62,525 nucleotides of DNA, from NCBI GenBank assembly GCA_021325385.1, contig JAJPHH010000117.1:1-62525 (forward strand), written 5' to 3'. Positions 1 to 62,525 of this stretch are shown piece after piece. The position numbers were made by a program, and so were the translations under genes. The number at the start of each line of letters is the position of its first letter. Position 1 is the first letter of the stretch. Source of the stretch: Alphaproteobacteria bacterium. GTDB taxonomy: Bacteria > Pseudomonadota > Alphaproteobacteria > Rhizobiales > Beijerinckiaceae. The notes below the pieces were generated by a model. The model was given only the letters and a program-made list of their open reading frames with translations, was not told the origin of the DNA and searched no databases.

Positions 1-89
1 CCGAAAATGCGCGGCTGCATCGGGCCGACCAGCCAAGGCAGGTCGCGCTGGCGCCAGATGTGATGATGCGCGTCGATGATCTGGGTCAT
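1..89 (-). CDS. Amidohydrolase 2 family protein, N-terminus only
   Basis: Only the first 29 or so codons lie in the window; the rest runs off the left edge. They read MTQIIDAHHHIWRQRDLPWL and continue with VGPMQPRIF. The DAHHHIW stretch is the N-terminal metal-binding motif of TIM-barrel amidohydrolases (Amidohydro_2), which hydrolyse lactones, ring-cleavage products and similar compounds. The ATG overlaps the TGA of the upstream VWA gene (ATGA), so it is co-transcribed as the last visible gene of the molybdenum-hydroxylase operon. By context it may hydrolyse the hydroxylated product, but the substrate cannot be read from this fragment. Confidence 0.8.
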   Translation of the reverse strand, partial: MTQIIDAHHHIWRQRDLPWLVGPMQPRIF

Positions 90-1192
90 GCCGCCCTCGC
101 AAGGTCGAGGAGACGCGCGCATAAGGCTTCGGTCGAGCCGCCGTCGGCGATCGCGTCGAGATAGGGCGCCGCCGCCTTGAGGCCGGCGGTGCTCAGCGAA
201 AAATCGGGGTCGGCGGCGAGCGGCGTCAGCCAGACGATCCGCCAGGCGAGCCGGGAAAGGCGCTGCACGGCGTCGCGCATCGCGCCCGGATCGCCGCGTT
301 CGAGCCCGTCGGAAATCACGACGACGGCTGCGCCGCGCGCCAAGGCGGCGAAGCGCGGAACGGCGAGAAAAGCGTTGAGCGCGTCACCAAGCCGCGTGCC
401 GCCGTCCCAATCGGCGACGAGTCGCGAGGCGGCGTCGAGCGCGCGCGACGGCTCCTTGACGCGCAGCGCGCGGGTGACGCGGGTCAGGCGCGTGCCCATG
501 GTGAAGATTTCGGCGGCGTCAGCCGCCTGGGTCACGGCATGGGCGAGCGAAAGATTGGCGCGGGTGCGCTCCTTCATCGAGCCGGACACGTCGATCAGAA
601 GGACGATCCGGCGCTGGCGCGGCCGCCGCGCGCGCCGGCGCAATCGCGCCATTTCGCCGGCATGGCGCATCGCTTCGCGGAACGTGCGCCGCGCGTCGAA
701 GCGCTCGCCGGAGCGCAAAGCGGCGAAGCGGTAGCCGCGCCGCCGCGGCAGCCGGGCGGGCAGCGCCCGGGCGAAGCGGCGGAGCGCCTCGCGATCGTCC
801 CCGGCGACAAAGCGACGCTCGGCCAATTTTTCGGCCGCGGTCGCGCGCTGGCCGGACGAGAACGCATCGTCCCCGAACAGCGGCTCCGGTCCGCCGGACG
901 AATCGTCGGCGGCGCGCGGCGGCTCCTCATCGCTCGGCGCAACCTCCTCCCCTCTCTCGACCGCGCCGAGAAAATAGGCGTCGAACAAAGCGTCGAACTC
1001 GGCGAAGCGCTCGGGCGGCGGGGCCAACGTGGCGCGAGCCGCGCGGCGAATGTCCGCGACGCTACGCGGCCCCAGCAACTCGACCGCATCGAGCCACGCG
1101 ATGGTCTGGTCCGGCGCGACGGCGAAGCCTTCGCGCCGCAAGGCGGCGGCGAAATCGAGGAAAGGCGCGAGCGCTCGGCCGCTCTCGATCAC
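86..1192 (-). CDS. VWA-domain protein, CoxE-like hydroxylase maturation factor
   Basis: 368 residues from a GTG start that overlaps the stop of the MoxR gene (GTGA). An in-frame ATG further upstream would add about 100 Arg-rich residues antisense to that gene and was not used. The MIDAS metal site of the von Willebrand A domain is visible: DVSGSM at about 201-206, the Thr of DGGTRLGD near 266, and ISDGLE near 293-298. An N-terminal helical region precedes it. CoxE-type VWA proteins work with a MoxR/CoxD AAA+ ATPase in activating molybdenum hydroxylases such as CO dehydrogenase. Its place directly after moxR and the hydroxylase genes supports that role here. Confidence 0.85.
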   Translation of the reverse strand: MIESGRALAPFLDFAAALRREGFAVAPDQTIAWLDAVELLGPRSVADIRRAARATLAPPPERFAEFDALFDAYFLGAVERGEEVAPSDEEPPRAADDSSGGPEPLFGDDAFSSGQRATAAEKLAERRFVAGDDREALRRFARALPARLPRRRGYRFAALRSGERFDARRTFREAMRHAGEMARLRRRARRPRQRRIVLLIDVSGSMKERTRANLSLAHAVTQAADAAEIFTMGTRLTRVTRALRVKEPSRALDAASRLVADWDGGTRLGDALNAFLAVPRFAALARGAAVVVISDGLERGDPGAMRDAVQRLSRLAWRIVWLTPLAADPDFSLSTAGLKAAAPYLDAIADGGSTEALCARLLDLARAA

Positions 1193-2070
1193 GCGCCCGC
1201 CTCCATCAAAATCGCGTCGATCTTCGGTTCGACGTGAAGGAGATCGTCCTCGTCCTTGAGCACGACGCCGAGCGAGCGCCTGAACGCCTCCGGCCAGCGC
1301 GCGCCTTGCGCGTTGAGCAGCGTCGCCGCCTCCGCCCATTCGACCGCCTCGGCGACGCCGGGCCGCTTGGCCAACGGCTCGCGCCTGAGCCGGCCGACGG
1401 CGGCGACGACCGCCCGCGCCGTCCGTTCGGCGACGCTCGAAGCGCGCATCGTGATGATCCTCATCTCGCGCTCGGGCGAGGGATAGTCGATCCAATGGTA
1501 GACGCAGCGCCGGCGCAGCGCTTCGTGCAGTTCGCGCGTCCGGTTCGAGGTCAGAACCACGACCGGCCGCTCATAGGCGCGGATCGGCCCGCGCTCGGGA
1601 ATCGAAATCTGGAAGTCGGACAGAAATTCGAGCAGGAACGCCTCGAATTCATGATCCGAGCGATCGATCTCGTCGATCAGGAGCATGGCGCGATCCGGCC
1701 GCCGCAGGCACTGCAGCATCGGCCGTTCGATCAGGAATTCGTCGCTGTAAATATCGGCATGCTCGCCGCCTTCGCGGCGCAGCGCCAGCATCTGACGCGG
1801 GAAATTCCATTCATAAAGCGCGGCCGCCGCGTCGATGCCCTCATAGCATTGCAGGCGAAGCAGGGCGCGGCCGAGCACGCCCGCCAGCGACTTGGCCGCC
1901 TCGGTCTTGCCGACGCCGGGCGCGCCTTCGAGCAGGAGCGGCTTGCCGAGCGCCAGCGCCAGATAGGCCGCGGTCGCGATCCCGTCATCGGCGAGATAGT
2001 ACGCCGCGCGCAGCGCCTCTTCGAGCTCGCGCGGGCTGCTGATGCCGACAATGGTGCGGCGGACCGGCAT
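1189..2070 (-). CDS. MoxR-family AAA+ ATPase, CoxD-like
   Basis: 293 residues. Walker A GAPGVGKT is at 49-56 and Walker B LLIDEIDRS at about 130-138; VVLTSNRTRE later in the protein is sensor-1-like. CoxD, the closest studied relative, is an ATP-dependent chaperone-like factor needed to assemble the active-site metal cluster of aerobic CO dehydrogenase. Here it sits between the molybdopterin subunits and the VWA gene, the usual coxD-coxE order. I infer that it matures the split hydroxylase encoded just upstream. It starts 6 bp after the stop of the molybdopterin C-half gene, so it is in the same operon. Confidence 0.9.
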   Translation of the reverse strand: MPVRRTIVGISSPRELEEALRAAYYLADDGIATAAYLALALGKPLLLEGAPGVGKTEAAKSLAGVLGRALLRLQCYEGIDAAAALYEWNFPRQMLALRREGGEHADIYSDEFLIERPMLQCLRRPDRAMLLIDEIDRSDHEFEAFLLEFLSDFQISIPERGPIRAYERPVVVLTSNRTRELHEALRRRCVYHWIDYPSPEREMRIITMRASSVAERTARAVVAAVGRLRREPLAKRPGVAEAVEWAEAATLLNAQGARWPEAFRRSLGVVLKDEDDLLHVEPKIDAILMEAGA

Positions 2071-2076
2071 GTCGCG

Positions 2077-3099
2077 TCACCGAAACCGCGACGCGGGCGC
2101 GCCGTTCTTGGCCTTCAGCGCGCGCAAGACTTTTTCCGGCGTGATCGGCAGCTCGTTGACGCGCACGCCGACCGCGTTGAAGATCGCGTTGGCGATCGCC
2201 GGCAGAACCGGATTGGCGCACATTTCGCCTGGTCCCTTGGCGCCGAACGGCCCGTCCGGCGCCGGCCGCTCGAGCACCGTGATGTCGTGCGGGCAGATGT
2301 CGCCCGGCCCTGGCATCAGATATTCGTTGAAATCCCGCGGCCCGTTGCGCGTATCCGGATAGTACGGCTCCGGCGTCTCATAGAGCGCATGGCTCATCCC
2401 CATCCAAGCGCCGCCGACAAGCTGCTGCTCGACAAGCTTCGGATTGAGCGCACGGCCGAGCTCGTACGCGCTCGTCATCTTCAGCACGGCGACCTCGCCG
2501 GTCTCGTCGTCGACCTCGACCTCGGCGATCAGGCAGGCATGGGCGTAGCAGGTCGCCGGCGACATTTCGCCAGTTTCCGGATCGACGTCCGACAGCGGCA
2601 CGAGAAAGATGCCGCGGCCCGATATGGTCTTGCCTTGCCGGAACTGCGCCGCGACGGCGACGTCCTTGACCGAGATTGATTTCTGCGGCGCGCCTTTGAC
2701 CCGGATATTGCCGCGCCCGTCCGTCTCGAGATCGCCGGCATCGACTTCGAGCTCCTCGGCCGCCGCCTCCATCATCACGGCGCGCGCTTCGCGCGCCGCG
2801 GCCATCACCGCATTGCCGACGCGATGGGTGCCGCGCGAGGCGAACGAGCCCATGCAATGCGGACCGGTGTCGGAATCGGCGGTGTCGACATAGACGTCCT
2901 CGATCGGCACGCCGAGCGTCTCGGCGCAGATCTGCCGCGTCACCGATTTCATGCCCTGGCCGAGATCGATCGACGACAGAGCCACGGTGAATTTGCCGCT
3001 CGGATTGGAATGGACCAAAGCCTGGCTCGGATCGCCGCCAAGGTTCATGCCGATCGGATAATTGATCGCGGCGACGCCGCGCCCGCGATGCTTGGCCAT
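2077..3099 (-). CDS. Molybdenum hydroxylase, molybdopterin subunit C-terminal half (split gene)
   Basis: 340 residues, ATG at 3099, one base after the stop of the N-half gene. A clear Shine-Dalgarno AAGGAG (3108-3113) sits 8 nt upstream, inside the end of the N-half gene. The protein carries the second molybdopterin-binding domain of the xanthine dehydrogenase family: DLGQGM at 45-50, which contacts the cofactor, and GAKGPGE near 286-292, whose Glu is the catalytic base in the family. It lacks the N-terminal hammerhead domain, which the neighbouring gene supplies. Eubacterium barkeri nicotinate dehydrogenase (NdhL/NdhM) is a known case of such a split. The substrate is unknown, probably an N-heterocycle or aldehyde. 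Confidence 0.88.
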   Translation of the reverse strand: MAKHRGRGVAAINYPIGMNLGGDPSQALVHSNPSGKFTVALSSIDLGQGMKSVTRQICAETLGVPIEDVYVDTADSDTGPHCMGSFASRGTHRVGNAVMAAAREARAVMMEAAAEELEVDAGDLETDGRGNIRVKGAPQKSISVKDVAVAAQFRQGKTISGRGIFLVPLSDVDPETGEMSPATCYAHACLIAEVEVDDETGEVAVLKMTSAYELGRALNPKLVEQQLVGGAWMGMSHALYETPEPYYPDTRNGPRDFNEYLMPGPGDICPHDITVLERPAPDGPFGAKGPGEMCANPVLPAIANAIFNAVGVRVNELPITPEKVLRALKAKNGAPASRFR

Positions 3100-3100
3100 C

Positions 3101-4675
3101 TCAGCGTCTCCTTGTGCCGAACACCGACGAGAAGCGCGTCGCGCCATGCGACGAGCCGGCCGGCGGCGGCGCCGGCGGACGCGGCGGCGGCGCGTCCGGC
3201 GCCGGCGGCTCGCCCGCCCGGTCGTAAGGGATGCGCTGCTGAACGGGCGCCGGCGCAGGCTGCCGCCGCGGCGCTTCCGGCCGCGCCGAAGCATGAGGCG
3301 CAGAAGCTGCGCCGCGCCGGGAGGACATGCGCCTGTACTCCTCGCGGATCGGCCAGTTCGCCTTTTCCGCCGCGACCTGGCAGCATTCGATCAGGGCGCA
3401 ATTCTTCGCCTCGCGGCGATGCGCCTTCATGTCGCCGTCGCGGTACGCATTCAGGATGCGAAACTCGATCGGGTCCATCCCGATCGCCGTCGCCAGCTTG
3501 TCCATCTGGCATTCGAGGGCGAAATCGAGCGCGGTGACGCCGAAGCCGCGCATCGCCGTCGCCGGCGTACGATTGGTGAAGACGCAATAGACGTCGCCAT
3601 AGACGTTCGGGATCGTATAGGGCCCCGGAATGTGCGCCGCGCACTTCACCGCGGCGTAGCTCGACAGGCGCGTATAGGCGCCGCTGTCGAAATAGGCCGT
3701 CACCTTGCGCGCGACGATCCGCCCGTCCCTCATCGCGCCGTCCTTGACATAGATGCGCTCGGCGCCGCGCGGCGAGCCGAACTGCATCTCCTCGTGCCGG
3801 CTGAGCCGATAGCGCACCGGCGCGCCGGTCAGGCGCGCCGCGAGGATGGCGAGCGGCTCGGTCAGCGTGTCGACTTTGCCGCCGAAGCCGCCGCCGACCG
3901 TGCCGCCGATGAAATGGAGCTGGTTCGACGGCATCGCATTGATCTTCGCCGCGGTGTCGAGCGAGAAGAACAAAGCCTGGGTCGAGGTATAGACGACGAA
4001 ACGGCCATTGGTGTCGGGCACGGCGATCGAGCCGTTGGTCTCGGTCGGCGCATGCTCGATCGGCGACATCTGATAGCGATCCTCGACGATCACGTCGCAT
4101 TGGCCGAAGGCGCTGTCGACGTCGCCGTAGCGCAGTTTCTGGTGGTCGTATTTGCCGTAATATTCGAACGTGTTCTTCGGGTAGGTCGCATTGACCGAGA
4201 CCGCGCCCGGCTTCAGCGCCTCCTCGACGTCGAACACCGCCGGCAGCGGATCGTAAGAGACCCGCACCAAAGCGAGCGCCTCCCGCGCCGATCGTTCGCT
4301 CGTCGCGACAATGCCGAGGATCGGCTCGCCCTTGTAGCGCACGACGTCGCTCGCCAGAGACGGCTCGTCGTCCTTGCCGAACTGGATCAGGCTGAGCAGC
4401 GTGTTGAGGTTGACCGGCACGTCGGCGGCGCGAATGATCCGCTTCACGCCGGGCGCGCGCTGAGCCGCGGCGTCGTCGATCGAGCGGATGCGGGCATGGG
4501 CGTGCGGACTGCGCAGGATTTTCAGATGCAGCAGCCCGGCGAAGCGGTGATCGTCGTAGAAAGCCGAAGCGCCGGTGACATGGCCGAGAATGTCCTGGCG
4601 CTGCGTCGGCCGGCCGACCTCTTTGAGATTGTCGTCGCGTTCGTCGGCGAAAATATCTTTGCGGAACTCCAGCAT
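3101..4675 (-). CDS. Molybdenum hydroxylase, molybdopterin subunit N-terminal half (split gene)
   Basis: 524 residues. The start at 4675 is preceded by AAGGAG about 9 nt upstream; a longer in-frame start would overlap the 2Fe-2S gene by 62 bp. The a/b hammerhead domain lies at about 20-150 and the first molybdopterin-binding domain after it, with GGGFGGK at 261-267 and MRGFG at 375-379. The last 70 residues (about 455-524) are a Pro/Ala/Arg-rich tail replacing the linker that joins the halves in ordinary subunits. The C-half begins one base after the stop in another frame with its own RBS. Length and clean domain boundaries argue for a true two-gene subunit. Confidence 0.88.
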   Translation of the reverse strand: MLEFRKDIFADERDDNLKEVGRPTQRQDILGHVTGASAFYDDHRFAGLLHLKILRSPHAHARIRSIDDAAAQRAPGVKRIIRAADVPVNLNTLLSLIQFGKDDEPSLASDVVRYKGEPILGIVATSERSAREALALVRVSYDPLPAVFDVEEALKPGAVSVNATYPKNTFEYYGKYDHQKLRYGDVDSAFGQCDVIVEDRYQMSPIEHAPTETNGSIAVPDTNGRFVVYTSTQALFFSLDTAAKINAMPSNQLHFIGGTVGGGFGGKVDTLTEPLAILAARLTGAPVRYRLSRHEEMQFGSPRGAERIYVKDGAMRDGRIVARKVTAYFDSGAYTRLSSYAAVKCAAHIPGPYTIPNVYGDVYCVFTNRTPATAMRGFGVTALDFALECQMDKLATAIGMDPIEFRILNAYRDGDMKAHRREAKNCALIECCQVAAEKANWPIREEYRRMSSRRGAASAPHASARPEAPRRQPAPAPVQQRIPYDRAGEPPAPDAPPPRPPAPPPAGSSHGATRFSSVFGTRRR

Positions 4676-4688
4676 CGAGCGAAGCTCC

Positions 4689-5168
4689 TTAAGCGCTGCG
4701 ACGGTCGCCGGCGCGCGAAGCGGCGAGGATCGCCTCGATGATCGGCTCATAGCCGGTGCAGCGGCAAATATTGCCGCCGATCGCCTCGACGACCTCTTCG
4801 CGAGTCGGCGATGGCTTGCGATCGAGCAGCGCCTTGGCGGCCATCAACATGCCCGGCGTGCAATAGCCGCATTGCGCGGCGAAATGTTCGATGAAGGCGG
4901 TCTGCAACGGGTGAAGGTCGGGTCCGCGCCGCAGCCCGGCGACGGTCTCGATCGAGCGGCCGGCGCAAGTCTCTGCGAGCGTGATGCAGGCGAGGCGAGG
5001 CGCGCCGTCGATCAGCACCGTGCAGGTCCCGCAGGTTCCTTGCCAGCAGCCGCCCTTGACGGTGAGGTCGCCGACCGTCTCGCGCAAAGCATCGAGAAGA
5101 TTGGCGCCGCCTTCGACGAAGGCGGCGACCTCCTCGCCGTTGAGGGAAAATTGAACCGGAGTCCTCAT
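4689..5168 (-). CDS. Molybdenum hydroxylase, 2Fe-2S subunit
   Basis: 159 residues, the normal size for the small subunit (CoxS/NdhS type). The plant-ferredoxin-like cluster ligands are C41, C46, C49 and C61. The second cluster has C100 and C103 (CGYCTPGM) and C135/C137 (CRC). It passes electrons from the molybdenum site to FAD. It lies between the FAD and molybdopterin genes with 12-13 bp gaps, giving the order FAD, FeS, Mo on the minus strand. Confidence 0.95.
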   Translation of the reverse strand: MRTPVQFSLNGEEVAAFVEGGANLLDALRETVGDLTVKGGCWQGTCGTCTVLIDGAPRLACITLAETCAGRSIETVAGLRRGPDLHPLQTAFIEHFAAQCGYCTPGMLMAAKALLDRKPSPTREEVVEAIGGNICRCTGYEPIIEAILAASRAGDRRSA

Positions 5169-5180
5169 CGGCGTCTCTCG

Positions 5181-5999
5181 TTAAGCGCCCGCGCCGAGCA
5201 GGAGCCGGCGCAGATGGACGGGAAGGATTTCGCGCCGCCACCAGGCGCTGGCGATGGCGTCGTCGACCGGCGCCGCGCCTTCGGCCGCGACGGCGACGGC
5301 CGGCGCGACGCCCGCGGCGTCCAGCGTCCGCCCTTCCAGGGCGCGCTCCGCCGCCTTCGCCCTGACCGGCGCACGGTCCATCGCGCCATAGGCGATCCGG
5401 GCGCCGCTGATCCTGCCGCTGGCCAGCGGCAGCTGCGCGGCGATCGATAGAACGGCGACGCCTTTCGGCCGGATTCGCGCGACTTTCACGAACCGAAACG
5501 AGTCGGCCGCGGGCCTCCTGAACGAGACGCCAGTGACGAGTTGCCGCCCGCCGCGGTCGCGGCCGGCGAGGAATTCTTCGATCGGCTGTTCGCGCTGGCC
5601 GAAGCCGCCGGCGATCGCCACAATCGCATCGAGCGCCAGCAGCGCGGTCGCGAAATCGCCGTAAGGACTATGGGCGAAGAGATTGCCGCCGATCGTCGCG
5701 GCCTCGCGGATCGCCGGGCCGCCGATCGTGCGCGCGACGGGATGCAGAAAGGCGAGATCGCGCTCGGCCAGGATCGCGGCCATGGTCGCGCCGGCGCCGA
5801 GCTCGATGCGGCCGGACGAAACGGCGAGCCGCGCCAGCGCCGGGTCGGTCGATCGGACGATCGTCGCGACATCCGGATCAGCCTCGTTGACCATCCGCAT
5901 CAGGATCGTGCCGCCGCCGAAGAAGCGGGCGCCGCGTTCGGCGGAAAGCGCCGCCGCCGCTTCGCCGATACGGCCGAACGTTTTGACCGCGACCGTCAT
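5181..5999 (-). CDS. Molybdenum hydroxylase, FAD-binding subunit
   Basis: 272 residues. The FAD pyrophosphate loop GGGTILMR is near 28-35 and TIGGNLFAHSPYGD around 100-115 is the second FAD-binding stretch; a CO-dehydrogenase flavoprotein C-terminal domain follows. It accepts electrons from the 2Fe-2S subunit and hands them to an external acceptor. Its ATG overlaps the stop of the upstream SRPBCC gene (ATGA), so translation is probably coupled. Confidence 0.93.
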   Translation of the reverse strand: MTVAVKTFGRIGEAAAALSAERGARFFGGGTILMRMVNEADPDVATIVRSTDPALARLAVSSGRIELGAGATMAAILAERDLAFLHPVARTIGGPAIREAATIGGNLFAHSPYGDFATALLALDAIVAIAGGFGQREQPIEEFLAGRDRGGRQLVTGVSFRRPAADSFRFVKVARIRPKGVAVLSIAAQLPLASGRISGARIAYGAMDRAPVRAKAAERALEGRTLDAAGVAPAVAVAAEGAAPVDDAIASAWWRREILPVHLRRLLLGAGA

Positions 6000-6448
6000 G
6001 CGCTCGCCTCCGCGCCTTCGACGCGCGCGCGGATCGCGGCGAGCCCCGCGTCATAGATGTCCTCGCCGACCATACGCGCCATTTCCGCCTCTTCGCCCCG
6101 CCGCGTCGAGAAAGTACATCGCCAATCGCAGAAGGTCCGGTCGCCGTCCGTCACCGGCGCCAACCGCATATGCGCGACATAGTTGAACAGCGGCACGGGC
6201 GTGTCGAGCAGGCAGTAGGAGAAGCTCTGTTCGAGATCGGAGAGCGTGAGCAGGCGCTCGCGCAATTCCGATCCGTCGCGCAAGAAGAAGCGGCGCACGC
6301 AGCCGAGCCGATCCGACGAATAGCCGCGCTCGATCGCGCTCTTGGCGACGGCCGGATGCCAACGATCGTGGCCGTTGAAGTCGCGGATCACCGCCCAGAC
6401 CCGATCAGTCGGCGCGTCGAACACGGTCGAGCGGACGAGGCGGATCAA
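5996..6448 (-). CDS. SRPBCC-family protein (second of a tandem pair)
   Basis: 150 residues with the START/polyketide-cyclase-like pattern: VFDAPTDRVWAVIRDFNGHDRWHP at the N-terminus, then FFLRDGSELRERLL and a C-terminal helix. These proteins form a hydrophobic pocket that binds small molecules. It resembles the following gene product in RVWAxxRDFNGxxxWHP, LGCVRxFxLRxG and TDGDRTF, so the two arose by duplication. Cox clusters often carry an SRPBCC protein (CoxG), but this pair looks closer to the polyketide_cyc2 group. Ligand presentation to the hydroxylase is an inference. Confidence 0.8.
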   Translation of the reverse strand: MIRLVRSTVFDAPTDRVWAVIRDFNGHDRWHPAVAKSAIERGYSSDRLGCVRRFFLRDGSELRERLLTLSDLEQSFSYCLLDTPVPLFNYVAHMRLAPVTDGDRTFCDWRCTFSTRRGEEAEMARMVGEDIYDAGLAAIRARVEGAEASA

Positions 6449-6451
6449 TGT

Positions 6452-6889
6452 TCAGCCTCCGAAATGCCGCTTCAGGGCGTCGAAACCGCCCTGAAAGACG
6501 CCGCCGCCGATCGACGAAACGAGCTCGGCCTCGCGATCCGGCGCGCAGTCGAACTCGGCCGTCCACTCGACGAAGGTCCTGTCGCCGTCGGTGATCGGCG
6601 TCAGGCGCAGGGTCGCGACGTAGTTCTCGACGCCCATCGGCGATTCCAGGATCGAATACGTACAGAACAGATCATAATCGGAGAGGCCGAGCAGCTTTTC
6701 GCGAATCCGGTCGCCGTTGCGCAGGCGGAAATCGCGCACGCAGCCGATCTTGTCCGAGGCTTCGCCGTTTTCGATCCGGCTCTCGGCGATGGAGGGGTGC
6801 CAGGACGGCAGGCCGTTGAAGTCGCGCACCCGCGCCCAAACGCGATCGGAGCGCCCGTTGACCACGCTCGAGACATAGACGCGCGCCAT
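6452..6889 (-). CDS. SRPBCC-family protein (first of a tandem pair)
   Basis: 145 residues, a paralogue of the next gene downstream. Shared features are DRVWARVRDFNGLPSWHP at the N-terminus, KIGCVRDFRLRNGDRIREKL, and RLTPITDGDRTFVEW before the C-terminal helix. The fold predicts a small-molecule binding cavity; no catalytic residue can be assigned. It starts 6 bp after the flotillin-like gene and ends 3 bp before its paralogue, so it belongs to the same operon. Confidence 0.8.
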   Translation of the reverse strand: MARVYVSSVVNGRSDRVWARVRDFNGLPSWHPSIAESRIENGEASDKIGCVRDFRLRNGDRIREKLLGLSDYDLFCTYSILESPMGVENYVATLRLTPITDGDRTFVEWTAEFDCAPDREAELVSSIGGGVFQGGFDALKRHFGG

Positions 6890-6895
6890 CGCCGC

Positions 6896-9800
6896 TCAGC
6901 CCTCGCTCTTGCCGCCCGAACCGCCGCCTTTCGGCGCTTTCGGCGGCGCATCTTTGCGGATTCCCTGGAGGTCGCGCGCTTCGCGGATGAGACCCGGCAT
7001 TTTCGACAGGCTGCCGCCTTCGATGCCGATCTCGGCGAGGATCGCGTCGATCATCGGCGCCTGGACGCGATACCGCAGCGCCGAATCGATGACTTCGTCC
7101 GTCGCGCTCCGCCCGCCATTGCCGCCGGCGCCGTTCAAACCGTCGACCTGGAGAATGCGAATGCCTTCGATCTTCTCCATCGGCTTGACGCTTTCGCGGA
7201 CGATGCCCTCGATCCGGTCGAGCAGCTTGCGGCGGAACAGCGAGGCGCGGGCCGCGTCGGACAAGACGTTCTCGGCCTCGTTGAGCAGACGCTGCGCCTC
7301 GGCCTCGACCGCGGCCCGCGCCCGCTCGGCGACGGCGGCGATCTTGATTTCCTCGGCTTGCTTTTCGGCGATGAGAAGCTCGACCGTGCGCCGCCGTCTT
7401 GCCTCTTCGCTCTCGCGCACCGTCTTGACCAGCTCCTCGGCTTCGACCGCGCGAGCCCGCGCCGCCTCCGCCTCGGCCCGCGCGGCCGATTGCTCCAAGG
7501 ACTTGCGGTGCACCTCGATCGCGCCTTCCATCCGCGCGGTCTCGACCGCCGTCTCGCGCGCAATTTCGAGCCGACGCAATTCGCGCTCGCGGACGATCCT
7601 CGCCTCGTCCAGGCCCCGCTCGGAGGCGAGGCGAGCGCGTTCGATCTCTTCGCGGGACGCGATCTCCGCCTCCTGCAGCGCCTGAACGCGGGCGATGTCG
7701 GCCTGTTCGACGACGCGCCGCCGCTCCAGCTTGGCGACGTCGATCGTCTGTTCGCGGGCGACGCCGGCGCGCTCCACCTGCTGCTCGGCGACGATCGTCG
7801 CCTCTTTCACGCGCCGATCGGCGTCGGCGCGCTCGGCGAGCTTCGCCGCGACTTCGATGACGCGATCGTATTCGGCGATTTCGACGACCTTCTTGCGCTC
7901 CACGTCGAGGACTTCGCGTTGCCGGGACGAGGCGATGCGCTCCTCCTCCAGCGCCAATTCCGTCGCGATGCGGACCCGCTCGACCTCTTCGCGACGCTTG
8001 ATCTCGGCGTCCTCGATCGCGCCGGCGCGCTCGATGTCGCGCGTTTTCGTCTCCTCCTCGGCGGCGATGCGCTCGGCGGCGAGCCGCTTTTCCTGCGCGA
8101 TCCGCGTCAGCTCCACCGCCTCGCGCGCCGCAATCTCCGCCGCGTCGACGGCGCGGTTGCGGGCGATCTCCAGCGAACGGATCTCCTCGTCGCGGGAGAT
8201 GCGCTCGCCCGCGACCTTGCGGTCATGCAGAATGCGCGCCGATTCGACCAATTGCCGCGACGCGATTTCGGCCGATTCGACCGCCTCGTTGCGGGCGATT
8301 TCGAGGCCGCGCGTCTCTTGATCGGCGCCGATCCGGTCGGCGGCGATTTTCTTGTCGAGGGCGATGCGCGCCGTCTCTGTCGATTGCCGCGCGGCTATTT
8401 CCGCCGCCTCGATCGCCTTGACCCGGGCGATCTCCCGCGCCCGCGTCGTCTCCTCGGCGACGATCCTTTCGATCGCGATCTTCTTTTCCTGAGCGATGCG
8501 CGAGGCTTCGACCGCTTCGCGCGTCGCGATCTCGGCTTCTTCGACGACGCGGTCGCGGGCGATCTCCAGCGCCCGCACGCGCTCCTCCTGCTGGATGCGC
8601 GCGGCGCTCGTCGCCTCGCGCGCGGCGATGTCGGCCGTCTCCAAGCTTCGCGTGCGATCGATCTCGAGCGTCCGGGTGGCGAGTTCGGCCTCGATCCGCT
8701 CGGCGGCGAGCGCCTTCTCGCGAGCGATGCGCGCCGCCTCGGTCGCCTTGAGCGAGGCGATCTCTTCTTCTTCGACGGCGCGGTTGCGGGCGATCTCGCG
8801 ACGGCGGATCTCCTCCTCCAGCGCGATGCGCTCGTCGGTGACGATCCGCTCCTGCGCGATGCGCGCGCGCTCGGTCGCCTCGCGCGCCTCGATCTCGGCT
8901 TCCTCGAGCTTGCGCGCCCGTTCGATTTCGAGCCGCCGCGATTCCTCCTCCTTGGCGATGCGCGCCGCGGTCACCGCCAATTCCTGGGCGATCCGCGCTT
9001 TCTCCGTCTCTTCTCGCGCGGAAATGTCGGCCTGTTCGACGTTGCGCGTGCGTTCGATCTCGCGCCGCTGATCCTCTTCTTCGCGGGCGATGCGCGCCTC
9101 GGTGACGACGCGCTCCTGCGCGATGCGCGCCGTCTCGACCCGCTCGCGGGCGGCGATCTCGGCCTCGTCGATCGACCGGGCGCGCTCGATTTCGCGGGCG
9201 CGAACCTCGCGCTCGGAGGCGATCCGCGCTTCCGCCAAAGCGCGTTCATGGGCGATGCGCGTCTTTTCGATCTCCTCGCGGCCGGCGATCTGCGCCTGCT
9301 CGGCTTCGGTTTCCCGCAGCGCCCGCTCGCGCGCGAGCTCGGCTCGCTGCACCGCGCGCCTGACCTCGATGTCGCGCTCCTGATCGAGCCGCGCGCTCTC
9401 GCTTTCGCGATCGATTTCCAGAGCCTGTTTCTCGGCTTCGAGATTGCGGCTCCGGATCAGGATCATCGTCTCCTGCTCGATGTCGTTGCGCAGCTTGCGC
9501 CGCGTTTCGATGTCCTCGATCAGCTTGGTGAGGCCCTCCGCGTCGAAGCGGTTGGACGGGTTGAAATGTTCGAGATCGGTTTGGTCGAGATCGGTGATGG
9601 CCACCGATTCCAGTTCGAGGCCGTTTTGCTGCAGGCCTTCGAACGCCGCCTCTTTGACCTTGGCGACGTATTCGCCGCGTCGCTCGTGCATTTCCTCCAT
9701 CGTCATTTCGGAGGCGACGGAGCGCAGAGCGGAGACCAGCTTGCCGGAGAGCAGCGCTTCGAGCTCGCCGACATTCATCGTGCGCCGGCCGAGCGTCGCC

Positions 9801-10141
9801 GCGGCGATCGTCACCGCCTCGCGCGTCGGCGGCACGCGGACATAGAATTCCGATTCGATGTCGACGCGCATCCGATCCTTGGTGATCAGGGCGTCCTTCT
9901 GGTTGCGCACGACCTGCATGCGCAGGACGTTCATATTGACCGGCGTGATTTCATGCACGAACGGCAATACGAAAGCGCCGCTGTTGATGACGACTTTCTC
10001 GCCCCAGAAGCCGGTTCGTACGAAAGAAACTTCCTTGGTCGAACGGCGGTAGAGCCAATTGACCAGATAGACGGCGATCGCGATGACGATCACCGCGACG
10101 ATCAGCCAGAGAATCAGGCTGCCGACCAGCGCGACTGACAT
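6896..10141 (-). CDS. Flotillin/SPFH-family membrane protein with long repeat coiled coil
   Basis: 1081 residues from an ATG at 10141 with a GGGAGGGAG ribosome binding site; codons further upstream overlap the next gene and are not used. Residues 5-28 form one transmembrane helix, followed by the SPFH/band-7 domain (about 30-200). Residues 280-752 are an array of 44-residue Arg/Glu/Ala/Ile-rich units predicted to be a very long coiled coil, and a C-terminal region ends in Gly/Lys-rich sequence. Bacterial flotillins form membrane microdomain scaffolds. Several hundred residues longer than a typical flotillin, and set inside a transport-plus-hydroxylase operon, it may anchor those complexes at the inner membrane; that role is inferred. 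Confidence 0.88.
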   Translation of the reverse strand: MSVALVGSLILWLIVAVIVIAIAVYLVNWLYRRSTKEVSFVRTGFWGEKVVINSGAFVLPFVHEITPVNMNVLRMQVVRNQKDALITKDRMRVDIESEFYVRVPPTREAVTIAAATLGRRTMNVGELEALLSGKLVSALRSVASEMTMEEMHERRGEYVAKVKEAAFEGLQQNGLELESVAITDLDQTDLEHFNPSNRFDAEGLTKLIEDIETRRKLRNDIEQETMILIRSRNLEAEKQALEIDRESESARLDQERDIEVRRAVQRAELARERALRETEAEQAQIAGREEIEKTRIAHERALAEARIASEREVRAREIERARSIDEAEIAARERVETARIAQERVVTEARIAREEEDQRREIERTRNVEQADISAREETEKARIAQELAVTAARIAKEEESRRLEIERARKLEEAEIEAREATERARIAQERIVTDERIALEEEIRRREIARNRAVEEEEIASLKATEAARIAREKALAAERIEAELATRTLEIDRTRSLETADIAAREATSAARIQQEERVRALEIARDRVVEEAEIATREAVEASRIAQEKKIAIERIVAEETTRAREIARVKAIEAAEIAARQSTETARIALDKKIAADRIGADQETRGLEIARNEAVESAEIASRQLVESARILHDRKVAGERISRDEEIRSLEIARNRAVDAAEIAAREAVELTRIAQEKRLAAERIAAEEETKTRDIERAGAIEDAEIKRREEVERVRIATELALEEERIASSRQREVLDVERKKVVEIAEYDRVIEVAAKLAERADADRRVKEATIVAEQQVERAGVAREQTIDVAKLERRRVVEQADIARVQALQEAEIASREEIERARLASERGLDEARIVRERELRRLEIARETAVETARMEGAIEVHRKSLEQSAARAEAEAARARAVEAEELVKTVRESEEARRRRTVELLIAEKQAEEIKIAAVAERARAAVEAEAQRLLNEAENVLSDAARASLFRRKLLDRIEGIVRESVKPMEKIEGIRILQVDGLNGAGGNGGRSATDEVIDSALRYRVQAPMIDAILAEIGIEGGSLSKMPGLIREARDLQGIRKDAPPKAPKGGGSGGKSEG
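7886..9304 (-). repeat. In-gene array of 132-bp (44-codon) repeats in the flotillin gene
   Basis: Eleven consecutive degenerate units encode residues 280-752. Ten are exactly 44 residues and one (LETADIAARE to RDRV) is 33. Each unit has xExAEIAxREAxExxRIAxE, then xxxAxERIxxEEExRxxEI, then (A/E)RxRx. Both lengths are multiples of 11, which fits a hendecad (11-residue) coiled coil. The short unit looks like the loss of exactly one 11-residue quarter. Confidence 0.9.
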
Positions 10142-10185
10142 CTTGAACTCCCTCCCCTGCCCCGCTTCACGAGCGCGGGCGGACT

Positions 10186-11037
10186 TTATGTTGTTCTTTG
10201 ACCCTGATGTTTGTTGATCGCTTTGAACTTTGCAACCTGCTCTCTGAGCGCGCGCTCGACCGGCAGGCGCTCCATCGAAGAGGCGCCGTAGAAACCGTGG
10301 CAATGGCGAGCGCGCGCCAGGACATATTCCGCATCGCCGGGCTCGGCGATCGGGCCGCCATGGACGAGGACCAGAATGTCCGGATTGATCTGCAGCGCCG
10401 CCTCCGCCATCGCGTCGGTCAGCGCTGGGCATTCCTCGAGCCGCACGGAGGTCTGCGCGCCGATCGAGCCGCCGACCGTCAAGCCGAAATGGCAGACGAC
10501 GACATCCGCCCCGGCCCGGGCCATCGCCGCCGCCTCTCCGGGATCGAAAACGTAAGGCGTGGTCAGGAGATCGAGACTATGGGCTTTGGCGATCATCTCG
10601 ACCTCCAAGCCATAGCCCATGCCGCTCTCTTCCAGGCCCGAACGAAAGCGCCCGTCGATCAGGCCGACAGTTGGAAAATTCTGCACGCCGCTGAAGCCGA
10701 GGCGGCGGACTTCGCCGAGGAAATCCTCCATGCGGCGGAACGGATCCGTGCCGCAGACGCCGGCGAGGACCGGCGTCCGCTTGACGATCGGCAAGACCTC
10801 GCGCGCCATCTCGACGACGACGCTGTTGGCGTCGCCATAGGGCATCATGCCGGCGAGCGAGCCGCGCCCGGCCATGCGATAGCGCCCGGAATTGTAGATG
10901 ACGATGAGATCGGCGCCGCCCGCCTCCTCGCCTTTGGCGGAGAGGCCCGTGCCGGCGCCGGCGCCGACGATCGGCTCGCCGCGCGCCTTCATTGCGTTGA
11001 ACTTGGCGAGAATGTCGGAGCGTTTGAGGGCCGGCAT
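10186..11037 (-). CDS. TIM-barrel protein, phosphoenolpyruvate hydrolase-like (PF09370 type)
   Basis: 283 residues. The whole length matches the TIM-barrel family annotated as phosphoenolpyruvate hydrolase or signal-transduction TIM barrel: [20 protein letters not shown] near the N-terminus, [24 protein letters not shown], and [15 protein letters not shown]. The same fold forms the C-terminal half of the tomato antiviral protein Tm-1, whose N-terminal half is a UPF0261 domain. The gene directly upstream, 3 bp away, carries a UPF0261 domain, so the two halves of Tm-1 are adjacent here. The enzymatic reaction is not established. Confidence 0.8.
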
Positions 11038-11040
11038 GCG

Positions 11041-13257
11041 CTATCCTCTCGCCTGCCGGCGGGCGGCGCGAACGCCGACCAGCCGGCGAAATTCGGCGAC
11101 GATTTCCGCCGCGAAGCGCGGGTCGTTGATATGCGCCGGCGTGCGGATCAGGCGCCGCGCGCCGGTCTGGCGCGTCGTCGCTTCCAGCGATTTGAACAAA
11201 GCTTCGTCGGCGGGTGGGTCATGGAAGGGACGCCCGGGCGCATCCAGCGCCGAGACGCCGCCGGCCGGCAGGAAAAAGCGCGTCGGCCCCTCCATCCGGT
11301 TGAGGCGCTCGCCGATCCATCGGCCCATCTGCGCATTCTCCTCCGCCGTCGTGCGCATCAGCGTGACATTGGGATTGTGCGCGTAGAGCGTGCGGCCGCG
11401 ATAGCGCTCCGGCACGCTGTCCATGGCCCCGAAATTGACCATGTCGAGCGCGCCGCACGAACCGATATAGGGAATTTTCGTCCGCGCGATCGCGCCGAAC
11501 CGATCCTCGGTCGCAGGCAGGACGCCGCCGAAGAGAAAATCGCAGACTTCGGTCGTGGTGATGTCGATGACGGCGATCAGCGCGCCGGAATCGACCAGCT
11601 TCTCCATCGATTGGCCGCCGGTTCCGGTGGCGTGGAACACCAGGCATTCGAAATCGTCCGCCAACGCCGCCGAGACCGCCTGCACGCAGGGCGTCGTCAC
11701 GCCGAACATGGTGAGGCCTATCGCCGGCTTGACGCTGCGGCGCGACGGCGGCGGCGCCCGTTCGGCGCTCGAAGCGCGCGTCTTCACCATGCCGACGAGC
11801 GCGGCCGCGCCATTGGCCAGAATTTGCCGGGACACCGAGTTCAAACCGGAAACGTCGGTCACCGAATAAAGCATCATGATGTCCGACGGCCCGACGTACC
11901 GCGAGACGTCGCCCGAGGCGACCGACGAAATCAGCACTTTGGGCACGCCGATCGGCAGCGCGCGCATCGCCGGCGCGACCAGCGAGCCGCCGCCCGAGCC
12001 GCCGGCCGAGATGATCCCGGCCACCGGGCCCTGCCGCTTGATCCAGGCTTCGAACGCTTCCGCCATCGCCGCGATCGCCGCGCCGCGGTCGCCGCTGAAC
12101 ACGCCGTTCGGCCCGCCGCGAGAATAGGCGGCGACATGATGCGGCGGCACATCGGCCGACGACGGGGCGCCCGACGTCGACAAATCGACCAGCAAAGTTC
12201 TGACGCCCGCCGCGGCGATCTCGTCGCGCAGGAAACGCAGCTCCGACCCCTTCGTATCGAGCGTGCCGGCGACGATCACATGGCCGGGACCGCTGCGCGA
12301 AACCGGCCTGATCTCGACGGCCGGCGCCGGCGTCGCCATGGCGGGCGGCTCGGCCGCGGCGGTGCGGGTGCGCGCGGCGGCTTCGATCTGAGCGGCGGGA
12401 ACGGGCTGCGACCAGCGCGTCGGCGCAACCGGGTTGGAATTGTAGACGCGGAACACCCCGCGCGATCTCGTCGTCGCGCGCGGCGCCGTCCCGCCGGTCG
12501 GTTCGGCAGCCTCCGGCGCAACCTCCTCCTCGCCGAGCCGCCCGACGCCGAGCAGCCTTTGCTGCAGCTCGCGGTCCGCCTCCAGCCGCGCCGAATCCAT
12601 GATCCGGTTGACCCGGCCATTGACCATGATCGCGACTTTGTCCGCCACCGCGCAGGCGACGCCGATATTCTGCTCGATGACGAGAACGCCGACATCGCCC
12701 TGCTCGGCGAGGCCCATCAGCATCTCTTCGACTTGCTCGACAATGACCGGCGCGAGGCCCTCGGTCGGCTCGTCCATGATCAGCAATCGCGGATTGAGCA
12801 GCAGCGCGCGGGCGATGGCGAGCATCTGCTGCTCGCCGCCGGAAAGTTGGTTGCCGCGGTGGCTGCGCCGCTCGGCGAGGCGCGGAAACGTCTCGTAGAT
12901 GCGCGCGATCGTCCATTGCGCGCCGTTCTTGCCGGCGGCGAGCCGCAAATGCTCGTCGACCGTGAGCGACGGCCACAGGCGCCGGCCTTGCGGCACATAG
13001 CCGAGGCCGAGCTGCGCAATCGCCGCAGGGGCGCGGCCGATCAGCTCTTCGCCCAAAAAGCGGATCGAGCCGCTCGCCGCCGGAGTCAGGCCGACGATCG
13101 CCTTGCACAACGTCGTCTTGCCCATGCCGTTGCGGCCGACCAGCGACAGCGCGCCGCTCTCGAGCTTCAGGTCGACGCCTTGCAGCGCGTGGCTGCGGCC
13201 ATAGAAGACGTTGAGGCTTCTGATCTCGAGCAGGGCGGCTTGCCGGCGCTCAGCCAT
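11041..13257 (-). CDS. Fusion: LivF-type ABC ATPase plus UPF0261/Tm-1-like domain
   Basis: 738 residues. Residues 1-240 are a branched-chain-type ABC ATPase: Walker A GRNGMGKT (41-48), signature LSGGEQQ (138-144), Walker B LLIMDEP (158-164). A Pro/Ala/Thr-rich linker spans about 245-325. Residues 326-733 are a UPF0261 domain, beginning [21 protein letters not shown] and containing GGSGGGSL, which resembles a nucleotide-binding loop. The frame is open throughout. LivF normally ends near 235-250 residues, so the second half is a true addition that ties a Tm-1-like domain to the transporter. It overlaps livG by 8 bp and is followed 3 bp later by the TIM-barrel gene. Confidence 0.88.
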
Positions 13258-14032
13258 GGCCGCCTCCGAGATAGAGCCGCTGCACTTCCGGATCGGTCTC
13301 GATCTCGGCCGGCGCGCCTTCCTTGAAGATGCGGCCGTTATGCATCATCGTCACGCTCTCGACGACCCGCAGCGCGACGTCCATATCGTGCTCGATGATG
13401 ATGTAGCCGATATGGGAAGGCAGAGCGGTGAGGATCGCGACGAGATCGCCGCGCTCGGTCGGCGACAGGCCGGCGGCCGGCTCGTCGAACAGGATGAAGC
13501 GCGGCGCCCCGGCGAGCGCCAGCGCGATTTCGAGCTGGCGCTGCTGGCCATGCGCCAATTCGCCGACCAGACGATCGGCGACGTTTTCGAGATGGACCAG
13601 CGCGATCAGATCGGCGACGGATTGCATGATCGCCTCGCCGGCCCGCGTGCGCAGGAAGGAAAAGCGACCGCGCGAGACGCCGCGACAGGCGAGGTAGACG
13701 TTCTCGCGTACTGTGAGACGCTGGAACAGCAGCGAGATCTGGTACGTGCGGCGCAAGCCCCGGCGGATGCGCTCGTGCGGCGGCAGAATCGTCACGTCCT
13801 CGCCGAAGAAGCGGACCGTGCCGGACGTCGGCGGGAAATCGCCGGTCACGCAATTGAGCAGCGTCGTCTTGCCGGCGCCGTTCGAGCCGAGCACGGCGCG
13901 GCGCTCGCCGGGCCGCACGCTGAGCGTGATGTCGGTCAAGGCGGCGAGCGCGCCGAACAGCCGGGTGACGCCGCGCAATTCGATGGCGGCGCCGGCGCCG
14001 GCGGCGGCCATGCGTTCGGCGATCGTGCTCAT
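13250..14032 (-). CDS. livG: Branched-chain-type ABC transporter ATP-binding protein LivG
   Basis: 260 residues from the ATG at 14032, which overlaps the stop of livM (ATGA). It has Walker A GSNGAGKT, a degenerate signature [17 protein letters not shown] in place of LSGGQ, Walker [13 protein letters not shown] and the switch His in IIEHDMD. It energises LivHM-mediated import together with the LivF half of the fusion protein. HAAT-family transporters of this kind carry amino acids, amides, urea or aromatic acids, so the name does not fix the substrate. Confidence 0.92.
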
Positions 14033-15087
14033 AGGCGCCGGCTCCCGCCATTGGCGCGTAGGCGCGCCGACCAGCGCCGCCAAAGGCCGATCACCCCGTC
14101 GGGCGAGAACAGGACGATGAGCAGAAAGCCGAGCCCGATGATCGTCTGAAAGCGCCGCCCGTCCAACCCGACCGCCAGCAGCGCGTCGAGGGCGAAGGTC
14201 CGCAAGATGACGTAGATGATCGCGCCGACAAAGGCGCCGATCGGATGGCCGAGCCCGCCGACCACGGCGATGACCAGAACATCGATCACCCGCTCGAAAC
14301 TGATCGAGAAAGGCGAGATCTGATTGTTGAGCCAGACCAGCAAAACGCCGCCGATCGCGGCGATCAGAGCCGCGAAGGCGTGGGCGGCGACGCGATGCGC
14401 AGCGACGTTGTAGCCGATCGCCTCCATGCGGCGCGGGTTGTCGCGCACGCCTTGCAAGGCGAGGCCGAACGGCGCGCGCGAGATGTAGACCACCGCGCCG
14501 TAGCTCGACGCGGCGAAGAACAGGATCAGGTAGTAGAGCGGGACCGGCGCCCGCCAATTGACGCCCCAGAAATGCGGCGCCGGGATCGTCGTGAAGCCGT
14601 TGAACCCGTTGAAAATCGGCCAGTTCTGCAGGGTCAGGTAGAAGAAGGCGGCGGCGATCGCCAGCGTGATCATGATCGTATAGATGCCCTCGGTGCGCGC
14701 CGACAGCGCGCCCGACAGCGTGCCGAAGACGACGGCGATCGCGATCGCCAGCGGCGTCGCCACCCACCAGGGCCAGAACAGGCTGATCGTCGGCAGCGAG
14801 CTCGCGCCGAGCACGGCGACCATGTAGCCGGCGACGCCGGCGATCGTCATCTGCGCCAGGCTGACCATGCCGCCATAGCCGGCGAGAAACATCAGCGACA
14901 GCGCGATCATGCCGAGCGCCAGAGACCAGCCGACGATCTGGTCGAGCAGGAATTCATTGGCGACCGCCGGCAGCAGGACGAGGATCAGGCCGAGCAGAAG
15001 GATGGCCGCATGCCGCGAGACCCAGCGCGACAGCGCGCCGCCGCGCGGCGCGGCGATCGAGGGGGTCGAGGTCTCGGTCAGCGCCAT
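14029..15087 (-). CDS. livM: Branched-chain-type ABC transporter permease LivM
   Basis: 352 residues with about nine hydrophobic segments. The cytoplasmic coupling region is in the family-typical stretch GLALQGVRDNPRRMEAIGYN, and GGLGHPIGAFVGAI follows near the C-terminus. ATG immediately follows the livH stop. It forms the inner-membrane channel with LivH. Confidence 0.92.
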   Translation of the reverse strand: MALTETSTPSIAAPRGGALSRWVSRHAAILLLGLILVLLPAVANEFLLDQIVGWSLALGMIALSLMFLAGYGGMVSLAQMTIAGVAGYMVAVLGASSLPTISLFWPWWVATPLAIAIAVVFGTLSGALSARTEGIYTIMITLAIAAAFFYLTLQNWPIFNGFNGFTTIPAPHFWGVNWRAPVPLYYLILFFAASSYGAVVYISRAPFGLALQGVRDNPRRMEAIGYNVAAHRVAAHAFAALIAAIGGVLLVWLNNQISPFSISFERVIDVLVIAVVGGLGHPIGAFVGAIIYVILRTFALDALLAVGLDGRRFQTIIGLGFLLIVLFSPDGVIGLWRRWSARLRANGGSRRL

Positions 15088-16149
15088 TCAGCCTCTCCCC
15101 AACAGTCCCTGCGGACGGATGGCGAGGACGAGGACCATGATCAGGAAGGTCACCATGGTCGCGTAATTCTGGAAATAGACGAGCCCGAACTGTTCTGAGC
15201 AACCCATGATCAGCGCGCCGAGCGCCGCGCCCGGGATCGAACCCATCCCGCCGACGATCACCACCTGGAGCGAGGCCAGGAGAAAGTGCGAATCTTCGCC
15301 GAGCGAGATCGATTGGAACGTGCCGCCGACGATCCCGGCCATTCCGGCCAAGCCGGCGCCGAAGGCGAAAACCAGCGCGAACAGGATCTGCACCCGATAG
15401 CCGAGCGCCGACAGCATGTCGCGATCGTCGACTCCGGCGCGGATCATCACGCCGATTCGGGTGCGATGCAGCGCGAGCCACATGCCGACGCCGATCAGCA
15501 CGGCGGCGGCGAAGATGACCAGCCGCACGCGCGGATATTGCAGGAACACCGCCTCGCCGCTCGATTTGACCGCGACGACGATCGGCGTCGGCGTCGGGCC
15601 GTTCAGATAATCCGGCGTTGCGATCTGGATGGCGTTGCCGCCCCAGACCCAAACCATCAGATCGGAGAAGATGATCGCGAGGCCGAGCGTGACCAAGGTC
15701 TGGCGCAGGTCCTCGCCCTCCATGCGGCGAAAGATGAGGATCTGCATCGCGACGCCGACGACGGCGCAGCAGATGAAAGCGACGATGTAGCTGAACAGCC
15801 ACGAGCCGGTCCAGTCGGCGGCCTCGTAGCCCATATAGCCGCCGAACAGGTACAGCGATCCATGCGCCAGATTGACGTTGCGCATCAATCCGAAAATCAG
15901 GGTGAAGCCGGCGGCGACGAGAAAATAGAGGCCGCCCAGGGTGACGCCGTTGAACAGCGCGTTGACGAACAGCCGTTTGCGGCCGAACCATTCCTCGAAT
16001 CCGGCCGGCCACGGCGCGAGAATGAGCCAGAGCGCGAGCGCCGCCGCCGCGGCGATGACGAGCGCGGCGAGCGGCCGGCGGGCGATCCACCGCGCCAAGG
16101 CGCCGCCCCGCGCCGCGACCGCTTCGTCACCGCCAAAAGCCGTCGTCAC
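15088..16149 (-). CDS. livH: Branched-chain-type ABC transporter permease LivH
   Basis: 353 residues from a GTG start with a strong GGGAGG site upstream. It has an N-terminal hydrophobic segment, then the LivH core beginning NGVTLGGLYFLVAAGFTLIF, the coupling stretch RTRIGVMIRAGVDDRDMLSALGY (23 residues spanning about 216-238) and GGMGSIPGAALGALI near the end. It is the first gene of the minus-strand operon and lies 72 bp from the AraC regulator gene. Confidence 0.92.
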   Translation of the reverse strand: MTTAFGGDEAVAARGGALARWIARRPLAALVIAAAAALALWLILAPWPAGFEEWFGRKRLFVNALFNGVTLGGLYFLVAAGFTLIFGLMRNVNLAHGSLYLFGGYMGYEAADWTGSWLFSYIVAFICCAVVGVAMQILIFRRMEGEDLRQTLVTLGLAIIFSDLMVWVWGGNAIQIATPDYLNGPTPTPIVVAVKSSGEAVFLQYPRVRLVIFAAAVLIGVGMWLALHRTRIGVMIRAGVDDRDMLSALGYRVQILFALVFAFGAGLAGMAGIVGGTFQSISLGEDSHFLLASLQVVIVGGMGSIPGAALGALIMGCSEQFGLVYFQNYATMVTFLIMVLVLAIRPQGLLGRG

Positions 16150-16221
16150 CCTGATCCTCCCATGGCCGAGCCTAGCCGAGGGGCGGCGCCGAGACGTGCT
16201 CGGCAGTCTGATTTTCTGAGC

Positions 16222-17049
16222 CTATTCGCTCACCACCCGCGCGATCGTCCGATAGAGCGTCGGCGCGATGCCGACATGGGCGGAAAAGAAATGCGTGAAA
16301 TGGCTTTGTGAGGAAAAGCCGAGCTCGTAGCCGATGTCGGTGATGGAGGCCTGCGAGCCCATCAGCCGGTCCAGCGCCCGCTCGATGCGCATCGTGTTGG
16401 CGTAGAGCGCGGGCGTGACGCCGGTGTTTTCGCGGAACAATTTGAAGAAATGCGGCCGCGACAGGCCGGCGTCGCGCGCCACCGCGTTGAGCTCGATCCC
16501 CTGACCAAGGCCGTGATCCAGAAGGTGCAGCGACTTGCGGACGCGATAGTCGATCGCCGCCGCCGGCCGCGCGCGCAGCTCGGCGCGATCGCAATTCGTC
16601 CAGGAATCATCGAAGCTTGCGTCGAAGAGCTGGCTGAGGCCGCGATCGACGACGCGATAATTGGCGCCGCTGACGAGCGCGTCGGCGAGGCTCGCGGCGA
16701 TCGCGCCGATCGTCGCCCCGACCCGGATCGCATTGTCGCCGAAACGCAGCTTGCCGCGGCCCTGCTGGTCGCGATCGAGCCAGCGATCCGAAAGGTAGGC
16801 GACCAGGAAGACGGACGGCTCGTCGCCGGGCGACGGGTGAAACGAGTGGGGCTGCCAGGGATTGATCGCGACGCCGCCGATTTGATCGACCCGATGCGGG
16901 ACCTCGTCGATCGTCACGATCGCCGGCGGGCCGCCGAGATGAAAGGTCAGATGGCCTTCGCGGTGCGCATGCGTGCGCATCGGCCGGCAGAGCCGATACA
17001 CCGTCACCCGGCCGAACGACCCGTGACAGACCGCCAGAGCGGTGTTCAC
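16222..17049 (-). CDS. AraC-family transcriptional regulator
   Basis: 275 residues if it starts at GTG 17049, which has GGGAGAGG about 6 nt upstream; an ATG at 17064 would add five residues but has no clear ribosome binding site. The N-terminal cupin-like sensing domain includes MRTHAHREGHLTFHLGGPP. The C-terminal double helix-turn-helix runs from about HGLGQGIELNAVARDAGLSRP and includes ITDIGYELGFSSQSHFTHFF. It lies between the liv operon and the divergent binding-protein gene, and probably controls both in response to the imported compound. Confidence 0.9.
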   Translation of the reverse strand: MNTALAVCHGSFGRVTVYRLCRPMRTHAHREGHLTFHLGGPPAIVTIDEVPHRVDQIGGVAINPWQPHSFHPSPGDEPSVFLVAYLSDRWLDRDQQGRGKLRFGDNAIRVGATIGAIAASLADALVSGANYRVVDRGLSQLFDASFDDSWTNCDRAELRARPAAAIDYRVRKSLHLLDHGLGQGIELNAVARDAGLSRPHFFKLFRENTGVTPALYANTMRIERALDRLMGSQASITDIGYELGFSSQSHFTHFFSAHVGIAPTLYRTIARVVSE

Positions 17050-17359
17050 CAGGTCCTCTCCCATGTACGTCGTTGTTTTGTCTTACGATTAAACGACAGC
17101 CTGACCGGATTGACAAGGGCCGCGGCAGCCGCGGCGCCCGACCCCGCCTGCCTCGCCGGCGGCTGAGAATCAGACTGGCAGACACGCGGTCGCGCCCCTT
17201 CGCCCGGGAGCCTGGACTTGTGGCGCAAGGCCCGCCGCTGATACGCTCCGGGCAAGGCCGGCGCGGAGCGAAGGCTTTCGCTCCGAAGCGCAACGCCATG
17301 AACATCCGGCCGTTTCAGAACGCCGCTTCGCGCGTTCGAACATGAGGAGGGAAGCCCCT
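17050..17359. promoter_or_regulatory. Divergent regulatory region between araC-type gene and binding-protein gene
   Basis: About 310 bp without a gene. A dyad GTCGTT (17069-17074) and AACGAC (17092-17097), 17 bp apart, lies just upstream of the regulator start and is a candidate operator. An aggagg site at 17345-17350 serves the binding-protein gene. No convincing -35/-10 pair was identified; the remainder is GC-rich without visible structure. Confidence 0.4.
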
Positions 17360-18634
17360 ATGCGTAAGGGAACTGGTATTGCGGCCGCGGCTGCGATCGC
17401 GGTTGCGTTCGCGGGGACCGGCGCGGCCAAATCCGCCGAGAAAATCAAGATCGGCGTCACCGCGACGCTCGAAGGCACATATACCGTGCTCGGCGAAGAC
17501 GGCATGCGCGGCTACGAGCTGGCGGTCAAAGCCCATAACGGCATGGCCGGCGGCAAGGAGATCGAGACGATCGTCGCCTCGACCGACGCCAGCCCGGATT
17601 CGGCGGTGCGCGCCGCCAAGAAGCTCGTCGAGCAAGACAAGGTCGACGTGCTGATCTCGCCGCTCTCCGGCGCCGAGGGCATCGCGGTCAAGGATTACTC
17701 GAAGACCCAGCCGCAGATCACCGTGATCAACGCCGCCTCGGGCGCGCTCGAGACGACCTATGTCGATCCCTCGCCGACCTTCTTCCGCTACAATATGGAC
17801 GGCGCGCAATGGCACGCCGGCCTCGGCGACTACATCTACAACGTCAAGCACTATAAGAAGATCGCGACCGTCGCCGAAGACTACGCCTTCACCTACACGC
17901 AGGTCTTCGGCCTCGCCCTCGAATATTGCCAGAAGGGCGGCGAGATCACCAAGCGCTTCTGGGTGCCGCTCGGCACCAAGGACTTCTCCTCGGTGATCTC
18001 GTCCCTGCCCGACGACGTCGACGCCATCTATCTCGGCCTCGGCGGCGCCGACGCGGTGAACTTCCTCAATCAGTACCAGCAGGCCGGCGGCAACGCCCAT
18101 CTGGTCGGCGGCTCGATCATGGTCGACCAGACCGTGCTGTCGTCGAAAGGCAAGGCCAAGGAGGCGCTGATCGGCACGGTCGCGGCGAGCGGCATGGCCG
18201 ACGCCGATCCGAGCCCGAAATGGCAGGCTTTCGTCAAGGCCTATCAGGACATGCCGAAGGAAGGCTATTTCAAGAACGCCTTCGCCAGCCCGTCCCTGCT
18301 CGCGATCAACTACTACAATTCGGCCGACGCCGTCTTCAAGGCGCTGGACGAAGTCAAGGGCGACTTGAGCGACGGCAACAAGAAGTTCCGCGAAGCGCTG
18401 AAGAGCATGGTGCTCGATGCGCCCAACGGAAAGATCACGCTCGACGAGAACCGCCAGGCCATCGGCACCAACTTCGTCACCGAAGTGGTCAAGGACGACA
18501 AGGGCGATCTCGTCAGCAAGGTGGTCAAGGTCGTGCCCGACGTCCAGCAGCGGCTCGGCTTCTCCAAGGAGGTCTTCGACAAGATCGGCCTGCCCGGCCG
18601 CGACAACCCGCCCTGCAAGAAGTCGTACCCTTGA
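17360..18634 (+). CDS. ABC transporter substrate-binding protein, branched-chain amino acid type
   Basis: 424 residues from ATG 17360, chosen because aggagg lies 9 nt upstream; an upstream ATG would add six residues. An N-terminal signal peptide (MRKGTGIAAAAAIAVAFAGT, then GAAKSA) directs export. The mature protein starts EKIKIGVTATLEGTYTVLGE, the type-I periplasmic fold of LivJ/amide-binding proteins. It is the only binding protein near the LivHMG-F genes and is transcribed divergently from them, so it is the likely ligand receptor. The ligand cannot be deduced from the sequence. Confidence 0.92.
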   Translation: MRKGTGIAAAAAIAVAFAGTGAAKSAEKIKIGVTATLEGTYTVLGEDGMRGYELAVKAHNGMAGGKEIETIVASTDASPDSAVRAAKKLVEQDKVDVLISPLSGAEGIAVKDYSKTQPQITVINAASGALETTYVDPSPTFFRYNMDGAQWHAGLGDYIYNVKHYKKIATVAEDYAFTYTQVFGLALEYCQKGGEITKRFWVPLGTKDFSSVISSLPDDVDAIYLGLGGADAVNFLNQYQQAGGNAHLVGGSIMVDQTVLSSKGKAKEALIGTVAASGMADADPSPKWQAFVKAYQDMPKEGYFKNAFASPSLLAINYYNSADAVFKALDEVKGDLSDGNKKFREALKSMVLDAPNGKITLDENRQAIGTNFVTEVVKDDKGDLVSKVVKVVPDVQQRLGFSKEVFDKIGLPGRDNPPCKKSYP

Positions 18635-18651
18635 TCTGAGGGTCCAATAAG

Positions 18652-18750
18652 CGCTCCGTCATTGCGAGGAGCGGAGCGACGAAGCAATCCATTCATAGAG
18701 CGCAGCGCTTTACGAGTGGATTGCTTCGCTTCGCTCGCAATGACGGAGCG
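18652..18750. repeat. REP-like palindromic element
   Basis: The arms begin CGCTCCGTCATTGCGAG (18652) and end with the exact complement CTCGCAATGACGGAGCG at 18750. The pairing continues through GAAGCAATCCA on both sides with a 4-base indel. It lies between two converging genes (the binding protein and the GST). RNA from it would form a long hairpin, so it may act as a bidirectional terminator. Confidence 0.85.
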
Positions 18751-18762
18751 GGACGCGCAAGT

Positions 18763-19398
18763 TCAGGGCGGCGCGAGCCCCTCGCGCGCGAACGCCTTGC
18801 GCACGGCGGGACGCTCCGCCATGCGGCTTGCATGCGCGGTCCAGTTCGGCAAATCGCGCCCGACATCGAAGCCGAGCGTCGGCCCCCGCCCCCAAGTCCA
18901 GAACACCAGAAGATAGGGATCGGCGACGCTGTAGCGCCCGCCCAGCGCCCAAGGTCCGCGCCCGATCTTCGCGTCCACGGCGAGCCACAGATCCCGGCAA
19001 GCCCGCTTCGCCGTCGCCGCGACGTCCTCGACCGCGCGCGCTTCGCTCGCATAGCGGTGCGGCCGGAAGGCGCGGCCGAACGCGACATGGACGGTCGACG
19101 ACAGCCAGGCCAGCCATTCCGCGCAGCGCGCCTCTTCGCGCGTGTCCCAAGGCCATAGGCCAGCGCCAGGATAGCGCGCCGCAACGAACCGCAGAATCGC
19201 CGGGCACTCGGTCAGAACCCAATCGCCCTCGACCAGCGCCGGCACGCGCCCCTTCGGATTGATCCTGAGATATTCGGCGCTGCTCTGCTGATTGGCGGAA
19301 AAATCGACCCGCGCCAGTTCGAACTGCGCTCCAGCCTCCTCCAGCGCGATATGCGGCGCCAGCGAACAGGACCCGGGGGAGTAGTAGAGCTTCAGCAT
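18763..19398 (-). CDS. Glutathione S-transferase family protein
   Basis: 211 residues. The N-terminal thioredoxin-like domain begins MLKLYYSPGSCSLAPHIALE, with the usual Ser in SPGSCS and the cis-Pro/Glu region GRVPALVEGDWVLTEC. The C-terminal helical domain contains GRYSVADPYLLVF, the N-capping box region. It is probably a cytosolic detoxification enzyme of the beta-class type. It has no operon partners. Confidence 0.92.
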   Translation of the reverse strand: MLKLYYSPGSCSLAPHIALEEAGAQFELARVDFSANQQSSAEYLRINPKGRVPALVEGDWVLTECPAILRFVAARYPGAGLWPWDTREEARCAEWLAWLSSTVHVAFGRAFRPHRYASEARAVEDVAATAKRACRDLWLAVDAKIGRGPWALGGRYSVADPYLLVFWTWGRGPTLGFDVGRDLPNWTAHASRMAERPAVRKAFAREGLAPP

Positions 19399-19474
19399 GA
19401 CGGCTTGCTCGGAAGGGTACGCCGCAAATTATACGCGGCGACGCGAAGCGCTTTCAACAATCCAACACTGAGCG

Positions 19475-19496
19475 GAGGCTCGGCTTGGCGAGCCTC
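19475..19496. terminator. Candidate hairpin after the helicase gene
   Basis: GAGGCTCG (19475-19482) and CGAGCCTC (19489-19496) form an 8-bp stem with a 6-nt loop, about 30 bp past the helicase stop on the minus strand. There is no T-run, so rho-independent termination is uncertain. Confidence 0.35.
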
Positions 19497-19523
19497 GCAC
19501 CGAATGCAGCCCGAGATGACGGG

Positions 19524-21605
19524 CTACAGCCTCGTTTTCAGCAAGTCGTCCAGAAACTCGGAAACAGGATCGACGCCGGACACCAACAGATGATCGCGCG
19601 CTCTTGTGCAGGCGACGTAAAGCAGGTGTCGCTCGGTGTCATAGACCTCTTCGAGATCGGAATCCTCGGAGACGCTTTCGATCCGTTCCTGGAGCGGAAC
19701 GATCTGGTCGTCGCAGGCCATGACCGCCGCCGACTTGAACTCCAAGCCCTTGGCGAAATGCATCGTGCTCAGCGCCACGGCGCCGCTCGTGACTTCGACT
19801 TTGTCGCTGATTTCAACGCTTTCCGCCCCCGCCGCCTTTAACGCCGCTCGCGCGCGCTCCAGTTGGCCCTCCGAGCGGACGAACACGCCGATTTCATGCG
19901 GCTGGCATCCCTCGCGCAGGCGCTGAGCGATCCACGCCCCGACTGCGGCCTGTTCCTTCTCTGGGCTGGCGAACGCCTCCACGATAGGCGGCGGGCCGTC
20001 GAACATCGACACAGTGCCGAGCCGACTCTCTGCATTTCCGTCGACGTCCGAGACGCTTGCGGGCAATAGCCGATCGGCATGCAGCCGTATTTGGTGCGAG
20101 GTCCGGTAGTTGACACGCAAGGTGAAGGATCGCCCGCGCACGTCGAGGCCGAGCGCCTTCCAGGAGAACGGTTGTTGGAAAATGCGCTGGCCGAGATCGC
20201 CGGTAAAGAAGAGGCCTTCAGGCCTGCCGCCGGCCAGCGCGGCGAGGAACCGCGCTTCGGCGACGCCGAGGTCCTGCGCTTCGTCGACGATGGCGAAATC
20301 GAACGGCCTCTCGCCTCCCGCCAGGCTCTCGGTCAAGCGGCCGAACACGTCGGCCCACGTCACCGCCTTCCTCTCGGCCAGACCCGCGCGCACGCGCTCG
20401 AAAATCGCCCAGACGCTTTCGCGCTGCTTGCCGCCGAGCCTTGTTTTCCGGCCGAGACGAGAGACGTCCCGATAGGCTTCCCAGGATTTCAACTGCCAGG
20501 CGTCGGCGACGTCGGTCCATTCGCCGTAGAGGAAATGCGCCGAGAACTTGTGTCCGGGAACCGCCGCCGCCGATGTCTCCAGGAGAGTCCTGATCAGCGG
20601 CGGCGCGGCGATGTTCGGCCGGCCGAAACGCTCCGTGTAGAGATCGCGTCCAAGCTCGGCGATCGCTTTTACCGTGACCCGCGCCGCGACCGCCGGCTCG
20701 TTGCCGATCAGGGTCGTCAGCCTGACGCGCAGCGCGTTGGCGAGCCCTTTCGAAAAGGTCGTCAGCAGCACGCGAGCTTCCGGATTGGTTCGCGCAAGAT
20801 GCGCCGCTCGGTGCAGAGCGACGATGGTCTTGCCGGTGCCGGCCGATCCGGAAATCCGCGTCGGACCGGAATAACGCCGCTCAACCAGCGCGGCTTGCGA
20901 CGGGTGCAGGAAGACCGCCCACTTCTCCCATGGGTATTCCAGCGCGCGCTGCAACTCCTCGACATTGCTGAGGATGCGGAAGCGGCGCTGCGCGTCGGGA
21001 TGCGCGAAAGGGTCGGCCTCCGCCGGCGCCGGCTCGGCGGGCGTAGGCTTCTCGCCGACGGCGAGCTTGAGAAGCGCCTCCTGCGCCTCCTGCGGCAAAT
21101 GCGCGATGACGTCGAACAGCGTGTCTTCCGTCGCGTCCCGCACATCGTTGACCCATTCTTCCGGGACGCCGAACGCCATCAATTCGAACTTGCGCAGATT
21201 GTCGAACAGTTTCGGCTTTGCGCCTTCTTCGTGCTCTTCGTGTCTTCGTGGTTCGATTTCACCACGAAGGACACTAAGAGCACGAAGCTCCACGAGTTGC
21301 ATTGCTCCCGTCGTCGGGTGGCGCTCGATCTTCCGCCGCTCCGCCCATTTGTAGGCCGCGTCGTGGTGATCGACATAGGCGAGAAGCAGGCTCGAGGCCG
21401 TGCGATGGACGATCAGGCGGATGTCGGCATTGACCCGCACCGACCAGAAATTCGCGTCCTTGGCGCGATCGAGCTTGTGGAACGAGAAGCCAGGCGCGGA
21501 CGGGTTGAGTTGCAGGTCGAAGGCCGTCATCTTCACGGCCTTCTGCTCCTGCGTCGTCAGCCGCCCGAGGCTGTCGGTGAAGGTGTCGGCGATGCGAAAT
21601 TCCAT
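19524..21605 (-). CDS. RelE/ParE-like domain fused to UvrD/Rep-type helicase
   Basis: 693 residues from ATG 21605; a start 42 bp further up would lie inside a palindromic repeat. Residues 1-92 look RelE/ParE-like (FWSVRVNADIRLIVHR, then LLLAYVDHHDAAYKWAERR). The superfamily 1 helicase core follows: Walker A GSAGTGKT (253-260), VDEAQD (440-445), GDLGQRIFQ, VNYRTSHQIR, STMHFAKGLEFKS and YVACTRARDHLL. All helicase motifs are intact, so it should be an active 3'-5' DNA translocase. Residues about 111-128 (VLRGEIEPRRHEEHEEGA) are encoded by a palindromic repeat inserted in frame. Next to a type III restriction-modification locus it is plausibly a defence helicase. Confidence 0.85.
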   Translation of the reverse strand: MEFRIADTFTDSLGRLTTQEQKAVKMTAFDLQLNPSAPGFSFHKLDRAKDANFWSVRVNADIRLIVHRTASSLLLAYVDHHDAAYKWAERRKIERHPTTGAMQLVELRALSVLRGEIEPRRHEEHEEGAKPKLFDNLRKFELMAFGVPEEWVNDVRDATEDTLFDVIAHLPQEAQEALLKLAVGEKPTPAEPAPAEADPFAHPDAQRRFRILSNVEELQRALEYPWEKWAVFLHPSQAALVERRYSGPTRISGSAGTGKTIVALHRAAHLARTNPEARVLLTTFSKGLANALRVRLTTLIGNEPAVAARVTVKAIAELGRDLYTERFGRPNIAAPPLIRTLLETSAAAVPGHKFSAHFLYGEWTDVADAWQLKSWEAYRDVSRLGRKTRLGGKQRESVWAIFERVRAGLAERKAVTWADVFGRLTESLAGGERPFDFAIVDEAQDLGVAEARFLAALAGGRPEGLFFTGDLGQRIFQQPFSWKALGLDVRGRSFTLRVNYRTSHQIRLHADRLLPASVSDVDGNAESRLGTVSMFDGPPPIVEAFASPEKEQAAVGAWIAQRLREGCQPHEIGVFVRSEGQLERARAALKAAGAESVEISDKVEVTSGAVALSTMHFAKGLEFKSAAVMACDDQIVPLQERIESVSEDSDLEEVYDTERHLLYVACTRARDHLLVSGVDPVSEFLDDLLKTRL
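21227..21287. repeat. Palindromic repeat, copy 1 (inside helicase gene)
   Basis: Arms of CTTCGTG-type heptads (left arm to about 21251, right arm CCACGAAGGACACTAAGAGC from 21262) around a short AT-containing loop. It is inserted in frame in the helicase coding sequence without breaking it. It belongs to the same family as the copies at 22553, 23067, 24838 and 25317. Confidence 0.85.
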
Positions 21606-21637
21606 TCCCCAGCCCTCAGCCCAATCAAGTCGGCCCG

Positions 21638-21745
21638 CCAGTGTCATTCCCGCGAAAGCGGGAATCCGGACAACCGCCGCGTCTCAAGCCTCCAGTGTCA
21701 TTCCCGCGTAAGCGGGAATCCAGACAACCGCCGCGTCTCAAGCCT
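21638..21745. repeat. Tandem 54-bp repeat, two copies, each with a REP palindrome
   Basis: Units 21638-21691 and 21692-21745 match at 52 of 54 positions. Each holds GTCATTCCCGCG, A or T, AAGCGGGAATCC, a near-perfect palindrome, followed by a 27-bp unique stretch. It is a recent tandem duplication in the gap between the methyltransferase and helicase genes. Confidence 0.9.
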
Positions 21746-21769
21746 GGCTCAGTCTGGATTCCCGCTTGC

Positions 21770-21879
21770 GAGCGTGTGAAGAAATCGTTTGTTCTTGGAA
21801 CGTCCCGGAATCGAACTGGAATCAAACGAGGGCCAACCGGAGAACAAAACCCAGGCAAGGGGGATTTCTTCACACGCTC
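21770..21879. repeat. MITE-like inverted repeat element
   Basis: A perfect 17-bp inverted repeat, GAGCGTGTGAAGAAATC at 21770-21786 and its complement at 21863-21879, encloses 76 bp. Outside it, half-REP sequences GGATTCCCGC and GCGGGAATGACA continue the symmetry to about 21750-21898. No transposase lies within it. With the tandem repeat it fills the 311-bp gap between the methyltransferase and the helicase. Confidence 0.75.
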
Positions 21880-21916
21880 TTGCGCGGGAATGACACGATC
21901 GGCTCACAGGACGCCA

Positions 21917-24817
21917 TCACTCCACCGCGAACACCTTCATCACCTCGTCGCCGAGATGATTGATCACCTTCACCGCGACCCGCCCGGAAGCGGGCTTTGG
22001 AAACGGCCGAGACGTGTCCGAGTGCAGGCTCTCCCACGCCTCCTCGTCGATCTCGGCTCTCAGCGTCGTCTTCAGCGCCTTGTAGGGATCGTTCGCGCCG
22101 AGGAAATAGGCGTGGCGGACGAAAAAGCTTTCTTCGTTATAATCGGTATCGAGCATCCACAGCGCGATCCCGTCCGTCCCTTCGGAGACGACTTCGCCGG
22201 TTTGCGGCTTGAACACGTCGACGCCGAAGACCTTGACGCGGATCATGGGGTTTCCAGAAGAATCTTGGCCCGCGTCCTCGATCTTGATGTCCGGTTCGCC
22301 GAAGACGACGAAGAGATTGCCCGCGGCGGTCGCCTTCAAGTCCCCGCCCATATGCAGGTCCGGGTTCATCCGCGCCTTCAGCACCGGCACGCGGCCGAGC
22401 CGGTCGAATTCGGAGGAATGGGCGTCGTAATTGAAGGCGCAGGCGATCAGCACGTCGAAGCCGGCGTCGCCCGCCTCGCGCGCCGCGGCGACCAGATCGG
22501 GCCGCGAGACCGTGCCGAATTCCGGGCCGATGAAGATTCCCGCGCGCATCTCCCTTAGCGTCCCTTCGTGTCTTTGTGGTGTTTTTTCACCACGAAGGGC
22601 ACTAAGATCACTAAGGTATGTCCCTTCGGCGCAGATATAATGCCCCGGCCAGCCGGTGAGGCTGTTGAAGACGATCCGGTCCTCCTTATGAGCCTGCTGG
22701 ACGCCCGCGGCTCTGAGGTTTTCGAGGATCATCTGGGCGAAGTCGGTCGCGACGTCGTCGCGGTCCGGCGCCTCGCGCTGGCCTTCGGACGCTTCGAGAA
22801 TGTCGATCAGCTCGTCGTTCCAATCGACCGCGAGCGTGCGATGCGGCGACAGGCTTTCGACCGTGAACGGCCCGGCGACGCGGATGCGGGAAGTGTCGAC
22901 GTAAGGCTTGTCGTAGAGAAACTCGAACTCGGCCTTGGCGGCGATCGAGGCGTCGATCTCCTTCTGGCGCGCGATCCGCGCCTCCCAGAATTGCGCGAGA
23001 AGCTTCTTCGCCTCCTCGCTCCAGCCCGCCGGCGCCTCGCGCGGAACCTCCCACTCCTCCAGTGTCCTTCGTGCATCCTTCGTGTCCTTCGTGTTTAAAT
23101 TTTCAACTCGAAGAACACTAAGTTCTTCACGAAGAGCACGAAGCTGCGGCTCCCACTTCTCCCAGATCACGTCGATCTCGGCATTGTTGGCGATCGACTT
23201 CAGCGTGATATGCGGCACGCGCTCATAGACGAAGCCGTGGCGGATGTCGCCGTGCGTCGGCGTCGATTTCGGCGCAGTTCGGGTGACCTCCGCCTCCTTG
23301 CGCTGCCCCTCGGGCGAGTCGGCGAGGAGGTAGTATGGATAGCGCGCGCCCATCAGCCGCGAACGGGCAAGCGCGATGGCGACGCGGCTCGTGTCGATGG
23401 TGATCCAGCGGCGGCCCCATTGCTCGGCAACATAAGGGGTTGTCCCGGAACCACAGGTCGGATCGAGCACGAGGTCGCCGGGGTCGGTGGTCATGAGGAG
23501 GCAGCGCTGGATAATCGTGGCGCTGGTCTGGACGACGTAAATGATGCCTGCCGCTCCGGCCACGTCGGTCCATATGTTAGAAAGAGGATACGCATAAAAA
23601 TCGTCGATGTACCGGACATAAGCAATCGTGTTCTTACGAGCCTCGATGCGGTCAGCTTTCGCGAGATTTGCAAGGCCGGACAGAGAGGTCTTCCAATTGG
23701 AAGTGGCTCCGGAGTGATATTCCTTTCCCTGGAAATTCCAACTCGCTGTTGTATTTGTACGGACTCCGCTCGAGATTAGACTTGTAAGCTGATACGCGCG
23801 CGCTCCTTGAGGCAGCTCGAATTCGCCTTCGCGTTCTTCGCGAGTAAGAATTCTCCTCTGTCCGTCACTTAGGGATAACCGATCGTAACGCTGCCCGCTA
23901 CCTTCACCGACCCCGAGCTCCTTGCGATAGTAGAGTTGCCGGTACTTAACTTTGTCCGCGGCTCTCGCATACCAGAGGATGTAATCGGAGACGTTAGGAA
24001 TAGCCGACGTTTCTTGCCCTCCCGTTTTCCGAAGGCAAATCAGAGAAATAAGATTTTCATCCCCAAATACCTCGTCCAGCACCGCCCGCACGCGATGCAC
24101 GTTTTCGTCGCCGATCTGGACGAAAATCGATCCCGATTCGTGCAGCAAATCGCGCGCAACGGTAAGCCTATCCCGCAGATAGGAGAGGTAAGAATGTATA
24201 CCATCCCTCCACGTATCCCGAAACGCCCGCACCTGCTCCGGCTCGCGCGTGATCTGCGCCTTGTCGCCGTCCTTCACGTCGCGTGATGTCGTCGACCATT
24301 GAAAGTTCGAGTTGAACTTGATGCCATAGGGCGGGTCGATATAGATGCATTGCACCTGCCCGCGTAAACCCTCGCGCTCGGCGAGGCTCGCCATCACGGC
24401 AAGCGAGTCGCCGACGATCATCCGGTTCGACCAGTGCAACGCGTGGCGATAGAACTCGGTGACGGCGTCGGCGTCTCGGAGGCCATTGAAATCGGCGAAG
24501 AGGTTCGGCTGCGCCTCCGCTTTTCCCTCCGCCCGCCTTTTCGTCTCGCGCCGCAGATCGTCGATGATCGCCTTGGGATGCACCTTCTCCTGGGTGAAGA
24601 TCACCGGCGCCTGGACGACGAGGTCGGACCAGTCCTGCTCGTCCTTGCCGCGCCAGACGAGCTGCGGGTCGAGATCGCGATTGCGCCGCTCATAGGCGAT
24701 CTGGACCGGCGCCTTTTCCTGCGCCTCCATCACGCTCTCGAACTCGGCCGTCGGATTGTTGAGCCGCTTCGCGCCTTTATGCTTCAGCGCCGCGACCTCG
24801 ATCGGCTTCTTCCCCAT
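21917..24817 (-). CDS. Type III restriction-modification DNA methyltransferase (Mod)
   Basis: 966 residues from ATG 24817, preceded by GAAGGAAG. DPPY (161-164) comes before the AdoMet motif DPTCGSGTT (452-460), the beta-class order of type III Mod enzymes, which make N6-methyladenine. The target-recognition region between them (about 255-440) is encoded by clearly lower-GC DNA than its flanks. The C-terminal half (about 560-966) is longer than in EcoP1-type Mod (about 650 residues) and contains two in-frame palindromic repeats. All catalytic motifs are present, so it is probably active. Its partner restriction gene lies upstream, separated by two small genes, and is frameshifted. Confidence 0.9.
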   Translation of the reverse strand: MGKKPIEVAALKHKGAKRLNNPTAEFESVMEAQEKAPVQIAYERRNRDLDPQLVWRGKDEQDWSDLVVQAPVIFTQEKVHPKAIIDDLRRETKRRAEGKAEAQPNLFADFNGLRDADAVTEFYRHALHWSNRMIVGDSLAVMASLAEREGLRGQVQCIYIDPPYGIKFNSNFQWSTTSRDVKDGDKAQITREPEQVRAFRDTWRDGIHSYLSYLRDRLTVARDLLHESGSIFVQIGDENVHRVRAVLDEVFGDENLISLICLRKTGGQETSAIPNVSDYILWYARAADKVKYRQLYYRKELGVGEGSGQRYDRLSLSDGQRRILTREEREGEFELPQGARAYQLTSLISSGVRTNTTASWNFQGKEYHSGATSNWKTSLSGLANLAKADRIEARKNTIAYVRYIDDFYAYPLSNIWTDVAGAAGIIYVVQTSATIIQRCLLMTTDPGDLVLDPTCGSGTTPYVAEQWGRRWITIDTSRVAIALARSRLMGARYPYYLLADSPEGQRKEAEVTRTAPKSTPTHGDIRHGFVYERVPHITLKSIANNAEIDVIWEKWEPQLRALREELSVLRVENLNTKDTKDARRTLEEWEVPREAPAGWSEEAKKLLAQFWEARIARQKEIDASIAAKAEFEFLYDKPYVDTSRIRVAGPFTVESLSPHRTLAVDWNDELIDILEASEGQREAPDRDDVATDFAQMILENLRAAGVQQAHKEDRIVFNSLTGWPGHYICAEGTYLSDLSALRGEKTPQRHEGTLREMRAGIFIGPEFGTVSRPDLVAAAREAGDAGFDVLIACAFNYDAHSSEFDRLGRVPVLKARMNPDLHMGGDLKATAAGNLFVVFGEPDIKIEDAGQDSSGNPMIRVKVFGVDVFKPQTGEVVSEGTDGIALWMLDTDYNEESFFVRHAYFLGANDPYKALKTTLRAEIDEEAWESLHSDTSRPFPKPASGRVAVKVINHLGDEVMKVFAVE
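22553..22616. repeat. Palindromic repeat, copy 2 (inside Mod gene)
   Basis: CCTTCGTGTCTTTGTGGTG, six T, then CACCACGAAGGGCACTAAG: two complementary arms around a T6 loop. It encodes about LSALRGEKTPQRHEGTLRE in the methyltransferase, in frame, and matches the phase used by copies 1 and 3. Confidence 0.85.
23067..23143. repeat. Palindromic repeat, copy 3 (inside Mod gene)
   Basis: CTTCGTGCATCCTTCGTGTC and following bases pair with a right arm ending CTTCACGAAGAGCACGAAG at 23143. It encodes about LSVLRVENLNTKDTKDARR in frame, with the same LS(V/A)LRxE start as copies 1 and 2. Confidence 0.8.
23485..24070 (-). other. Low-GC segment encoding the Mod target-recognition domain
   Basis: Base composition drops visibly here to near 50% GC compared with the flanking Mod coding sequence, with AT-rich runs around 23580-23640 and 23990-24070. 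The segment maps to residues about 250-444, between the DPPY and AdoMet motifs, where type III enzymes read their target. This suggests that the specificity domain was replaced from another source. Boundaries are by eye. Confidence 0.7.
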
Positions 24818-24837
24818 ACCCCTGCTTCCTTCGTATT

Positions 24838-24914
24838 CCTTCGTGTCCTTCGTGTCTTCGTGGTGAAATTTCGCAATCAGCAATTTTCACCACGAAGACA
24901 CAAAGGACACGAAG
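24838..24914. repeat. Palindromic repeat, copy 4 (between GxxExxY and Mod genes)
   Basis: CCTTCGTGTCCTTCGTGTCT continues into TCGTGGTGAA and pairs with TTCACCACGAAGACACAAAG and GACACGAAG, ending one base before the GxxExxY stop codon. The left end runs into the GAAGGA ribosome binding site of the methyltransferase, so the repeat may supply that site. Confidence 0.88.
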
Positions 24915-25307
24915 TCAGAGCACCATGCGTTTGAGTCCCTGCTTGAACAGCGGGACGTTGAAATTCATCAGGAAGCCGAGCCGGCAGCCGGACAGCTTCA
25001 GATAGGTGAGCAATTGCGCCTGATGGATCGGCGCGAGCGCGTCCACCGACTTCACTTCGATCACGATCGCGCCAACGAGCAGGAGATCGATGCGATAGCC
25101 GGCGTCGAGCTTGACGCCGTCATAGACGATCGGCAGCGCGACTTGTTGACGAACTTCGACGCCGCGCTGGCCCAGCTCGTACGCTAGACAGTGCTCATAC
25201 GCCGATTCGAGAAGGCCCGGGCCTAAAGCCGTATGCACCTTCAGCCCTGCGTCAACCGCGCTGCGGGCGATAGCTTCAATTTCCGGGGGGATAGGTTCGT
25301 GCTCCAT
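24915..25307 (-). CDS. GxxExxY protein
   Basis: 130 residues from ATG 25307. It shows the family signature GPGLLESAYEHCLAYEL at 29-45 and, later, KLDAGYRIDLLLVGAIVIEVKSVDAL, which resembles the acidic core and K of PD-(D/E)XK nuclease-like folds. Members are small and widespread, are commonly flanked by the same kind of CTTCGTG palindromes, and have no settled function. Copy 5 of the repeat lies just upstream and its end contributes GAAGAGAG as a ribosome binding site. A nuclease-like role is inference. Confidence 0.88.
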   Translation of the reverse strand: MEHEPIPPEIEAIARSAVDAGLKVHTALGPGLLESAYEHCLAYELGQRGVEVRQQVALPIVYDGVKLDAGYRIDLLLVGAIVIEVKSVDALAPIHQAQLLTYLKLSGCRLGFLMNFNVPLFKQGLKRMVL

Positions 25308-25316
25308 AGGTGCTCT

Positions 25317-25376
25317 CTTCGTGTCCTTCGTGCCTTCGTGGTGAAATGTCACCACAAAGACACGAAGAACACTAAG
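25317..25376. repeat. Palindromic repeat, copy 5 (upstream of GxxExxY gene)
   Basis: CTTCGTGTCCTTCGTGCCTT followed by CGTGGTGAAATG pairs with CACCACAAAGACACGAAGAA and CACTAAG. It lies in the short gap between the DUF2283 and GxxExxY genes. Confidence 0.88.
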
Positions 25377-25384
25377 TCTTGGCG

Positions 25385-25600
25385 TCACGCCACACGCGTC
25401 TGGCGCAGCGGCAAGGCGATCGTCTCCAGCGTCGTCAAATCGAGATGGCGCGAGGCTTGGTCGATGTCGAAGCCGACCACCTCTCCTTGCGCATTCAGGT
25501 CCACATTCAGACCGGCCGCCACCTCGCGCGTCTCCGCGCCGGGCTCGCCCTTCAGTTCGATATAGAGGCTGTCCGTCTCGGGGTAATAGTGAAGCTTCAT
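25385..25600 (-). CDS. DUF2283 domain-containing protein
   Basis: 71 residues, full length for the family. It starts MKLHYYPETDSLYIELK and contains LNVDLNAQGEVVGFDIDQAS, the conserved pattern of DUF2283. Such small proteins are often found near toxin-antitoxin or mobile genes and their function is unknown. It lies between the restriction gene and GxxExxY, on the same strand. Confidence 0.88.
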   Translation of the reverse strand: MKLHYYPETDSLYIELKGEPGAETREVAAGLNVDLNAQGEVVGFDIDQASRHLDLTTLETIALPLRQTRVA

Positions 25601-25678
25601 GGCTCGTCCTTTCGGTAGCCGCGGTCGAAAAAGGCGTTATGAACGGTTTCGCGTCCGATCGCCTGCCACAACCCTCCT

Positions 25679-25789
25679 CGTCATGCCCGGCCTTGTGCCG
25701 GGCATCCACGCCCATCCGCCGGCGCAGACTTGGAACATTTGGCGCGGCCGCCGCCGCGTGGATGGCCGGGACAAGCCCGGCCATGACGC
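25679..25789. repeat. REP-like inverted repeat upstream of DUF2283
   Basis: CGTCATGCCCGGCCTTGTGC with CGGGCATCCACG (25679-25710) mirrors CGTGGATGGCCGGGACAAGC with CCGGCCATGACG (25757-25788). Each arm also contains its own short palindrome. It fills the 224-bp gap between the restriction gene and DUF2283 and is of the kind common in Hyphomicrobiales genomes. Confidence 0.85.
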
Positions 25790-25824
25790 CCCACGTTGCT
25801 GCTCCTCGAAATAGCGAGTGGCCT

Positions 25825-28800
25825 TCATTGTGCCGCCTGCGCTGGCGCCAAAAAAGATGCGATTAGCTTGTCGAACTTCGCTTCGATCTCATAGACCGCG
25901 TTGAACTCGGCGAACGCCCAACGCCCGAATTTCTTAAGATTGTTCACGCCCGGTATCCAATAAGCGTTCATCGCCGCGGCCTTCGCCGAAGCGTCCTCGC
26001 CGCGAAAGCCCTTGATCTCGACGATCAGATTGAGCGGGTCCGCCCGACCGTCATCGATCTGGACGATGAAGTCCGGCAGGTATTTCCTCGCCGTCGGGCC
26101 CCTCAGATACGGAACTTCGAGCCCGAGATTCTGGTTCTTGACATAGGCGCGCACGCGCGGATGCGCCTCGGCCACGCGGCAGAACTCGGCCTCCCAGTCG
26201 CTGTCGCAGATCACCCAGTTGACATGGCACTTACGCGGATCGGTCTGCCAGCGCGTCGTCTTCGACGTGGTGAAGTTCACAAAAGCCGTCGACCCCTTGG
26301 GATTATATGCGTCGAGAATCGCCTTAACGGCTTTCTCGCCAACCAAGCTTTCGGTGATCGCCGCCTTGATCTTCTCCGTCGCCATATCGAGAATCTCTGG
26401 GTAGAGAATCTGCGCCGGATAGGTCCCGCCCGAGCATTTCAGCCCGCCGCCCTCCAGCCATTGCCGCGCGATCCGCTTCAACTGGCCGAAGAGATACAGT
26501 TTCGGCTCCTCGCCGAAATCGCGATATTTGTTGGTGACGAGGTGCTGCGCCAAGCGGAACAGGATCGTTGAGGAACGCATATCCTTGAGATGAGCGATCG
26601 TCAGATCGATGCTCTGCCCGATAATCCCCTGGTTCTTCGTCACCGATGGTCCGACAAGCTCCGGCGTCAGGTGCAGCACGTGATTAGGCCCGAAGGTCGC
26701 CTCAAGCCGCTCCGTCGGAGGCTCCACTCGGTAGCTCTCGACACGCGGGAACACGATCTCGAGCGCGTCGCGATCGGGCTTAACCGCGTGGACTCGCACC
26801 GTCTCGCGCGGCGGCGCGGGTTTGACGATGACCGGCTTGGCCGCGAAGTCGAACGGAATGCCGAGCACGTCGGCATATTCGACATTGAACAGGCCGTCGT
26901 CGTTCAGCTCGTAGGACTGCCGCCGCAGGCCGCGACCGACGACCTGCTCGCAGAGAAGCTGGGTGCCGAAAGCGCGCACGCCGAGAATGTGCGTGACCGT
27001 GTTGGCGTCCCAGCCTTCCGTCAGCATCGACACCGAGACGACGCAGCGGACTTGCTCGCCGAGCCGGCCTTTCTTGCCGACCGTGTTCATCACCTCGCGC
27101 AGGAGCGTGGCGTCGCTGATCTCGCCGCCCGTCATCAGGTCATGCGCGTCCGCGCCGCCGCGATCGAGAATGTCGCGGCGGAACCGCTCGATCTCGTCTT
27201 CGGCCATGGCGCGGAAATCCTTGTCCAGCGCCTCCCCGGACTCGAGCTGCGCCGAATCGATCAGGATCGTGTTGGGCCGCGCGAGCCGGTTGCCGAATTC
27301 ATCGTAATTGCGGAACAGCGCGAGGCGGCCGTTTTCCAACGTCGTCGAGCCGTCGTCGTTCTCGCGATGAAAGCCGGAAATGTATTTGTAGACGAGCTCC
27401 GACGTCGACGTGTTGTTGCAGACGACGATGAAGACCGGCGGCGTGCCGATCCCTTCCTTCCGCCAAAGCTCGAAGGTCTTTTCGTAATGGCCATAGAGCG
27501 CTTCGAGCGCCGACAGAAGAATCGTCGGCAGCGCGAGCGGGTCATAGCCCTTTGCGCCTGACAATCGCCCCTTTTTCGGCAGACCGCGCGGGTTCTTCTT
27601 GATCTCCTCCCAGAGGTCCCGGAACTTCGGCGTGTCGCCGCCCGGCACATTGTCGGCGACAGGAACGCGCGGCAACTTGACCACGCCGCATTCGATCGCG
27701 TCCATCAGCGAGAAGTCGCTCATCGTCCAGGGGAACAGCGTCCCTTCGAGATAGCCCGAGCCGCGCAGGAAGAACGGCGTCGCGGAGAGATCGTAGACCA
27801 GCGAGACACCCAGCTTGCGCTTGACCATCTCCAGCCCGGAAATCCAGACCCGCGCGGCTTCGTTGTTCTCCTTCGCCTCGTTTTTCGCCTCGCCAGTCAG
27901 ATCGGCCTCGGTCTCGCCGGTCGCGTCCTTCACCCTGGCGCGATAGCAATGGTGGGCCTCGTCGTTGATATGACGATGTTCTTCATGCCCATCAGCTCGG
28001 GCATGACGCGCTGAAGCATCTGCCCTTCGGTTTCGAGCGTCTGGAGCTTCTTGCTCGGGTCCTTCTTGGCCCGCCATCCCTCGATCGCCTCCCGCGTCCC
28101 TTTTGCGACATCAATGCGCTCGCGCAGCTTGAAAGCGTGATAATTGGTGATGACGATTTTGGCGTGGTCGATATCGGCGAGCATGTCCGCCGGCGCGAGC
28201 TCGCGATGGCGATAGTAGCTTTCCGGATCGTTTGGCAGGAGCACCCGTAGGCGATCCTTGATCGTGATGCCCGGCGCGACGACGAGAAAGCCGCGCGAGA
28301 ATTGCTTGCTGTTGGGACGGCGGACGGCGTTGATCGTCTGCCAGGCGATCAGCATCGCCATGACAGTCGTCTTGCCCGCGCCGGTCGCGAGCTTCAGCGC
28401 GAGGCGGAGCAGCTCCGGATTGGCTTTTGCGTTCGCGCCCTCGATATGGGCCCAGAATTTCGCGACCTGTGGTCCCCGCTTTGGGGCGACCTCGGTCAAC
28501 CAGATCGCCGTCTCGACCGCCTCGATCTGGCAGAAAAACGGCTTGACGCCCTGGAACTGGTGATGGCGCCAATGCTTCAGGAGACGGGCGGTCTCCGGCG
28601 TCACCAGCCATTGGTCGGGGTTGGGCAGATTGCGCCATTGATCGACGTAAGTGCGGATTTCGTTGATGATCGGCGTCGGGTTGTATTCCTGCTCCTTCGT
28701 CGAATGGCCGGACGCGTCGCCCAGCTTCAGGCTGCCTTGGCGGCGGCTTCCCCGCTGCTTCTTCGGGGCCGGAACAGGCGAGAAATATTCGTCGGCGCGG

Positions 28801-28913
28801 CGCCGCTGGTCGATGACGCGGTTGGTCGGCTGCTTGTCGACGATCTCCCAGTGCCGGGCGGGATAGGCGTAGGGCGAATTGAGGATCGGCCGCTCGAAGA
28901 ACTGCTCAGTCAC
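25825..28913 (-). pseudogene. Type III restriction subunit (Res), broken by a one-base frameshift
   Basis: The first frame (28913 to 27930) gives 327 residues with the helicase Walker A TGAGKTT (177-183) and ends out of frame after MGMKNIVIS. The second frame (25825 to about 27985) resumes at INDEAHHCYRARV, the DEAH/Walker B motif. It continues through SATPFF, GTQLLCEQVVGRGLRRQSY and a C-terminal endonuclease-like domain (PDFIVQIDDG, then IVEIKGF). Restoring one base at about 27969-27972 (GTCATATCAAC read as GTCATCATCAAC) gives one 1029-residue protein. The break sits exactly at the ATPase core, so without a programmed shift the enzyme is dead and the methyltransferase is an orphan. A sequencing error is possible. 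Confidence 0.88.
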
Positions 28914-29473
28914 CGCCCCTCCCGGTCGATTTGGGTCTTCTTCGCCATCTCTCTTTCAACGATTCCTGCCCTTGCGTCACGAATATTTTGGCCGACATTC
29001 TATAAAACATCGAAATCACGGGGTATATGGTCGCGCACCCGCGCATGGCGCCGCGGCGCGCCCGCATCACTTTGAATTTGCTTCGCTTCTCGCCATTTTG
29101 GCTGCGACGTTGCGAACAATTTCTGGCCGCGCGGAGCGTTCGATGGTATGATGCTTCTTTCGGTACAAATCCACGACCGGAGAGCGATAGCCCGCAAGAC
29201 GTTTCGGCGAATCTTTTTCCAAATTTTTTGCACGATAACCCATTGAAAAAGCTGATTCCGCGGAAATATGGATTTGGAAAAATTTGGAATCGGGGACAGG
29301 AAATTGCGAGCGACCATGGGACGCCGAGCGCCGTTCCGCCGGAGCCGTTGACGTTACGTCATCGTACGCAGGCTTGACTTGCGGCTTCGCGGTAGGAGCA
29401 AAACGTGCGCTTATCGCCAAAGGTACGCGTGCGGCGATGAGCTATGGGCGTATGGAGTTCGGCGCGCGGCGCG
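28914..29473. other. 560-bp region upstream of the restriction gene, no recognised gene
   Basis: Base composition is lower in GC than the surroundings. Several short frames are open but none resembles a known protein or has good codon use. An AT-rich patch at about 28980-29030 on the minus strand (TTTTATAGAAT) could be the restriction-operon promoter. The stretch may be the end of a horizontally acquired segment whose other boundary is near 19.4 kb. Confidence 0.4.
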
Positions 29474-30376
29474 TCAGCTTTCGGCGAGACGCAAATGTTC
29501 GAGATCCGCGATCAGGCCGGGCCCGGTCGGCGTCCAGCCGAGCTTTCTCCGCGTTTGCTCGCTCGAGGCCGGGAGGTCGCGCCCGGCGAATGTCGCGAGC
29601 CAGCCGAAAAAGGCTTGGGCCTCTTCCGGGGCGATCGACTTGACCGGCAGCTTCAAACGTCGGCCGATTGCTTCGGCGATGTCGCGCATCGACACGCCTT
29701 CTTCCGCGACCGCATGGTACTTTGCATTCGGCTCGGCCCTTTCGATCGCCAGCCGATAGAGACGAGCGACGTCGAGAACATGCGCCGCGGGCCAGCGGTT
29801 CTGTCCGTCGCCGATATAGGCGCAGACGCCCTTCTCGCGATAAATCGCGATCGCATAAGTGACGAGGCCTTGCCTCGCCGTGTCATGGACCTGCGGCAGG
29901 CGCACGATAGACACGTTGACCCCGGAAGCGGCGACGGCGGCGGCCGCCTCCTCCGACGCCGCGCGCGGGATGATTTCGGAGCTGATCGTCGCGCCGTCTT
30001 CGGTTGCGGGCCGCCCCGGCGCGGCGTTCGTCATCCCCGTCCCGGACGTCACGATCAAGGGCTTTTCGGAGCCCGCGAGCAGCGAGCCGAGCGCCTTGAT
30101 CACGCGCCGGTCGTCCTCGCAATTGGCGGCGAATTTCGAGAAATCATGGTTGAAGGCCAGATGGACGACGCCGTCCGACCGGGCGACGGCCTGCTTGAGG
30201 CTGTCGAGGTCCTCGACCGATCCGCGATGGACCTCGGCGCCGGCGGCGGCCAGAGCCGGGGCCTTGTCGTCCGAACGACAGAGCCCGAGGACTTGATGGC
30301 CCCCCGCAATCAGATCCTTGACGAGGGCCGAGCCGATGAAGCCGGTCGCGCCAGTCACGAACACGCGCATGAGCAT
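29474..30376 (-). CDS. NAD-dependent epimerase/SDR-family oxidoreductase (extended type)
   Basis: 300 residues. The Rossmann motif GATGFIGSA (TGxxGxxG) is at about 9-17. The usual YxxxK is not obvious; the region after the SGTGM strand carries IPRAASEEAAAA instead, as in atypical extended SDRs. GGAG lies 5 nt before the ATG. It is transcribed divergently from an XRE-type regulator 88 bp away, which probably represses it. The substrate is unknown. Confidence 0.88.
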   Translation of the reverse strand: MLMRVFVTGATGFIGSALVKDLIAGGHQVLGLCRSDDKAPALAAAGAEVHRGSVEDLDSLKQAVARSDGVVHLAFNHDFSKFAANCEDDRRVIKALGSLLAGSEKPLIVTSGTGMTNAAPGRPATEDGATISSEIIPRAASEEAAAAVAASGVNVSIVRLPQVHDTARQGLVTYAIAIYREKGVCAYIGDGQNRWPAAHVLDVARLYRLAIERAEPNAKYHAVAEEGVSMRDIAEAIGRRLKLPVKSIAPEEAQAFFGWLATFAGRDLPASSEQTRRKLGWTPTGPGLIADLEHLRLAES

Positions 30377-30464
30377 GAATCTCCGAGTTTCGCTGGCGAC
30401 AAATCTCCGCTGGCGGTCTATTGTAGTAAAGTAGTGAGATTATCCTGGTATAACGGCTAACAGG

Positions 30465-31349
30465 ATGAATGCGCCCCTTGCGCGGGAAAACCTGCTCGGA
30501 GCCTATCTGAGAGACCGCCGCGCCAAGCTCGATCCGGCCGCCCTCGGCTTTTCCGCCGGGCGCCGCCGCACGCCCGGCCTGCGCCGCGAGGAGGTGGCGC
30601 AGCGCGCCAATATCAGCCCGACCTGGTATACGTGGCTGGAGCAAGGCCGCGGCGGCGCGCCCTCGCCCGACGTGCTCGATCGCATCGCCCGCGCCCTCAT
30701 GCTGACCGATGTCGAGCGCGAGCACCTCTTCCTGCTCGGTCTCGGCCGCCCGCCCGAAGCGCGCTACCAGAAAACCCAAGGCGTCACGCCGCGGCTGCAG
30801 CGCGTGCTCGACGCGTTGGAGCCGAGCCCCGCCATCATTCGGACCGCGACATTGGACGTCGTCGCCTGGAACCGGCCGGCGACCCTGATGCTGATGGATT
30901 ACGGCGCATTGCCGCCGGAGCAGCGCAACATCTTGCGCTTCATGTTCCTCGATCCGCGCGCCCGCGCGGCGCAGTACGACTGGGAAAGCGTCGCGCGTTT
31001 CGTGGTGAGCGCGTTCCGGATGGAGGCGGCGCGCGCCGGCGCCGCAGCGGAGATACAGCCTCTCGTCGACGAACTCTCTCGCCGCAGTCCGGAATTCAGG
31101 GCGATGTGGCGCGACAACGACATTCGCGGCGCCCATCATGGCGAGGCCGTCAAACACATTCGCCATCCGGTCGTCGGCCCGCTCGCCTTCGAATACTCGG
31201 CCTTCGCCGTCGACGGCCGACCCGATCTCGCCATGGTCGTCTACAACCCGGCGACGCCGGCCGACGCCGAACGGATCAGATCGCTGATGAAGGCAAAGCC
31301 GTCGCGGCGCGGCGTCGAAGCTGCTTCAGGCCCGGCCGGCCGCAGATAG
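30465..31349 (+). CDS. XRE-type helix-turn-helix regulator with MmyB-like ligand domain
   Basis: 294 residues. The N-terminal HTH is in RTPGLRREEVAQRANISPTW followed by YTWLEQGR, a wording typical of this family. The rest is the PAS-like MmyB_LBR ligand-binding domain (VVAWNRPATLMLMDYG, then RFMFLDPRAR and VGPLAFEYSAF). In Gram-positive relatives this domain binds fatty acids. It is divergent from the SDR gene and likely controls it. The gap of 88 bp holds an AT-rich tract (about 30420-30445) suited to two promoters. Confidence 0.93.
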   Translation: MNAPLARENLLGAYLRDRRAKLDPAALGFSAGRRRTPGLRREEVAQRANISPTWYTWLEQGRGGAPSPDVLDRIARALMLTDVEREHLFLLGLGRPPEARYQKTQGVTPRLQRVLDALEPSPAIIRTATLDVVAWNRPATLMLMDYGALPPEQRNILRFMFLDPRARAAQYDWESVARFVVSAFRMEAARAGAAAEIQPLVDELSRRSPEFRAMWRDNDIRGAHHGEAVKHIRHPVVGPLAFEYSAFAVDGRPDLAMVVYNPATPADAERIRSLMKAKPSRRGVEAASGPAGRR

Positions 31350-31431
31350 AAGCGCGGAGCCGGCGCTTGCCGGCAAGGCGGAAACTAACGCAGACTTTGC
31401 GTCGGCGACATCGGGTTCAGGGAGGTCGACC

Positions 31432-32193
31432 ATGAGGCTGGCGGGAAAGGTCGCGCTGGTGACAGGCTCCACCCAGGGGATCGGCAAGGCGATCGCCGAG
31501 CGCTATGCGGAAGAAGGCGCCGCCGTCGCCATCGTCGCTTCCAAGAGCGTCGCGCGCGCCGAGAGCGTCGCAAGCGCCATCCGGCGGAAGGGCGGCGCGG
31601 CGGAAGCCTTCGTCGCCGATTGTTCCGACGTCGGCCAGATCCGAAGCCTCGTCGCCGCAGTGATCGAGCGCCTCGGCACGATCGACATTCTCGTCAATAA
31701 CGCCGGCATCATGCATACCGCCTCGATCGAGGAGACGACGGAAGAAAAGTGGGATTCCCAATTGGACCTCAATCTCAAGGGCGCCTTCTTCCTGACTCAA
31801 GCCTGCCTGCCCGAGTTCAAACGCAAAGGGCGCGGCAAGGTCATCAACGTGACGTCGATATGGGGCATCGGCGCCGGCCCCAATTGCCCGGCCTATTGCG
31901 CTTCGAAGGGCGGCCTCGAAAATCTGACGCGTGCGCTGGCCGTCGAGATCGGCAAGCATAATATCAACGTCAACTCGCTCGCGCCCGGCAACATCGCCAC
32001 GCCGCTCAACGCCCATCTTCGCGGCCCCGACATGGGCGCCTATATAGCGCAGATGCGCGCGCTGACGCCGACGGGCCGGGATTTCCTGCAACCCGAAGAG
32101 CTGACGGGAACGGCCGTTTATCTCGCGAGCGAGGATTCGGACGCGGTGCACGGCGTGACCGTGACGGTGGACGCCGGTTGGTCGGCCTGGTGA
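31432..32193 (+). CDS. Short-chain dehydrogenase/reductase (classical SDR)
   Basis: 253 residues. NAD(P)-binding TGSTQGIG is at 11-18, NNAG at 89-92, and the catalytic Ser142, Tyr155 and Lys159 (YCASK) are all present, so it should be active. The C-terminal SEDSDAVHGVTVTVDAGWSA is typical of the glucose/3-oxoacyl reductase group. GGAGG lies 8 nt before the ATG. It converges with a cupin gene. The substrate could be a sugar or hydroxyacid; nothing in the sequence decides. Confidence 0.93.
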   Translation: MRLAGKVALVTGSTQGIGKAIAERYAEEGAAVAIVASKSVARAESVASAIRRKGGAAEAFVADCSDVGQIRSLVAAVIERLGTIDILVNNAGIMHTASIEETTEEKWDSQLDLNLKGAFFLTQACLPEFKRKGRGKVINVTSIWGIGAGPNCPAYCASKGGLENLTRALAVEIGKHNINVNSLAPGNIATPLNAHLRGPDMGAYIAQMRALTPTGRDFLQPEELTGTAVYLASEDSDAVHGVTVTVDAGWSAW

Positions 32194-32286
32194 CGTCGGT
32201 ACGACTTCGCGCCGCCGAAGCGAGGAATGTCCCGAAATGGACGCATGCCGATCGGCGAACTGAGGAAAGGGACGCCCGCGCTCTAC

Positions 32287-32607
32287 CTATTTCGCCATGA
32301 CCAGCCGATCCGGACGCTTCACCTCGATCTCGACGAAGGCGATCGGCTTGTCGCCGCCATTCATCACGTCATGCGTGACGCCTGCGGGACGCATATAGCT
32401 GTGGCCGGCGGACATCGGCGCATCGGTCACTTTCTCCCCATCGTGAATGCGAAGAACCGCGTCGGTCAGGAGAACGACGAAATAGGGCCAGCCGTGCCGA
32501 TGCCAACCGGTCGCGGCCCCCGGCGCAAAATCCCAGCGCGTGATGCGCGCGACCTCGTCGTCGTGCAACTGGGTGGGCACAGCAGGGACATCGCAGTTAA
32601 AAGACAT
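32287..32607 (-). CDS. Small cupin-domain protein
   Basis: 106 residues, a single cupin barrel. GWHRHGWPYFVV (His36, His38) and later GHSYMRPAGVTHDVMN (His near 80) supply a plausible metal site. GGGAGG precedes the ATG. The gene is 51 bp downstream of the ABC permease gene on the same strand and may be the last gene of that transport operon. Such proteins act as isomerases, dioxygenases or sensors; the role here is unknown. Confidence 0.88.
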   Translation of the reverse strand: MSFNCDVPAVPTQLHDDEVARITRWDFAPGAATGWHRHGWPYFVVLLTDAVLRIHDGEKVTDAPMSAGHSYMRPAGVTHDVMNGGDKPIAFVEIEVKRPDRLVMAK

Positions 32608-32658
32608 GCTTCGTACCTCCCGTCTTCTCTTCGCAGCGATCCGCGTCGCCGGCCGTGA

Positions 32659-33666
32659 TTAGCCACGCGTCAAACGCAGGCGATCGAGGAAAATCGCGAC
32701 GATGATCACGCAGCCCAACAGGATTTGCTGGATGTACCCGCCGACCTCCAGCAGATCCATGGAGTTCGACAGCATCGTCACGAACAGCGTTCCCATGATG
32801 ACCGCGCCCACGCCGCCGACGCCCCCTTGCAAGCTGACGCCGCCAATGACCGCGGCGGCGATGCTTTCGAGCATCAGGCTGCCGCCGAGGTTGGGCTCGC
32901 CCGATCCGGTCCGGGCGGTGAGCATGAGGGCGCCGAAGGCGGCGAGCAAGGAGCAGGCAAGATAGGCAAGGCCGAGAAAACGCTTGCTCGGCAAACCGGC
33001 GAGATAGGCCGCGCGAGGATTATTACCGATCAGGTAGAGCGATCGTCCGAATACCGTATGGTTCAGCAGGAAATAGAGGCCGAGACATACCAGAATCGCG
33101 ATCATCAGCGGGATCGAAAGCCCGGGAATGAGTACGCCGTTATAGAATAACAGGCTGAACACGTCGGGCACGTTGAAGACCGGGCGGCCGCCCGAGATCG
33201 TCGTCGCCAGCCCGAGGCAAATATTGAGGCTGCCGAGCGTGACCACGAACGGATTGATGCCGAGCCACGACACGAAGAACCCGTTGAACAGCCCGACCAG
33301 CGCGCCGAACCCTAGGCCGACGATCAGGCCGGCCGCCACGAGGACAAAATCCGGCGCCCCGGCGGCGGCAAGGCCCGTCATGACGAGAGCGCTGGCGACG
33401 CTGATCGCCGACACCGTCGTCCCGAGCGACAGGTCGAATCCGCGCGTCAGGATCACCATCATCTGCGCCGACGCGAAGAGGACGAGGTAGCTCGACTGAT
33501 TCAAGACGTTGACGATGTTGCGAAGCGACAGCACGCGCGGTTCGAACGCGTAGACTCCCAGCTCCATCGCGATCATGAGCAGAGGAAGGCTCAGGATCAG
33601 CAACCAATCGAGCAACCCTCTCCGTCGATCGGCGCCGGCTTTGGAGACGAATATTGCGTCAGTCAA
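32659..33666 (-). CDS. ABC transporter permease, ribose/RbsC type (second permease)
   Basis: 335 residues from a TTG start that overlaps the previous gene by 8 bp (TTGACTGA). Eight to ten hydrophobic segments are present, with family-typical stretches VILTRGFDLSLG, NPFVVTLGSL, NNPRAAYLAGL and SIAAAVIGGVSLQGGVG. It shares about one third or more of its residues with the adjacent permease, so the channel is probably a heterodimer. Confidence 0.9.
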   Translation of the reverse strand: MTDAIFVSKAGADRRRGLLDWLLILSLPLLMIAMELGVYAFEPRVLSLRNIVNVLNQSSYLVLFASAQMMVILTRGFDLSLGTTVSAISVASALVMTGLAAAGAPDFVLVAAGLIVGLGFGALVGLFNGFFVSWLGINPFVVTLGSLNICLGLATTISGGRPVFNVPDVFSLLFYNGVLIPGLSIPLMIAILVCLGLYFLLNHTVFGRSLYLIGNNPRAAYLAGLPSKRFLGLAYLACSLLAAFGALMLTARTGSGEPNLGGSLMLESIAAAVIGGVSLQGGVGGVGAVIMGTLFVTMLSNSMDLLEVGGYIQQILLGCVIIVAIFLDRLRLTRG

Positions 33667-34666
33667 CCGACGCCCTCCGCTTCGCCACTTCGTCCAAGGC
33701 CACCGCGAGCACGACGATGCAGCCCAAGAAGATCGTCTGGATGCGGGGGTCGATCTTCAAAAGGTCCATCGCGTCGGTCAGGATCAGCAGAAAGAACGCC
33801 GCCAGCGTGACCATCTCCACGCGGCCGACGCCGCCCTTCAAGCTGACGCCCGCGATCACCGCCGCCGCGATGCTTTCCAGCGTGAGCTGCGCGCTGATCA
33901 CCGCCTGGCCGGAGCCGATCTGCGCGGTGAGCGCCAACCCCGACACCGCGGCGAGAACGGAGCAAAAGAGGTATGCCAGAACCAGGTAGGTTCTCGTGCG
34001 CACGCCGGACACGGTCGCCGCTTGCAGGTTGCCGCCGATTGCATAGAGATAGCGCCCCATTCGGGTGAAGTTCTGAATGAACCAAACCAGGGCGACAATA
34101 AGGGCGGCGAGATAGACGGCGGTCGGCAATTGCAGCCACAAACCGCGGCCGAAGCCGTTCACATAGGCTTGCGGCATTCCATAGACTGGAATGCCGTTGG
34201 TCAGCAGCAGGGCGACGCCTGTCGCGATGGAGAGCGAGCCGAGCGTGACGATGAACGGCGAGACTTTGAGAAAGGCGACGCTCAGGCCGTTGATCAAGCC
34301 GACCGCCAAGCCGCTGCCGATTCCGGCGAGGACGCCGAGAAGCACGATGATCGCGGTCTGGTCGGGCGCAACGCCCTTCGCCCAGACCATGACCAGCGCG
34401 CTGACGACGCTCGCCAGCGGAACGACGGCTCCCACCGAGAGGTCGAAACCGCCGACGATGAGGACGGTCATCTGGCCGGCGGAAAGAATGACCAAGTACG
34501 CCGAGCTGCGCAGCACGTTGAAGATATTCTGCACCGTCAAGAAGCGCGGCACGAACAAAGCAAGCGCGACCACCAGGATGACAAGCACCGTCGGAAGGAA
34601 GCCGAACCTGGCGTAGGCGCGATAGAGCCGATGGGAAGGCGCGGGATGGACGTCGAGGCTCGACAT
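33659..34666 (-). CDS. ABC transporter permease, ribose/RbsC type (first permease)
   Basis: 335 residues from ATG 34666, 2 bp after the ATPase gene stop. It has the same hallmark stretches as its neighbour: VLIVGGFDLSVGAVV, SPFIVTLGSLSIATG, GNLQAATVSGVRT and SIAAAVIAGVSLKGGVG. Together with the next permease, the double ATPase and the TorT-like binding protein it forms a complete CUT2-type importer. Confidence 0.92.
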   Translation of the reverse strand: MSSLDVHPAPSHRLYRAYARFGFLPTVLVILVVALALFVPRFLTVQNIFNVLRSSAYLVILSAGQMTVLIVGGFDLSVGAVVPLASVVSALVMVWAKGVAPDQTAIIVLLGVLAGIGSGLAVGLINGLSVAFLKVSPFIVTLGSLSIATGVALLLTNGIPVYGMPQAYVNGFGRGLWLQLPTAVYLAALIVALVWFIQNFTRMGRYLYAIGGNLQAATVSGVRTRTYLVLAYLFCSVLAAVSGLALTAQIGSGQAVISAQLTLESIAAAVIAGVSLKGGVGRVEMVTLAAFFLLILTDAMDLLKIDPRIQTIFLGCIVVLAVALDEVAKRRASVD

Positions 34667-34668
34667 CG

Positions 34669-36261
34669 TCAGCGCCCCCCGCTCGACGCTGGGGCCGCGC
34701 GTCCTGCAGCGTCCTCCCGAAAGAAATGAGACAGGACCTGCTGCTCGTTGATGTCGGACCCGGTCAGTTCGGCGACCATCCGGGATCGGTGCATGACATA
34801 GAGCCGATGCGACAGATGCAGCACTTCCGGCAGTTCGGACGAGACCAGAACGATCGCCGCCCCCGTCGCCAAGACGTCCTTCATCAGATCGTAGACTTCC
34901 GCCTTGGCCCCGACGTCGATGCCCACGGTCGGCTCGTCGAACAGATAAACCCGAATATCCCGGGTCAGCCCTCGCGCGAGCAGAACCTTCTGCCGGTTGC
35001 CGCCGGAAAGATTGGCGACGGCGCGCTCGATCTGCGGCGGACGCAATTTGAGGCGCTCGACGATCGACTGAATCGCCCGGCGCTCGCTTGCCCGTTGAAG
35101 CACGCCGCGACGGGAATAAGCCGGCAAGTCCAGTGCGGTCATCGACGCGTTTTCGCGCACCGACCGGCCGAGCGCCAATCCTTCCGCGACGCGGTCCGAC
35201 GGAAAATAGCACAGTCCCTGCTTCAAAAGCGTCGCCGGCGAGGGATTGGTCACCGCGGCGCCGCCGACCCGAATGATTCCGGCGGCGATCAACTCCAATC
35301 CATAGACCGCCCGAACCAGCTCCGATTTGCCGCAACCGACGAGACCGGCGACGCCGGTGATCTCGCCGGCTCGCGCATAGAAGCTCACATCCGTAACCGT
35401 ATGGTTGGCGAGCGTCAGATTTTCGACCTCCAAGAGCTTGGCGCCGGGGCGCGGCTCGATGCGAGGAAACAGGACCTCGATCTTTCGCCCCGTCATCATT
35501 TCAACGAGCGCGTTCTCGGAAACGTCTCCAGCTTCGACCGTCGCTATCTTTCGCCCGTCGCGAAGCACGGTGATCCTGTCGGCGATCTGCTTGATCTCCC
35601 GCATGCGATGCGAGACGTAGATGATGCCGACGCCTGACGCCTTGAGTTTCGCAATGAGAGCGAACAGTTTCGCGGCTTCCGCTTCGGTCAGCGACGCCGT
35701 AGGCTCGTCGAGGATGAGAAGGCGGACATCGGCGAGAAACGCCTTCGCGATCTCGACCATCTGCTGATGGGCGCGGGACAGGTCCCGCACTTTGCGATTG
35801 GGGTCGAGATCGAAACCCAGCAGCTTGATGAGATCCAGAGCTCTGGTCCTCATCCGCGAGCGGTCGAGGACGCCGCTTCGGCTCAATTCGCGGCCGAGGA
35901 ACAAATTCTGTTCGACGGTGAGGTCCGGAACCAGGCTGAATTCCTGGAACACCGGGCTGATGCCGAGCAGCCGCGCGGCGTGCGGCGTCAGGTGAACGAC
36001 CGCCTCGCCTTGATAGGTAAAGGCGCCTTCGTCGGGAGGATAGGTCCCGGCGATAATGTTGATGAGCGTCGATTTGCCCGCGCCGTTCTCGCCGAACAGG
36101 ACATGAACCTCGCCGTGACGCAGTTCGAAATCCACCTGATCCAGCGCGGTCACGCCCGGAAACCGCTTTGACACTCTGGAAAGTTCAAGCAGCGGACGTG
36201 CGTCGCGGGCGGCTGCCGCCGCCCGCGACGCGCCAATCTGGACCGGATCAGCAATGGTCAT
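34669..36261 (-). CDS. ABC transporter ATPase with two nucleotide-binding domains, RbsA type
   Basis: 530 residues from ATG 36261; an in-frame TTG two codons upstream is less likely. Domain 1 has Walker A GENGAGKST (57-65), an unusual signature LSRAHQQ (161-167, usually LSxGxQQ) and Walker B LLILDEPTAS (181-190). Domain 2 has the degenerate Walker A GLVGCGKSE (306-314) and signature LSGGNRQK (418-425), as is normal for RbsA proteins. It drives the two permeases encoded downstream. Confidence 0.93.
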   Translation of the reverse strand: MTIADPVQIGASRAAAAARDARPLLELSRVSKRFPGVTALDQVDFELRHGEVHVLFGENGAGKSTLINIIAGTYPPDEGAFTYQGEAVVHLTPHAARLLGISPVFQEFSLVPDLTVEQNLFLGRELSRSGVLDRSRMRTRALDLIKLLGFDLDPNRKVRDLSRAHQQMVEIAKAFLADVRLLILDEPTASLTEAEAAKLFALIAKLKASGVGIIYVSHRMREIKQIADRITVLRDGRKIATVEAGDVSENALVEMMTGRKIEVLFPRIEPRPGAKLLEVENLTLANHTVTDVSFYARAGEITGVAGLVGCGKSELVRAVYGLELIAAGIIRVGGAAVTNPSPATLLKQGLCYFPSDRVAEGLALGRSVRENASMTALDLPAYSRRGVLQRASERRAIQSIVERLKLRPPQIERAVANLSGGNRQKVLLARGLTRDIRVYLFDEPTVGIDVGAKAEVYDLMKDVLATGAAIVLVSSELPEVLHLSHRLYVMHRSRMVAELTGSDINEQQVLSHFFREDAAGRAAPASSGGR

Positions 36262-36288
36262 GAGCAAGCCGCTCGTTCGACCCTCGGT

Positions 36289-37356
36289 TCAGGGCGCCTT
36301 GACCGAATAGACGGCCTTGAAGTCCGCCGGCGCCAGGACCAGGCTCATGTTGATCGTCTTCAGATTGCTCTGGGCGATCATGTCCGGGATGGCCATCAGG
36401 CTCTTGGCGTAAGACTGATGCTCCAGCGCGCGCACGGCCGTGTCAATGGCGATACGGCCCTGCAAGACCGGATATTGAGTTGCAAAGCCGAGAATTTCGC
36501 CCTTGTTCAGCGCGTCCAGCATCGCCTGGTTCTCGTAAGAGGACATGATCAGGACGTCTTTCTTGCCGGCCTGCGCGACCGCTCCGACCGCCGCCTCGGC
36601 GGCCGGCGCGCAGCCCCAGATGACGTTCAAATCCGGATAGGCCTGAAGCGCATTCTGAATCAAGCCGAACTGCACGGCGACGCCCGAATCGCCGAACTTG
36701 TCATCGAGCACTTTGATGTTGCTCTGGTCCTTCACCGCCTTCTTGAAGCCGTCGAGGAACGCTTCGGCCCAGCCCGAACCCGATGGGCCGGGGAAGGTGA
36801 CGACACTGGCCGGCTTGCCCTTCAAATAATCGGAGAGGTACGTCCCGGTCTGGACGCCCATCGCCGTGAAATCGACCGTCATTTTCGAGGTGACGGTCGA
36901 TTTGGACACGGGATTGACCGTGCTGATGATCACCTTGCCGGCCTTGACGCCCTCCGCGAATTTCTTGTCAAGGCCAGCCTCGGAAATGGGGCCGACGACG
37001 ATTGCGTCAAAATTGCCGGCCATGCAATCGTCGAATTGCGACAACTGCTTGGGCAGGTTTTCGTAACCGCCGGCCTGGTACAGGGTCATGTTGACGCCCA
37101 TCCGCTTGGCTTCCTCGACGACCCCATAATCGACGGCGACCCAGAACGTGTCCTTCATATGCGGGAAGAGCACGCAGATGTTCCAAGGTTTCGACGCTTT
37201 CGGCAGCGGCGAATATTCGAACACCTTCTGCGAGCCCGAGTCGAAGTCATAGACTTTCGCCGGCCACCAGTCTCCATCCCCTGCTAAAGCGACTCCCGAC
37301 CAGGCCAAAGCCAGTCCCGAAGCCAACACGCCCGTCATTCGCGCTAAATACTTCAT
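36289..37356 (-). CDS. TorT-like periplasmic substrate-binding protein
   Basis: 355 residues from ATG 37356 with AGAGGAT upstream. A signal peptide covers about 1-25 (ending GVALAG). The mature protein begins DGDWWPAKVYDFDSGSQKVF, then PLPKASKPWNICVLFPHMKD and EAKRMGVNMTLYQAGGYENL, a pattern I associate with TorT, the periplasmic TMAO sensor protein. No TorS kinase is nearby; instead the gene heads a full RbsA/RbsC-type ABC operon, so it is most likely the transport receptor. The ligand is unknown, and the neighbouring HyuAB suggest a cyclic amide or betaine-like compound. Confidence 0.85.
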   Translation of the reverse strand: MKYLARMTGVLASGLALAWSGVALAGDGDWWPAKVYDFDSGSQKVFEYSPLPKASKPWNICVLFPHMKDTFWVAVDYGVVEEAKRMGVNMTLYQAGGYENLPKQLSQFDDCMAGNFDAIVVGPISEAGLDKKFAEGVKAGKVIISTVNPVSKSTVTSKMTVDFTAMGVQTGTYLSDYLKGKPASVVTFPGPSGSGWAEAFLDGFKKAVKDQSNIKVLDDKFGDSGVAVQFGLIQNALQAYPDLNVIWGCAPAAEAAVGAVAQAGKKDVLIMSSYENQAMLDALNKGEILGFATQYPVLQGRIAIDTAVRALEHQSYAKSLMAIPDMIAQSNLKTINMSLVLAPADFKAVYSVKAP

Positions 37357-37507
37357 GATCCTCTCCCATTTTGAGCCATCGTTCGAAATCCGTCTTAACT
37401 CTCGTCCGAGCTCGCCGCCGCCCGCGGGGACCAATTCACCGATCCTGTCTTTGGCTACCCTCCTTTCCAGCCCAACATGTCGCCGGCCTCGCTCGGAAGC
37501 TCGTCCT

Positions 37508-39595
37508 TCAGCGCTTCCGATTCTGTCTCGTGATCATGTAGGAGCCGCTCCCGTCGAGGCGAGCGGTCCAGCCGGGTTCGACGACAATCGTCGTCGTGAT
37601 TTCTTCGATGATCGCCGGCCCGTCGACGGCCGCGCCGGCGCCGAGCGCCTCGCCGTCATAGACGGGCGTGCGAACGCCCTTTCCGGAGGCGCTGAAGATC
37701 GCCTTGCGATGCGACTTGATCGCGTCGGGCGCAGCCCTGCCCCGCTTCAGCGCCGGCGTCTTCGGCTTGTCGATGAGGCCATAGAGCGTCGACTCGATGT
37801 TGACGACCTCAACGGTCGAATGGCGTTCCGAATAGGTGTAAAGTTCTTCGTGGCGACGGTGGAACGCCTCCTTGACCCGGTCGATCGTCTTCTCGTTGAT
37901 CTTGAACGTGTCGATGTCGACCGTGCATTCGTGCACCTGCCCGACATAGCGCATGTCGAGGCTGCGCCTGACCACAATGTTGTTCTTGGCGAACCCGTCG
38001 TCGCGGAGATGTTTGACGCCCTTAGCCTCGATCTCCTCGAACAGTCTATCGAGGCGAGAATAGGCTTCGGCATTGTCGAGGCGGGCCGGCGCGGTCGCCA
38101 TGTAATTGTATTTGACGTCGGAAATGATCTGACCGAACGCGCACAGGCCCGACGCCAGCTTGGGCAGGATGATCGTATTGACGCCAATTTCCGCCGCCAG
38201 CGCGCAAATATGGGCCGCCGTCGCGCCGCCAGCGCCGACCAGAACGAAATCGCGCGGATCGAAGCCGCGCTCGACCGAGACGCGTCGGATGCCGTTCACC
38301 ATGTTGCTGTTGACGATGGTGAACATGCCATACGCCGCCTGTTCGACTGTGAGGCCCAGCGGTTCGGCGATCCTCATCAAAGCGGCGCGGGCCTTCTCGA
38401 GGCTCAGCGGAAGCTTGCCGCCGAGCAGGCCGTCCGGATTGAGATAGCCGAGAATCAGGTTCGCGTCCGACGTCGTCGGCTCCTCGCCGCCCTGGCCATA
38501 GCACGCTGGACCGGGCTGCGAGCCGGCGGATTGCGGGCCGACCTGCAGGATGCCGAGCGAATCGATCCAGCCGATCGACCCGCCGCCAGCGCCGAGCGTC
38601 TCCACCTGAATCATCGGCACGCCGATCCGGTAACGCAGGAAATCGATGTTCTTGTTGAGATTGGTCACGCCGCCCTTGGTCAAGGTGATGTCGAAGGACG
38701 TCCCGCCCATGTCGATCGTGATGACGTTTGTCTGCTCGAACGGCGCGCAAACGTACTGCCCGGCCTGAGGCGCCGAAGCGGGGCCGGAATTGATGGCGTA
38801 GACCGAGCGATCGGTCATCGCCTGCCCGACCGCCAAGCCGCCATTCGACTGGAAGTAGCGAACCGGCTGCTTTGCGCCGAGCGATTGGAAATAGCCGTCG
38901 ACCGCCCGCACATATTGGCGCATGACCGGCGCGAGATAAGCGTTCACGACCGCGGTGGAGGTGCGCGTATATTCTCGAATCTGCGGATAGAGTTCGCAGC
39001 CCACGGTGAGGATCGCGTCCGGCATCATTTCGCGGACGATCTCGGCCGCCCGTTTCTCGTGCGCCGGATTGAGCACTGACCAGACGAACGAGATTGCTAC
39101 GGTCTCGACGCCTTCGGCGATGAACGCCTCGCAGGCGGCGCGCACGTCCTCTTCATGCAACGGCGTGCGCACTTCCCCCGTCGAGAGGACGCGCTCGCGC
39201 ACGCCCTTACGCCGATAACGAGGCACGAGCATGACCGCGGCGGGATATTCAGGGTCGTACCGGTATCCGTCCTCCTTGTGCCCGTTGCGAATCTCGATCG
39301 AGTCTTCGTGGCCGGCGGTGCAGATGAGCCCGGTTTTGCCGCCGCGATGCGTGATGAGCGCGTTGAGTCCGACCGTCGTGCCGTTGATGCAAAGATCGCA
39401 ATCGGAGACGATCGACTCGGGCGTCCGGCCAAGATCGTCCGCGATCAGCTTGAGGCCGTTTTCGATCGCCTTGGTCGGATTGGACGGGGTCGAGAGCGCC
39501 TTGAACAACTTGGCGACGCCGGTCGCCTTGTCGGCGATGACAAAGTCGGTGAAAGTGCCGCCTGCGTCGATGCCCAAACGAAATTGGGTGGTCAT
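37508..39595 (-). CDS. hyuA: Hydantoinase/oxoprolinase family protein, HyuA-type subunit
   Basis: 695 residues, the usual length. The actin-like ATPase motifs are clear: FRLGIDAGGTFTDFV at the N-terminus, ITIDMGGTSFDITL in the middle and FVLVGAGGATAAH later. These ATP-dependent enzymes phosphorylate and open lactams, hydantoins or ketones together with a HyuB partner. The hyuB gene lies 12 bp upstream. The transporter operon downstream on the same strand (gap 151 bp) may deliver the substrate. Confidence 0.92.
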   Translation of the reverse strand: MTTQFRLGIDAGGTFTDFVIADKATGVAKLFKALSTPSNPTKAIENGLKLIADDLGRTPESIVSDCDLCINGTTVGLNALITHRGGKTGLICTAGHEDSIEIRNGHKEDGYRYDPEYPAAVMLVPRYRRKGVRERVLSTGEVRTPLHEEDVRAACEAFIAEGVETVAISFVWSVLNPAHEKRAAEIVREMMPDAILTVGCELYPQIREYTRTSTAVVNAYLAPVMRQYVRAVDGYFQSLGAKQPVRYFQSNGGLAVGQAMTDRSVYAINSGPASAPQAGQYVCAPFEQTNVITIDMGGTSFDITLTKGGVTNLNKNIDFLRYRIGVPMIQVETLGAGGGSIGWIDSLGILQVGPQSAGSQPGPACYGQGGEEPTTSDANLILGYLNPDGLLGGKLPLSLEKARAALMRIAEPLGLTVEQAAYGMFTIVNSNMVNGIRRVSVERGFDPRDFVLVGAGGATAAHICALAAEIGVNTIILPKLASGLCAFGQIISDVKYNYMATAPARLDNAEAYSRLDRLFEEIEAKGVKHLRDDGFAKNNIVVRRSLDMRYVGQVHECTVDIDTFKINEKTIDRVKEAFHRRHEELYTYSERHSTVEVVNIESTLYGLIDKPKTPALKRGRAAPDAIKSHRKAIFSASGKGVRTPVYDGEALGAGAAVDGPAIIEEITTTIVVEPGWTARLDGSGSYMITRQNRKR

Positions 39596-39607
39596 GGCCC
39601 CGCCTCC

Positions 39608-41386
39608 TCAGGCCGCCCGCAGCCGCTTGGACGCGGCGACGTCGACTTCGAGAGTCAGCGGGTCCTTGAACACGACGCCGTAATCTTCCTTCGCGCCGCG
39701 GATCGAGACGAGACCGTTGCGAACGTCCTCGATGACCATTTCGATGGGACGTTCATAAGGATTGCCGTAGCCTCCGCCCCCCGGATTCATATTGGTGATC
39801 GTCTGGCCCGGCTTGATCGTTTCGAGAATGTTGGTCCTGGCCAGTTCGATATTTCCGCCGCGATTGATCTCGACGCGGCCGACCTTCTCGTCGATCATCG
39901 TGGACTTCGCGCCCGCCGCGCCCATCGCCGGAATGCGCCGGCCCTCGCCGAACCCGATGCACAGCATTTCCCTGTCGAGCGGCTCGACCTCCCAGGCCGT
40001 TCCGGAGCCGCCGCGGTATTTCCCGGCGCCGCCCGAATCCGTCATCAGCGAATAGCGATGGATCACGATCGGATAGGAATATTCGAGCAATTCCACGTCG
40101 CCCGACGTCAGCGCGCCAAAGCAACATTCCGGGCCGACCGCATGCCAGCCGTCCTGATGCGGCGTCGCGCCGCCGCCTGAAATGATGGTGGCGAGCACCA
40201 TCGTGACGTACTCTTCGTTGGTGCGACTGTCCCAGCCCGCGATGTTGAGCCCGTTGGCGTGTCCCCAAGACGCGGCGACTTTCGACGGCATCGCCTTCTC
40301 GAACGCCAAGCGCACCGCGTCGGTCAGCGTCTCCATCGGGGTCGTCGTGCAATTCATATGCGGAGCCGGCTCGACGGCGTTGCAGATCGTGCCTTTCGGA
40401 CCAAAGTCCACGCTGACGCATCGGTACAACCCCTCATTGTAGGGAGGAGGCAACGCCGCGAACATCATCAAGCCAAGATAGACGCCGGAATGGGAATTGC
40501 CTTCATAGGAATTTATGAAATATGGAATCTGGGGAGGGCTCGATATCGCGATGTGGCAGCGGTCGTTCCTGATCGTCACTTTGGCCTTGATCTCGAAATC
40601 GCCGAAGCCGTGCCCCGCATCTTCGAGAATGGCCACGCCTTCATAGGTTCCGTCGGGAACCGTCTTGATGAGGGCGCGCATATGGCGATCCGCCATATCG
40701 AGCAGTTCGTCGATGCATGCATCCACTGTGCCGAGGCCGTATTTCTCGACCATCGCGATCAGATTGCGCTCGCCCACCTGACATGCGCCGATCAGCGCGT
40801 TGAAATCGCCCTCCTGATCGCGGCGGGCGCGCATGTTCGTGAAGATCATGTTGAGAACGTCGCGCCGCGCCTTTCCCCGATCCCATATCTTCACCGGCGG
40901 AATGCGCAGGCACTCTGCATATATTTCCTTCGCCGTCGGATTGTAGCCTGCGGGCACCGGGCCGCCAATGTCGGTGAGGTGGCCTTTGCACACGGTCCAA
41001 TAGACGAGCTTGCCCTTGTAGAACACCGGCTTGTACATGCAGGTGTCGATCGCGTGGCTGCCGCCGAAGGCGGGGTCGTTGTGCAGGATCAGATCGCCTT
41101 CGTGAATATCGTCGCCGAAGAATTTCGCGACGGCCTTCATCGCGGGAATCAACGAGCCAAGATGGATAGGAATGTCTTGTCCCTGAAGGATCATCTCCGG
41201 CTTGGCGTTGAACAGCGCCGTCGAATAGTCGTGGGCGAGATTGAAGACGGACGATCGCGCCGTCTTTTCGAGCGAAAGCGTCATTTCGCGCTGCGTCGTC
41301 TCCAGGACGCCGCGCACGACGGACAGCGTGATCGGATCGACCGCGCGTTTTTTCGGTTGACGCGTTGACTGCTTTGCCGCCGTCAT
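39608..41386 (-). CDS. hyuB: Hydantoinase/oxoprolinase family protein, HyuB-type subunit
   Basis: 592 residues. Typical HyuB features are DPITLSVVRGVLETTQREM at the start, the metal-site region DLILHNDPAFGGSHAID, and GGSGTAWEVEPLDREM and MNPGGGGYGNPYERP near the end. With HyuA it forms the (AB)n enzyme that hydrolyses a cyclic amide or carboxylates a ketone at the cost of ATP. It is the first gene of its operon and is divergent from an AraC-type regulator. Confidence 0.92.
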   Translation of the reverse strand: MTAAKQSTRQPKKRAVDPITLSVVRGVLETTQREMTLSLEKTARSSVFNLAHDYSTALFNAKPEMILQGQDIPIHLGSLIPAMKAVAKFFGDDIHEGDLILHNDPAFGGSHAIDTCMYKPVFYKGKLVYWTVCKGHLTDIGGPVPAGYNPTAKEIYAECLRIPPVKIWDRGKARRDVLNMIFTNMRARRDQEGDFNALIGACQVGERNLIAMVEKYGLGTVDACIDELLDMADRHMRALIKTVPDGTYEGVAILEDAGHGFGDFEIKAKVTIRNDRCHIAISSPPQIPYFINSYEGNSHSGVYLGLMMFAALPPPYNEGLYRCVSVDFGPKGTICNAVEPAPHMNCTTTPMETLTDAVRLAFEKAMPSKVAASWGHANGLNIAGWDSRTNEEYVTMVLATIISGGGATPHQDGWHAVGPECCFGALTSGDVELLEYSYPIVIHRYSLMTDSGGAGKYRGGSGTAWEVEPLDREMLCIGFGEGRRIPAMGAAGAKSTMIDEKVGRVEINRGGNIELARTNILETIKPGQTITNMNPGGGGYGNPYERPIEMVIEDVRNGLVSIRGAKEDYGVVFKDPLTLEVDVAASKRLRAA

Positions 41387-41540
41387 GGGAACCCCGCTTC
41401 TCGAATGCGCGAGGGTCCGCGCGGCAAGGTTCTCCGCTGCGGCGCCCCGATCGCCCGCTCCTTCCTGCGCCTTGCGCAGTCGATGAGCAGGACCCTAGCG
41501 AAATATGGAGCGAAGGTCTTTCCGTAGCGCGCATTGAGAT

Positions 41541-41572
41541 TTGACTTTGCGCGAAGGCGCGCAGCAATATTC
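41541..41572 (+). promoter_or_regulatory. Candidate promoter/operator between hyuB and araC-type gene
   Basis: TTGACT at 41541-41546 (a -35-like hexamer), a perfect dyad TGCGCG-aagg-CGCGCA at 41548-41563 and an AATATT at 41566-41571. The 19-bp spacing is longer than ideal. The dyad overlapping a possible promoter suggests autoregulation of the AraC-type gene at 41620. Confidence 0.3.
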
Positions 41573-41619
41573 CCCTGTTTCCGCTGTATTCGAGCGCGCG
41601 GGACCTCAAGGCGACGACC

Positions 41620-42588
41620 ATGGTGAAGCAGATTTCGACGGCCGGTTGCGAACCGCGCGATCGAAGCCGGCATTGGCACGAGACGATCGCGGCGACCTAT
41701 TTCCCGCTCGATCTGAGATTCGTCGATGCGGATCGCTTTGCCGGCGACCTCAAAATCTGGGATCTCGGCGACGTTTCGCTGTCGCGCCTCAGTTCGGAGC
41801 CGCTGGAATACCGCAGGCTCCTGCATCACTTCCACGGCGAACGCGAGGAGCATTATCTCGTCACCGTTCCGATTCAGTCGGAAGTGTTCTTTTCCCAATG
41901 CGGCAAGGACGTGCGCTGCCGCCCGGGCGGGCTTATCCTCGAGCGCAGTCACGAGCCCTACGTGTTCAGCCACGGCGAGCCGTCCGATCTCTGGGTGGTG
42001 AAGGTTTCGGCCACGGCGCTTAGCGGCAAGATTCGGCAGCCGGATAGATTCTGCTCCTTGCAGTTCGACACGACCCGAGGCGGCGGCGGTCTCCTCTTCG
42101 ACATGCTCGAACTGATTCCGCGCCGCATCGACGGCATGTCGGAGGAATTGCGCGCGACGGTTGGGCGCCAGCTCGTCGAACTGCTCGTTCTCGCGCTCAA
42201 GGACGACGATCGAACTCTGACGGCGGGGGCGACGGCGGTGCGCGCCGCGCATCTGTCGCGCATCGAGAACTATGTCCGCAACCGGCTCGGAGACAGCGAC
42301 CTCGACCCCGATGCAATCGCGCGCGCCTGCGGCATTTCGACCAGGTATTTGCACGAACTGTTTCGCGACGCCAATCAGACGCTCGGCAGCTGGATCCGCG
42401 ACCAGCGATTGGACGCCTGCCGTGAAGCGCTTGGCGATCCTGCCCGCAAGCAGACCGTCGCCGGCATCGCCTATCAATGGGGCTTCGGCAACCAGGCCCA
42501 GTTCAGCCGTGTGTTCAAAGCGCAATTCGGCGTCCCTCCGCGAGAATATCGCGAACAGGCGCTGAAAAAACGCGCTGTCGCGATCTGA
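41620..42588 (+). CDS. AraC-family regulator with AraC_binding_2-type sensor domain
   Basis: 322 residues. The N-terminal half begins with a FeaR/NahR-like sensing pattern (WHETIAATYFPLDLRF, then LEYRRLLHHF and PVQ-like VTVPIQSEVFFSQCG). The C-terminal double HTH covers about IENYVRNRLGDSDLDPDAIA to GIAYQWGFGNQAQFSRVFKA. It lies between hyuB (divergent) and the pxp operon (convergent) and probably activates hyuBA and the transporter. Confidence 0.92.
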   Translation: MVKQISTAGCEPRDRSRHWHETIAATYFPLDLRFVDADRFAGDLKIWDLGDVSLSRLSSEPLEYRRLLHHFHGEREEHYLVTVPIQSEVFFSQCGKDVRCRPGGLILERSHEPYVFSHGEPSDLWVVKVSATALSGKIRQPDRFCSLQFDTTRGGGGLLFDMLELIPRRIDGMSEELRATVGRQLVELLVLALKDDDRTLTAGATAVRAAHLSRIENYVRNRLGDSDLDPDAIARACGISTRYLHELFRDANQTLGSWIRDQRLDACREALGDPARKQTVAGIAYQWGFGNQAQFSRVFKAQFGVPPREYREQALKKRAVAI

Positions 42589-42644
42589 CCGCCGCCGCAT
42601 CATTCGGCGCGGCTGCCGGCGCGAGCGCCGCCAACCGCGATCTC

Positions 42645-43613
42645 TCACACCGCCTCGCGCATTTTGGCGAGAAGCATTCGCCGCTCATGCCGCGCCGCGA
42701 GCGCCTGCTCCATCGTCGCCGGCGCGAAGATCGCGGGCGCATGCGGTTGGAGCTGCCCGATCAGATCGAGGTCTGCAGAGATGACGGCGCCGATCATGAA
42801 ATAGCCGCCCCCTGAGACCGCGTCGCGGTGCAAGACGATCGGTTCGGTCCCGCCCGGCACCTGGATCGACCCATAGGGATAGCAGGCGTCGACGATGTTC
42901 GACGGATCGGACCCGGCGCCGAACGGCTGTTCGCGCGGCACGAATTCAAGCGGCCGGCCGCCGCGAAACCGATATCCGATGCGATCGGCTTCGGGCGCGG
43001 CTTTCCAGGTGTCCTCGAAGAAATGCTTGCCGGCGGCCTCGGTGATGCGATGCCAGTATAGGCCAGGCATCATCCGCAACACGGCCGGCGAGCCGGGCGC
43101 GCGGCGCAAGTTCGACGGCACGGTCTTGCCCTCGACAGCGCCCGCCGCCGCGCCCACCGGCAATTCGTCGCCAGGTTCAAGCTTGCGGCCCCTGTAGCCG
43201 CCCAAAGCGCCGAGCGCGTAGGTCGACCGGGAGCCGAGCACGACGGGAACATCGATCCCGCCCGAAACGGCGATGTAGGCGCGGGCGCCCTGTTTCAAGA
43301 AAGCGAAAGAGAGAACCTGTCCCTTCTTGACGGCAAAGGAGGTCCATGTCGCGCGCTCGGCGCCGTCCACTTTCGGCGGGAGATCCGCGCCGGTGACGGC
43401 GACCGTCGCGTCCGCGGTGAATTCAAGCTCCGGTCCCAGAAACGCCGCTTCAAGAACTGCCGCGTCCTCCGGATTGCCGACCAAGAGGTTCGCCGCGCGA
43501 AGCGCGAACCGATCCATGGCCCCGGAGAGCGGAATGCCGATGTGATAATATCCGGGACGTCCCAGATCCTGCACCGTCGTCGAGAGGCCCGGCTTGACGA
43601 CTCTAATGGCCAT
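42645..43613 (-). CDS. pxpC: 5-oxoprolinase subunit C-like, carboxyltransferase-domain protein
   Basis: 322 residues of the AHS2/carboxyltransferase domain family. It begins VVKPGLSTTVQDLGRPGYYH and contains SGAMDRFALRAANLLVGNPE (the family signature) and GGIDVPVVLGSRSTY. With PxpB it corresponds to the carboxyltransferase half of urea carboxylase. It is the last gene of the five-gene pxp operon and its start overlaps pxpB by 11 bp. Confidence 0.92.
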   Translation of the reverse strand: MAIRVVKPGLSTTVQDLGRPGYYHIGIPLSGAMDRFALRAANLLVGNPEDAAVLEAAFLGPELEFTADATVAVTGADLPPKVDGAERATWTSFAVKKGQVLSFAFLKQGARAYIAVSGGIDVPVVLGSRSTYALGALGGYRGRKLEPGDELPVGAAAGAVEGKTVPSNLRRAPGSPAVLRMMPGLYWHRITEAAGKHFFEDTWKAAPEADRIGYRFRGGRPLEFVPREQPFGAGSDPSNIVDACYPYGSIQVPGGTEPIVLHRDAVSGGGYFMIGAVISADLDLIGQLQPHAPAIFAPATMEQALAARHERRMLLAKMREAV

Positions 43614-44478
43614 TGAGCGCCCCCGTCAGCTTGGCGTTGGTGCCGTCGATATCGGCATGGTACGCATCGAGCGAAAAATCGATATTGGCCATATTCGGCG
43701 AGAACTTGCCGGCCTCGACATCGGCGACAATCGCGTCGTATTCGGCCCGCTCGATCGGCCGCCATTTGACGATGTCGCCGGGATTGAACAGACACATGAA
43801 ATCGCGCAGATATCTGATCTGCTGGTTGGGATCGTAGATCGGCATCGGCGTGATGCCGAACATCTGATAGCCGCCGGCGCCGCGCACCGAATAGATGCAG
43901 CCGAAGCAGCCGCCATGGCCGATCGTCAGTTTCGGCGTGTCGGTCCGCGGCCTCAGATATTTGGGCGACTGGATCTGGCGCTTGCGCTCGACCATCTGGT
44001 AGAGGAACGGCAGCCCGGCGACGAAGCCGACCATCGAGACGAACCAGGGCGCGCCCGAATGGGCCTTGATGAAACCGTCGACGCCGTCGAGCCGATTTAT
44101 CTTGGCGGTGTATTCGATGTCCGTCATGTCCGGCGATTGATGCCGATCGCGGAAACGCATCAATGTCTCGCGAGTCCAGGGATCATTGTACAGAACCGGA
44201 ATTTCGATGATGCGCGTGGCGAGCTTCGAATGGCCGCCGCCCACTTCCGACTCGATTTTTTTGATTTCGGCGAGGAGGTCGTCCGGCCTGATCACGTCCG
44301 GATCGAACTTGATCTGGTACGAAGCGTTGGCGGGGCAGATCTCGGTTACGCCCTTGATCCGAGCCACCTTCACCGCCTTGGTGACCGAGAGGCTTTTGAA
44401 GAACGCTTCGAGCGACATTTCCTCGTCGCATTCGACGAAGATGTGCTCGTCGCCCCCATAGGAATACCGGCTCGTCAT
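43603..44478 (-). CDS. pxpB: 5-oxoprolinase subunit B-like, carboxyltransferase-domain protein
   Basis: 291 residues, longer than E. coli PxpB (about 218). The conserved AHS1 block is present: IIEIPVLYNDPWTRETLMRF-type region, HSGAPWFVSMVGFVAGLPFL, and GHGGCFGCIYSVRGAGGYQM. The extra length lies partly in the N-terminal segment and partly in a C-terminal tail (about 230-291). Its partners are PxpC, PxpA and, in this operon, a biotin carboxylase and carrier. Confidence 0.9.
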   Translation of the reverse strand: MTSRYSYGGDEHIFVECDEEMSLEAFFKSLSVTKAVKVARIKGVTEICPANASYQIKFDPDVIRPDDLLAEIKKIESEVGGGHSKLATRIIEIPVLYNDPWTRETLMRFRDRHQSPDMTDIEYTAKINRLDGVDGFIKAHSGAPWFVSMVGFVAGLPFLYQMVERKRQIQSPKYLRPRTDTPKLTIGHGGCFGCIYSVRGAGGYQMFGITPMPIYDPNQQIRYLRDFMCLFNPGDIVKWRPIERAEYDAIVADVEAGKFSPNMANIDFSLDAYHADIDGTNAKLTGALNGH

Positions 44479-44494
44479 CAGCGCTCTCCCTCCT

Positions 44495-45862
44495 TCACGA
44501 CGCGGCGCGCCTCTGTCGGCTCGAAAGCCAGTCTTCGAGCCAGCGAGTGTGAAATGCGCCGGCCCGCACCGCCTCGTCCTCGACGAGCTCCTGGTGCAGC
44601 GGCGCGGTTGTCGCTATCCCTTCGACGATCAGCTCCGTCAACGCGCGCCGCATGCGCGCCAGCGCCGCTTCGCGCGTCTCGTCCCAGACGATCAGCTTGC
44701 CGATCAGCGAATCGTAGAAGGGCGGGACCTGATAACCCTGGTAGAGCAGCGTATCAAAACGCGTGCCGGCGCCGCCAGGCGCGCGATAGTCGGAGACCGT
44801 TCCCGGCGACGGGCGGAAATTCTGGGCGGGATCCTCGGCGTTGATCCGCGCCTCGATGGCGTGGCCGCGGAGGCGAATCGCCGACTGCGTATAGGCGAGC
44901 GGCGCGCCGGCCGCGACGCGCAGCATTTCCCGGACGAGATCGACGCCGGTCGCCATCTCGGTCACCGGATGCTCGACCTGAATGCGCGTGTTCATTTCGA
45001 TGAAGTAGAACCGCTCCGTCGCGTCGTCATAGAGGAATTCCAGCGTCCCGGCGCCGCGATAGGCGACGGATTTGGCGAGCCGAACGGCGCAGGCGCAAAG
45101 CGCTTCGCGAACATTGGGCTTGAGCGCCAGCGCAGGCGCCTCTTCCCATACTTTCTGACGGCGGCGCTGCAGCGAACATTCGCGCTCGTAGCAATGGATC
45201 GCGTCGCGCCCGTCGCCGAGCACTTGCACTTCGACATGCCTGGCGCGGGCGATGAACTTCTCGAGATAAAGACCGCTGTCGCCGAAAGCCGCTTTCGCCT
45301 CTGCGCCCGCCTGATCGAAAGCCGCCTCCAGCCCCTCGGCGCTCTCGACGACGCGAATGCCGCGGCCGCCGCCGCCCGCGGAAGCCTTGATCATCACCGA
45401 ATAGCCGATCTCGGCGGCGGCGGCGCGCGCCTGCGCAAAATCGGCGACGCGCCCCGCCGAACCAGGAACGACCGGCACGCCCGCTTTCTCGGCCGCGGCT
45501 CGGGCGGCGGCCTTATCGCCCATCGTGCGGATCGTCGAAGCGGTCGGACCGACGAAGACGAGGCCGGCGGCCTCCACCGCTTCGGCGAAATCCGCGTTCT
45601 CCGACAGAAAGCCGTAGCCTGGATGGATCGCCTCGGCGCCGGTCGTTTCGGCCGCTTCGAGAATGGCGGCGATGTTGAGGTACGATTTGGCCGCGTGCGG
45701 CGGGCCGATATTGATCGCCTTGTCCGCCATCTTGACGGCGAGCGAGTCCTCGTCCGCGGCGCTGTAGACCTGGATCGTCGTCATGCCGAGCTCTCGCGCC
45801 GCGCGCTGGATGCGCACGGCGATCTCGCCGCGATTGGCGATCAAGAGCCGAGAGAACGCCAT
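44495..45862 (-). CDS. accC: Biotin carboxylase subunit (AccC-like)
   Basis: 455 residues, full length. ATP-grasp features include VMIKASAGGGGRGIRVVES, EKFIARARHVEVQVLGDG, ECSLQRRRQKVWEEAPA and FIEMNTRIQVEHPVTEM with the catalytic metal ligands. It carboxylates the biotin of the carrier protein encoded just upstream, overlapping by one base (TGATG). Its place between BCCP and pxpB argues that it serves this operon and not fatty-acid synthesis. Confidence 0.93.
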   Translation of the reverse strand: MAFSRLLIANRGEIAVRIQRAARELGMTTIQVYSAADEDSLAVKMADKAINIGPPHAAKSYLNIAAILEAAETTGAEAIHPGYGFLSENADFAEAVEAAGLVFVGPTASTIRTMGDKAAARAAAEKAGVPVVPGSAGRVADFAQARAAAAEIGYSVMIKASAGGGGRGIRVVESAEGLEAAFDQAGAEAKAAFGDSGLYLEKFIARARHVEVQVLGDGRDAIHCYERECSLQRRRQKVWEEAPALALKPNVREALCACAVRLAKSVAYRGAGTLEFLYDDATERFYFIEMNTRIQVEHPVTEMATGVDLVREMLRVAAGAPLAYTQSAIRLRGHAIEARINAEDPAQNFRPSPGTVSDYRAPGGAGTRFDTLLYQGYQVPPFYDSLIGKLIVWDETREAALARMRRALTELIVEGIATTAPLHQELVEDEAVRAGAFHTRWLEDWLSSRQRRAAS

Positions 45863-46095
45863 CAGGAAACCTCGACGAGCGGCTGGCCCGCCATGACGGG
45901 CTCCTCGTTATCGGCGATGAATTTGGCGACTTTGCCGGCCGCATCGGCGTGCACTTCGACGAAATTCTTCATCACTTCGATCAGCCCGATCACGTCGCCG
46001 ACTGCGACCGAATCGCCCTCCGATTTGAATGGCGGCTTGTCCGGCGCGGGTTTGCGATAGAAGGTGCCGGGAAGCGGCGAGAGGATCTGCGCCAT
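45862..46095 (-). CDS. accB: Mini biotin carboxyl carrier protein
   Basis: 77 residues, only the lipoyl/biotinyl barrel. The biotinylated Lys is K43 in IEVMKNF, where the common form is EAMKM. The short Pro-rich thumb-like segment RKPAPDKPPFKSEGD precedes it. The full AccB linker is absent, which is usual for carriers dedicated to pxp- or urea-carboxylase-like systems. Confidence 0.92.
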   Translation of the reverse strand: MAQILSPLPGTFYRKPAPDKPPFKSEGDSVAVGDVIGLIEVMKNFVEVHADAAGKVAKFIADNEEPVMAGQPLVEVS

Positions 46096-46107
46096 CGAGC
46101 GTCTCTT

Positions 46108-46830
46108 TCAGTTCGGTTGACGAGGAATGGCGGCGCGGACCGCCGCGGCGATAGCCAACGCGTTCGGCGTGTCGGAATGGACGCAGATCGTGTCGGCGCC
46201 GACCTCGACGTCGTGGCCGCCGACGGTGCGAACCTTGCCCTCCGCGATCGCGCGCAGGCACTTGGCCGCCGCCTCCTGCGGATCTTTGGCGTCGTGCACC
46301 CGCGTAATGATGACGCCGCCGGCGTCGTTGTAATCGAGGTCGGCGTAGAATTCGGGGATCATTTCGAGGCCGCGCGCGCGGTAGACGGTCTCGTGCAACG
46401 AGCCTTTCATCCCCAAGAGCGGCTTCTTGAACACCAGGGCGGCGTCGCAAATCGCGTTCGCCACCTCTTCGTCCCGCGCCGCCATGCCGTAGAGCACGCC
46501 ATGGGGCTTGATATGGTTCAGCGTCATCCCCTCGGCGTCCAAGAAGCCGGTCAGCGCGCCGATTTGGTAGATGAGGCAATTGGCGAGTTCGTCGCGCCCC
46601 ATCTTCATCTCGCGCCGGCCGAAACCTTGCAGGTCCGGCAGAGAAGGATGGGCGCCGACCCGCACGCCATGGGCTTTGGCGAGGCGCACGGTGGCCCGCA
46701 TGTGATTGTAGTCGGAGGCGTGGAAACCGCAGGCGACATTGGCGATATCGATAAACGGCATCAGGCCGGCGTCGTCGCCCATTGTGTAGAGGCCGAAGGA
46801 CTCGCCCATGTCGCAGTTGATCGTCGCCAT
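46108..46830 (-). CDS. pxpA: 5-oxoprolinase subunit A (LamB/YcsF family)
   Basis: 240 residues. The family signature is present: INCDMGESFGLYTMGDD at the start, IANVACGFHASDYNHM, GAHPSLPDLQGFGRR, LNHIKPHGVLYGMAAR and CVHSDTPNALAIA. In E. coli PxpABC opens 5-oxoproline with ATP. Here pxpA is the first gene of pxpA-BCCP-biotin carboxylase-pxpB-pxpC, so the reaction may go through carboxybiotin; the true substrate (5-oxoproline or another cyclic amide) is not known. Confidence 0.93.
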   Translation of the reverse strand: MATINCDMGESFGLYTMGDDAGLMPFIDIANVACGFHASDYNHMRATVRLAKAHGVRVGAHPSLPDLQGFGRREMKMGRDELANCLIYQIGALTGFLDAEGMTLNHIKPHGVLYGMAARDEEVANAICDAALVFKKPLLGMKGSLHETVYRARGLEMIPEFYADLDYNDAGGVIITRVHDAKDPQEAAAKCLRAIAEGKVRTVGGHDVEVGADTICVHSDTPNALAIAAAVRAAIPRQPN

Positions 46831-46880
46831 CTGCGCTCCCCGATAACCGCCGCGGGGAGGAAGCTTGCGCGGGCGCCGAC

Positions 46881-46929
46881 ATATTGTAAAATTGGAAAAT
46901 TCGTATTCGGATATCGGAAAAACCGATGA
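46881..46929 (+). promoter_or_regulatory. 49-bp regulatory element A in the pxpA-lysR intergenic region
   Basis: AT-rich block ATATTGTAAAATTGGAAAAT, a 10-bp variable centre and ATATCGGAAAAA, ending in the ATG of the LysR gene. It matches 40 of 49 positions of a second copy at 51672-51720. It lies 50 bp from the divergent pxpA start, so it probably contains the LysR binding site and promoters for both genes. Confidence 0.65.
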
Positions 46930-47831
46930 GCCTTTCGCTGAGGCAGATCCGCTATTTCCTCGCCGCGGCCGAGAAAGGGCAGGTCAGTCTGGCGGCGGCA
47001 AGCCTAAACGTTTCGCAGTCGACCGTCACCGGCGCGCTGCAGCAGCTCGAATTGGATCTCGGCGTCTCGCTGTTCCGCCGCTTGCCTTCCGGCGTCGCAT
47101 TGACCGCCGAAGGCTCGCGTTTCCTGACGCACGCGCGAAACGTTATGGCGGCGGTCACCGCCGCCCAACGCGCGCCTCTCACGGAAGACAGGGCGCTTCG
47201 CGGCGTCGTGCGGGTCGCCGTCACCTACACGGTCGCGGGCTATTTCCTGCCGCCCCACTACGCTCGCTTCGCGCGCGTCTATCCCGACATCCGCGTAGAG
47301 TTGACGGAGTTGCCGCGCCCGGCGCTTGAAGAGGCGTTGAAGAACGACGCGTTCGATTTGGCTGTCATGCTCGTCTCGAACCTGCAGGACCAAGCCGCCC
47401 TCGCCTCGGAAATCTTGTTCCGCTCGCGGCGTCGCCTTTGGCTTCCCGTGGAGCATCCGCTGCTTTCGGCGGAGAGCGTCGGCTTCGCCGACGTCGCCCG
47501 CGTACCCTACGTGATGCTGACCGTCGATGAAGCGAACCAGACTGCGTCCAAATATTGGCGTCCCACAGGGCTGAACCCCAATGTCATTTTCGTCACTTCC
47601 TCCGTCGAGGCCGTGCGCAGCATGGTCGCCGACGGTCTCGGCGTGACCATCCTTTCGGACATGGTTTATCGGCCCTGGTCGCTCGAAGGACAGCGGATCG
47701 AACAACGCAATCTCGCAACGCCAGTGCCGACCATGGATGTCGGCCTCGCCTGGCGCAGAGGAAAAAAATTGGGATCCGCCGCGCGCGCCTTCGCCGATTT
47801 CCTCAGCCTAGCTGTGAATCGCGGCTCATAG
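46926..47831 (+). CDS. LysR-family transcriptional regulator
   Basis: 301 residues. The winged HTH is at 1-60 (SLSLRQIRYFLAAAEKGQVS, then SQSTVTGALQQLELDLGVSL) and the effector-binding domain follows (RVAVTYTVAGYFLPPHYARF onward). It is divergent from the pxp operon and convergent with the second molybdenum hydroxylase operon. The shared element in front of both operons makes it the likely regulator of the two. Confidence 0.93.
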   Translation: MSLSLRQIRYFLAAAEKGQVSLAAASLNVSQSTVTGALQQLELDLGVSLFRRLPSGVALTAEGSRFLTHARNVMAAVTAAQRAPLTEDRALRGVVRVAVTYTVAGYFLPPHYARFARVYPDIRVELTELPRPALEEALKNDAFDLAVMLVSNLQDQAALASEILFRSRRRLWLPVEHPLLSAESVGFADVARVPYVMLTVDEANQTASKYWRPTGLNPNVIFVTSSVEAVRSMVADGLGVTILSDMVYRPWSLEGQRIEQRNLATPVPTMDVGLAWRRGKKLGSAARAFADFLSLAVNRGS

Positions 47832-47857
47832 CGGCGACGACGACTCCGTCCCGGAAG

Positions 47858-50221
47858 TCAGGATTTGCGGGCCGGGCGAGGCAGGACGTTGTCCTCCCAT
47901 CGCTCGGCGATGTGCGGAAGGCGGACCGCCGGCGCTTTGTCGAGAATCATCGCCAGCACGCGCGGCGGGGTAAGCGGGATCTGCTCGACCCGCCGATCAA
48001 TGGCCCTGGCCACCGCGCATCCGACCGTAGCGGCGACGTTCAGAATCGGGACCTCGCCGGCGCCCTTCGCGCCGAGAGGCCCGCGCGAGGGCGCGCCTTC
48101 GTGAAGATGAATCTCGACCGGCACGACGTCCGTCGCCAAAGGAACCCGGTACGTCTCGAGATTGGTCTGGCGGATGCGGCCCTGCTCGTCGAGCGTGATC
48201 TCTTCGTGCAGGGCGTAGCCCAATCCCTGCGCCACGCCGCCCTGGATCTGGCTGGCGATGGCCCGCGGATTGAGAGCGCGGCCGACATCCTGCACGACGG
48301 TATAGCTCAGCACTTCGACATGGCCGGTCTCGGGCTCGACCGCCACCTCGCAATCATGCACGGCGAAAATCGGGATTTCCAACGCTTCGATGAAATGGCC
48401 GCGGGCGCAGCCCGGCTGCGAAACGACTGGACTATTGGTGAAAGCGCCCACGCCGGAGAGCGGGCCCAGCAATTCCTGCGCGCGCTGCGCGACCTTGGCA
48501 ATCGTCGTCCCCGAGCCGCGAATCCCTGCAATTTCGATGCGGCCGTCTCGCAATTCGAGCTTTTCGGCCGGCGTCTGCAGCATTTGCGAAGCGACCGCCA
48601 GCAATTTGCGGCGAACCTCGATCGCGGCGGCGCGGCTTGCGGCGCCGAGCGAAACCGTCGTTCGTCCGCCGCCGACGCCGACATCGTACCCTGCCGCGTC
48701 GGTGTCGGCCGCCCGCACGATGACGTCCTCTGGCCGCAGGCCGAGTTCGGCCGCCACGATCTGCGGCACCGCCTGAACCATCGTTCCTGAACCGATCTCG
48801 ACGCCCGAAGTGATGACGCTGGCGCTGCCGTCGCTGTGAAGATTGATCGTCGCCGCAGAAGGTCCGACGAACACGAACCACGTGCCGACCGTCGTGGCCT
48901 GGCCATAGAGCCGGCGCCCGGCCTGCGCCTTTCGAGACGGGCGGGACGCCTTGACCGCCGCCATGCGGTCCAGCATCGGGCCGAGCGCGTCGCCCTCGAA
49001 AACCTGCCCGGTCGCGCCAAGGTCGCCGGCGCCGAGCACGTTGCGGCGGCGGAAGGCGAGCGGATCCATGCCGATCCTGGCCGCGATCTCGTCGGTGTGC
49101 CGCTCGAGGGCAAAAGTGTTGTAGACGCCGTTGCACGCGCGGAAGGCCCCATTTGGCGCGGTATGGGTATAGATTGCGCGGCTGACAAGCTTCACCGAGC
49201 CGAGCCGATAATTTCCGAGCAATGTATGCGCGGTCATGGTCGTGAGGAAAATCTGCTCGCCGCCATAGGCGCCGCAATCCATCAGGACGACAGCCTCGCG
49301 CCCGACGATCTCGCCGTCTCCGGTCACAGCCGATCGGATGCGCAGCTCCGCATTCTCCCGGCAGAGGCAAGTCAGCATCTCCTCCTGCCGCGAATTGACG
49401 AGCTTGACCGGGCGTCCAGACTTGCGCGCGAGCAGCGCGGCGAACGGCTCCAGCGCACAATCGAATTTCAGCCCGAAACCGCCGCCGACAGGCGGGACCG
49501 TCACCCTCACCGACGAGGCGGGAATTTGCAGGACGCGCGCGGTGACGTTACGAACCGTCCAGGGGACTTGGGTCGACGTCTCGATATGATAGCGGCCGTC
49601 CTCGTAGCTCGCGATGACGGCCCGCGGTTCGAACGCGAGATGGTTCTGGCGCCCGATGCGGAAATTGCTCTCGACGATCGCGACGTCTGGCCGCGAGAAA
49701 GCCGCCTCGGCGTCGCCGCGGACGACGGTCGCTTCCCAGGCGATATTGCCGCTGCGCCCGCCGCCTTCGAATAGGACCTCATAGGACGTCCAGTCGGGGT
49801 GGACGAGCGGAGCGTCCGGCCGCAGCGCCTGCTCCATCGTGACCGCCGCCGGAAGCGGTTCGGTCTCGATGCGGATGGCGGCGAGCGCCGCCTTGGCGAT
49901 CTCCATCGTGTCAGCGGCGACAGCGGCGAGCGGTTCGGCTTGATGACGAATGAGGTCGATTGCGAAAAGCGGCTGGTCGGCGACGCCGATGCCGTGCAAG
50001 CCCGGGGCGTCCCGCCCGGTGATCACGGCGCGCACGCCCGGCGTCGCCTCGGCGGCCGAGACGTCTAGTCTTACGATGCGCGCCGGCGCCGCCTGCGCCC
50101 GCAATATCGCCCCGTGCAGCATGCCCGGGCGCGACCGATCGACGGTGTAGCGCGTCCGCCCGCTGAGCTTGTCGCGCGCGTCGCGGCGGGGATAGTTCAT
50201 GACGGCGGCGCTCGCGTCCAT
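47858..50221 (-). CDS. Xanthine dehydrogenase-family molybdopterin subunit (unsplit)
   Basis: 787 residues with the complete fold in one chain. The hammerhead domain is at about 10-120; PPVGGGFGLKFD, NGAFRACNGVYN, GVEIGSGTMVQ and GPLGAKGAGEVP are the cofactor-contacting stretches, the last holding the catalytic Glu. It is the last gene of FAD, 2Fe-2S, Mo on the minus strand with 1-bp spacing to the FeS gene. The substrate is probably an N-heterocycle or aromatic aldehyde; there is no moxR/VWA pair in this operon, so maturation may borrow the one at 86-2070. Confidence 0.92.
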   Translation of the reverse strand: MDASAAVMNYPRRDARDKLSGRTRYTVDRSRPGMLHGAILRAQAAPARIVRLDVSAAEATPGVRAVITGRDAPGLHGIGVADQPLFAIDLIRHQAEPLAAVAADTMEIAKAALAAIRIETEPLPAAVTMEQALRPDAPLVHPDWTSYEVLFEGGGRSGNIAWEATVVRGDAEAAFSRPDVAIVESNFRIGRQNHLAFEPRAVIASYEDGRYHIETSTQVPWTVRNVTARVLQIPASSVRVTVPPVGGGFGLKFDCALEPFAALLARKSGRPVKLVNSRQEEMLTCLCRENAELRIRSAVTGDGEIVGREAVVLMDCGAYGGEQIFLTTMTAHTLLGNYRLGSVKLVSRAIYTHTAPNGAFRACNGVYNTFALERHTDEIAARIGMDPLAFRRRNVLGAGDLGATGQVFEGDALGPMLDRMAAVKASRPSRKAQAGRRLYGQATTVGTWFVFVGPSAATINLHSDGSASVITSGVEIGSGTMVQAVPQIVAAELGLRPEDVIVRAADTDAAGYDVGVGGGRTTVSLGAASRAAAIEVRRKLLAVASQMLQTPAEKLELRDGRIEIAGIRGSGTTIAKVAQRAQELLGPLSGVGAFTNSPVVSQPGCARGHFIEALEIPIFAVHDCEVAVEPETGHVEVLSYTVVQDVGRALNPRAIASQIQGGVAQGLGYALHEEITLDEQGRIRQTNLETYRVPLATDVVPVEIHLHEGAPSRGPLGAKGAGEVPILNVAATVGCAVARAIDRRVEQIPLTPPRVLAMILDKAPAVRLPHIAERWEDNVLPRPARKS

Positions 50222-50222
50222 T

Positions 50223-50693
50223 CTATCCCCCTCCTTGCATGGCTTGAGCGTGGGCCAGAACCGCGTCGATGATCCGCTCGTAACCGGTGCACCGGCAGAT
50301 ATTGCCGACCAGAGACTGCTTCACTTGCTCCCTTGTCGGGTTTGGATTGGACGCAAGAAAGCTCGTTAGCGCCACTGTCATGCCGGGAAAGCACATGCCG
50401 CATTGCACGACGTCATGCTGCTCGAGCGCCTTCTGCAGCGGGGACAACTCGCCGCCGTCGCTCAGCGCCTCGACGGTTCGAATGTCTCGACCGGCCGCCG
50501 ACGCAATCGGCAGCAGGCACGACACGACCGGCTGGCCGTCCATCAACACCGTACAGGCGCCGCAAAAGCCCTCCCGGCAGACGGCCTTGGCGCCCGTAAG
50601 CGCAAGGTCGTCGCGCAGGACATCGACGAGCGGCGTCAGCGGGTCACGGTTCGTCGCATGGGTTTCGCCGTTGATTGTGAGCGAAATGGACAT
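50223..50693 (-). CDS. Molybdenum hydroxylase 2Fe-2S subunit (second operon)
   Basis: 156 residues from ATG 50693; an upstream ATG would add 12 residues overlapping the FAD gene. Ligands of cluster one are in AVCREGFCGACTVLMDG with the fourth Cys in VVSCLLP; cluster two uses QCGMCFPGM and NICRCTGY. Standard length and order for the family. Confidence 0.94.
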   Translation of the reverse strand: MSISLTINGETHATNRDPLTPLVDVLRDDLALTGAKAVCREGFCGACTVLMDGQPVVSCLLPIASAAGRDIRTVEALSDGGELSPLQKALEQHDVVQCGMCFPGMTVALTSFLASNPNPTREQVKQSLVGNICRCTGYERIIDAVLAHAQAMQGGG

Positions 50694-50704
50694 CGCGCAG
50701 TTCT

Positions 50705-51550
50705 TTAGGCTTGAGCGAGGACGCCGCACATCGCGGCGCGGACGAGCTTCGGAAGAACCTGCATTCTGTACCAGCCTGGCGCTTCGACGCCGTCTCGACC
50801 TTGGAAGTCGCCAACGCGCTCACGCGCGGCTTCAGCCGCCTCTTCCGGATCGAGAGAACGGCCCTCGAGCGCGCGCTCCAGCGCCGGCCAGCGCCTCGCA
50901 ACCGGCTCCACGGAGCCGACAGCAATGCGAACCGACCTGAGCGTCCGGTCCGAAGAGCGTTTGGCCGAAACGCTGACAATCGCCACCGGATAGTCCCCCG
51001 CCTTGCGAAGCGGCAGGCGCGCATGGGCCGAGATGCGGCCGTTACGCGGCACGAGCAGCCGCGTCAGCAACCAGCCCCGGGCAAGGTGGGCGCGCGCCGC
51101 AAGGAACGTTTCGATCGGTTTGCGTTCGGGGCCGGAAACCCCATAGATTTCGGCTTGGGCGTCCAGCGCGATGAGCGCAGGCGCGAGGTCGGACGCCGCG
51201 AAGGAGAACGCGCAGAGATTGCCGCCGATGGTCGCGACGTTGCGGATTGCAGGATTGGCCGCAGCGCCCGCCGCCTGAACCAAAGCGGCGCAATCGGCGC
51301 TGCCGTTAAGCGCCGCGCAGAGCGACGCGTGGGTGACCGCGGCGCCGATGGCGATTTCGCGGTCGCCCGTTTCAATCGCGCGGAGTTCAGCCAGTCCTGA
51401 GACCGCGACATAGGAACCGGCCAGCTTCTCGTCGCGAATGGGCGATCGCAGGATCCAGGTCGCGCCCGCCAATGGCGTCGCCCCTTCCTCTACAGCAGCG
51501 ACGGCTTCCGCCATGGATGCCGGCGTAACGACAGAACGCGTACCCTTCAT
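50705..51550 (-). CDS. Molybdenum hydroxylase FAD-binding subunit (second operon)
   Basis: 281 residues from ATG 51550, which has GGAAGGGAG 5 nt upstream; an in-frame ATG 42 bp higher has none. ATIGGNLCAFSFAASD is the conserved FAD-binding block, while the first loop reads PLAGATWILR in place of the usual AGGTD. It is the first gene of the operon, about 120 bp from regulatory element B. Confidence 0.9.
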   Translation of the reverse strand: MKGTRSVVTPASMAEAVAAVEEGATPLAGATWILRSPIRDEKLAGSYVAVSGLAELRAIETGDREIAIGAAVTHASLCAALNGSADCAALVQAAGAAANPAIRNVATIGGNLCAFSFAASDLAPALIALDAQAEIYGVSGPERKPIETFLAARAHLARGWLLTRLLVPRNGRISAHARLPLRKAGDYPVAIVSVSAKRSSDRTLRSVRIAVGSVEPVARRWPALERALEGRSLDPEEAAEAARERVGDFQGRDGVEAPGWYRMQVLPKLVRAAMCGVLAQA

Positions 51551-51987
51551 CAGTCTCCCTTCCGGCGCGTCGAAGGATTGAGCTTCCTCCAAAGAAATTT
51601 CCCTGTCGCTGTTGCTCGCGTATCCGGCTCCTCGCCTATCGGACGGAGCGGCAGCCTGCGCGGCTGCGGATATATTGTAAAATTGAAAAATTTGGAGCGT
51701 GATATCGGAAAAATCTATGACGCAACCCTATCCTTGCTGCGCCGAGGAAGGATCAAGATTTTCGTACCCTACAAGGAGAACGAAACGCCGTTGGTCAGAG
51801 CTCTGCGATGAGCAGCGTTTGAAGGCCAAAGCGGACCGCCAGACAGATTGGGCCCAGGCTGGCGCCCGGATCGCCAGTGCGCGCAGCAATGCGCCGTCAA
51901 ATCCGTCCGGCGCTCCGCAGAACCGCTCGGTCTTGGTCCATCGCTGAGCGCCCCTCTCCACCAACAGGCCTTCGTGGCGAAACAGGG
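51551..51987. other. 437-bp region with regulatory element B and no intact gene
   Basis: Apart from element B (51672-51720) no gene is recognised. An ATG at 51717 stands at the same spacing as the lysR start in element A but its frame does not encode an HTH. A shifted frame just after it reads LSLLRRGRIKIFV, faintly like the LysR start LSLRQIRYFLA. The stretch may be a decayed lysR copy; the rest (51780-51987) shows nothing I can name. Confidence 0.45.
51672..51720 (+). promoter_or_regulatory. 49-bp regulatory element B upstream of the second hydroxylase operon
   Basis: ATATTGTAAAATTGAAAAAT, a variable 10-bp centre, then ATATCGGAAAAA and an ATGA, the same order and spacing as element A at 46881-46929 (40 of 49 identical, the first 20 positions 19 of 20). 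The divergent operon starts 120 bp to the left on the minus strand, the same geometry as pxpA and element A. Confidence 0.6.
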
Positions 51988-52818
51988 CTATTTCCCCAGC
52001 CATGTCACGATCAGTCGGGACTGCGGATCGCGCAGGTCATCGATAACGTCGAAATGATGCCGCCCTTCGGCGATCGTAAATTCCGTCGCTGCGCCAAGTC
52101 CGGTCCAAATATTGGCGAGAAGCGCGCTCTGACGGATGAATTCGGGCCGCTCCGCCCCGCCCACCCAGCAGGCGATCGAGCGGGACGGCAGCGGCTCCCC
52201 AAGCGCGACGCTTTCGCGTTCCGCCTCCGCCCGATCGAGGCGAAGCGCGCCATTCATCCGGGTGCGCAGGAGCGGACGCAGATCGTGTAGGCCGCTGATC
52301 GAGACGACTTGAGCGATCCGGCCACTCACACGATCCGGCAGCGGCGAATCTTCGCAAATCATCCGCGCAACGAGATGGCCGCCGGCGGAGTGCCCGGCCA
52401 AGCGCAGCGGACCGCCGATCCGCGCGGCCGCGAAACAAATCGCGACGGCGAATTGTCGCGTGATCGCCGCGATCCGCGCCTGCGGCGCGAGCGTGTAGCT
52501 CGGCATGCAAACCGCCCAGCCTCGTGCCAGCGCGCCAGCAGCGAAATGCGACCATGACGATTTGTCGAAAGACATCCAATAGCCGCCATGCGCGAAAACC
52601 GCGAGTCCGTTCACCGCGCCGACCGGATGAAAGAGATCGAGCCGCTCGCGTTCGCCTTCGCCATAGGCGAGATCGAGTTCGGCGCGGCCTGCCGCGGCGA
52701 TCTCGTCGCGGAAGACTTTGGCGAGCGCCGACCATTTTGCCGGGTAGGTTTCGCCGCCCGCGATATGGGCGGCGTTCGCGTAGGCGTCGTCCCAATCGAC
52801 GATCACTGAACGGGTCAT
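51988..52818 (-). CDS. Alpha/beta hydrolase, kynurenine formamidase-like
   Basis: 276 residues. HGGYW (77-81) is the oxyanion-hole motif of the animal/yeast-type N-formylkynurenine formamidase, and the nucleophile elbow GHSAGG holds Ser144. A His close to the end (EGRHHFDVIDDL) completes a triad. It would hydrolyse N-formylkynurenine to kynurenine and formate. The gene is divergent from the CoA ligase-kynU-kynA operon, which makes and uses these compounds. Confidence 0.82.
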   Translation of the reverse strand: MTRSVIVDWDDAYANAAHIAGGETYPAKWSALAKVFRDEIAAAGRAELDLAYGEGERERLDLFHPVGAVNGLAVFAHGGYWMSFDKSSWSHFAAGALARGWAVCMPSYTLAPQARIAAITRQFAVAICFAAARIGGPLRLAGHSAGGHLVARMICEDSPLPDRVSGRIAQVVSISGLHDLRPLLRTRMNGALRLDRAEAERESVALGEPLPSRSIACWVGGAERPEFIRQSALLANIWTGLGAATEFTIAEGRHHFDVIDDLRDPQSRLIVTWLGK

Positions 52819-53139
52819 GCTTCGCCCCGGCGCTCTTGCGCTCGCGCGACCAATTCAATCGGCGGGCGCCGCGGAGTCAAGCGGAACCTTTAAGCTTGAA
52901 ATAACTCGGCGCAGGCGCTACGGATTCGCCGGTCGACCCCGAGCGGGAGGACGCGCCAATGCGCATCGCATGCCTAGTCGGCCCTTATCACGCTCCTCCC
53001 GCCGGCCTGCGCGGCGCGTATAATGGGCAGCAGCGGCGCCCAAACGAAAGCGGCGGCCAGCGCGGCGGCGAAGACTCGGATTTGTTCGAGACCGTCACCG
53101 CCAAACGATCACTTCGCCGCGCTGCTTTGCGAGGCTGAC
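52819..53139. promoter_or_regulatory. Divergent regulatory region of the kynurenine cluster
   Basis: 321 bp without a gene between the formamidase and CoA ligase genes. TTTAAGCTTGAAA at 52889-52901 is a near-palindrome (TT-N-AAGCTT-N-AA), and TCAAG (52877) with CTTGA (52895) forms a second dyad over it. Size and symmetry suit a MarR-type operator, and two MarR genes lie in this cluster. GAGG before the ATG at 53140 serves the ligase. Confidence 0.4.
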
Positions 53140-54771
53140 ATGCTCGGACCATCGGCTCACACGGATACATTCGCGCGCGATAGGCTGCCGCCGCCGGCGC
53201 AATGGCCCGTCTTTTTGCTCGACGGCTTCGATTATCCCGAGCGCCTCAACGCGGCCGTAGAGCTGACGGATCGAATGGTGGACCGGGGCTTCGCCGATCA
53301 TACCGCCCTTATCGGCAACGGCCGGCGCCGCACTTACAAGGAGCTCGCCGATTGGACCAACCGCATCGCCCATGCGCTGATGGAGGATTACGGCGTCAAG
53401 CCCGGCGCGCGCGTGCTGATTCGCTCCGCCAACAATCCCGCAATGGTCGCCTGCTGGCTCGCCGCGACCAAGGCCGGCGCCGTGGTCGTCAATACGATGC
53501 CGATGCTCCGCGCAGGGGAGCTCAAGAAGATCGTCGATAAAGCCGAAGTCTCGCTAGCGCTTTGCGACACCCGCCTGATGGACGAACTGGTGGCCTGCGC
53601 GAAGGAGAGCGCCTTTCTGAAGCAAGTGGTCGGCTTCGACGGCACCGCCAATCATGACGCCGAACTCGATCGCGTCGCGCTGGACAAATCGGTGCGGCTC
53701 GAGGCGGTCGCGACCGGCCGCGATGATGTCGCCTTGCTCGGCTTCACTTCGGGCACAACCGGCGAACCGAAAGCGACGGCTCATTTTCACCGCGACCTGC
53801 TCATCATCGCCGACGGCTACGCGAAGGAGGTTTTGCGCGTCGTCCCGGAAGACGTCTTCGTCGGTTCGCCGCCGCTCGCTTTCACCTTCGGCCTTGGCGG
53901 CCTCGCCGTCTTTCCGCTCCGCTTCGGCGCAGCGGCCACATTGCTGGAGAACGCTTCGCCGCCAAACATGATCGAGATCATCCAGAAATATAAGGCGACG
54001 ATTTGCTTCACCGCGCCGACCGCCTATCGCGCGATGTTGGCGGCGATGGACAAAGGCGCTGACCTTTCCTCGCTCCGCGCCGCGGTTTCGGCCGGCGAGA
54101 CTCTGCCGGCGCCGGTCTACGAGGCCTGGATGGCGAAGACCGGCAAGCCGATGCTCGACGGCATCGGCTCGACCGAGATGCTGCATATTTTCATCTCCAA
54201 CAGGTTCGGCGATTCCAGGCCGGCCTGCACCGGCAAACCGGTGACAGGTTACGAGGCGAAAGTCGTTGACGAGACCATGAACGAAGTCCGTCGCGGCGTC
54301 GTCGGCCGGCTCGCGGTTCGCGGACCGACCGGCTGTCGCTATCTCGCCGACTCGCGCCAGACGACCTATGTGCGCGACGGTTGGAACCTGACGGGAGACG
54401 CCTTCTGGCAGGACGACGAGGGCTATTTCCATTTCGCCGCGCGCAGCGACGATATGATCATTTCGGCCGGCTACAACATCGCCGGGCCGGAGGTCGAGGC
54501 CGCTTTGCTGTCGCACGGCGACGTCATAGAATGCGCAGTGGTCGGCGCGCCGGACGAGGAGCGCGGCGAGATCGTGCAAGCGCATGTCGTGCTCGCGGCG
54601 GGAATCGAGCGCTCGCCCGAGACGGCCAAGCGATTGCAAGATCATGTCAAGGCGACGATCGCCCCGTACAAGTATCCGCGTTCGATCGTTTTCGCCGACG
54701 CGCTGCCGAAGACCGCGACCGGGAAGATCCAGCGTTTCAAGCTGAAGCGGGAGGCGCGTTCTCTTGACTGA
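53140..54771 (+). CDS. Acyl-CoA synthetase, probable anthranilate (2-aminobenzoate)-CoA ligase
   Basis: 543 residues from ATG 53140 (GAGG upstream); earlier in-frame starts have no support. AMP-binding motif TSGTTGEPK is at 203-211. DGIGSTEMLH, WNLTGDAFWQDDEGY and the C-terminal catalytic Lys in TATGKIQRF (about K529) are intact. The sequence belongs with benzoate/2-aminobenzoate-CoA ligases. Its stop overlaps the kynureninase start, and kynureninase releases anthranilate, so anthranilate is the natural substrate. No anthraniloyl-CoA monooxygenase gene is seen in the window. Benzoate-CoA ligase is the alternative. Confidence 0.85.
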   Translation: MLGPSAHTDTFARDRLPPPAQWPVFLLDGFDYPERLNAAVELTDRMVDRGFADHTALIGNGRRRTYKELADWTNRIAHALMEDYGVKPGARVLIRSANNPAMVACWLAATKAGAVVVNTMPMLRAGELKKIVDKAEVSLALCDTRLMDELVACAKESAFLKQVVGFDGTANHDAELDRVALDKSVRLEAVATGRDDVALLGFTSGTTGEPKATAHFHRDLLIIADGYAKEVLRVVPEDVFVGSPPLAFTFGLGGLAVFPLRFGAAATLLENASPPNMIEIIQKYKATICFTAPTAYRAMLAAMDKGADLSSLRAAVSAGETLPAPVYEAWMAKTGKPMLDGIGSTEMLHIFISNRFGDSRPACTGKPVTGYEAKVVDETMNEVRRGVVGRLAVRGPTGCRYLADSRQTTYVRDGWNLTGDAFWQDDEGYFHFAARSDDMIISAGYNIAGPEVEAALLSHGDVIECAVVGAPDEERGEIVQAHVVLAAGIERSPETAKRLQDHVKATIAPYKYPRSIVFADALPKTATGKIQRFKLKREARSLD

Positions 54772-55957
54772 TTTCGCCGCGACGAGAGCCAAGTTCCATC
54801 TGCCGGAGGGCGTCATCTATCTCGACGGCAATTCGCTCGGCCCTCTGCCGAAGAGCGCCAGGGAGCGGGCGCGCCGGGCGATCGAGGATGAATGGGGCGA
54901 AATGCTGATCCGCGCCTGGAATGCGGCGGGTTGGATGGACCAGCCGCGTCGGGTCGGCGACAGAATCGCGCCGCTGATCGGCGCCCAACCCGGAACCGTG
55001 GTGATGGGCGATACGCTGTCGATCAAGATGTATCAGGCGCTCGCCGCCACTTTGGCGATGCGGCCCGAGCGCAAGGTCGTCCTCTCCGACACCGGGAATT
55101 TTCCGACCGACCTCTACATGGCGGAAGGCCTTATCCGATCGCTGGCGCGCGGCCATGTGTTGAAGACGGTCGCGCCGGAAGGGGTTGAAGCTGCGATCGA
55201 CGAGAGCGTCGCGGCGCTCATGCTGACCCATGTCGATTACGGTTCGGGCCGAATGCACGACATGGCGAAACTGACGGAGAAAGCGCACGCGGCGGGCGCG
55301 CTCGCGATTTGGGATCTCGCCCATTCGGCCGGCGCGCTGCCAGTCGACCTTGCCGGCTGCAAGGTCGATTTCGCGGCGGGCTGCACCTATAAATATCTCA
55401 ATGGCGGCCCGGGCGCGCCGGCTTTCATCTATGTCCGGCCGGACCATATCGAAAAAGCGCAACCCGCCCTTTCCGGCTGGCTCGGCCACGCCGCGCCGTT
55501 CGACTTCGATCTCGCCTATCGCCCGGCGCGCAGCATCGAGCGGATGCGAGTCGGCACGCCGCCGGTCGTGCAGATGACCATTCTGGAAGCCGCGCTCGAT
55601 ATCTGGGACGACGTCGACATGGCCGCGCTCCGCGCCCGTTCGATAGAACTGAGCGAGTTATTCATCCGCGACGTCGAAGCGCGCTGCCCTGCGCTGTCTC
55701 TCGCCAGCCCGCGCGATCCGGCGAGGCGCGGCTCGCAAGTCTCCTTCCGGTTCGAACATGGCTATGCGGCGATGCGCGCGCTGATCGCGCGCGGCGTGAT
55801 CGGGGATTTCCGCTCCCCCGATCGGATGCGCTTCGGCTTCGCGCCGCTCTATATCGGCGAGGCGGACGTGCGGCGCGCCGCGGATATTCTCGCCGGCGTG
55901 ATCGAGGGCGGCGCCTGGAATGATCCCGTATACATGACGCGCGAGGCCGTCACATGA
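54764..55957 (+). CDS. kynU: Kynureninase
   Basis: 397 residues from a TTG start (GGGAGG about 10 nt upstream) overlapping the ligase gene by 8 bp (TTGACTGA). It is a PLP enzyme: the Schiff-base Lys is K210 in [12 protein letters not shown]184 and H187 (IWDLAHS) and [11 protein letters not shown] near the N-terminus are family hallmarks. It cleaves kynurenine to anthranilate and alanine. It is in one operon with the CoA ligase and tryptophan dioxygenase. Confidence 0.95.
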
Positions 55958-56796
55958 GCGGTCCGCCGGCCTATGACCCCGCCGCCGAAGGGGCCGAAAC
56001 CTCCTTCGCGAGCCGAATGTCTTACGGCGATTACCTCCATCTCGACGCCGTGCTCGGCGCGCAGCGGCCGCTGACCGGCGCGCATGACGAGATGTTGTTC
56101 ATCATCCAGCACCAGGTCTCGGAACTCTGGATGCGGCTCGCGATCCACGAAATCGACGCTGCGCGCAAGGCCGTCGCGGGCGACGCGCTGCAGCCCGCCT
56201 TCAAGATGCTGTCCCGCGTCGCGCGGATTTTCGAGCAGCTCAACAACGCTTGGGACGTGCTGCGGACCATGACGCCGAGCGAATATACGCATTTTCGCGG
56301 CGAACTCGGTCAGTCGTCGGGATTTCAGTCCTGGCAATATCGGCAAATCGAGTTCATGGTCGGCAACCGCAATCGCGCCATGTTGAAGCCGCACGCGCAT
56401 CGGCCGGACATTGTCGCGCTGCTCGAAGGCGAACTGTCGCGGCCGAGCCTCTACGACGAGGCGCTGCGCGTTCTCGCCAGGAGCGGGATCGCCGTGCCGC
56501 GGGCTGCGCTCGATCGCGACCTCGCCGGCCCGTATGAAATATCGGAGGACGTCGTCGCGGCCTGGCGGCTCGTCTATGAACAGCCGGAGCGGCATTGGGC
56601 GCTCTATGAACTCGCCGAAAAGCTGGTCGATTTCGAAGATTATTTCCGCCGCTGGCGTTTCAATCACGTCACCACGGTCGAACGCGTCATCGGCTTCAAG
56701 CGCGGCACCGGCGGCACGACGGGGGTGAGCTATCTCAAGCGCATGCTCGAGGTCGAATTGTTTCCGGAACTTTGGCGAGTGAGGACCACGCTCTAA
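55954..56796 (+). CDS. kynA: Tryptophan 2,3-dioxygenase
   Basis: 280 residues, full length. The substrate-site His53 is in [14 protein letters not shown], the conserved block [19 protein letters not shown] spans about 116-134, and the heme-axial His is H238 in [13 protein letters not shown], followed by [11 protein letters not shown]. It oxidises tryptophan to N-formylkynurenine. ATGA overlap with kynU shows translational coupling. Confidence 0.96.
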
Positions 56797-56807
56797 TTTA
56801 GCCGGCG

Positions 56808-57332
56808 CTAGATTCCATGCTTGCGAATGTTGAGGATAATCTTGTGAAGGGTCGCGATGAAGGCCTTGTACTCCTCGCTGTCGACGCCATCCAGCATTTT
56901 CAGAAGCAGCTCGTACATGGTCGGCCAGACCTTCGCGAAAGCGTCGCGCCCGGCTTGGGTGATGTCGACGTCGCGCACGCGCAGATCCTCCGGACGCGGC
57001 CTGCGCACGATAAATCCTTGATCCTCCAGCGCATCGAGCGTGCGGCTCATCGTGGACTGCTCGGTCAGGGCATAGAATGAAAGCTCGTTGATTGTGACCG
57101 GCGACGATATGCTGAGGATGGCCAGCGCCCGCATCTTCGTCGTGGTCATGTCATGCGCCTTCAGCGCCTCGGCCAGATGCGTGGTCCAGCTCAACGAGAC
57201 GCTGTTGATCAGATAAGGGGCGAATTGCTGCAGCCCGATTTGGCCGAGCGACGGGCGCGCGCCCGAAGCGCTGGCGCGTATCAGGACCGGGTCGTCGAAC
57301 AGAACGCCGGACGAATTCGTTTGGTCTGTCAT
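56808..57332 (-). CDS. MarR-family transcriptional regulator
   Basis: 174 residues with a winged HTH (LSISSPVTINELSFYALTEQ, then STMSRTLDALEDQGFIVRRP). It overlaps the stop of the FAD oxidoreductase gene upstream (ATGA) and ends 11 bp from the converging kynA gene. MarR proteins of aromatic pathways usually respond to the pathway acid or its CoA ester, so it is a candidate regulator of the kynurenine operon. Confidence 0.92.
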   Translation of the reverse strand: MTDQTNSSGVLFDDPVLIRASASGARPSLGQIGLQQFAPYLINSVSLSWTTHLAEALKAHDMTTTKMRALAILSISSPVTINELSFYALTEQSTMSRTLDALEDQGFIVRRPRPEDLRVRDVDITQAGRDAFAKVWPTMYELLLKMLDGVDSEEYKAFIATLHKIILNIRKHGI

Positions 57333-58912
57333 TTGAGCGAATTGGCGAGCAGGAACCCAGAGCCGCCGCTAAGGCCGGGGCCGGGATGGGTCGAAGCTCC
57401 TATGTGGTAGAGGCCGGGAACATGGGTCGTGTGATTAGTCGAACCCGCAAACGGACGCCAGAGAAAGAATTGATCGACGCCGCAATAGCCGCCATAAGGA
57501 TCGCCGCCGACCAGATTGACGTTCATCTTTTCGAGATCGGCCGGCGAATAAGCCTTGCGCGCGACGACATGGCTGCGGAAATCGTCGATATGACGCGAAA
57601 ACAGGCCTTCGACGCGATCCGCGAAGGCTTCGCGGACCGCCTCGGTCCAGCGGCCGCCTTCTGGAATCGCGATCTCTCCCGCGGCGTCGCCTTTCGGGAA
57701 CCGTGGCGCTTCTGGGAGTTGCAGCCAGAGGATCGCCTTCCCCGGCGGCGCGCGCGACGGGTCGAGCGCGGTCGGCTGTCCGACGCAGATCGTCGGTTCG
57801 GCCGGCAGCAGTCCGCGCTCGCATTCATTGGCGGCGCGCGAGACGCCGTCGAGGCCGGGCGTCACATGGAGCAGCGCGACCTTGCCGAGTTCGTCGCCGC
57901 TTTTCCATTTCGGCGGCGCGTCGAGCGCGTAGTGGATTTGCATGTCGCCCTTGCCATAGCGGTAGCGCTTGAGCGAGCGCGCGACGGCCGAGGGCAAAGG
58001 ATGATCGCGAAGAAGGCGTCCATAGAGCTGATTCGGCCCCATCGAACAGATGACGCCCCTCTCCGCTTCGATCCGTTCGCCTGACGCGAGGCGCACCGCG
58101 CGCGCCCGGCCGCTCGCGCTGAGCTCCAGGCGCTCGACCTCGGCGTCGCAACGGATGTCGCCGCCTTGGTCCAGGATCAATCGCTCGAAGGCGGAGACCA
58201 AATTTTTCGCCCCGCCGACCGCGATCGGGCAACCGGCGAGCTCCACCGCAAACGCGATCACCTTGATCATCTGAGCGGAGTAGGCGCTCTCCGGGTTTAG
58301 GCCGCAATGCAGGCCCCAAGGCGCCCAAAGCGCATGGATCGCCTCAGACGCGTAGGTCGTTTCGAGATAGGATCGGGCCGGCTGCAGCGCCTCGCCAAAC
58401 CAAGCGGCCAGCGCGCGCGGACCGCGCTTCCAAGCTTCGCGGGCGAGGCCCATCGCCATGTGTCGGGACCATAAAGCGCCGCCGAGAAGCGAGAACAGGA
58501 AGGGCGCATCGGCGCCCATCCGCTCCATTTCTTCCGCGAAAGCCTCGCCGTCGCCCTTTGCGCAAGCTTCGAAAGCCGCGACATTGCGGGCGCGGTCGCG
58601 CGAAAAGAGCACATGCGACCCATCGGGCCGCAATACGCCGGTCGGCAGATCGCTATGCGCGACCGCGAAGCCGCGCGCTTCGAGGTCCTTGCCGAGGGCG
58701 GCGTAAGCGGGCGAGGTGAGGAACAGGACGAGCGTCGTCGCCATCACGTCGTGGATGAAACCCGGCGCAGTGATCTCCTCCGTACGCAAGCAGCCGCCCA
58801 GCCGGTCGTTGCGCTCCAGCACGACGGCCTTGCGGCCTTTCTTGCCGAGCATCGCAGCGGCGACCAGACCGTTGATCCCGCCGCCGACGATCACGTAATC
58901 GGCGCCCGCCAT
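57329..58912 (-). CDS. FAD-dependent oxidoreductase, phytoene dehydrogenase-like (paralogue 1)
   Basis: 527 residues. The dinucleotide motif GGGINGLVAAAMLGKKG is at about 10-26 with the ribose-binding Glu33. A C-terminal FAD block reads GLYHIGASTHPGPGLSGGSG. It resembles the protein at 59994-61559, for example in VGQPTALDPSRAPPGKAILW versus VGQPTAIDPSRAPAGKHVLW. Proteins of this group desaturate, isomerise or oxidise hydrophobic or aromatic substrates. It follows the cyclase-family gene by 9 bp. The substrate is not known. Confidence 0.88.
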   Translation of the reverse strand: MAGADYVIVGGGINGLVAAAMLGKKGRKAVVLERNDRLGGCLRTEEITAPGFIHDVMATTLVLFLTSPAYAALGKDLEARGFAVAHSDLPTGVLRPDGSHVLFSRDRARNVAAFEACAKGDGEAFAEEMERMGADAPFLFSLLGGALWSRHMAMGLAREAWKRGPRALAAWFGEALQPARSYLETTYASEAIHALWAPWGLHCGLNPESAYSAQMIKVIAFAVELAGCPIAVGGAKNLVSAFERLILDQGGDIRCDAEVERLELSASGRARAVRLASGERIEAERGVICSMGPNQLYGRLLRDHPLPSAVARSLKRYRYGKGDMQIHYALDAPPKWKSGDELGKVALLHVTPGLDGVSRAANECERGLLPAEPTICVGQPTALDPSRAPPGKAILWLQLPEAPRFPKGDAAGEIAIPEGGRWTEAVREAFADRVEGLFSRHIDDFRSHVVARKAYSPADLEKMNVNLVGGDPYGGYCGVDQFFLWRPFAGSTNHTTHVPGLYHIGASTHPGPGLSGGSGFLLANSLK

Positions 58913-58921
58913 TTCCGCCGC

Positions 58922-59710
58922 CTATGTCGGCGCGAGCGCGAGCGCCCGAACCGGAGATCCCGTGCCGCCGACGAATTTCAGCGGCGCCGCGATCAGGATG
59001 GCGCCCTTCGGCGGCAGTTGATCGAGTTGGCAGAGGCTCGCCAGTCCATAGCGGTTGGCTTGATGCATCAGAGTATGAGCGGGGAACGGAGGATTCATCC
59101 CGGCTGCCGAACCGGCGTCGGTGCCGACCGTCTCGGAGCCCCAACCGATCACGCCTTTGGAGATCAGGTAGGTGATCGCCTCGGCGGTGGGTCCGGGCGA
59201 ATGCGGGCCGTTGGCGTCGGCGTTCAGGAATTTTTCGGAGCTGTCGCCGCGCTTGTACCAATCGGTGCGCAGCAATACCCAGCCGCCCGCCTCGATCTCG
59301 CCGTGCTCCTTCTCCCAGGCCTGGATGCTTTCGACGGTGAGCAAGTAGTCCGGGTTTTCGGTCGCTTCCTTCGACCGGTCAATCACGTTGACCGGCGCAA
59401 CAAAATTTTTTGGCGGGATCTTGTCGGTCGAACCGTCGGGATAATCCTTCCCGCTGATCCAGTGGCGCGGCGCGTCGAAATGAGTTCCGCTATGCTCGCC
59501 GAGCTCCAGCCAGTTCCATGCCCAGTATGGGCCGTCGGCGTCGTATTCCGAAATCTTGTGCACCTTTATTGGCGGCGTGTTCTTGCCGATATGCGGCGGC
59601 AAATAGATCAAGGGCGTATTGGGCCCCAATGGCGCCGTAAGATCCACAACCCGGACGGCGCCCGATAGAAGCGCCGAGGCGAGGTCGGCAAGCGTCTTGG
59701 TTGAACTCAT
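58922..59710 (-). CDS. Cyclase-family hydrolase (bacterial KynB-type formamidase fold)
   Basis: 262 residues from ATG 59710 (GGAGG 6 nt upstream); an upstream in-frame region with a hydrophobic stretch lacks support. The metal-binding signature HSGTHFDAPRH is at 73-83. This fold includes bacterial kynurenine formamidase KynB, isatin hydrolase and other cyclic-amide hydrolases; its length is nearer to the isatin-hydrolase-like members than to KynB (about 210). In this cluster it could be a second formamidase or could open isatin or another indole-derived ring. Confidence 0.82.
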   Translation of the reverse strand: MSSTKTLADLASALLSGAVRVVDLTAPLGPNTPLIYLPPHIGKNTPPIKVHKISEYDADGPYWAWNWLELGEHSGTHFDAPRHWISGKDYPDGSTDKIPPKNFVAPVNVIDRSKEATENPDYLLTVESIQAWEKEHGEIEAGGWVLLRTDWYKRGDSSEKFLNADANGPHSPGPTAEAITYLISKGVIGWGSETVGTDAGSAAGMNPPFPAHTLMHQANRYGLASLCQLDQLPPKGAILIAAPLKFVGGTGSPVRALALAPT

Positions 59711-59993
59711 TTGCGTCCTCCGATATGGCGCCGCCGCCTTTGGATCGATCCTCCCTCCAGCGCAGGCGGCCAAGACTAGGCAGAGAAATATGATCTTGCA
59801 ACAATCTGCGGCTCGATTCGCCGTCGTCCTCGCCGAGCTTTCGCGGACCCCGCATCGGCAGACATTGTGAAACGGCGCAAGATAGGCCAAATTGCGAGCC
59901 GTCTGGGCGTCCAATCAAAGGCGGCGCGAGCGCCCCGAGGCGATTTCTCGCCGGCCAATTTGCTTGGATATGCATGCAACGCGGGGCTAAACC
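59711..59993. promoter_or_regulatory. Divergent region between cyclase operon and FAD oxidoreductase 2
   Basis: 283 bp without a gene. A dyad TTGC (59960-59963) and GCAA (59976-59979) with TGCATGCA inside lies just before the start at 59994 and is a candidate operator for one of the two MarR proteins. Nothing else was seen. Confidence 0.35.
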
Positions 59994-61559
59994 ATGGCGT
60001 ATGACGCGCTCGTGATCGGCGCCGGCCATAACGGGTTGGCGGCCGCGCTCCGGCTGGCGGACAAAGGTTGGCGCATCGCTGTCGTCGAGGCGAAGCGCGA
60101 AGCCGGCGGCGCCGTGAAGACGCGCGAAGTGACGCTGCCGGGCTTCCGCCACGACCTTTGCGCGATGAATGTCTCGATGTTCGCCGGCTCGCCGTTCTTC
60201 GCCGCGCACAAGGATTTGCTGCACGCGCACGGCCTCGCCTTCTGCCCGGCGGAGGACTGTTTCGCGAGCGTGTTTCGCGACGGGACCTATCTCGGCGTCA
60301 GCCGAACGCTGGAAAAGACGCTGGCCGGCATATCCGCGCTTTCCGCGGCGGACGCCGAAGCGTGGCGGACGATGCTGCATCGCTTTGGCGGCGACGCGCC
60401 GCACCTCTTTGCATTGCTCGGCTCGCCGATGCCGTCCTGGAGCGCGGCCAAGGTCGCCTGGAAGGCGTGGCGGGAAAAGGGCGCCGGTTGGATTTCCGAT
60501 ACGTTGAAACTGTTGCTCGCGACGCCGCGCGACTTTCTCGACGCCCATTTCGAGCACCCCAAGGTCAAGGCGATGATGGCGGCTTGGGGCCTGCATCTCG
60601 ACTTTGCGCCCGACGTCGCTGGCGGCGCGCTCTTTCCCTATCTCGAATCCATGGCCAATCAGAGCTTCGGCATGGTGATCGGCAAGGGCGGCGCCGACAC
60701 GATCATCAAGGCGATGGTCGGCGCGCTGCAGGCCAAGGGCGGCGAAGTTCTGCTCGGCGACGGCGTCTTGCGGATCGAGACGGCGAACGGCGCAGCAAAG
60801 GGCGTGACGCTCGAGAGCGGGCGCCGGCTCGAAGCGAAGACGATCATCGCCAACGTTCATCCTCGAATCGTGTTCGGCGGTCTCGTTCCGCACGGGACGG
60901 CGGGCGCGAAGTTCGAGGCCGAAATCGCGAAGTTTCGCCAGGGTCCGGGCACGATGATGATCCACCTCGCGCTCGACGATCCGCCGGCCTGGCGCGGCGG
61001 CGACGCGCTGCGCAGCTTCGCCTATATCCATATCGCTCCAGACCTCGAGATGATGTCGCGGGTCTATGCCGAGGCGTCGGCGGGATTGCTCCCGACGGAG
61101 CCGGCGCTGGTCGTCGGCCAGCCTACCGCGATCGATCCGTCGCGAGCGCCGGCCGGGAAACATGTCCTTTGGATTCAGGTGCGCGTCTTGCCCGCCGAAA
61201 TCCGCGGCGACGCCGCAGGCCGCATCGCGGCGACGCGCTGGGATGAGGCGAAGGAGCCTTACGCCGAACGCGTGCTCGACCTCATCGAAAGCTACGCGCC
61301 CAGCCTCCGCGCCCGCATTCTCGCCCGATCAATATTCTCGCCCCTCGATCTCGAGCGCGAGAATCCAAACCTGATCGGCGGCGACAATCTCTCCGGCAGT
61401 CACCATCTCGATCAGAATTTCTTCTTGCGCCCGACAGCGGGCTGGTCGCGTTACCGGACGCCGGTCAAGAATCTCTACCTCTGCGGCGCCTCGACTTGGC
61501 CGGGCGCGGGAACCGGCGCGGGGTCCGGCTTCATGCTCGCGCGGATGCTCGCCGGTTGA
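59994..61559 (+). CDS. FAD-dependent oxidoreductase, phytoene dehydrogenase-like (paralogue 2)
   Basis: 521 residues. FAD motif GAGHNGLAAALRLADKGWR is near 9-27 and the C-terminal block GASTWPGAGTGAGSGFMLAR closes the flavin site. It is a diverged paralogue of the protein at 57329-58912 on the other strand, with the same length and internal landmarks. It is followed after 70 bp by its own MarR gene, mirroring the oxidoreductase-marR pair on the minus strand. Confidence 0.88.
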   Translation: MAYDALVIGAGHNGLAAALRLADKGWRIAVVEAKREAGGAVKTREVTLPGFRHDLCAMNVSMFAGSPFFAAHKDLLHAHGLAFCPAEDCFASVFRDGTYLGVSRTLEKTLAGISALSAADAEAWRTMLHRFGGDAPHLFALLGSPMPSWSAAKVAWKAWREKGAGWISDTLKLLLATPRDFLDAHFEHPKVKAMMAAWGLHLDFAPDVAGGALFPYLESMANQSFGMVIGKGGADTIIKAMVGALQAKGGEVLLGDGVLRIETANGAAKGVTLESGRRLEAKTIIANVHPRIVFGGLVPHGTAGAKFEAEIAKFRQGPGTMMIHLALDDPPAWRGGDALRSFAYIHIAPDLEMMSRVYAEASAGLLPTEPALVVGQPTAIDPSRAPAGKHVLWIQVRVLPAEIRGDAAGRIAATRWDEAKEPYAERVLDLIESYAPSLRARILARSIFSPLDLERENPNLIGGDNLSGSHHLDQNFFLRPTAGWSRYRTPVKNLYLCGASTWPGAGTGAGSGFMLARMLAG

Positions 61560-61629
61560 CCGCGATCTTTGACATCTAAAGCATCCTGTGTCATTGCCCC
61601 GCCGGTCTTCTGCGGCTTCCGGATAGATC

Positions 61630-62151
61630 GTGGCGAGCGAACATTCCATCGATAGTTCCGAGCCCTCGGCCGATTTCGAAATTCTCGTTCACGGCGCGCG
61701 ACAGGGCCAAAAGCCGCAATTGCGGCTCTGGCTGCGCATGCTGTCGATCACCAAGATGATTTCCCAGGAAATCCGCCGCCGTCTGCGCGTCGAGTTCGGC
61801 GCAACGCTGCCGCAATTCGACCTTCTCGCCCAACTCTATCGAGCGCCGGAAGGCCTCAAGCTCAGCGAGTTGTCCCGGCGCATGATGGTGACCAACGGCA
61901 ACATTACCGGCCTCGCCGACCGCCTCGAAGCGGACGGGCTGATCGTTCGGGAAATGCTCAACGGCGACCGGCGCGTCACGGTGGCGAAGCTTACGCGCCG
62001 CGGCCGCGAGACATTCTCGATCATGGCCAAAGCACACGAAGGATGGTTGCGCGACTTGATGGCCGACGTCGACGAGGGCGCGCTTGCCGAGTCTTTGGCG
62101 CACCTGGCGAAAGTCAAAGCCTCGGCGAATCGCCGCTTGGTCGAAGACTGA
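61630..62151 (+). CDS. MarR-family transcriptional regulator
   Basis: 173 residues from GTG 61630. The HTH is in GLKLSELSRRMMVTNGNITG and the wing in NGDRRVTVAKLTRRG. A dyad TGACA (61570-61574) and TGTCA (61589-61593) lies 35-60 bp upstream and may be its own operator. It is not closely similar to the MarR protein at 56808-57332 by eye. It probably governs the oxidoreductase gene in front of it. Confidence 0.9.
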   Translation: MASEHSIDSSEPSADFEILVHGARQGQKPQLRLWLRMLSITKMISQEIRRRLRVEFGATLPQFDLLAQLYRAPEGLKLSELSRRMMVTNGNITGLADRLEADGLIVREMLNGDRRVTVAKLTRRGRETFSIMAKAHEGWLRDLMADVDEGALAESLAHLAKVKASANRRLVED

Positions 62152-62249
62152 TATTACGAAGGCGCCGGCGAATTCCCTAATCGCGCTCAATTATCCCGCA
62201 ACGGCTCGCGAACGCGCTTGATATCTCGGTGAGCGCGCGGCGCGATTAG

Positions 62250-62525
62250 TCTAGCCCGGATTTCTCACCATAGGGGGCGCATCGGGGCCCCGAATCAGCG
62301 AAAGTTGTTTTGCGAAGAACGACTTGCGCTTGAGAAGGAGTGGCTCCCCGATGCCGGCAGAGTGTAGCACGGATGGCGATCTGTTTGGACCCGTCGAAGG
62401 GCGCCGAGTCGTGGCCGATTTCGACGGCGGCGCGATCACCTCGGATGCGGGCGGCTTGCTGCTGAAGGCGACGGACCGGGCGATCGGCCTGGTCGAGCGC
62501 TTGGCCGCCAGTTTCGTCGACTTGC
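62250..62525 (+). mobile_element. IS1380-like insertion sequence, left part
   Basis: The transposase gene at 62351 and about 100 bp of its leader (from around TCTAGCCCGGATTTCTCACC, 62250) form the left end of an IS that continues beyond the window. The terminal inverted repeat cannot be confirmed without the right end, so the boundary is approximate. Confidence 0.55.
62351..62525 (+). CDS. IS1380-family transposase, N-terminus only
   Basis: 58 codons before the window edge, beginning MPAECSTDGDLFGPVEGRRV and containing DFDGGAITSDAGGLLLKATD, then LVERLAASFVD. That N-terminal pattern is typical of IS1380 transposases in Alphaproteobacteria. GAAGGAG lies about 14 nt before the ATG. Whether the full gene is intact cannot be seen. 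Confidence 0.85.
   Translation, partial: MPAECSTDGDLFGPVEGRRVVADFDGGAITSDAGGLLLKATDRAIGLVERLAASFVDL

Follow-up and report, generated by a model that had tools for sequence, protein, structure and literature searches.

A conserved operon linking a Liv-type importer, a LivF-UPF0261 fusion, a flotillin and a split molybdenum hydroxylase: a candidate uptake-and-catabolism system

What is the function of a locus in which a Liv-type importer, a relative of plant Tm-1, a flotillin and a molybdenum hydroxylase follow one another on one strand? Such a locus opens the contig analysed here (the window, a stretch of 62,525 nucleotides from an alphaproteobacterium of the Beijerinckiaceae). We propose a conserved uptake-and-catabolism operon that would combine an ABC importer, a kinase-bearing ATPase trapping the substrate, a dedicated flotillin and an oxidative ring-opening pathway, a reading that seems to us about equally apt to be right or wrong.

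Pfam scans recovered each element named in an earlier note on this DNA and confirmed the run of fourteen minus-strand genes with a divergent binding-protein gene that it had described. Its extent is amended: fourteen whole genes lead from livH to coxE, with araC in line ahead of livH. The order is araC, livHMG, livF-UPF0261, a PEP_hydrolase-like TIM barrel, a repeat flotillin, two SRPBCC genes, the hydroxylase, moxR and coxE. The gaps among these 15 genes go from −62 to +72 bases; the −62 value stems from an upstream ATG of the N half of the molybdenum large subunit and becomes +13 with a start at 4675. The AraC-type regulator (16222–17064, minus strand; HTH_18) lies 72 bases ahead of livH (15088–16149, minus; GTG start), which, like livM (14029–15087, minus), encodes a BPD_transp_2 permease; livG (13250–14032, minus) is matched by ABC_tran and BCA_ABC_TP_C. 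The divergent gene (17342–18634, plus; alternative ATG at 17360) encodes a Liv-family periplasmic binding protein (Peripla_BP_6, E 9.6e-52). Two such permeases, LivG, LivF and a Peripla_BP_6 protein also make up importers of the Liv (branched-chain amino acid) type, but LivF here bears a putative enzymatic domain on a linker of about 90 residues. At the other end, the window holds the first 89 bases of an Amidohydro_2-like gene (1–89, minus), the ATG of which overlaps the coxE stop. Over 107 bases, this end of the contig matches exactly the beginning of contig C6 from the same genome, and through this overlap the operon carries on with lactonase- and amidase-like genes: C6 contains the whole amidohydrolase (remainder at L166:19–906), an MBL-fold gene and an SGL-isochorismatase gene.

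Of 80 named loci picked by UPF0261 similarity, 45 retain all 15 domains in the same sequence; many of the loci are from Bradyrhizobium, so that they are not independent. The gene set occurs in many Bradyrhizobium strains, that arrangement also appears in genomes belonging to different families, and the locus is thereby borne out as a conserved unit. That its blocks were placed independently and are chance neighbours on this contig might be argued from the hydroxylase and the PEP_hydrolase, each absent beside some fusions, but this is already contradicted by the identical order in the 45 loci and in different families, and we regard it as extremely improbable. The blocks are separable, since fusion and flotillin occur without the hydroxylase and the hydroxylase without them. 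A second operon version lacks the hydroxylase and has other hydrolases; fusion and flotillin without a hydroxylase match are seen in 7 of the 80 loci and in Variovorax, G001, G008 (apparently the same record as L110), G009 and G047. Conversely, G074 carries the hydroxylase near a MalK-type importer together with an aldo-keto reductase and a MocA-type oxidoreductase; neither the fusion nor a flotillin was matched there. The membrane-organised uptake and hydroxylation system proposed in the earlier note is supported in part: across genomes the flotillin goes with the importer fusion and not with the hydroxylase, which fits a role in membrane-organised uptake.

The fusion (11041–13257, minus) is one frame of 738 residues with ABC_tran at 25–165, UPF0261 at 326–494 and UPF0261_C at 510–726. 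On this single chain the UPF0261 halves score 198 bits (PF06792) and 310 bits (PF23189) against curated cut-offs of 27. A predicted model of the UPF0261 part (pLDDT 87.5) shares a common fold, over the full length of the domain, with the N-terminal domain of plant Tm-1 (3wrw–3wry; TM 0.85, 42% identity) and with a structure titled Saro_1862, with acetovanillone bound (9mpy; TM 0.62–0.66, 31% identity). In contrast to both, UPF0261 stands here behind an importer ATPase, and PEP_hydrolase is separate. Plant Tm-1-like proteins, carried by land plants, have UPF0261 fused to a TIM barrel (PMC5028733). Saro_1862 is probably the kinase MarK, an identity that we infer; this and a sequence identity of about 30% both speak against reading the present domain as a kinase.

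The separate UPF0261 partner (10186–11037, minus; PF09370, E 5e-128) matches 2p10 in fold (62% identity, E 2.6e-36), followed by methylisocitrate lyases (from E 1.6e-9, TM of about 0.58) and dimethylmalate lyases. In fold, it resembles the TIM barrels of the PEP mutase/isocitrate lyase superfamily. The pair is not always adjacent, since no PEP_hydrolase gene separates fusion from flotillin in four genomes (G009, G047, G149 and G214).

Unfused UPF0261 adjoins sugar-type importers, cupin and MocA genes in some relatives, and the family therefore need not act on phenols. This opens the main alternative, namely that UPF0261 and the TIM barrel constitute an ordinary enzyme, be it a kinase, a ligase or a lyase, whose substrate is sugar-acid-like or forms a lactone, that the fusion merely co-produces its parts, and that the flotillin serves general membrane order. 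It agrees with the unfused UPF0261-PEP_hydrolase pairs of NGR234 (L122) and Terrarubrum (L123), whose neighbours are MalK/Ugp-type importers, cupin and Gfo/Idh/MocA genes, and with the neighbours of the G074 hydroxylase. In Yoonia, the downstream enzymes are similar to fuconolactonase and gluconolactonase and the aldehyde dehydrogenase to alpha-ketoglutaric semialdehyde dehydrogenase, none of these matches reaching the curated NCBIfam cut-offs. We consider this alternative a serious contender, though one that falls clearly short of even chances. The heterocycle suggested at first as the substrate is no better supported than other classes: the lactonase-like enzymes and the sugar importers found next to relatives are just as compatible with a phenolic or a sugar-like compound.

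The fusion itself provides evidence against this alternative. Its linker is variable outside a conserved peptide of 15 residues (12397–12441, minus). We found this PTRW/PNRW-type peptide in 77 of 83 fusions, with about 0.0004 occurrences expected per shuffled linker, and its four-letter core in all seven further fusions. It is kept in fusions and missing in L107, the single unfused Liv neighbour inspected. An assembly error as the origin of the fusion is ruled out, as many genomes have a single frame holding both halves. The searched literature, which covers few subscription papers, gave no description of an ABC-UPF0261 fusion or of the present operon. On a UPF0261 tree of 60 rows (47 fused, 13 unfused), the fused or unfused state requires three changes; left out beforehand were copies followed by less than 2.5 kb of sequence, unfused frames truncated where the stretch begins, near-copies exceeding 90%, and the loci L083, L103 and L144. 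The co-occurrence of flotillin and fusion may thus count few events, the tree being compatible with one or several fusion origins.

The flotillin (6896–10141, minus; Band_7 and Flot; 1081 residues) begins 44 bases after the PEP_hydrolase gene. It comprises a hydrophobic N-terminus, an SPFH domain, a long repeat region, with 132-bp repeats at 8724–9196, and a Flot domain. It shares SPFH and Flot (by Pfam) with bacterial flotillins, along with an N-terminal membrane segment, the hydrophobicity of which was judged by eye; unlike them, it sits in a catabolic operon. The Pfam matches at the locus include no NfeD-type partner. In whole islands the flotillin frames have 735–1226 residues, as opposed to mostly 546–639 for other matched flotillins; long ones elsewhere are G082 (753), G097:C85 (759) and G241 (993). 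A flotillin follows the fusion in all 23 distinct surveyed genomes. The fusion is present in 16 members of a 100-genome set, own genome included, and the flotillin adjoins it in each; in 299 genomes of the phylum there are nine fusions, again with the own genome, all with a flotillin. These searches scored the best seven candidates per genome in the former set and the best two in the latter, the seven new fusions of which were checked for the LivF half. By contrast, a tblastn recheck gave no flotillin match around any of the 36 unfused UPF0261 copies in both listings; the stretches covered extended at most 4 kb to either side, and 33 of the copies had 3 kb or more of sequence downstream. L083, L103 and L144 scored as unfused beside a flotillin and were not counted: L144 begins inside a fusion, L103 lies at a contig start and L083 shows long spacing. 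Two gammaproteobacterial MAGs (L080 and L085) have the fusion with no flotillin or PEP_hydrolase match. A general role in membrane order would not predict such a division between fused and unfused copies.

The bound acetovanillone of 9mpy raises a further possibility, a pathway of known type, in which lignin ketones would be degraded by the hydroxyphenylethanone (Hpe/Acv/MarK) route and an importer has been added. The Liv group of the binding protein is in accord with it, since its solved members include aromatic-acid binders. According to PMC13101465, the pathway consists of a kinase, a three-component carboxylase and a phosphatase, and acetovanillone catabolism in N. aromaticivorans begins with the single-component kinase MarK. 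Only 52 of the 836 cases given there have the kinase gene in a cluster with the carboxylase genes, so that a missing carboxylase is compatible with this pathway. Against it, the kinase-like domain is the sole pathway part in the operon and in the annotated Yoonia stretch (the gene table of which is incomplete), neither of which contains the carboxylase or phosphatase of a kinase-first pathway; the molybdenum hydroxylase and the lactonase-like genes have no place in the pathway as described. The Hpe reading is weakened and appears improbable. AcvAB and HpeHI are ruled out as UPF0261 kinases, since HpeHI is a pair of ATP-grasp and swivel-domain proteins (PMC12167813) and acvABCDEF is homologous to hpeHICBAD (PMC9618137). 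A biotin carboxylase gene of the window (44495–45862) is weakened as a missing partner: among 15 other genomes, matches of 67–69% occur only in G072 and G097, and only in G072 on the contig of the island, about 15 kb from it.

The hydroxylase has separate FAD (5181–5999; FAD_binding_5, CO_deh_flav_C) and 2Fe-2S (4689–5168; Fer2, Fer2_2) chains and a large subunit in two pieces, all on the minus strand. The N half (3101–4750, likely start 4675; Ald_Xan_dh_C, MoCoBD_1) has a Pro-rich tail, and the C half (2077–3099) carries MoCoBD_2. The split is seen in all 66 pairs, in 24 as one frame parted by a stop and in 42 as different frames; the N-half frame measured in L059 is itself interrupted close to its start. 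A frameshift as the cause is ruled out by these 66 pairs and by the C half's own ATG, one base past the N-half TGA, with AAGGAG upstream. The best solved matches are 3hrd_A for the N half and 3hrd_B for the C half, both from nicotinate dehydrogenase of Eubacterium barkeri, in which the large subunit is likewise two chains covering identical parts. By sequence, the split is of this type and the enzyme is the closest solved relative; the present hydroxylase differs in being proteobacterial, in its adjoining moxR and coxE and in the long tail of its N half. The MoxR/CoxD-like AAA ATPase (1189–2070, minus; AAA_5) and the CoxE-like VWA protein (86–1192, minus; GTG start; VWA_CoxE, E 1.2e-50) stand beside L/S/M-type subunits as in aerobic CO dehydrogenase (cox) operons. 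In contrast to those, the large subunit is split, AMRGFG replaces the CoxL loop motif, and the SRPBCC proteins SRP2 (6452–6889, minus; E 1.3e-26) and SRP1 (5996–6448, minus; TTG start; E 6.8e-22) match Polyketide_cyc2. No solved relative with an informative role was found for the latter two.

In the uptake-and-catabolism reading, the importer would take up a small hydroxylated compound, probably aromatic or lactone-forming. The UPF0261 domain, tethered to LivF by the flexible PTRW-type linker, would be a small-molecule kinase that phosphorylates the arriving compound and so traps it inside, and the PEP-mutase-fold partner may act on the phosphorylated product. The flotillin would anchor the importer-kinase assembly within the membrane. 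The split hydroxylase, putatively matured by MoxR and CoxE, would oxidise the ring, which the downstream lactonase- and amidase-like enzymes may open. According to PMC9618137, phosphorylation may maintain a gradient favouring uptake. More tentatively, and rather doubtfully, the system could be the ABC equivalent of group translocation, with the tether and the PTRW docking peptide coupling uptake to phosphorylation in a flotillin-held membrane domain. If the tether does couple the two, substrate trapping by a primary transporter would take a novel form here, and a bacterial flotillin would gain a concrete client. The pair of UPF0261 and TIM barrel, fused in land plants, gains a testable biochemical context here. 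The closest solved sequences to the binding protein are 4zpj, 4ey3 and 4evq; this protein would identify the ligand, and the ligand in turn the candidate kinase substrate.

The window is contig C55 in its entirety, from a draft genome of 5.35 Mb, and the closest rows to it in the UPF0261 tree are MAGs of Xanthobacteraceae and Hyphomicrobiales. The minus-strand run comprises araC, livH, livM, livG, the livF-UPF0261 fusion (11041-13257), the TIM-barrel PEP_hydrolase gene (10186-11037), the flotillin gene (6896-10141), two SRPBCC genes, the hydroxylase genes (2077-5999; FAD subunit, 2Fe-2S subunit, large-subunit N half and C half), moxR and coxE, in this order, with intergenic gaps of -62 to +72 bases from araC to coxE. 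The binding protein gene is divergent from the operon. C55 breaks off within an amidohydrolase gene, after its first 89 bases; this end shares 107 identical bases with the start of contig C6, on which the amidohydrolase is followed by an MBL-fold gene and then by a gluconolactonase-isochorismatase fusion. The same trio lies 3' of coxE in genomes G024, G052, G072, G078, G080, G094, G095, G096 and G099 and in Yoonia, whose MBL-fold protein is 4-pyridoxolactonase- and AHL-lactonase-like with scores below the curated cut-offs; Shinella has no MBL match at this position.

A named genome collection was scanned with the UPF0261 part, giving 190 confirmed relatives. Among the best 80 of these, 45 loci preserve the order and strand of all 15 domains, LivH through CoxE (LivF and UPF0261 scored as two, matches by the script's identity thresholds), many of them from Bradyrhizobium and therefore not independent. 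Seven of the 80 represent a version stopping at the second SRPBCC gene, and the remaining 28 are unfused or partial, or run into a contig or stretch end. One locus, labelled as a Terriglobia MAG (L039), has a UPF0261 part 79% identical to that of the window and groups by synteny with Hyphomicrobiales; it is probably a misbinned contig. In a survey of 100 genomes from 83 genera, own genome included, UPF0261 is present in 28 and the fusion in 16 (divided between two contigs in G052). The hydroxylase C half was found in 13 (E <= 1e-70), 12 of which have the fusion, on a separate short contig in G083. In the remaining genome, G074, the hydroxylase, moxR, coxE and amidohydrolase genes lie close to an importer of the MalK type, with PEP_hydrolase 11 kb on and no flotillin match genome-wide at E <= 1e-40. 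In a second operon version, found in Variovorax, Rhodospirillales and others, an FAA hydrolase, an alpha/beta hydrolase and an Amidohydro_1 enzyme take the place of the hydroxylase. In Variovorax, the second SRPBCC protein and a zinc-type alcohol dehydrogenase form a single fusion protein (L121:18214-19686).

The flotillin follows the fusion, immediately or after PEP_hydrolase, in all 16 fusion genomes of the survey. A listing of 299 genomes from the phylum, the own genome among them, gave nine long UPF0261 frames, all with flotillin; the seven new ones were fetched and their LivF half was confirmed, which brings both listings to 23 distinct genomes with fusion and flotillin. None of the 36 other UPF0261 copies in these listings is fused or has a flotillin match within up to 4 kb on each side (three have < 3 kb downstream; G035, whose copy is truncated by a contig start next to a flotillin, was left out). 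The fetched loci, some overlapping, contain 79 fusions with flotillin and four without, two of the latter at contig ends and two (L080 and L085, gammaproteobacterial MAGs with 10 kb of downstream sequence) being true exceptions. Since the linkage persists in genomes lacking a hydroxylase match (G001, G008, G009 and G047) and where flotillin immediately follows the fusion without PEP_hydrolase between (G009, G047, G149 and G214), the importer, fused UPF0261 and flotillin constitute the smallest recurring unit.

The linker of the fusion, about 90 residues long, is highly variable apart from one short peptide (12397-12441 in the window). The pattern xNPxxPTRW[ST] occurs in 52 of 53 linkers of hydroxylase-type loci, the 53rd having PNRWS. 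More broadly, P[TN][RK]W[STG] is found in 77 of 83 fusions vs. about 0.0004 per shuffled linker, a figure that is a guide only because the loci are related. The six misses are one PTRWA, one FTRWN and four with the LivF part cut, where the linker is wholly or partly absent from the comparison. Seven additional fusions have PTRWS (five) or PNRWN (two), and the one unfused LivF adjoining UPF0261 that was read (L107) ends without the peptide. We infer a docking role for it.

The Mo-cofactor halves lie in different reading frames or have a stop between them in all 66 pairs, none being one open frame; the window's C half begins one base past the N-half stop and has AAGGAG in front. Each half finds its best solved match in the corresponding chain of nicotinate dehydrogenase 3hrd, so the split is a known arrangement; the match does not name the substrate.

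AlphaFold modelling of the UPF0261 part (pLDDT 87.5) gives a fold matching Tm-1 as well as 9mpy, a bacterial structure whose title names Saro_1862 with bound acetovanillone. Saro_1862 is probably MarK, which PMC13101465 describes as the single-component kinase that begins acetovanillone catabolism in Novosphingobium aromaticivorans. The sugar-importer contexts of unfused UPF0261 relatives speak against a phenolic substrate here, as do the enzymes resembling fuconolactonase and gluconolactonase. The PEP_hydrolase model (pLDDT 89.7) matches 2p10, followed by methylisocitrate and dimethylmalate lyases. The two families are reported to have co-evolved and, in plants, to have become fused (PMC5028733). 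On rhizobial plasmids, including pNGR234a (L122) and pSymA (L125), unfused UPF0261 is repeatedly paired with PEP_hydrolase, and UPF0261 matches occur in 343 of 72,556 plasmid records.

Going beyond the conservation and anatomy established here, we favour a scheme in which the importer would bring the substrate in, the tethered UPF0261 domain would phosphorylate it at the membrane, the TIM barrel would process the phosphorylated product, the Mo enzyme would perform an oxidation and hydrolysis would finally open the ring. For another kinase, phosphorylation is proposed in PMC9618137 to maintain an uptake-favourable gradient; a tethered kinase would be well suited to this.

Beside the operon, 19524-25784 encodes a UvrD-like helicase with an additional N-terminal part, a DNA methylase (N6_N4_Mtase) and a PDDEXK_3 protein, in a stretch where GC falls to 60%; this may be an island of restriction type. 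The helicase gene is preceded by a tandem pair of 54-base repeats that are 96% alike (21638-21745). A second catabolic cluster (32659-50221) resembles a carboxylase system of the 5-oxoprolinase type. It comprises an ABC importer whose ATPase has two domains (32659-37434), hydantoinases A and B (37508-41386), the carboxyltransferase CT_A_B and CT_C_D (42645-44478), a biotin carboxylase (44495-45862), a LysR regulator on the plus strand (46926-47831) and an unsplit large subunit of xanthine-dehydrogenase type (47858-50221).
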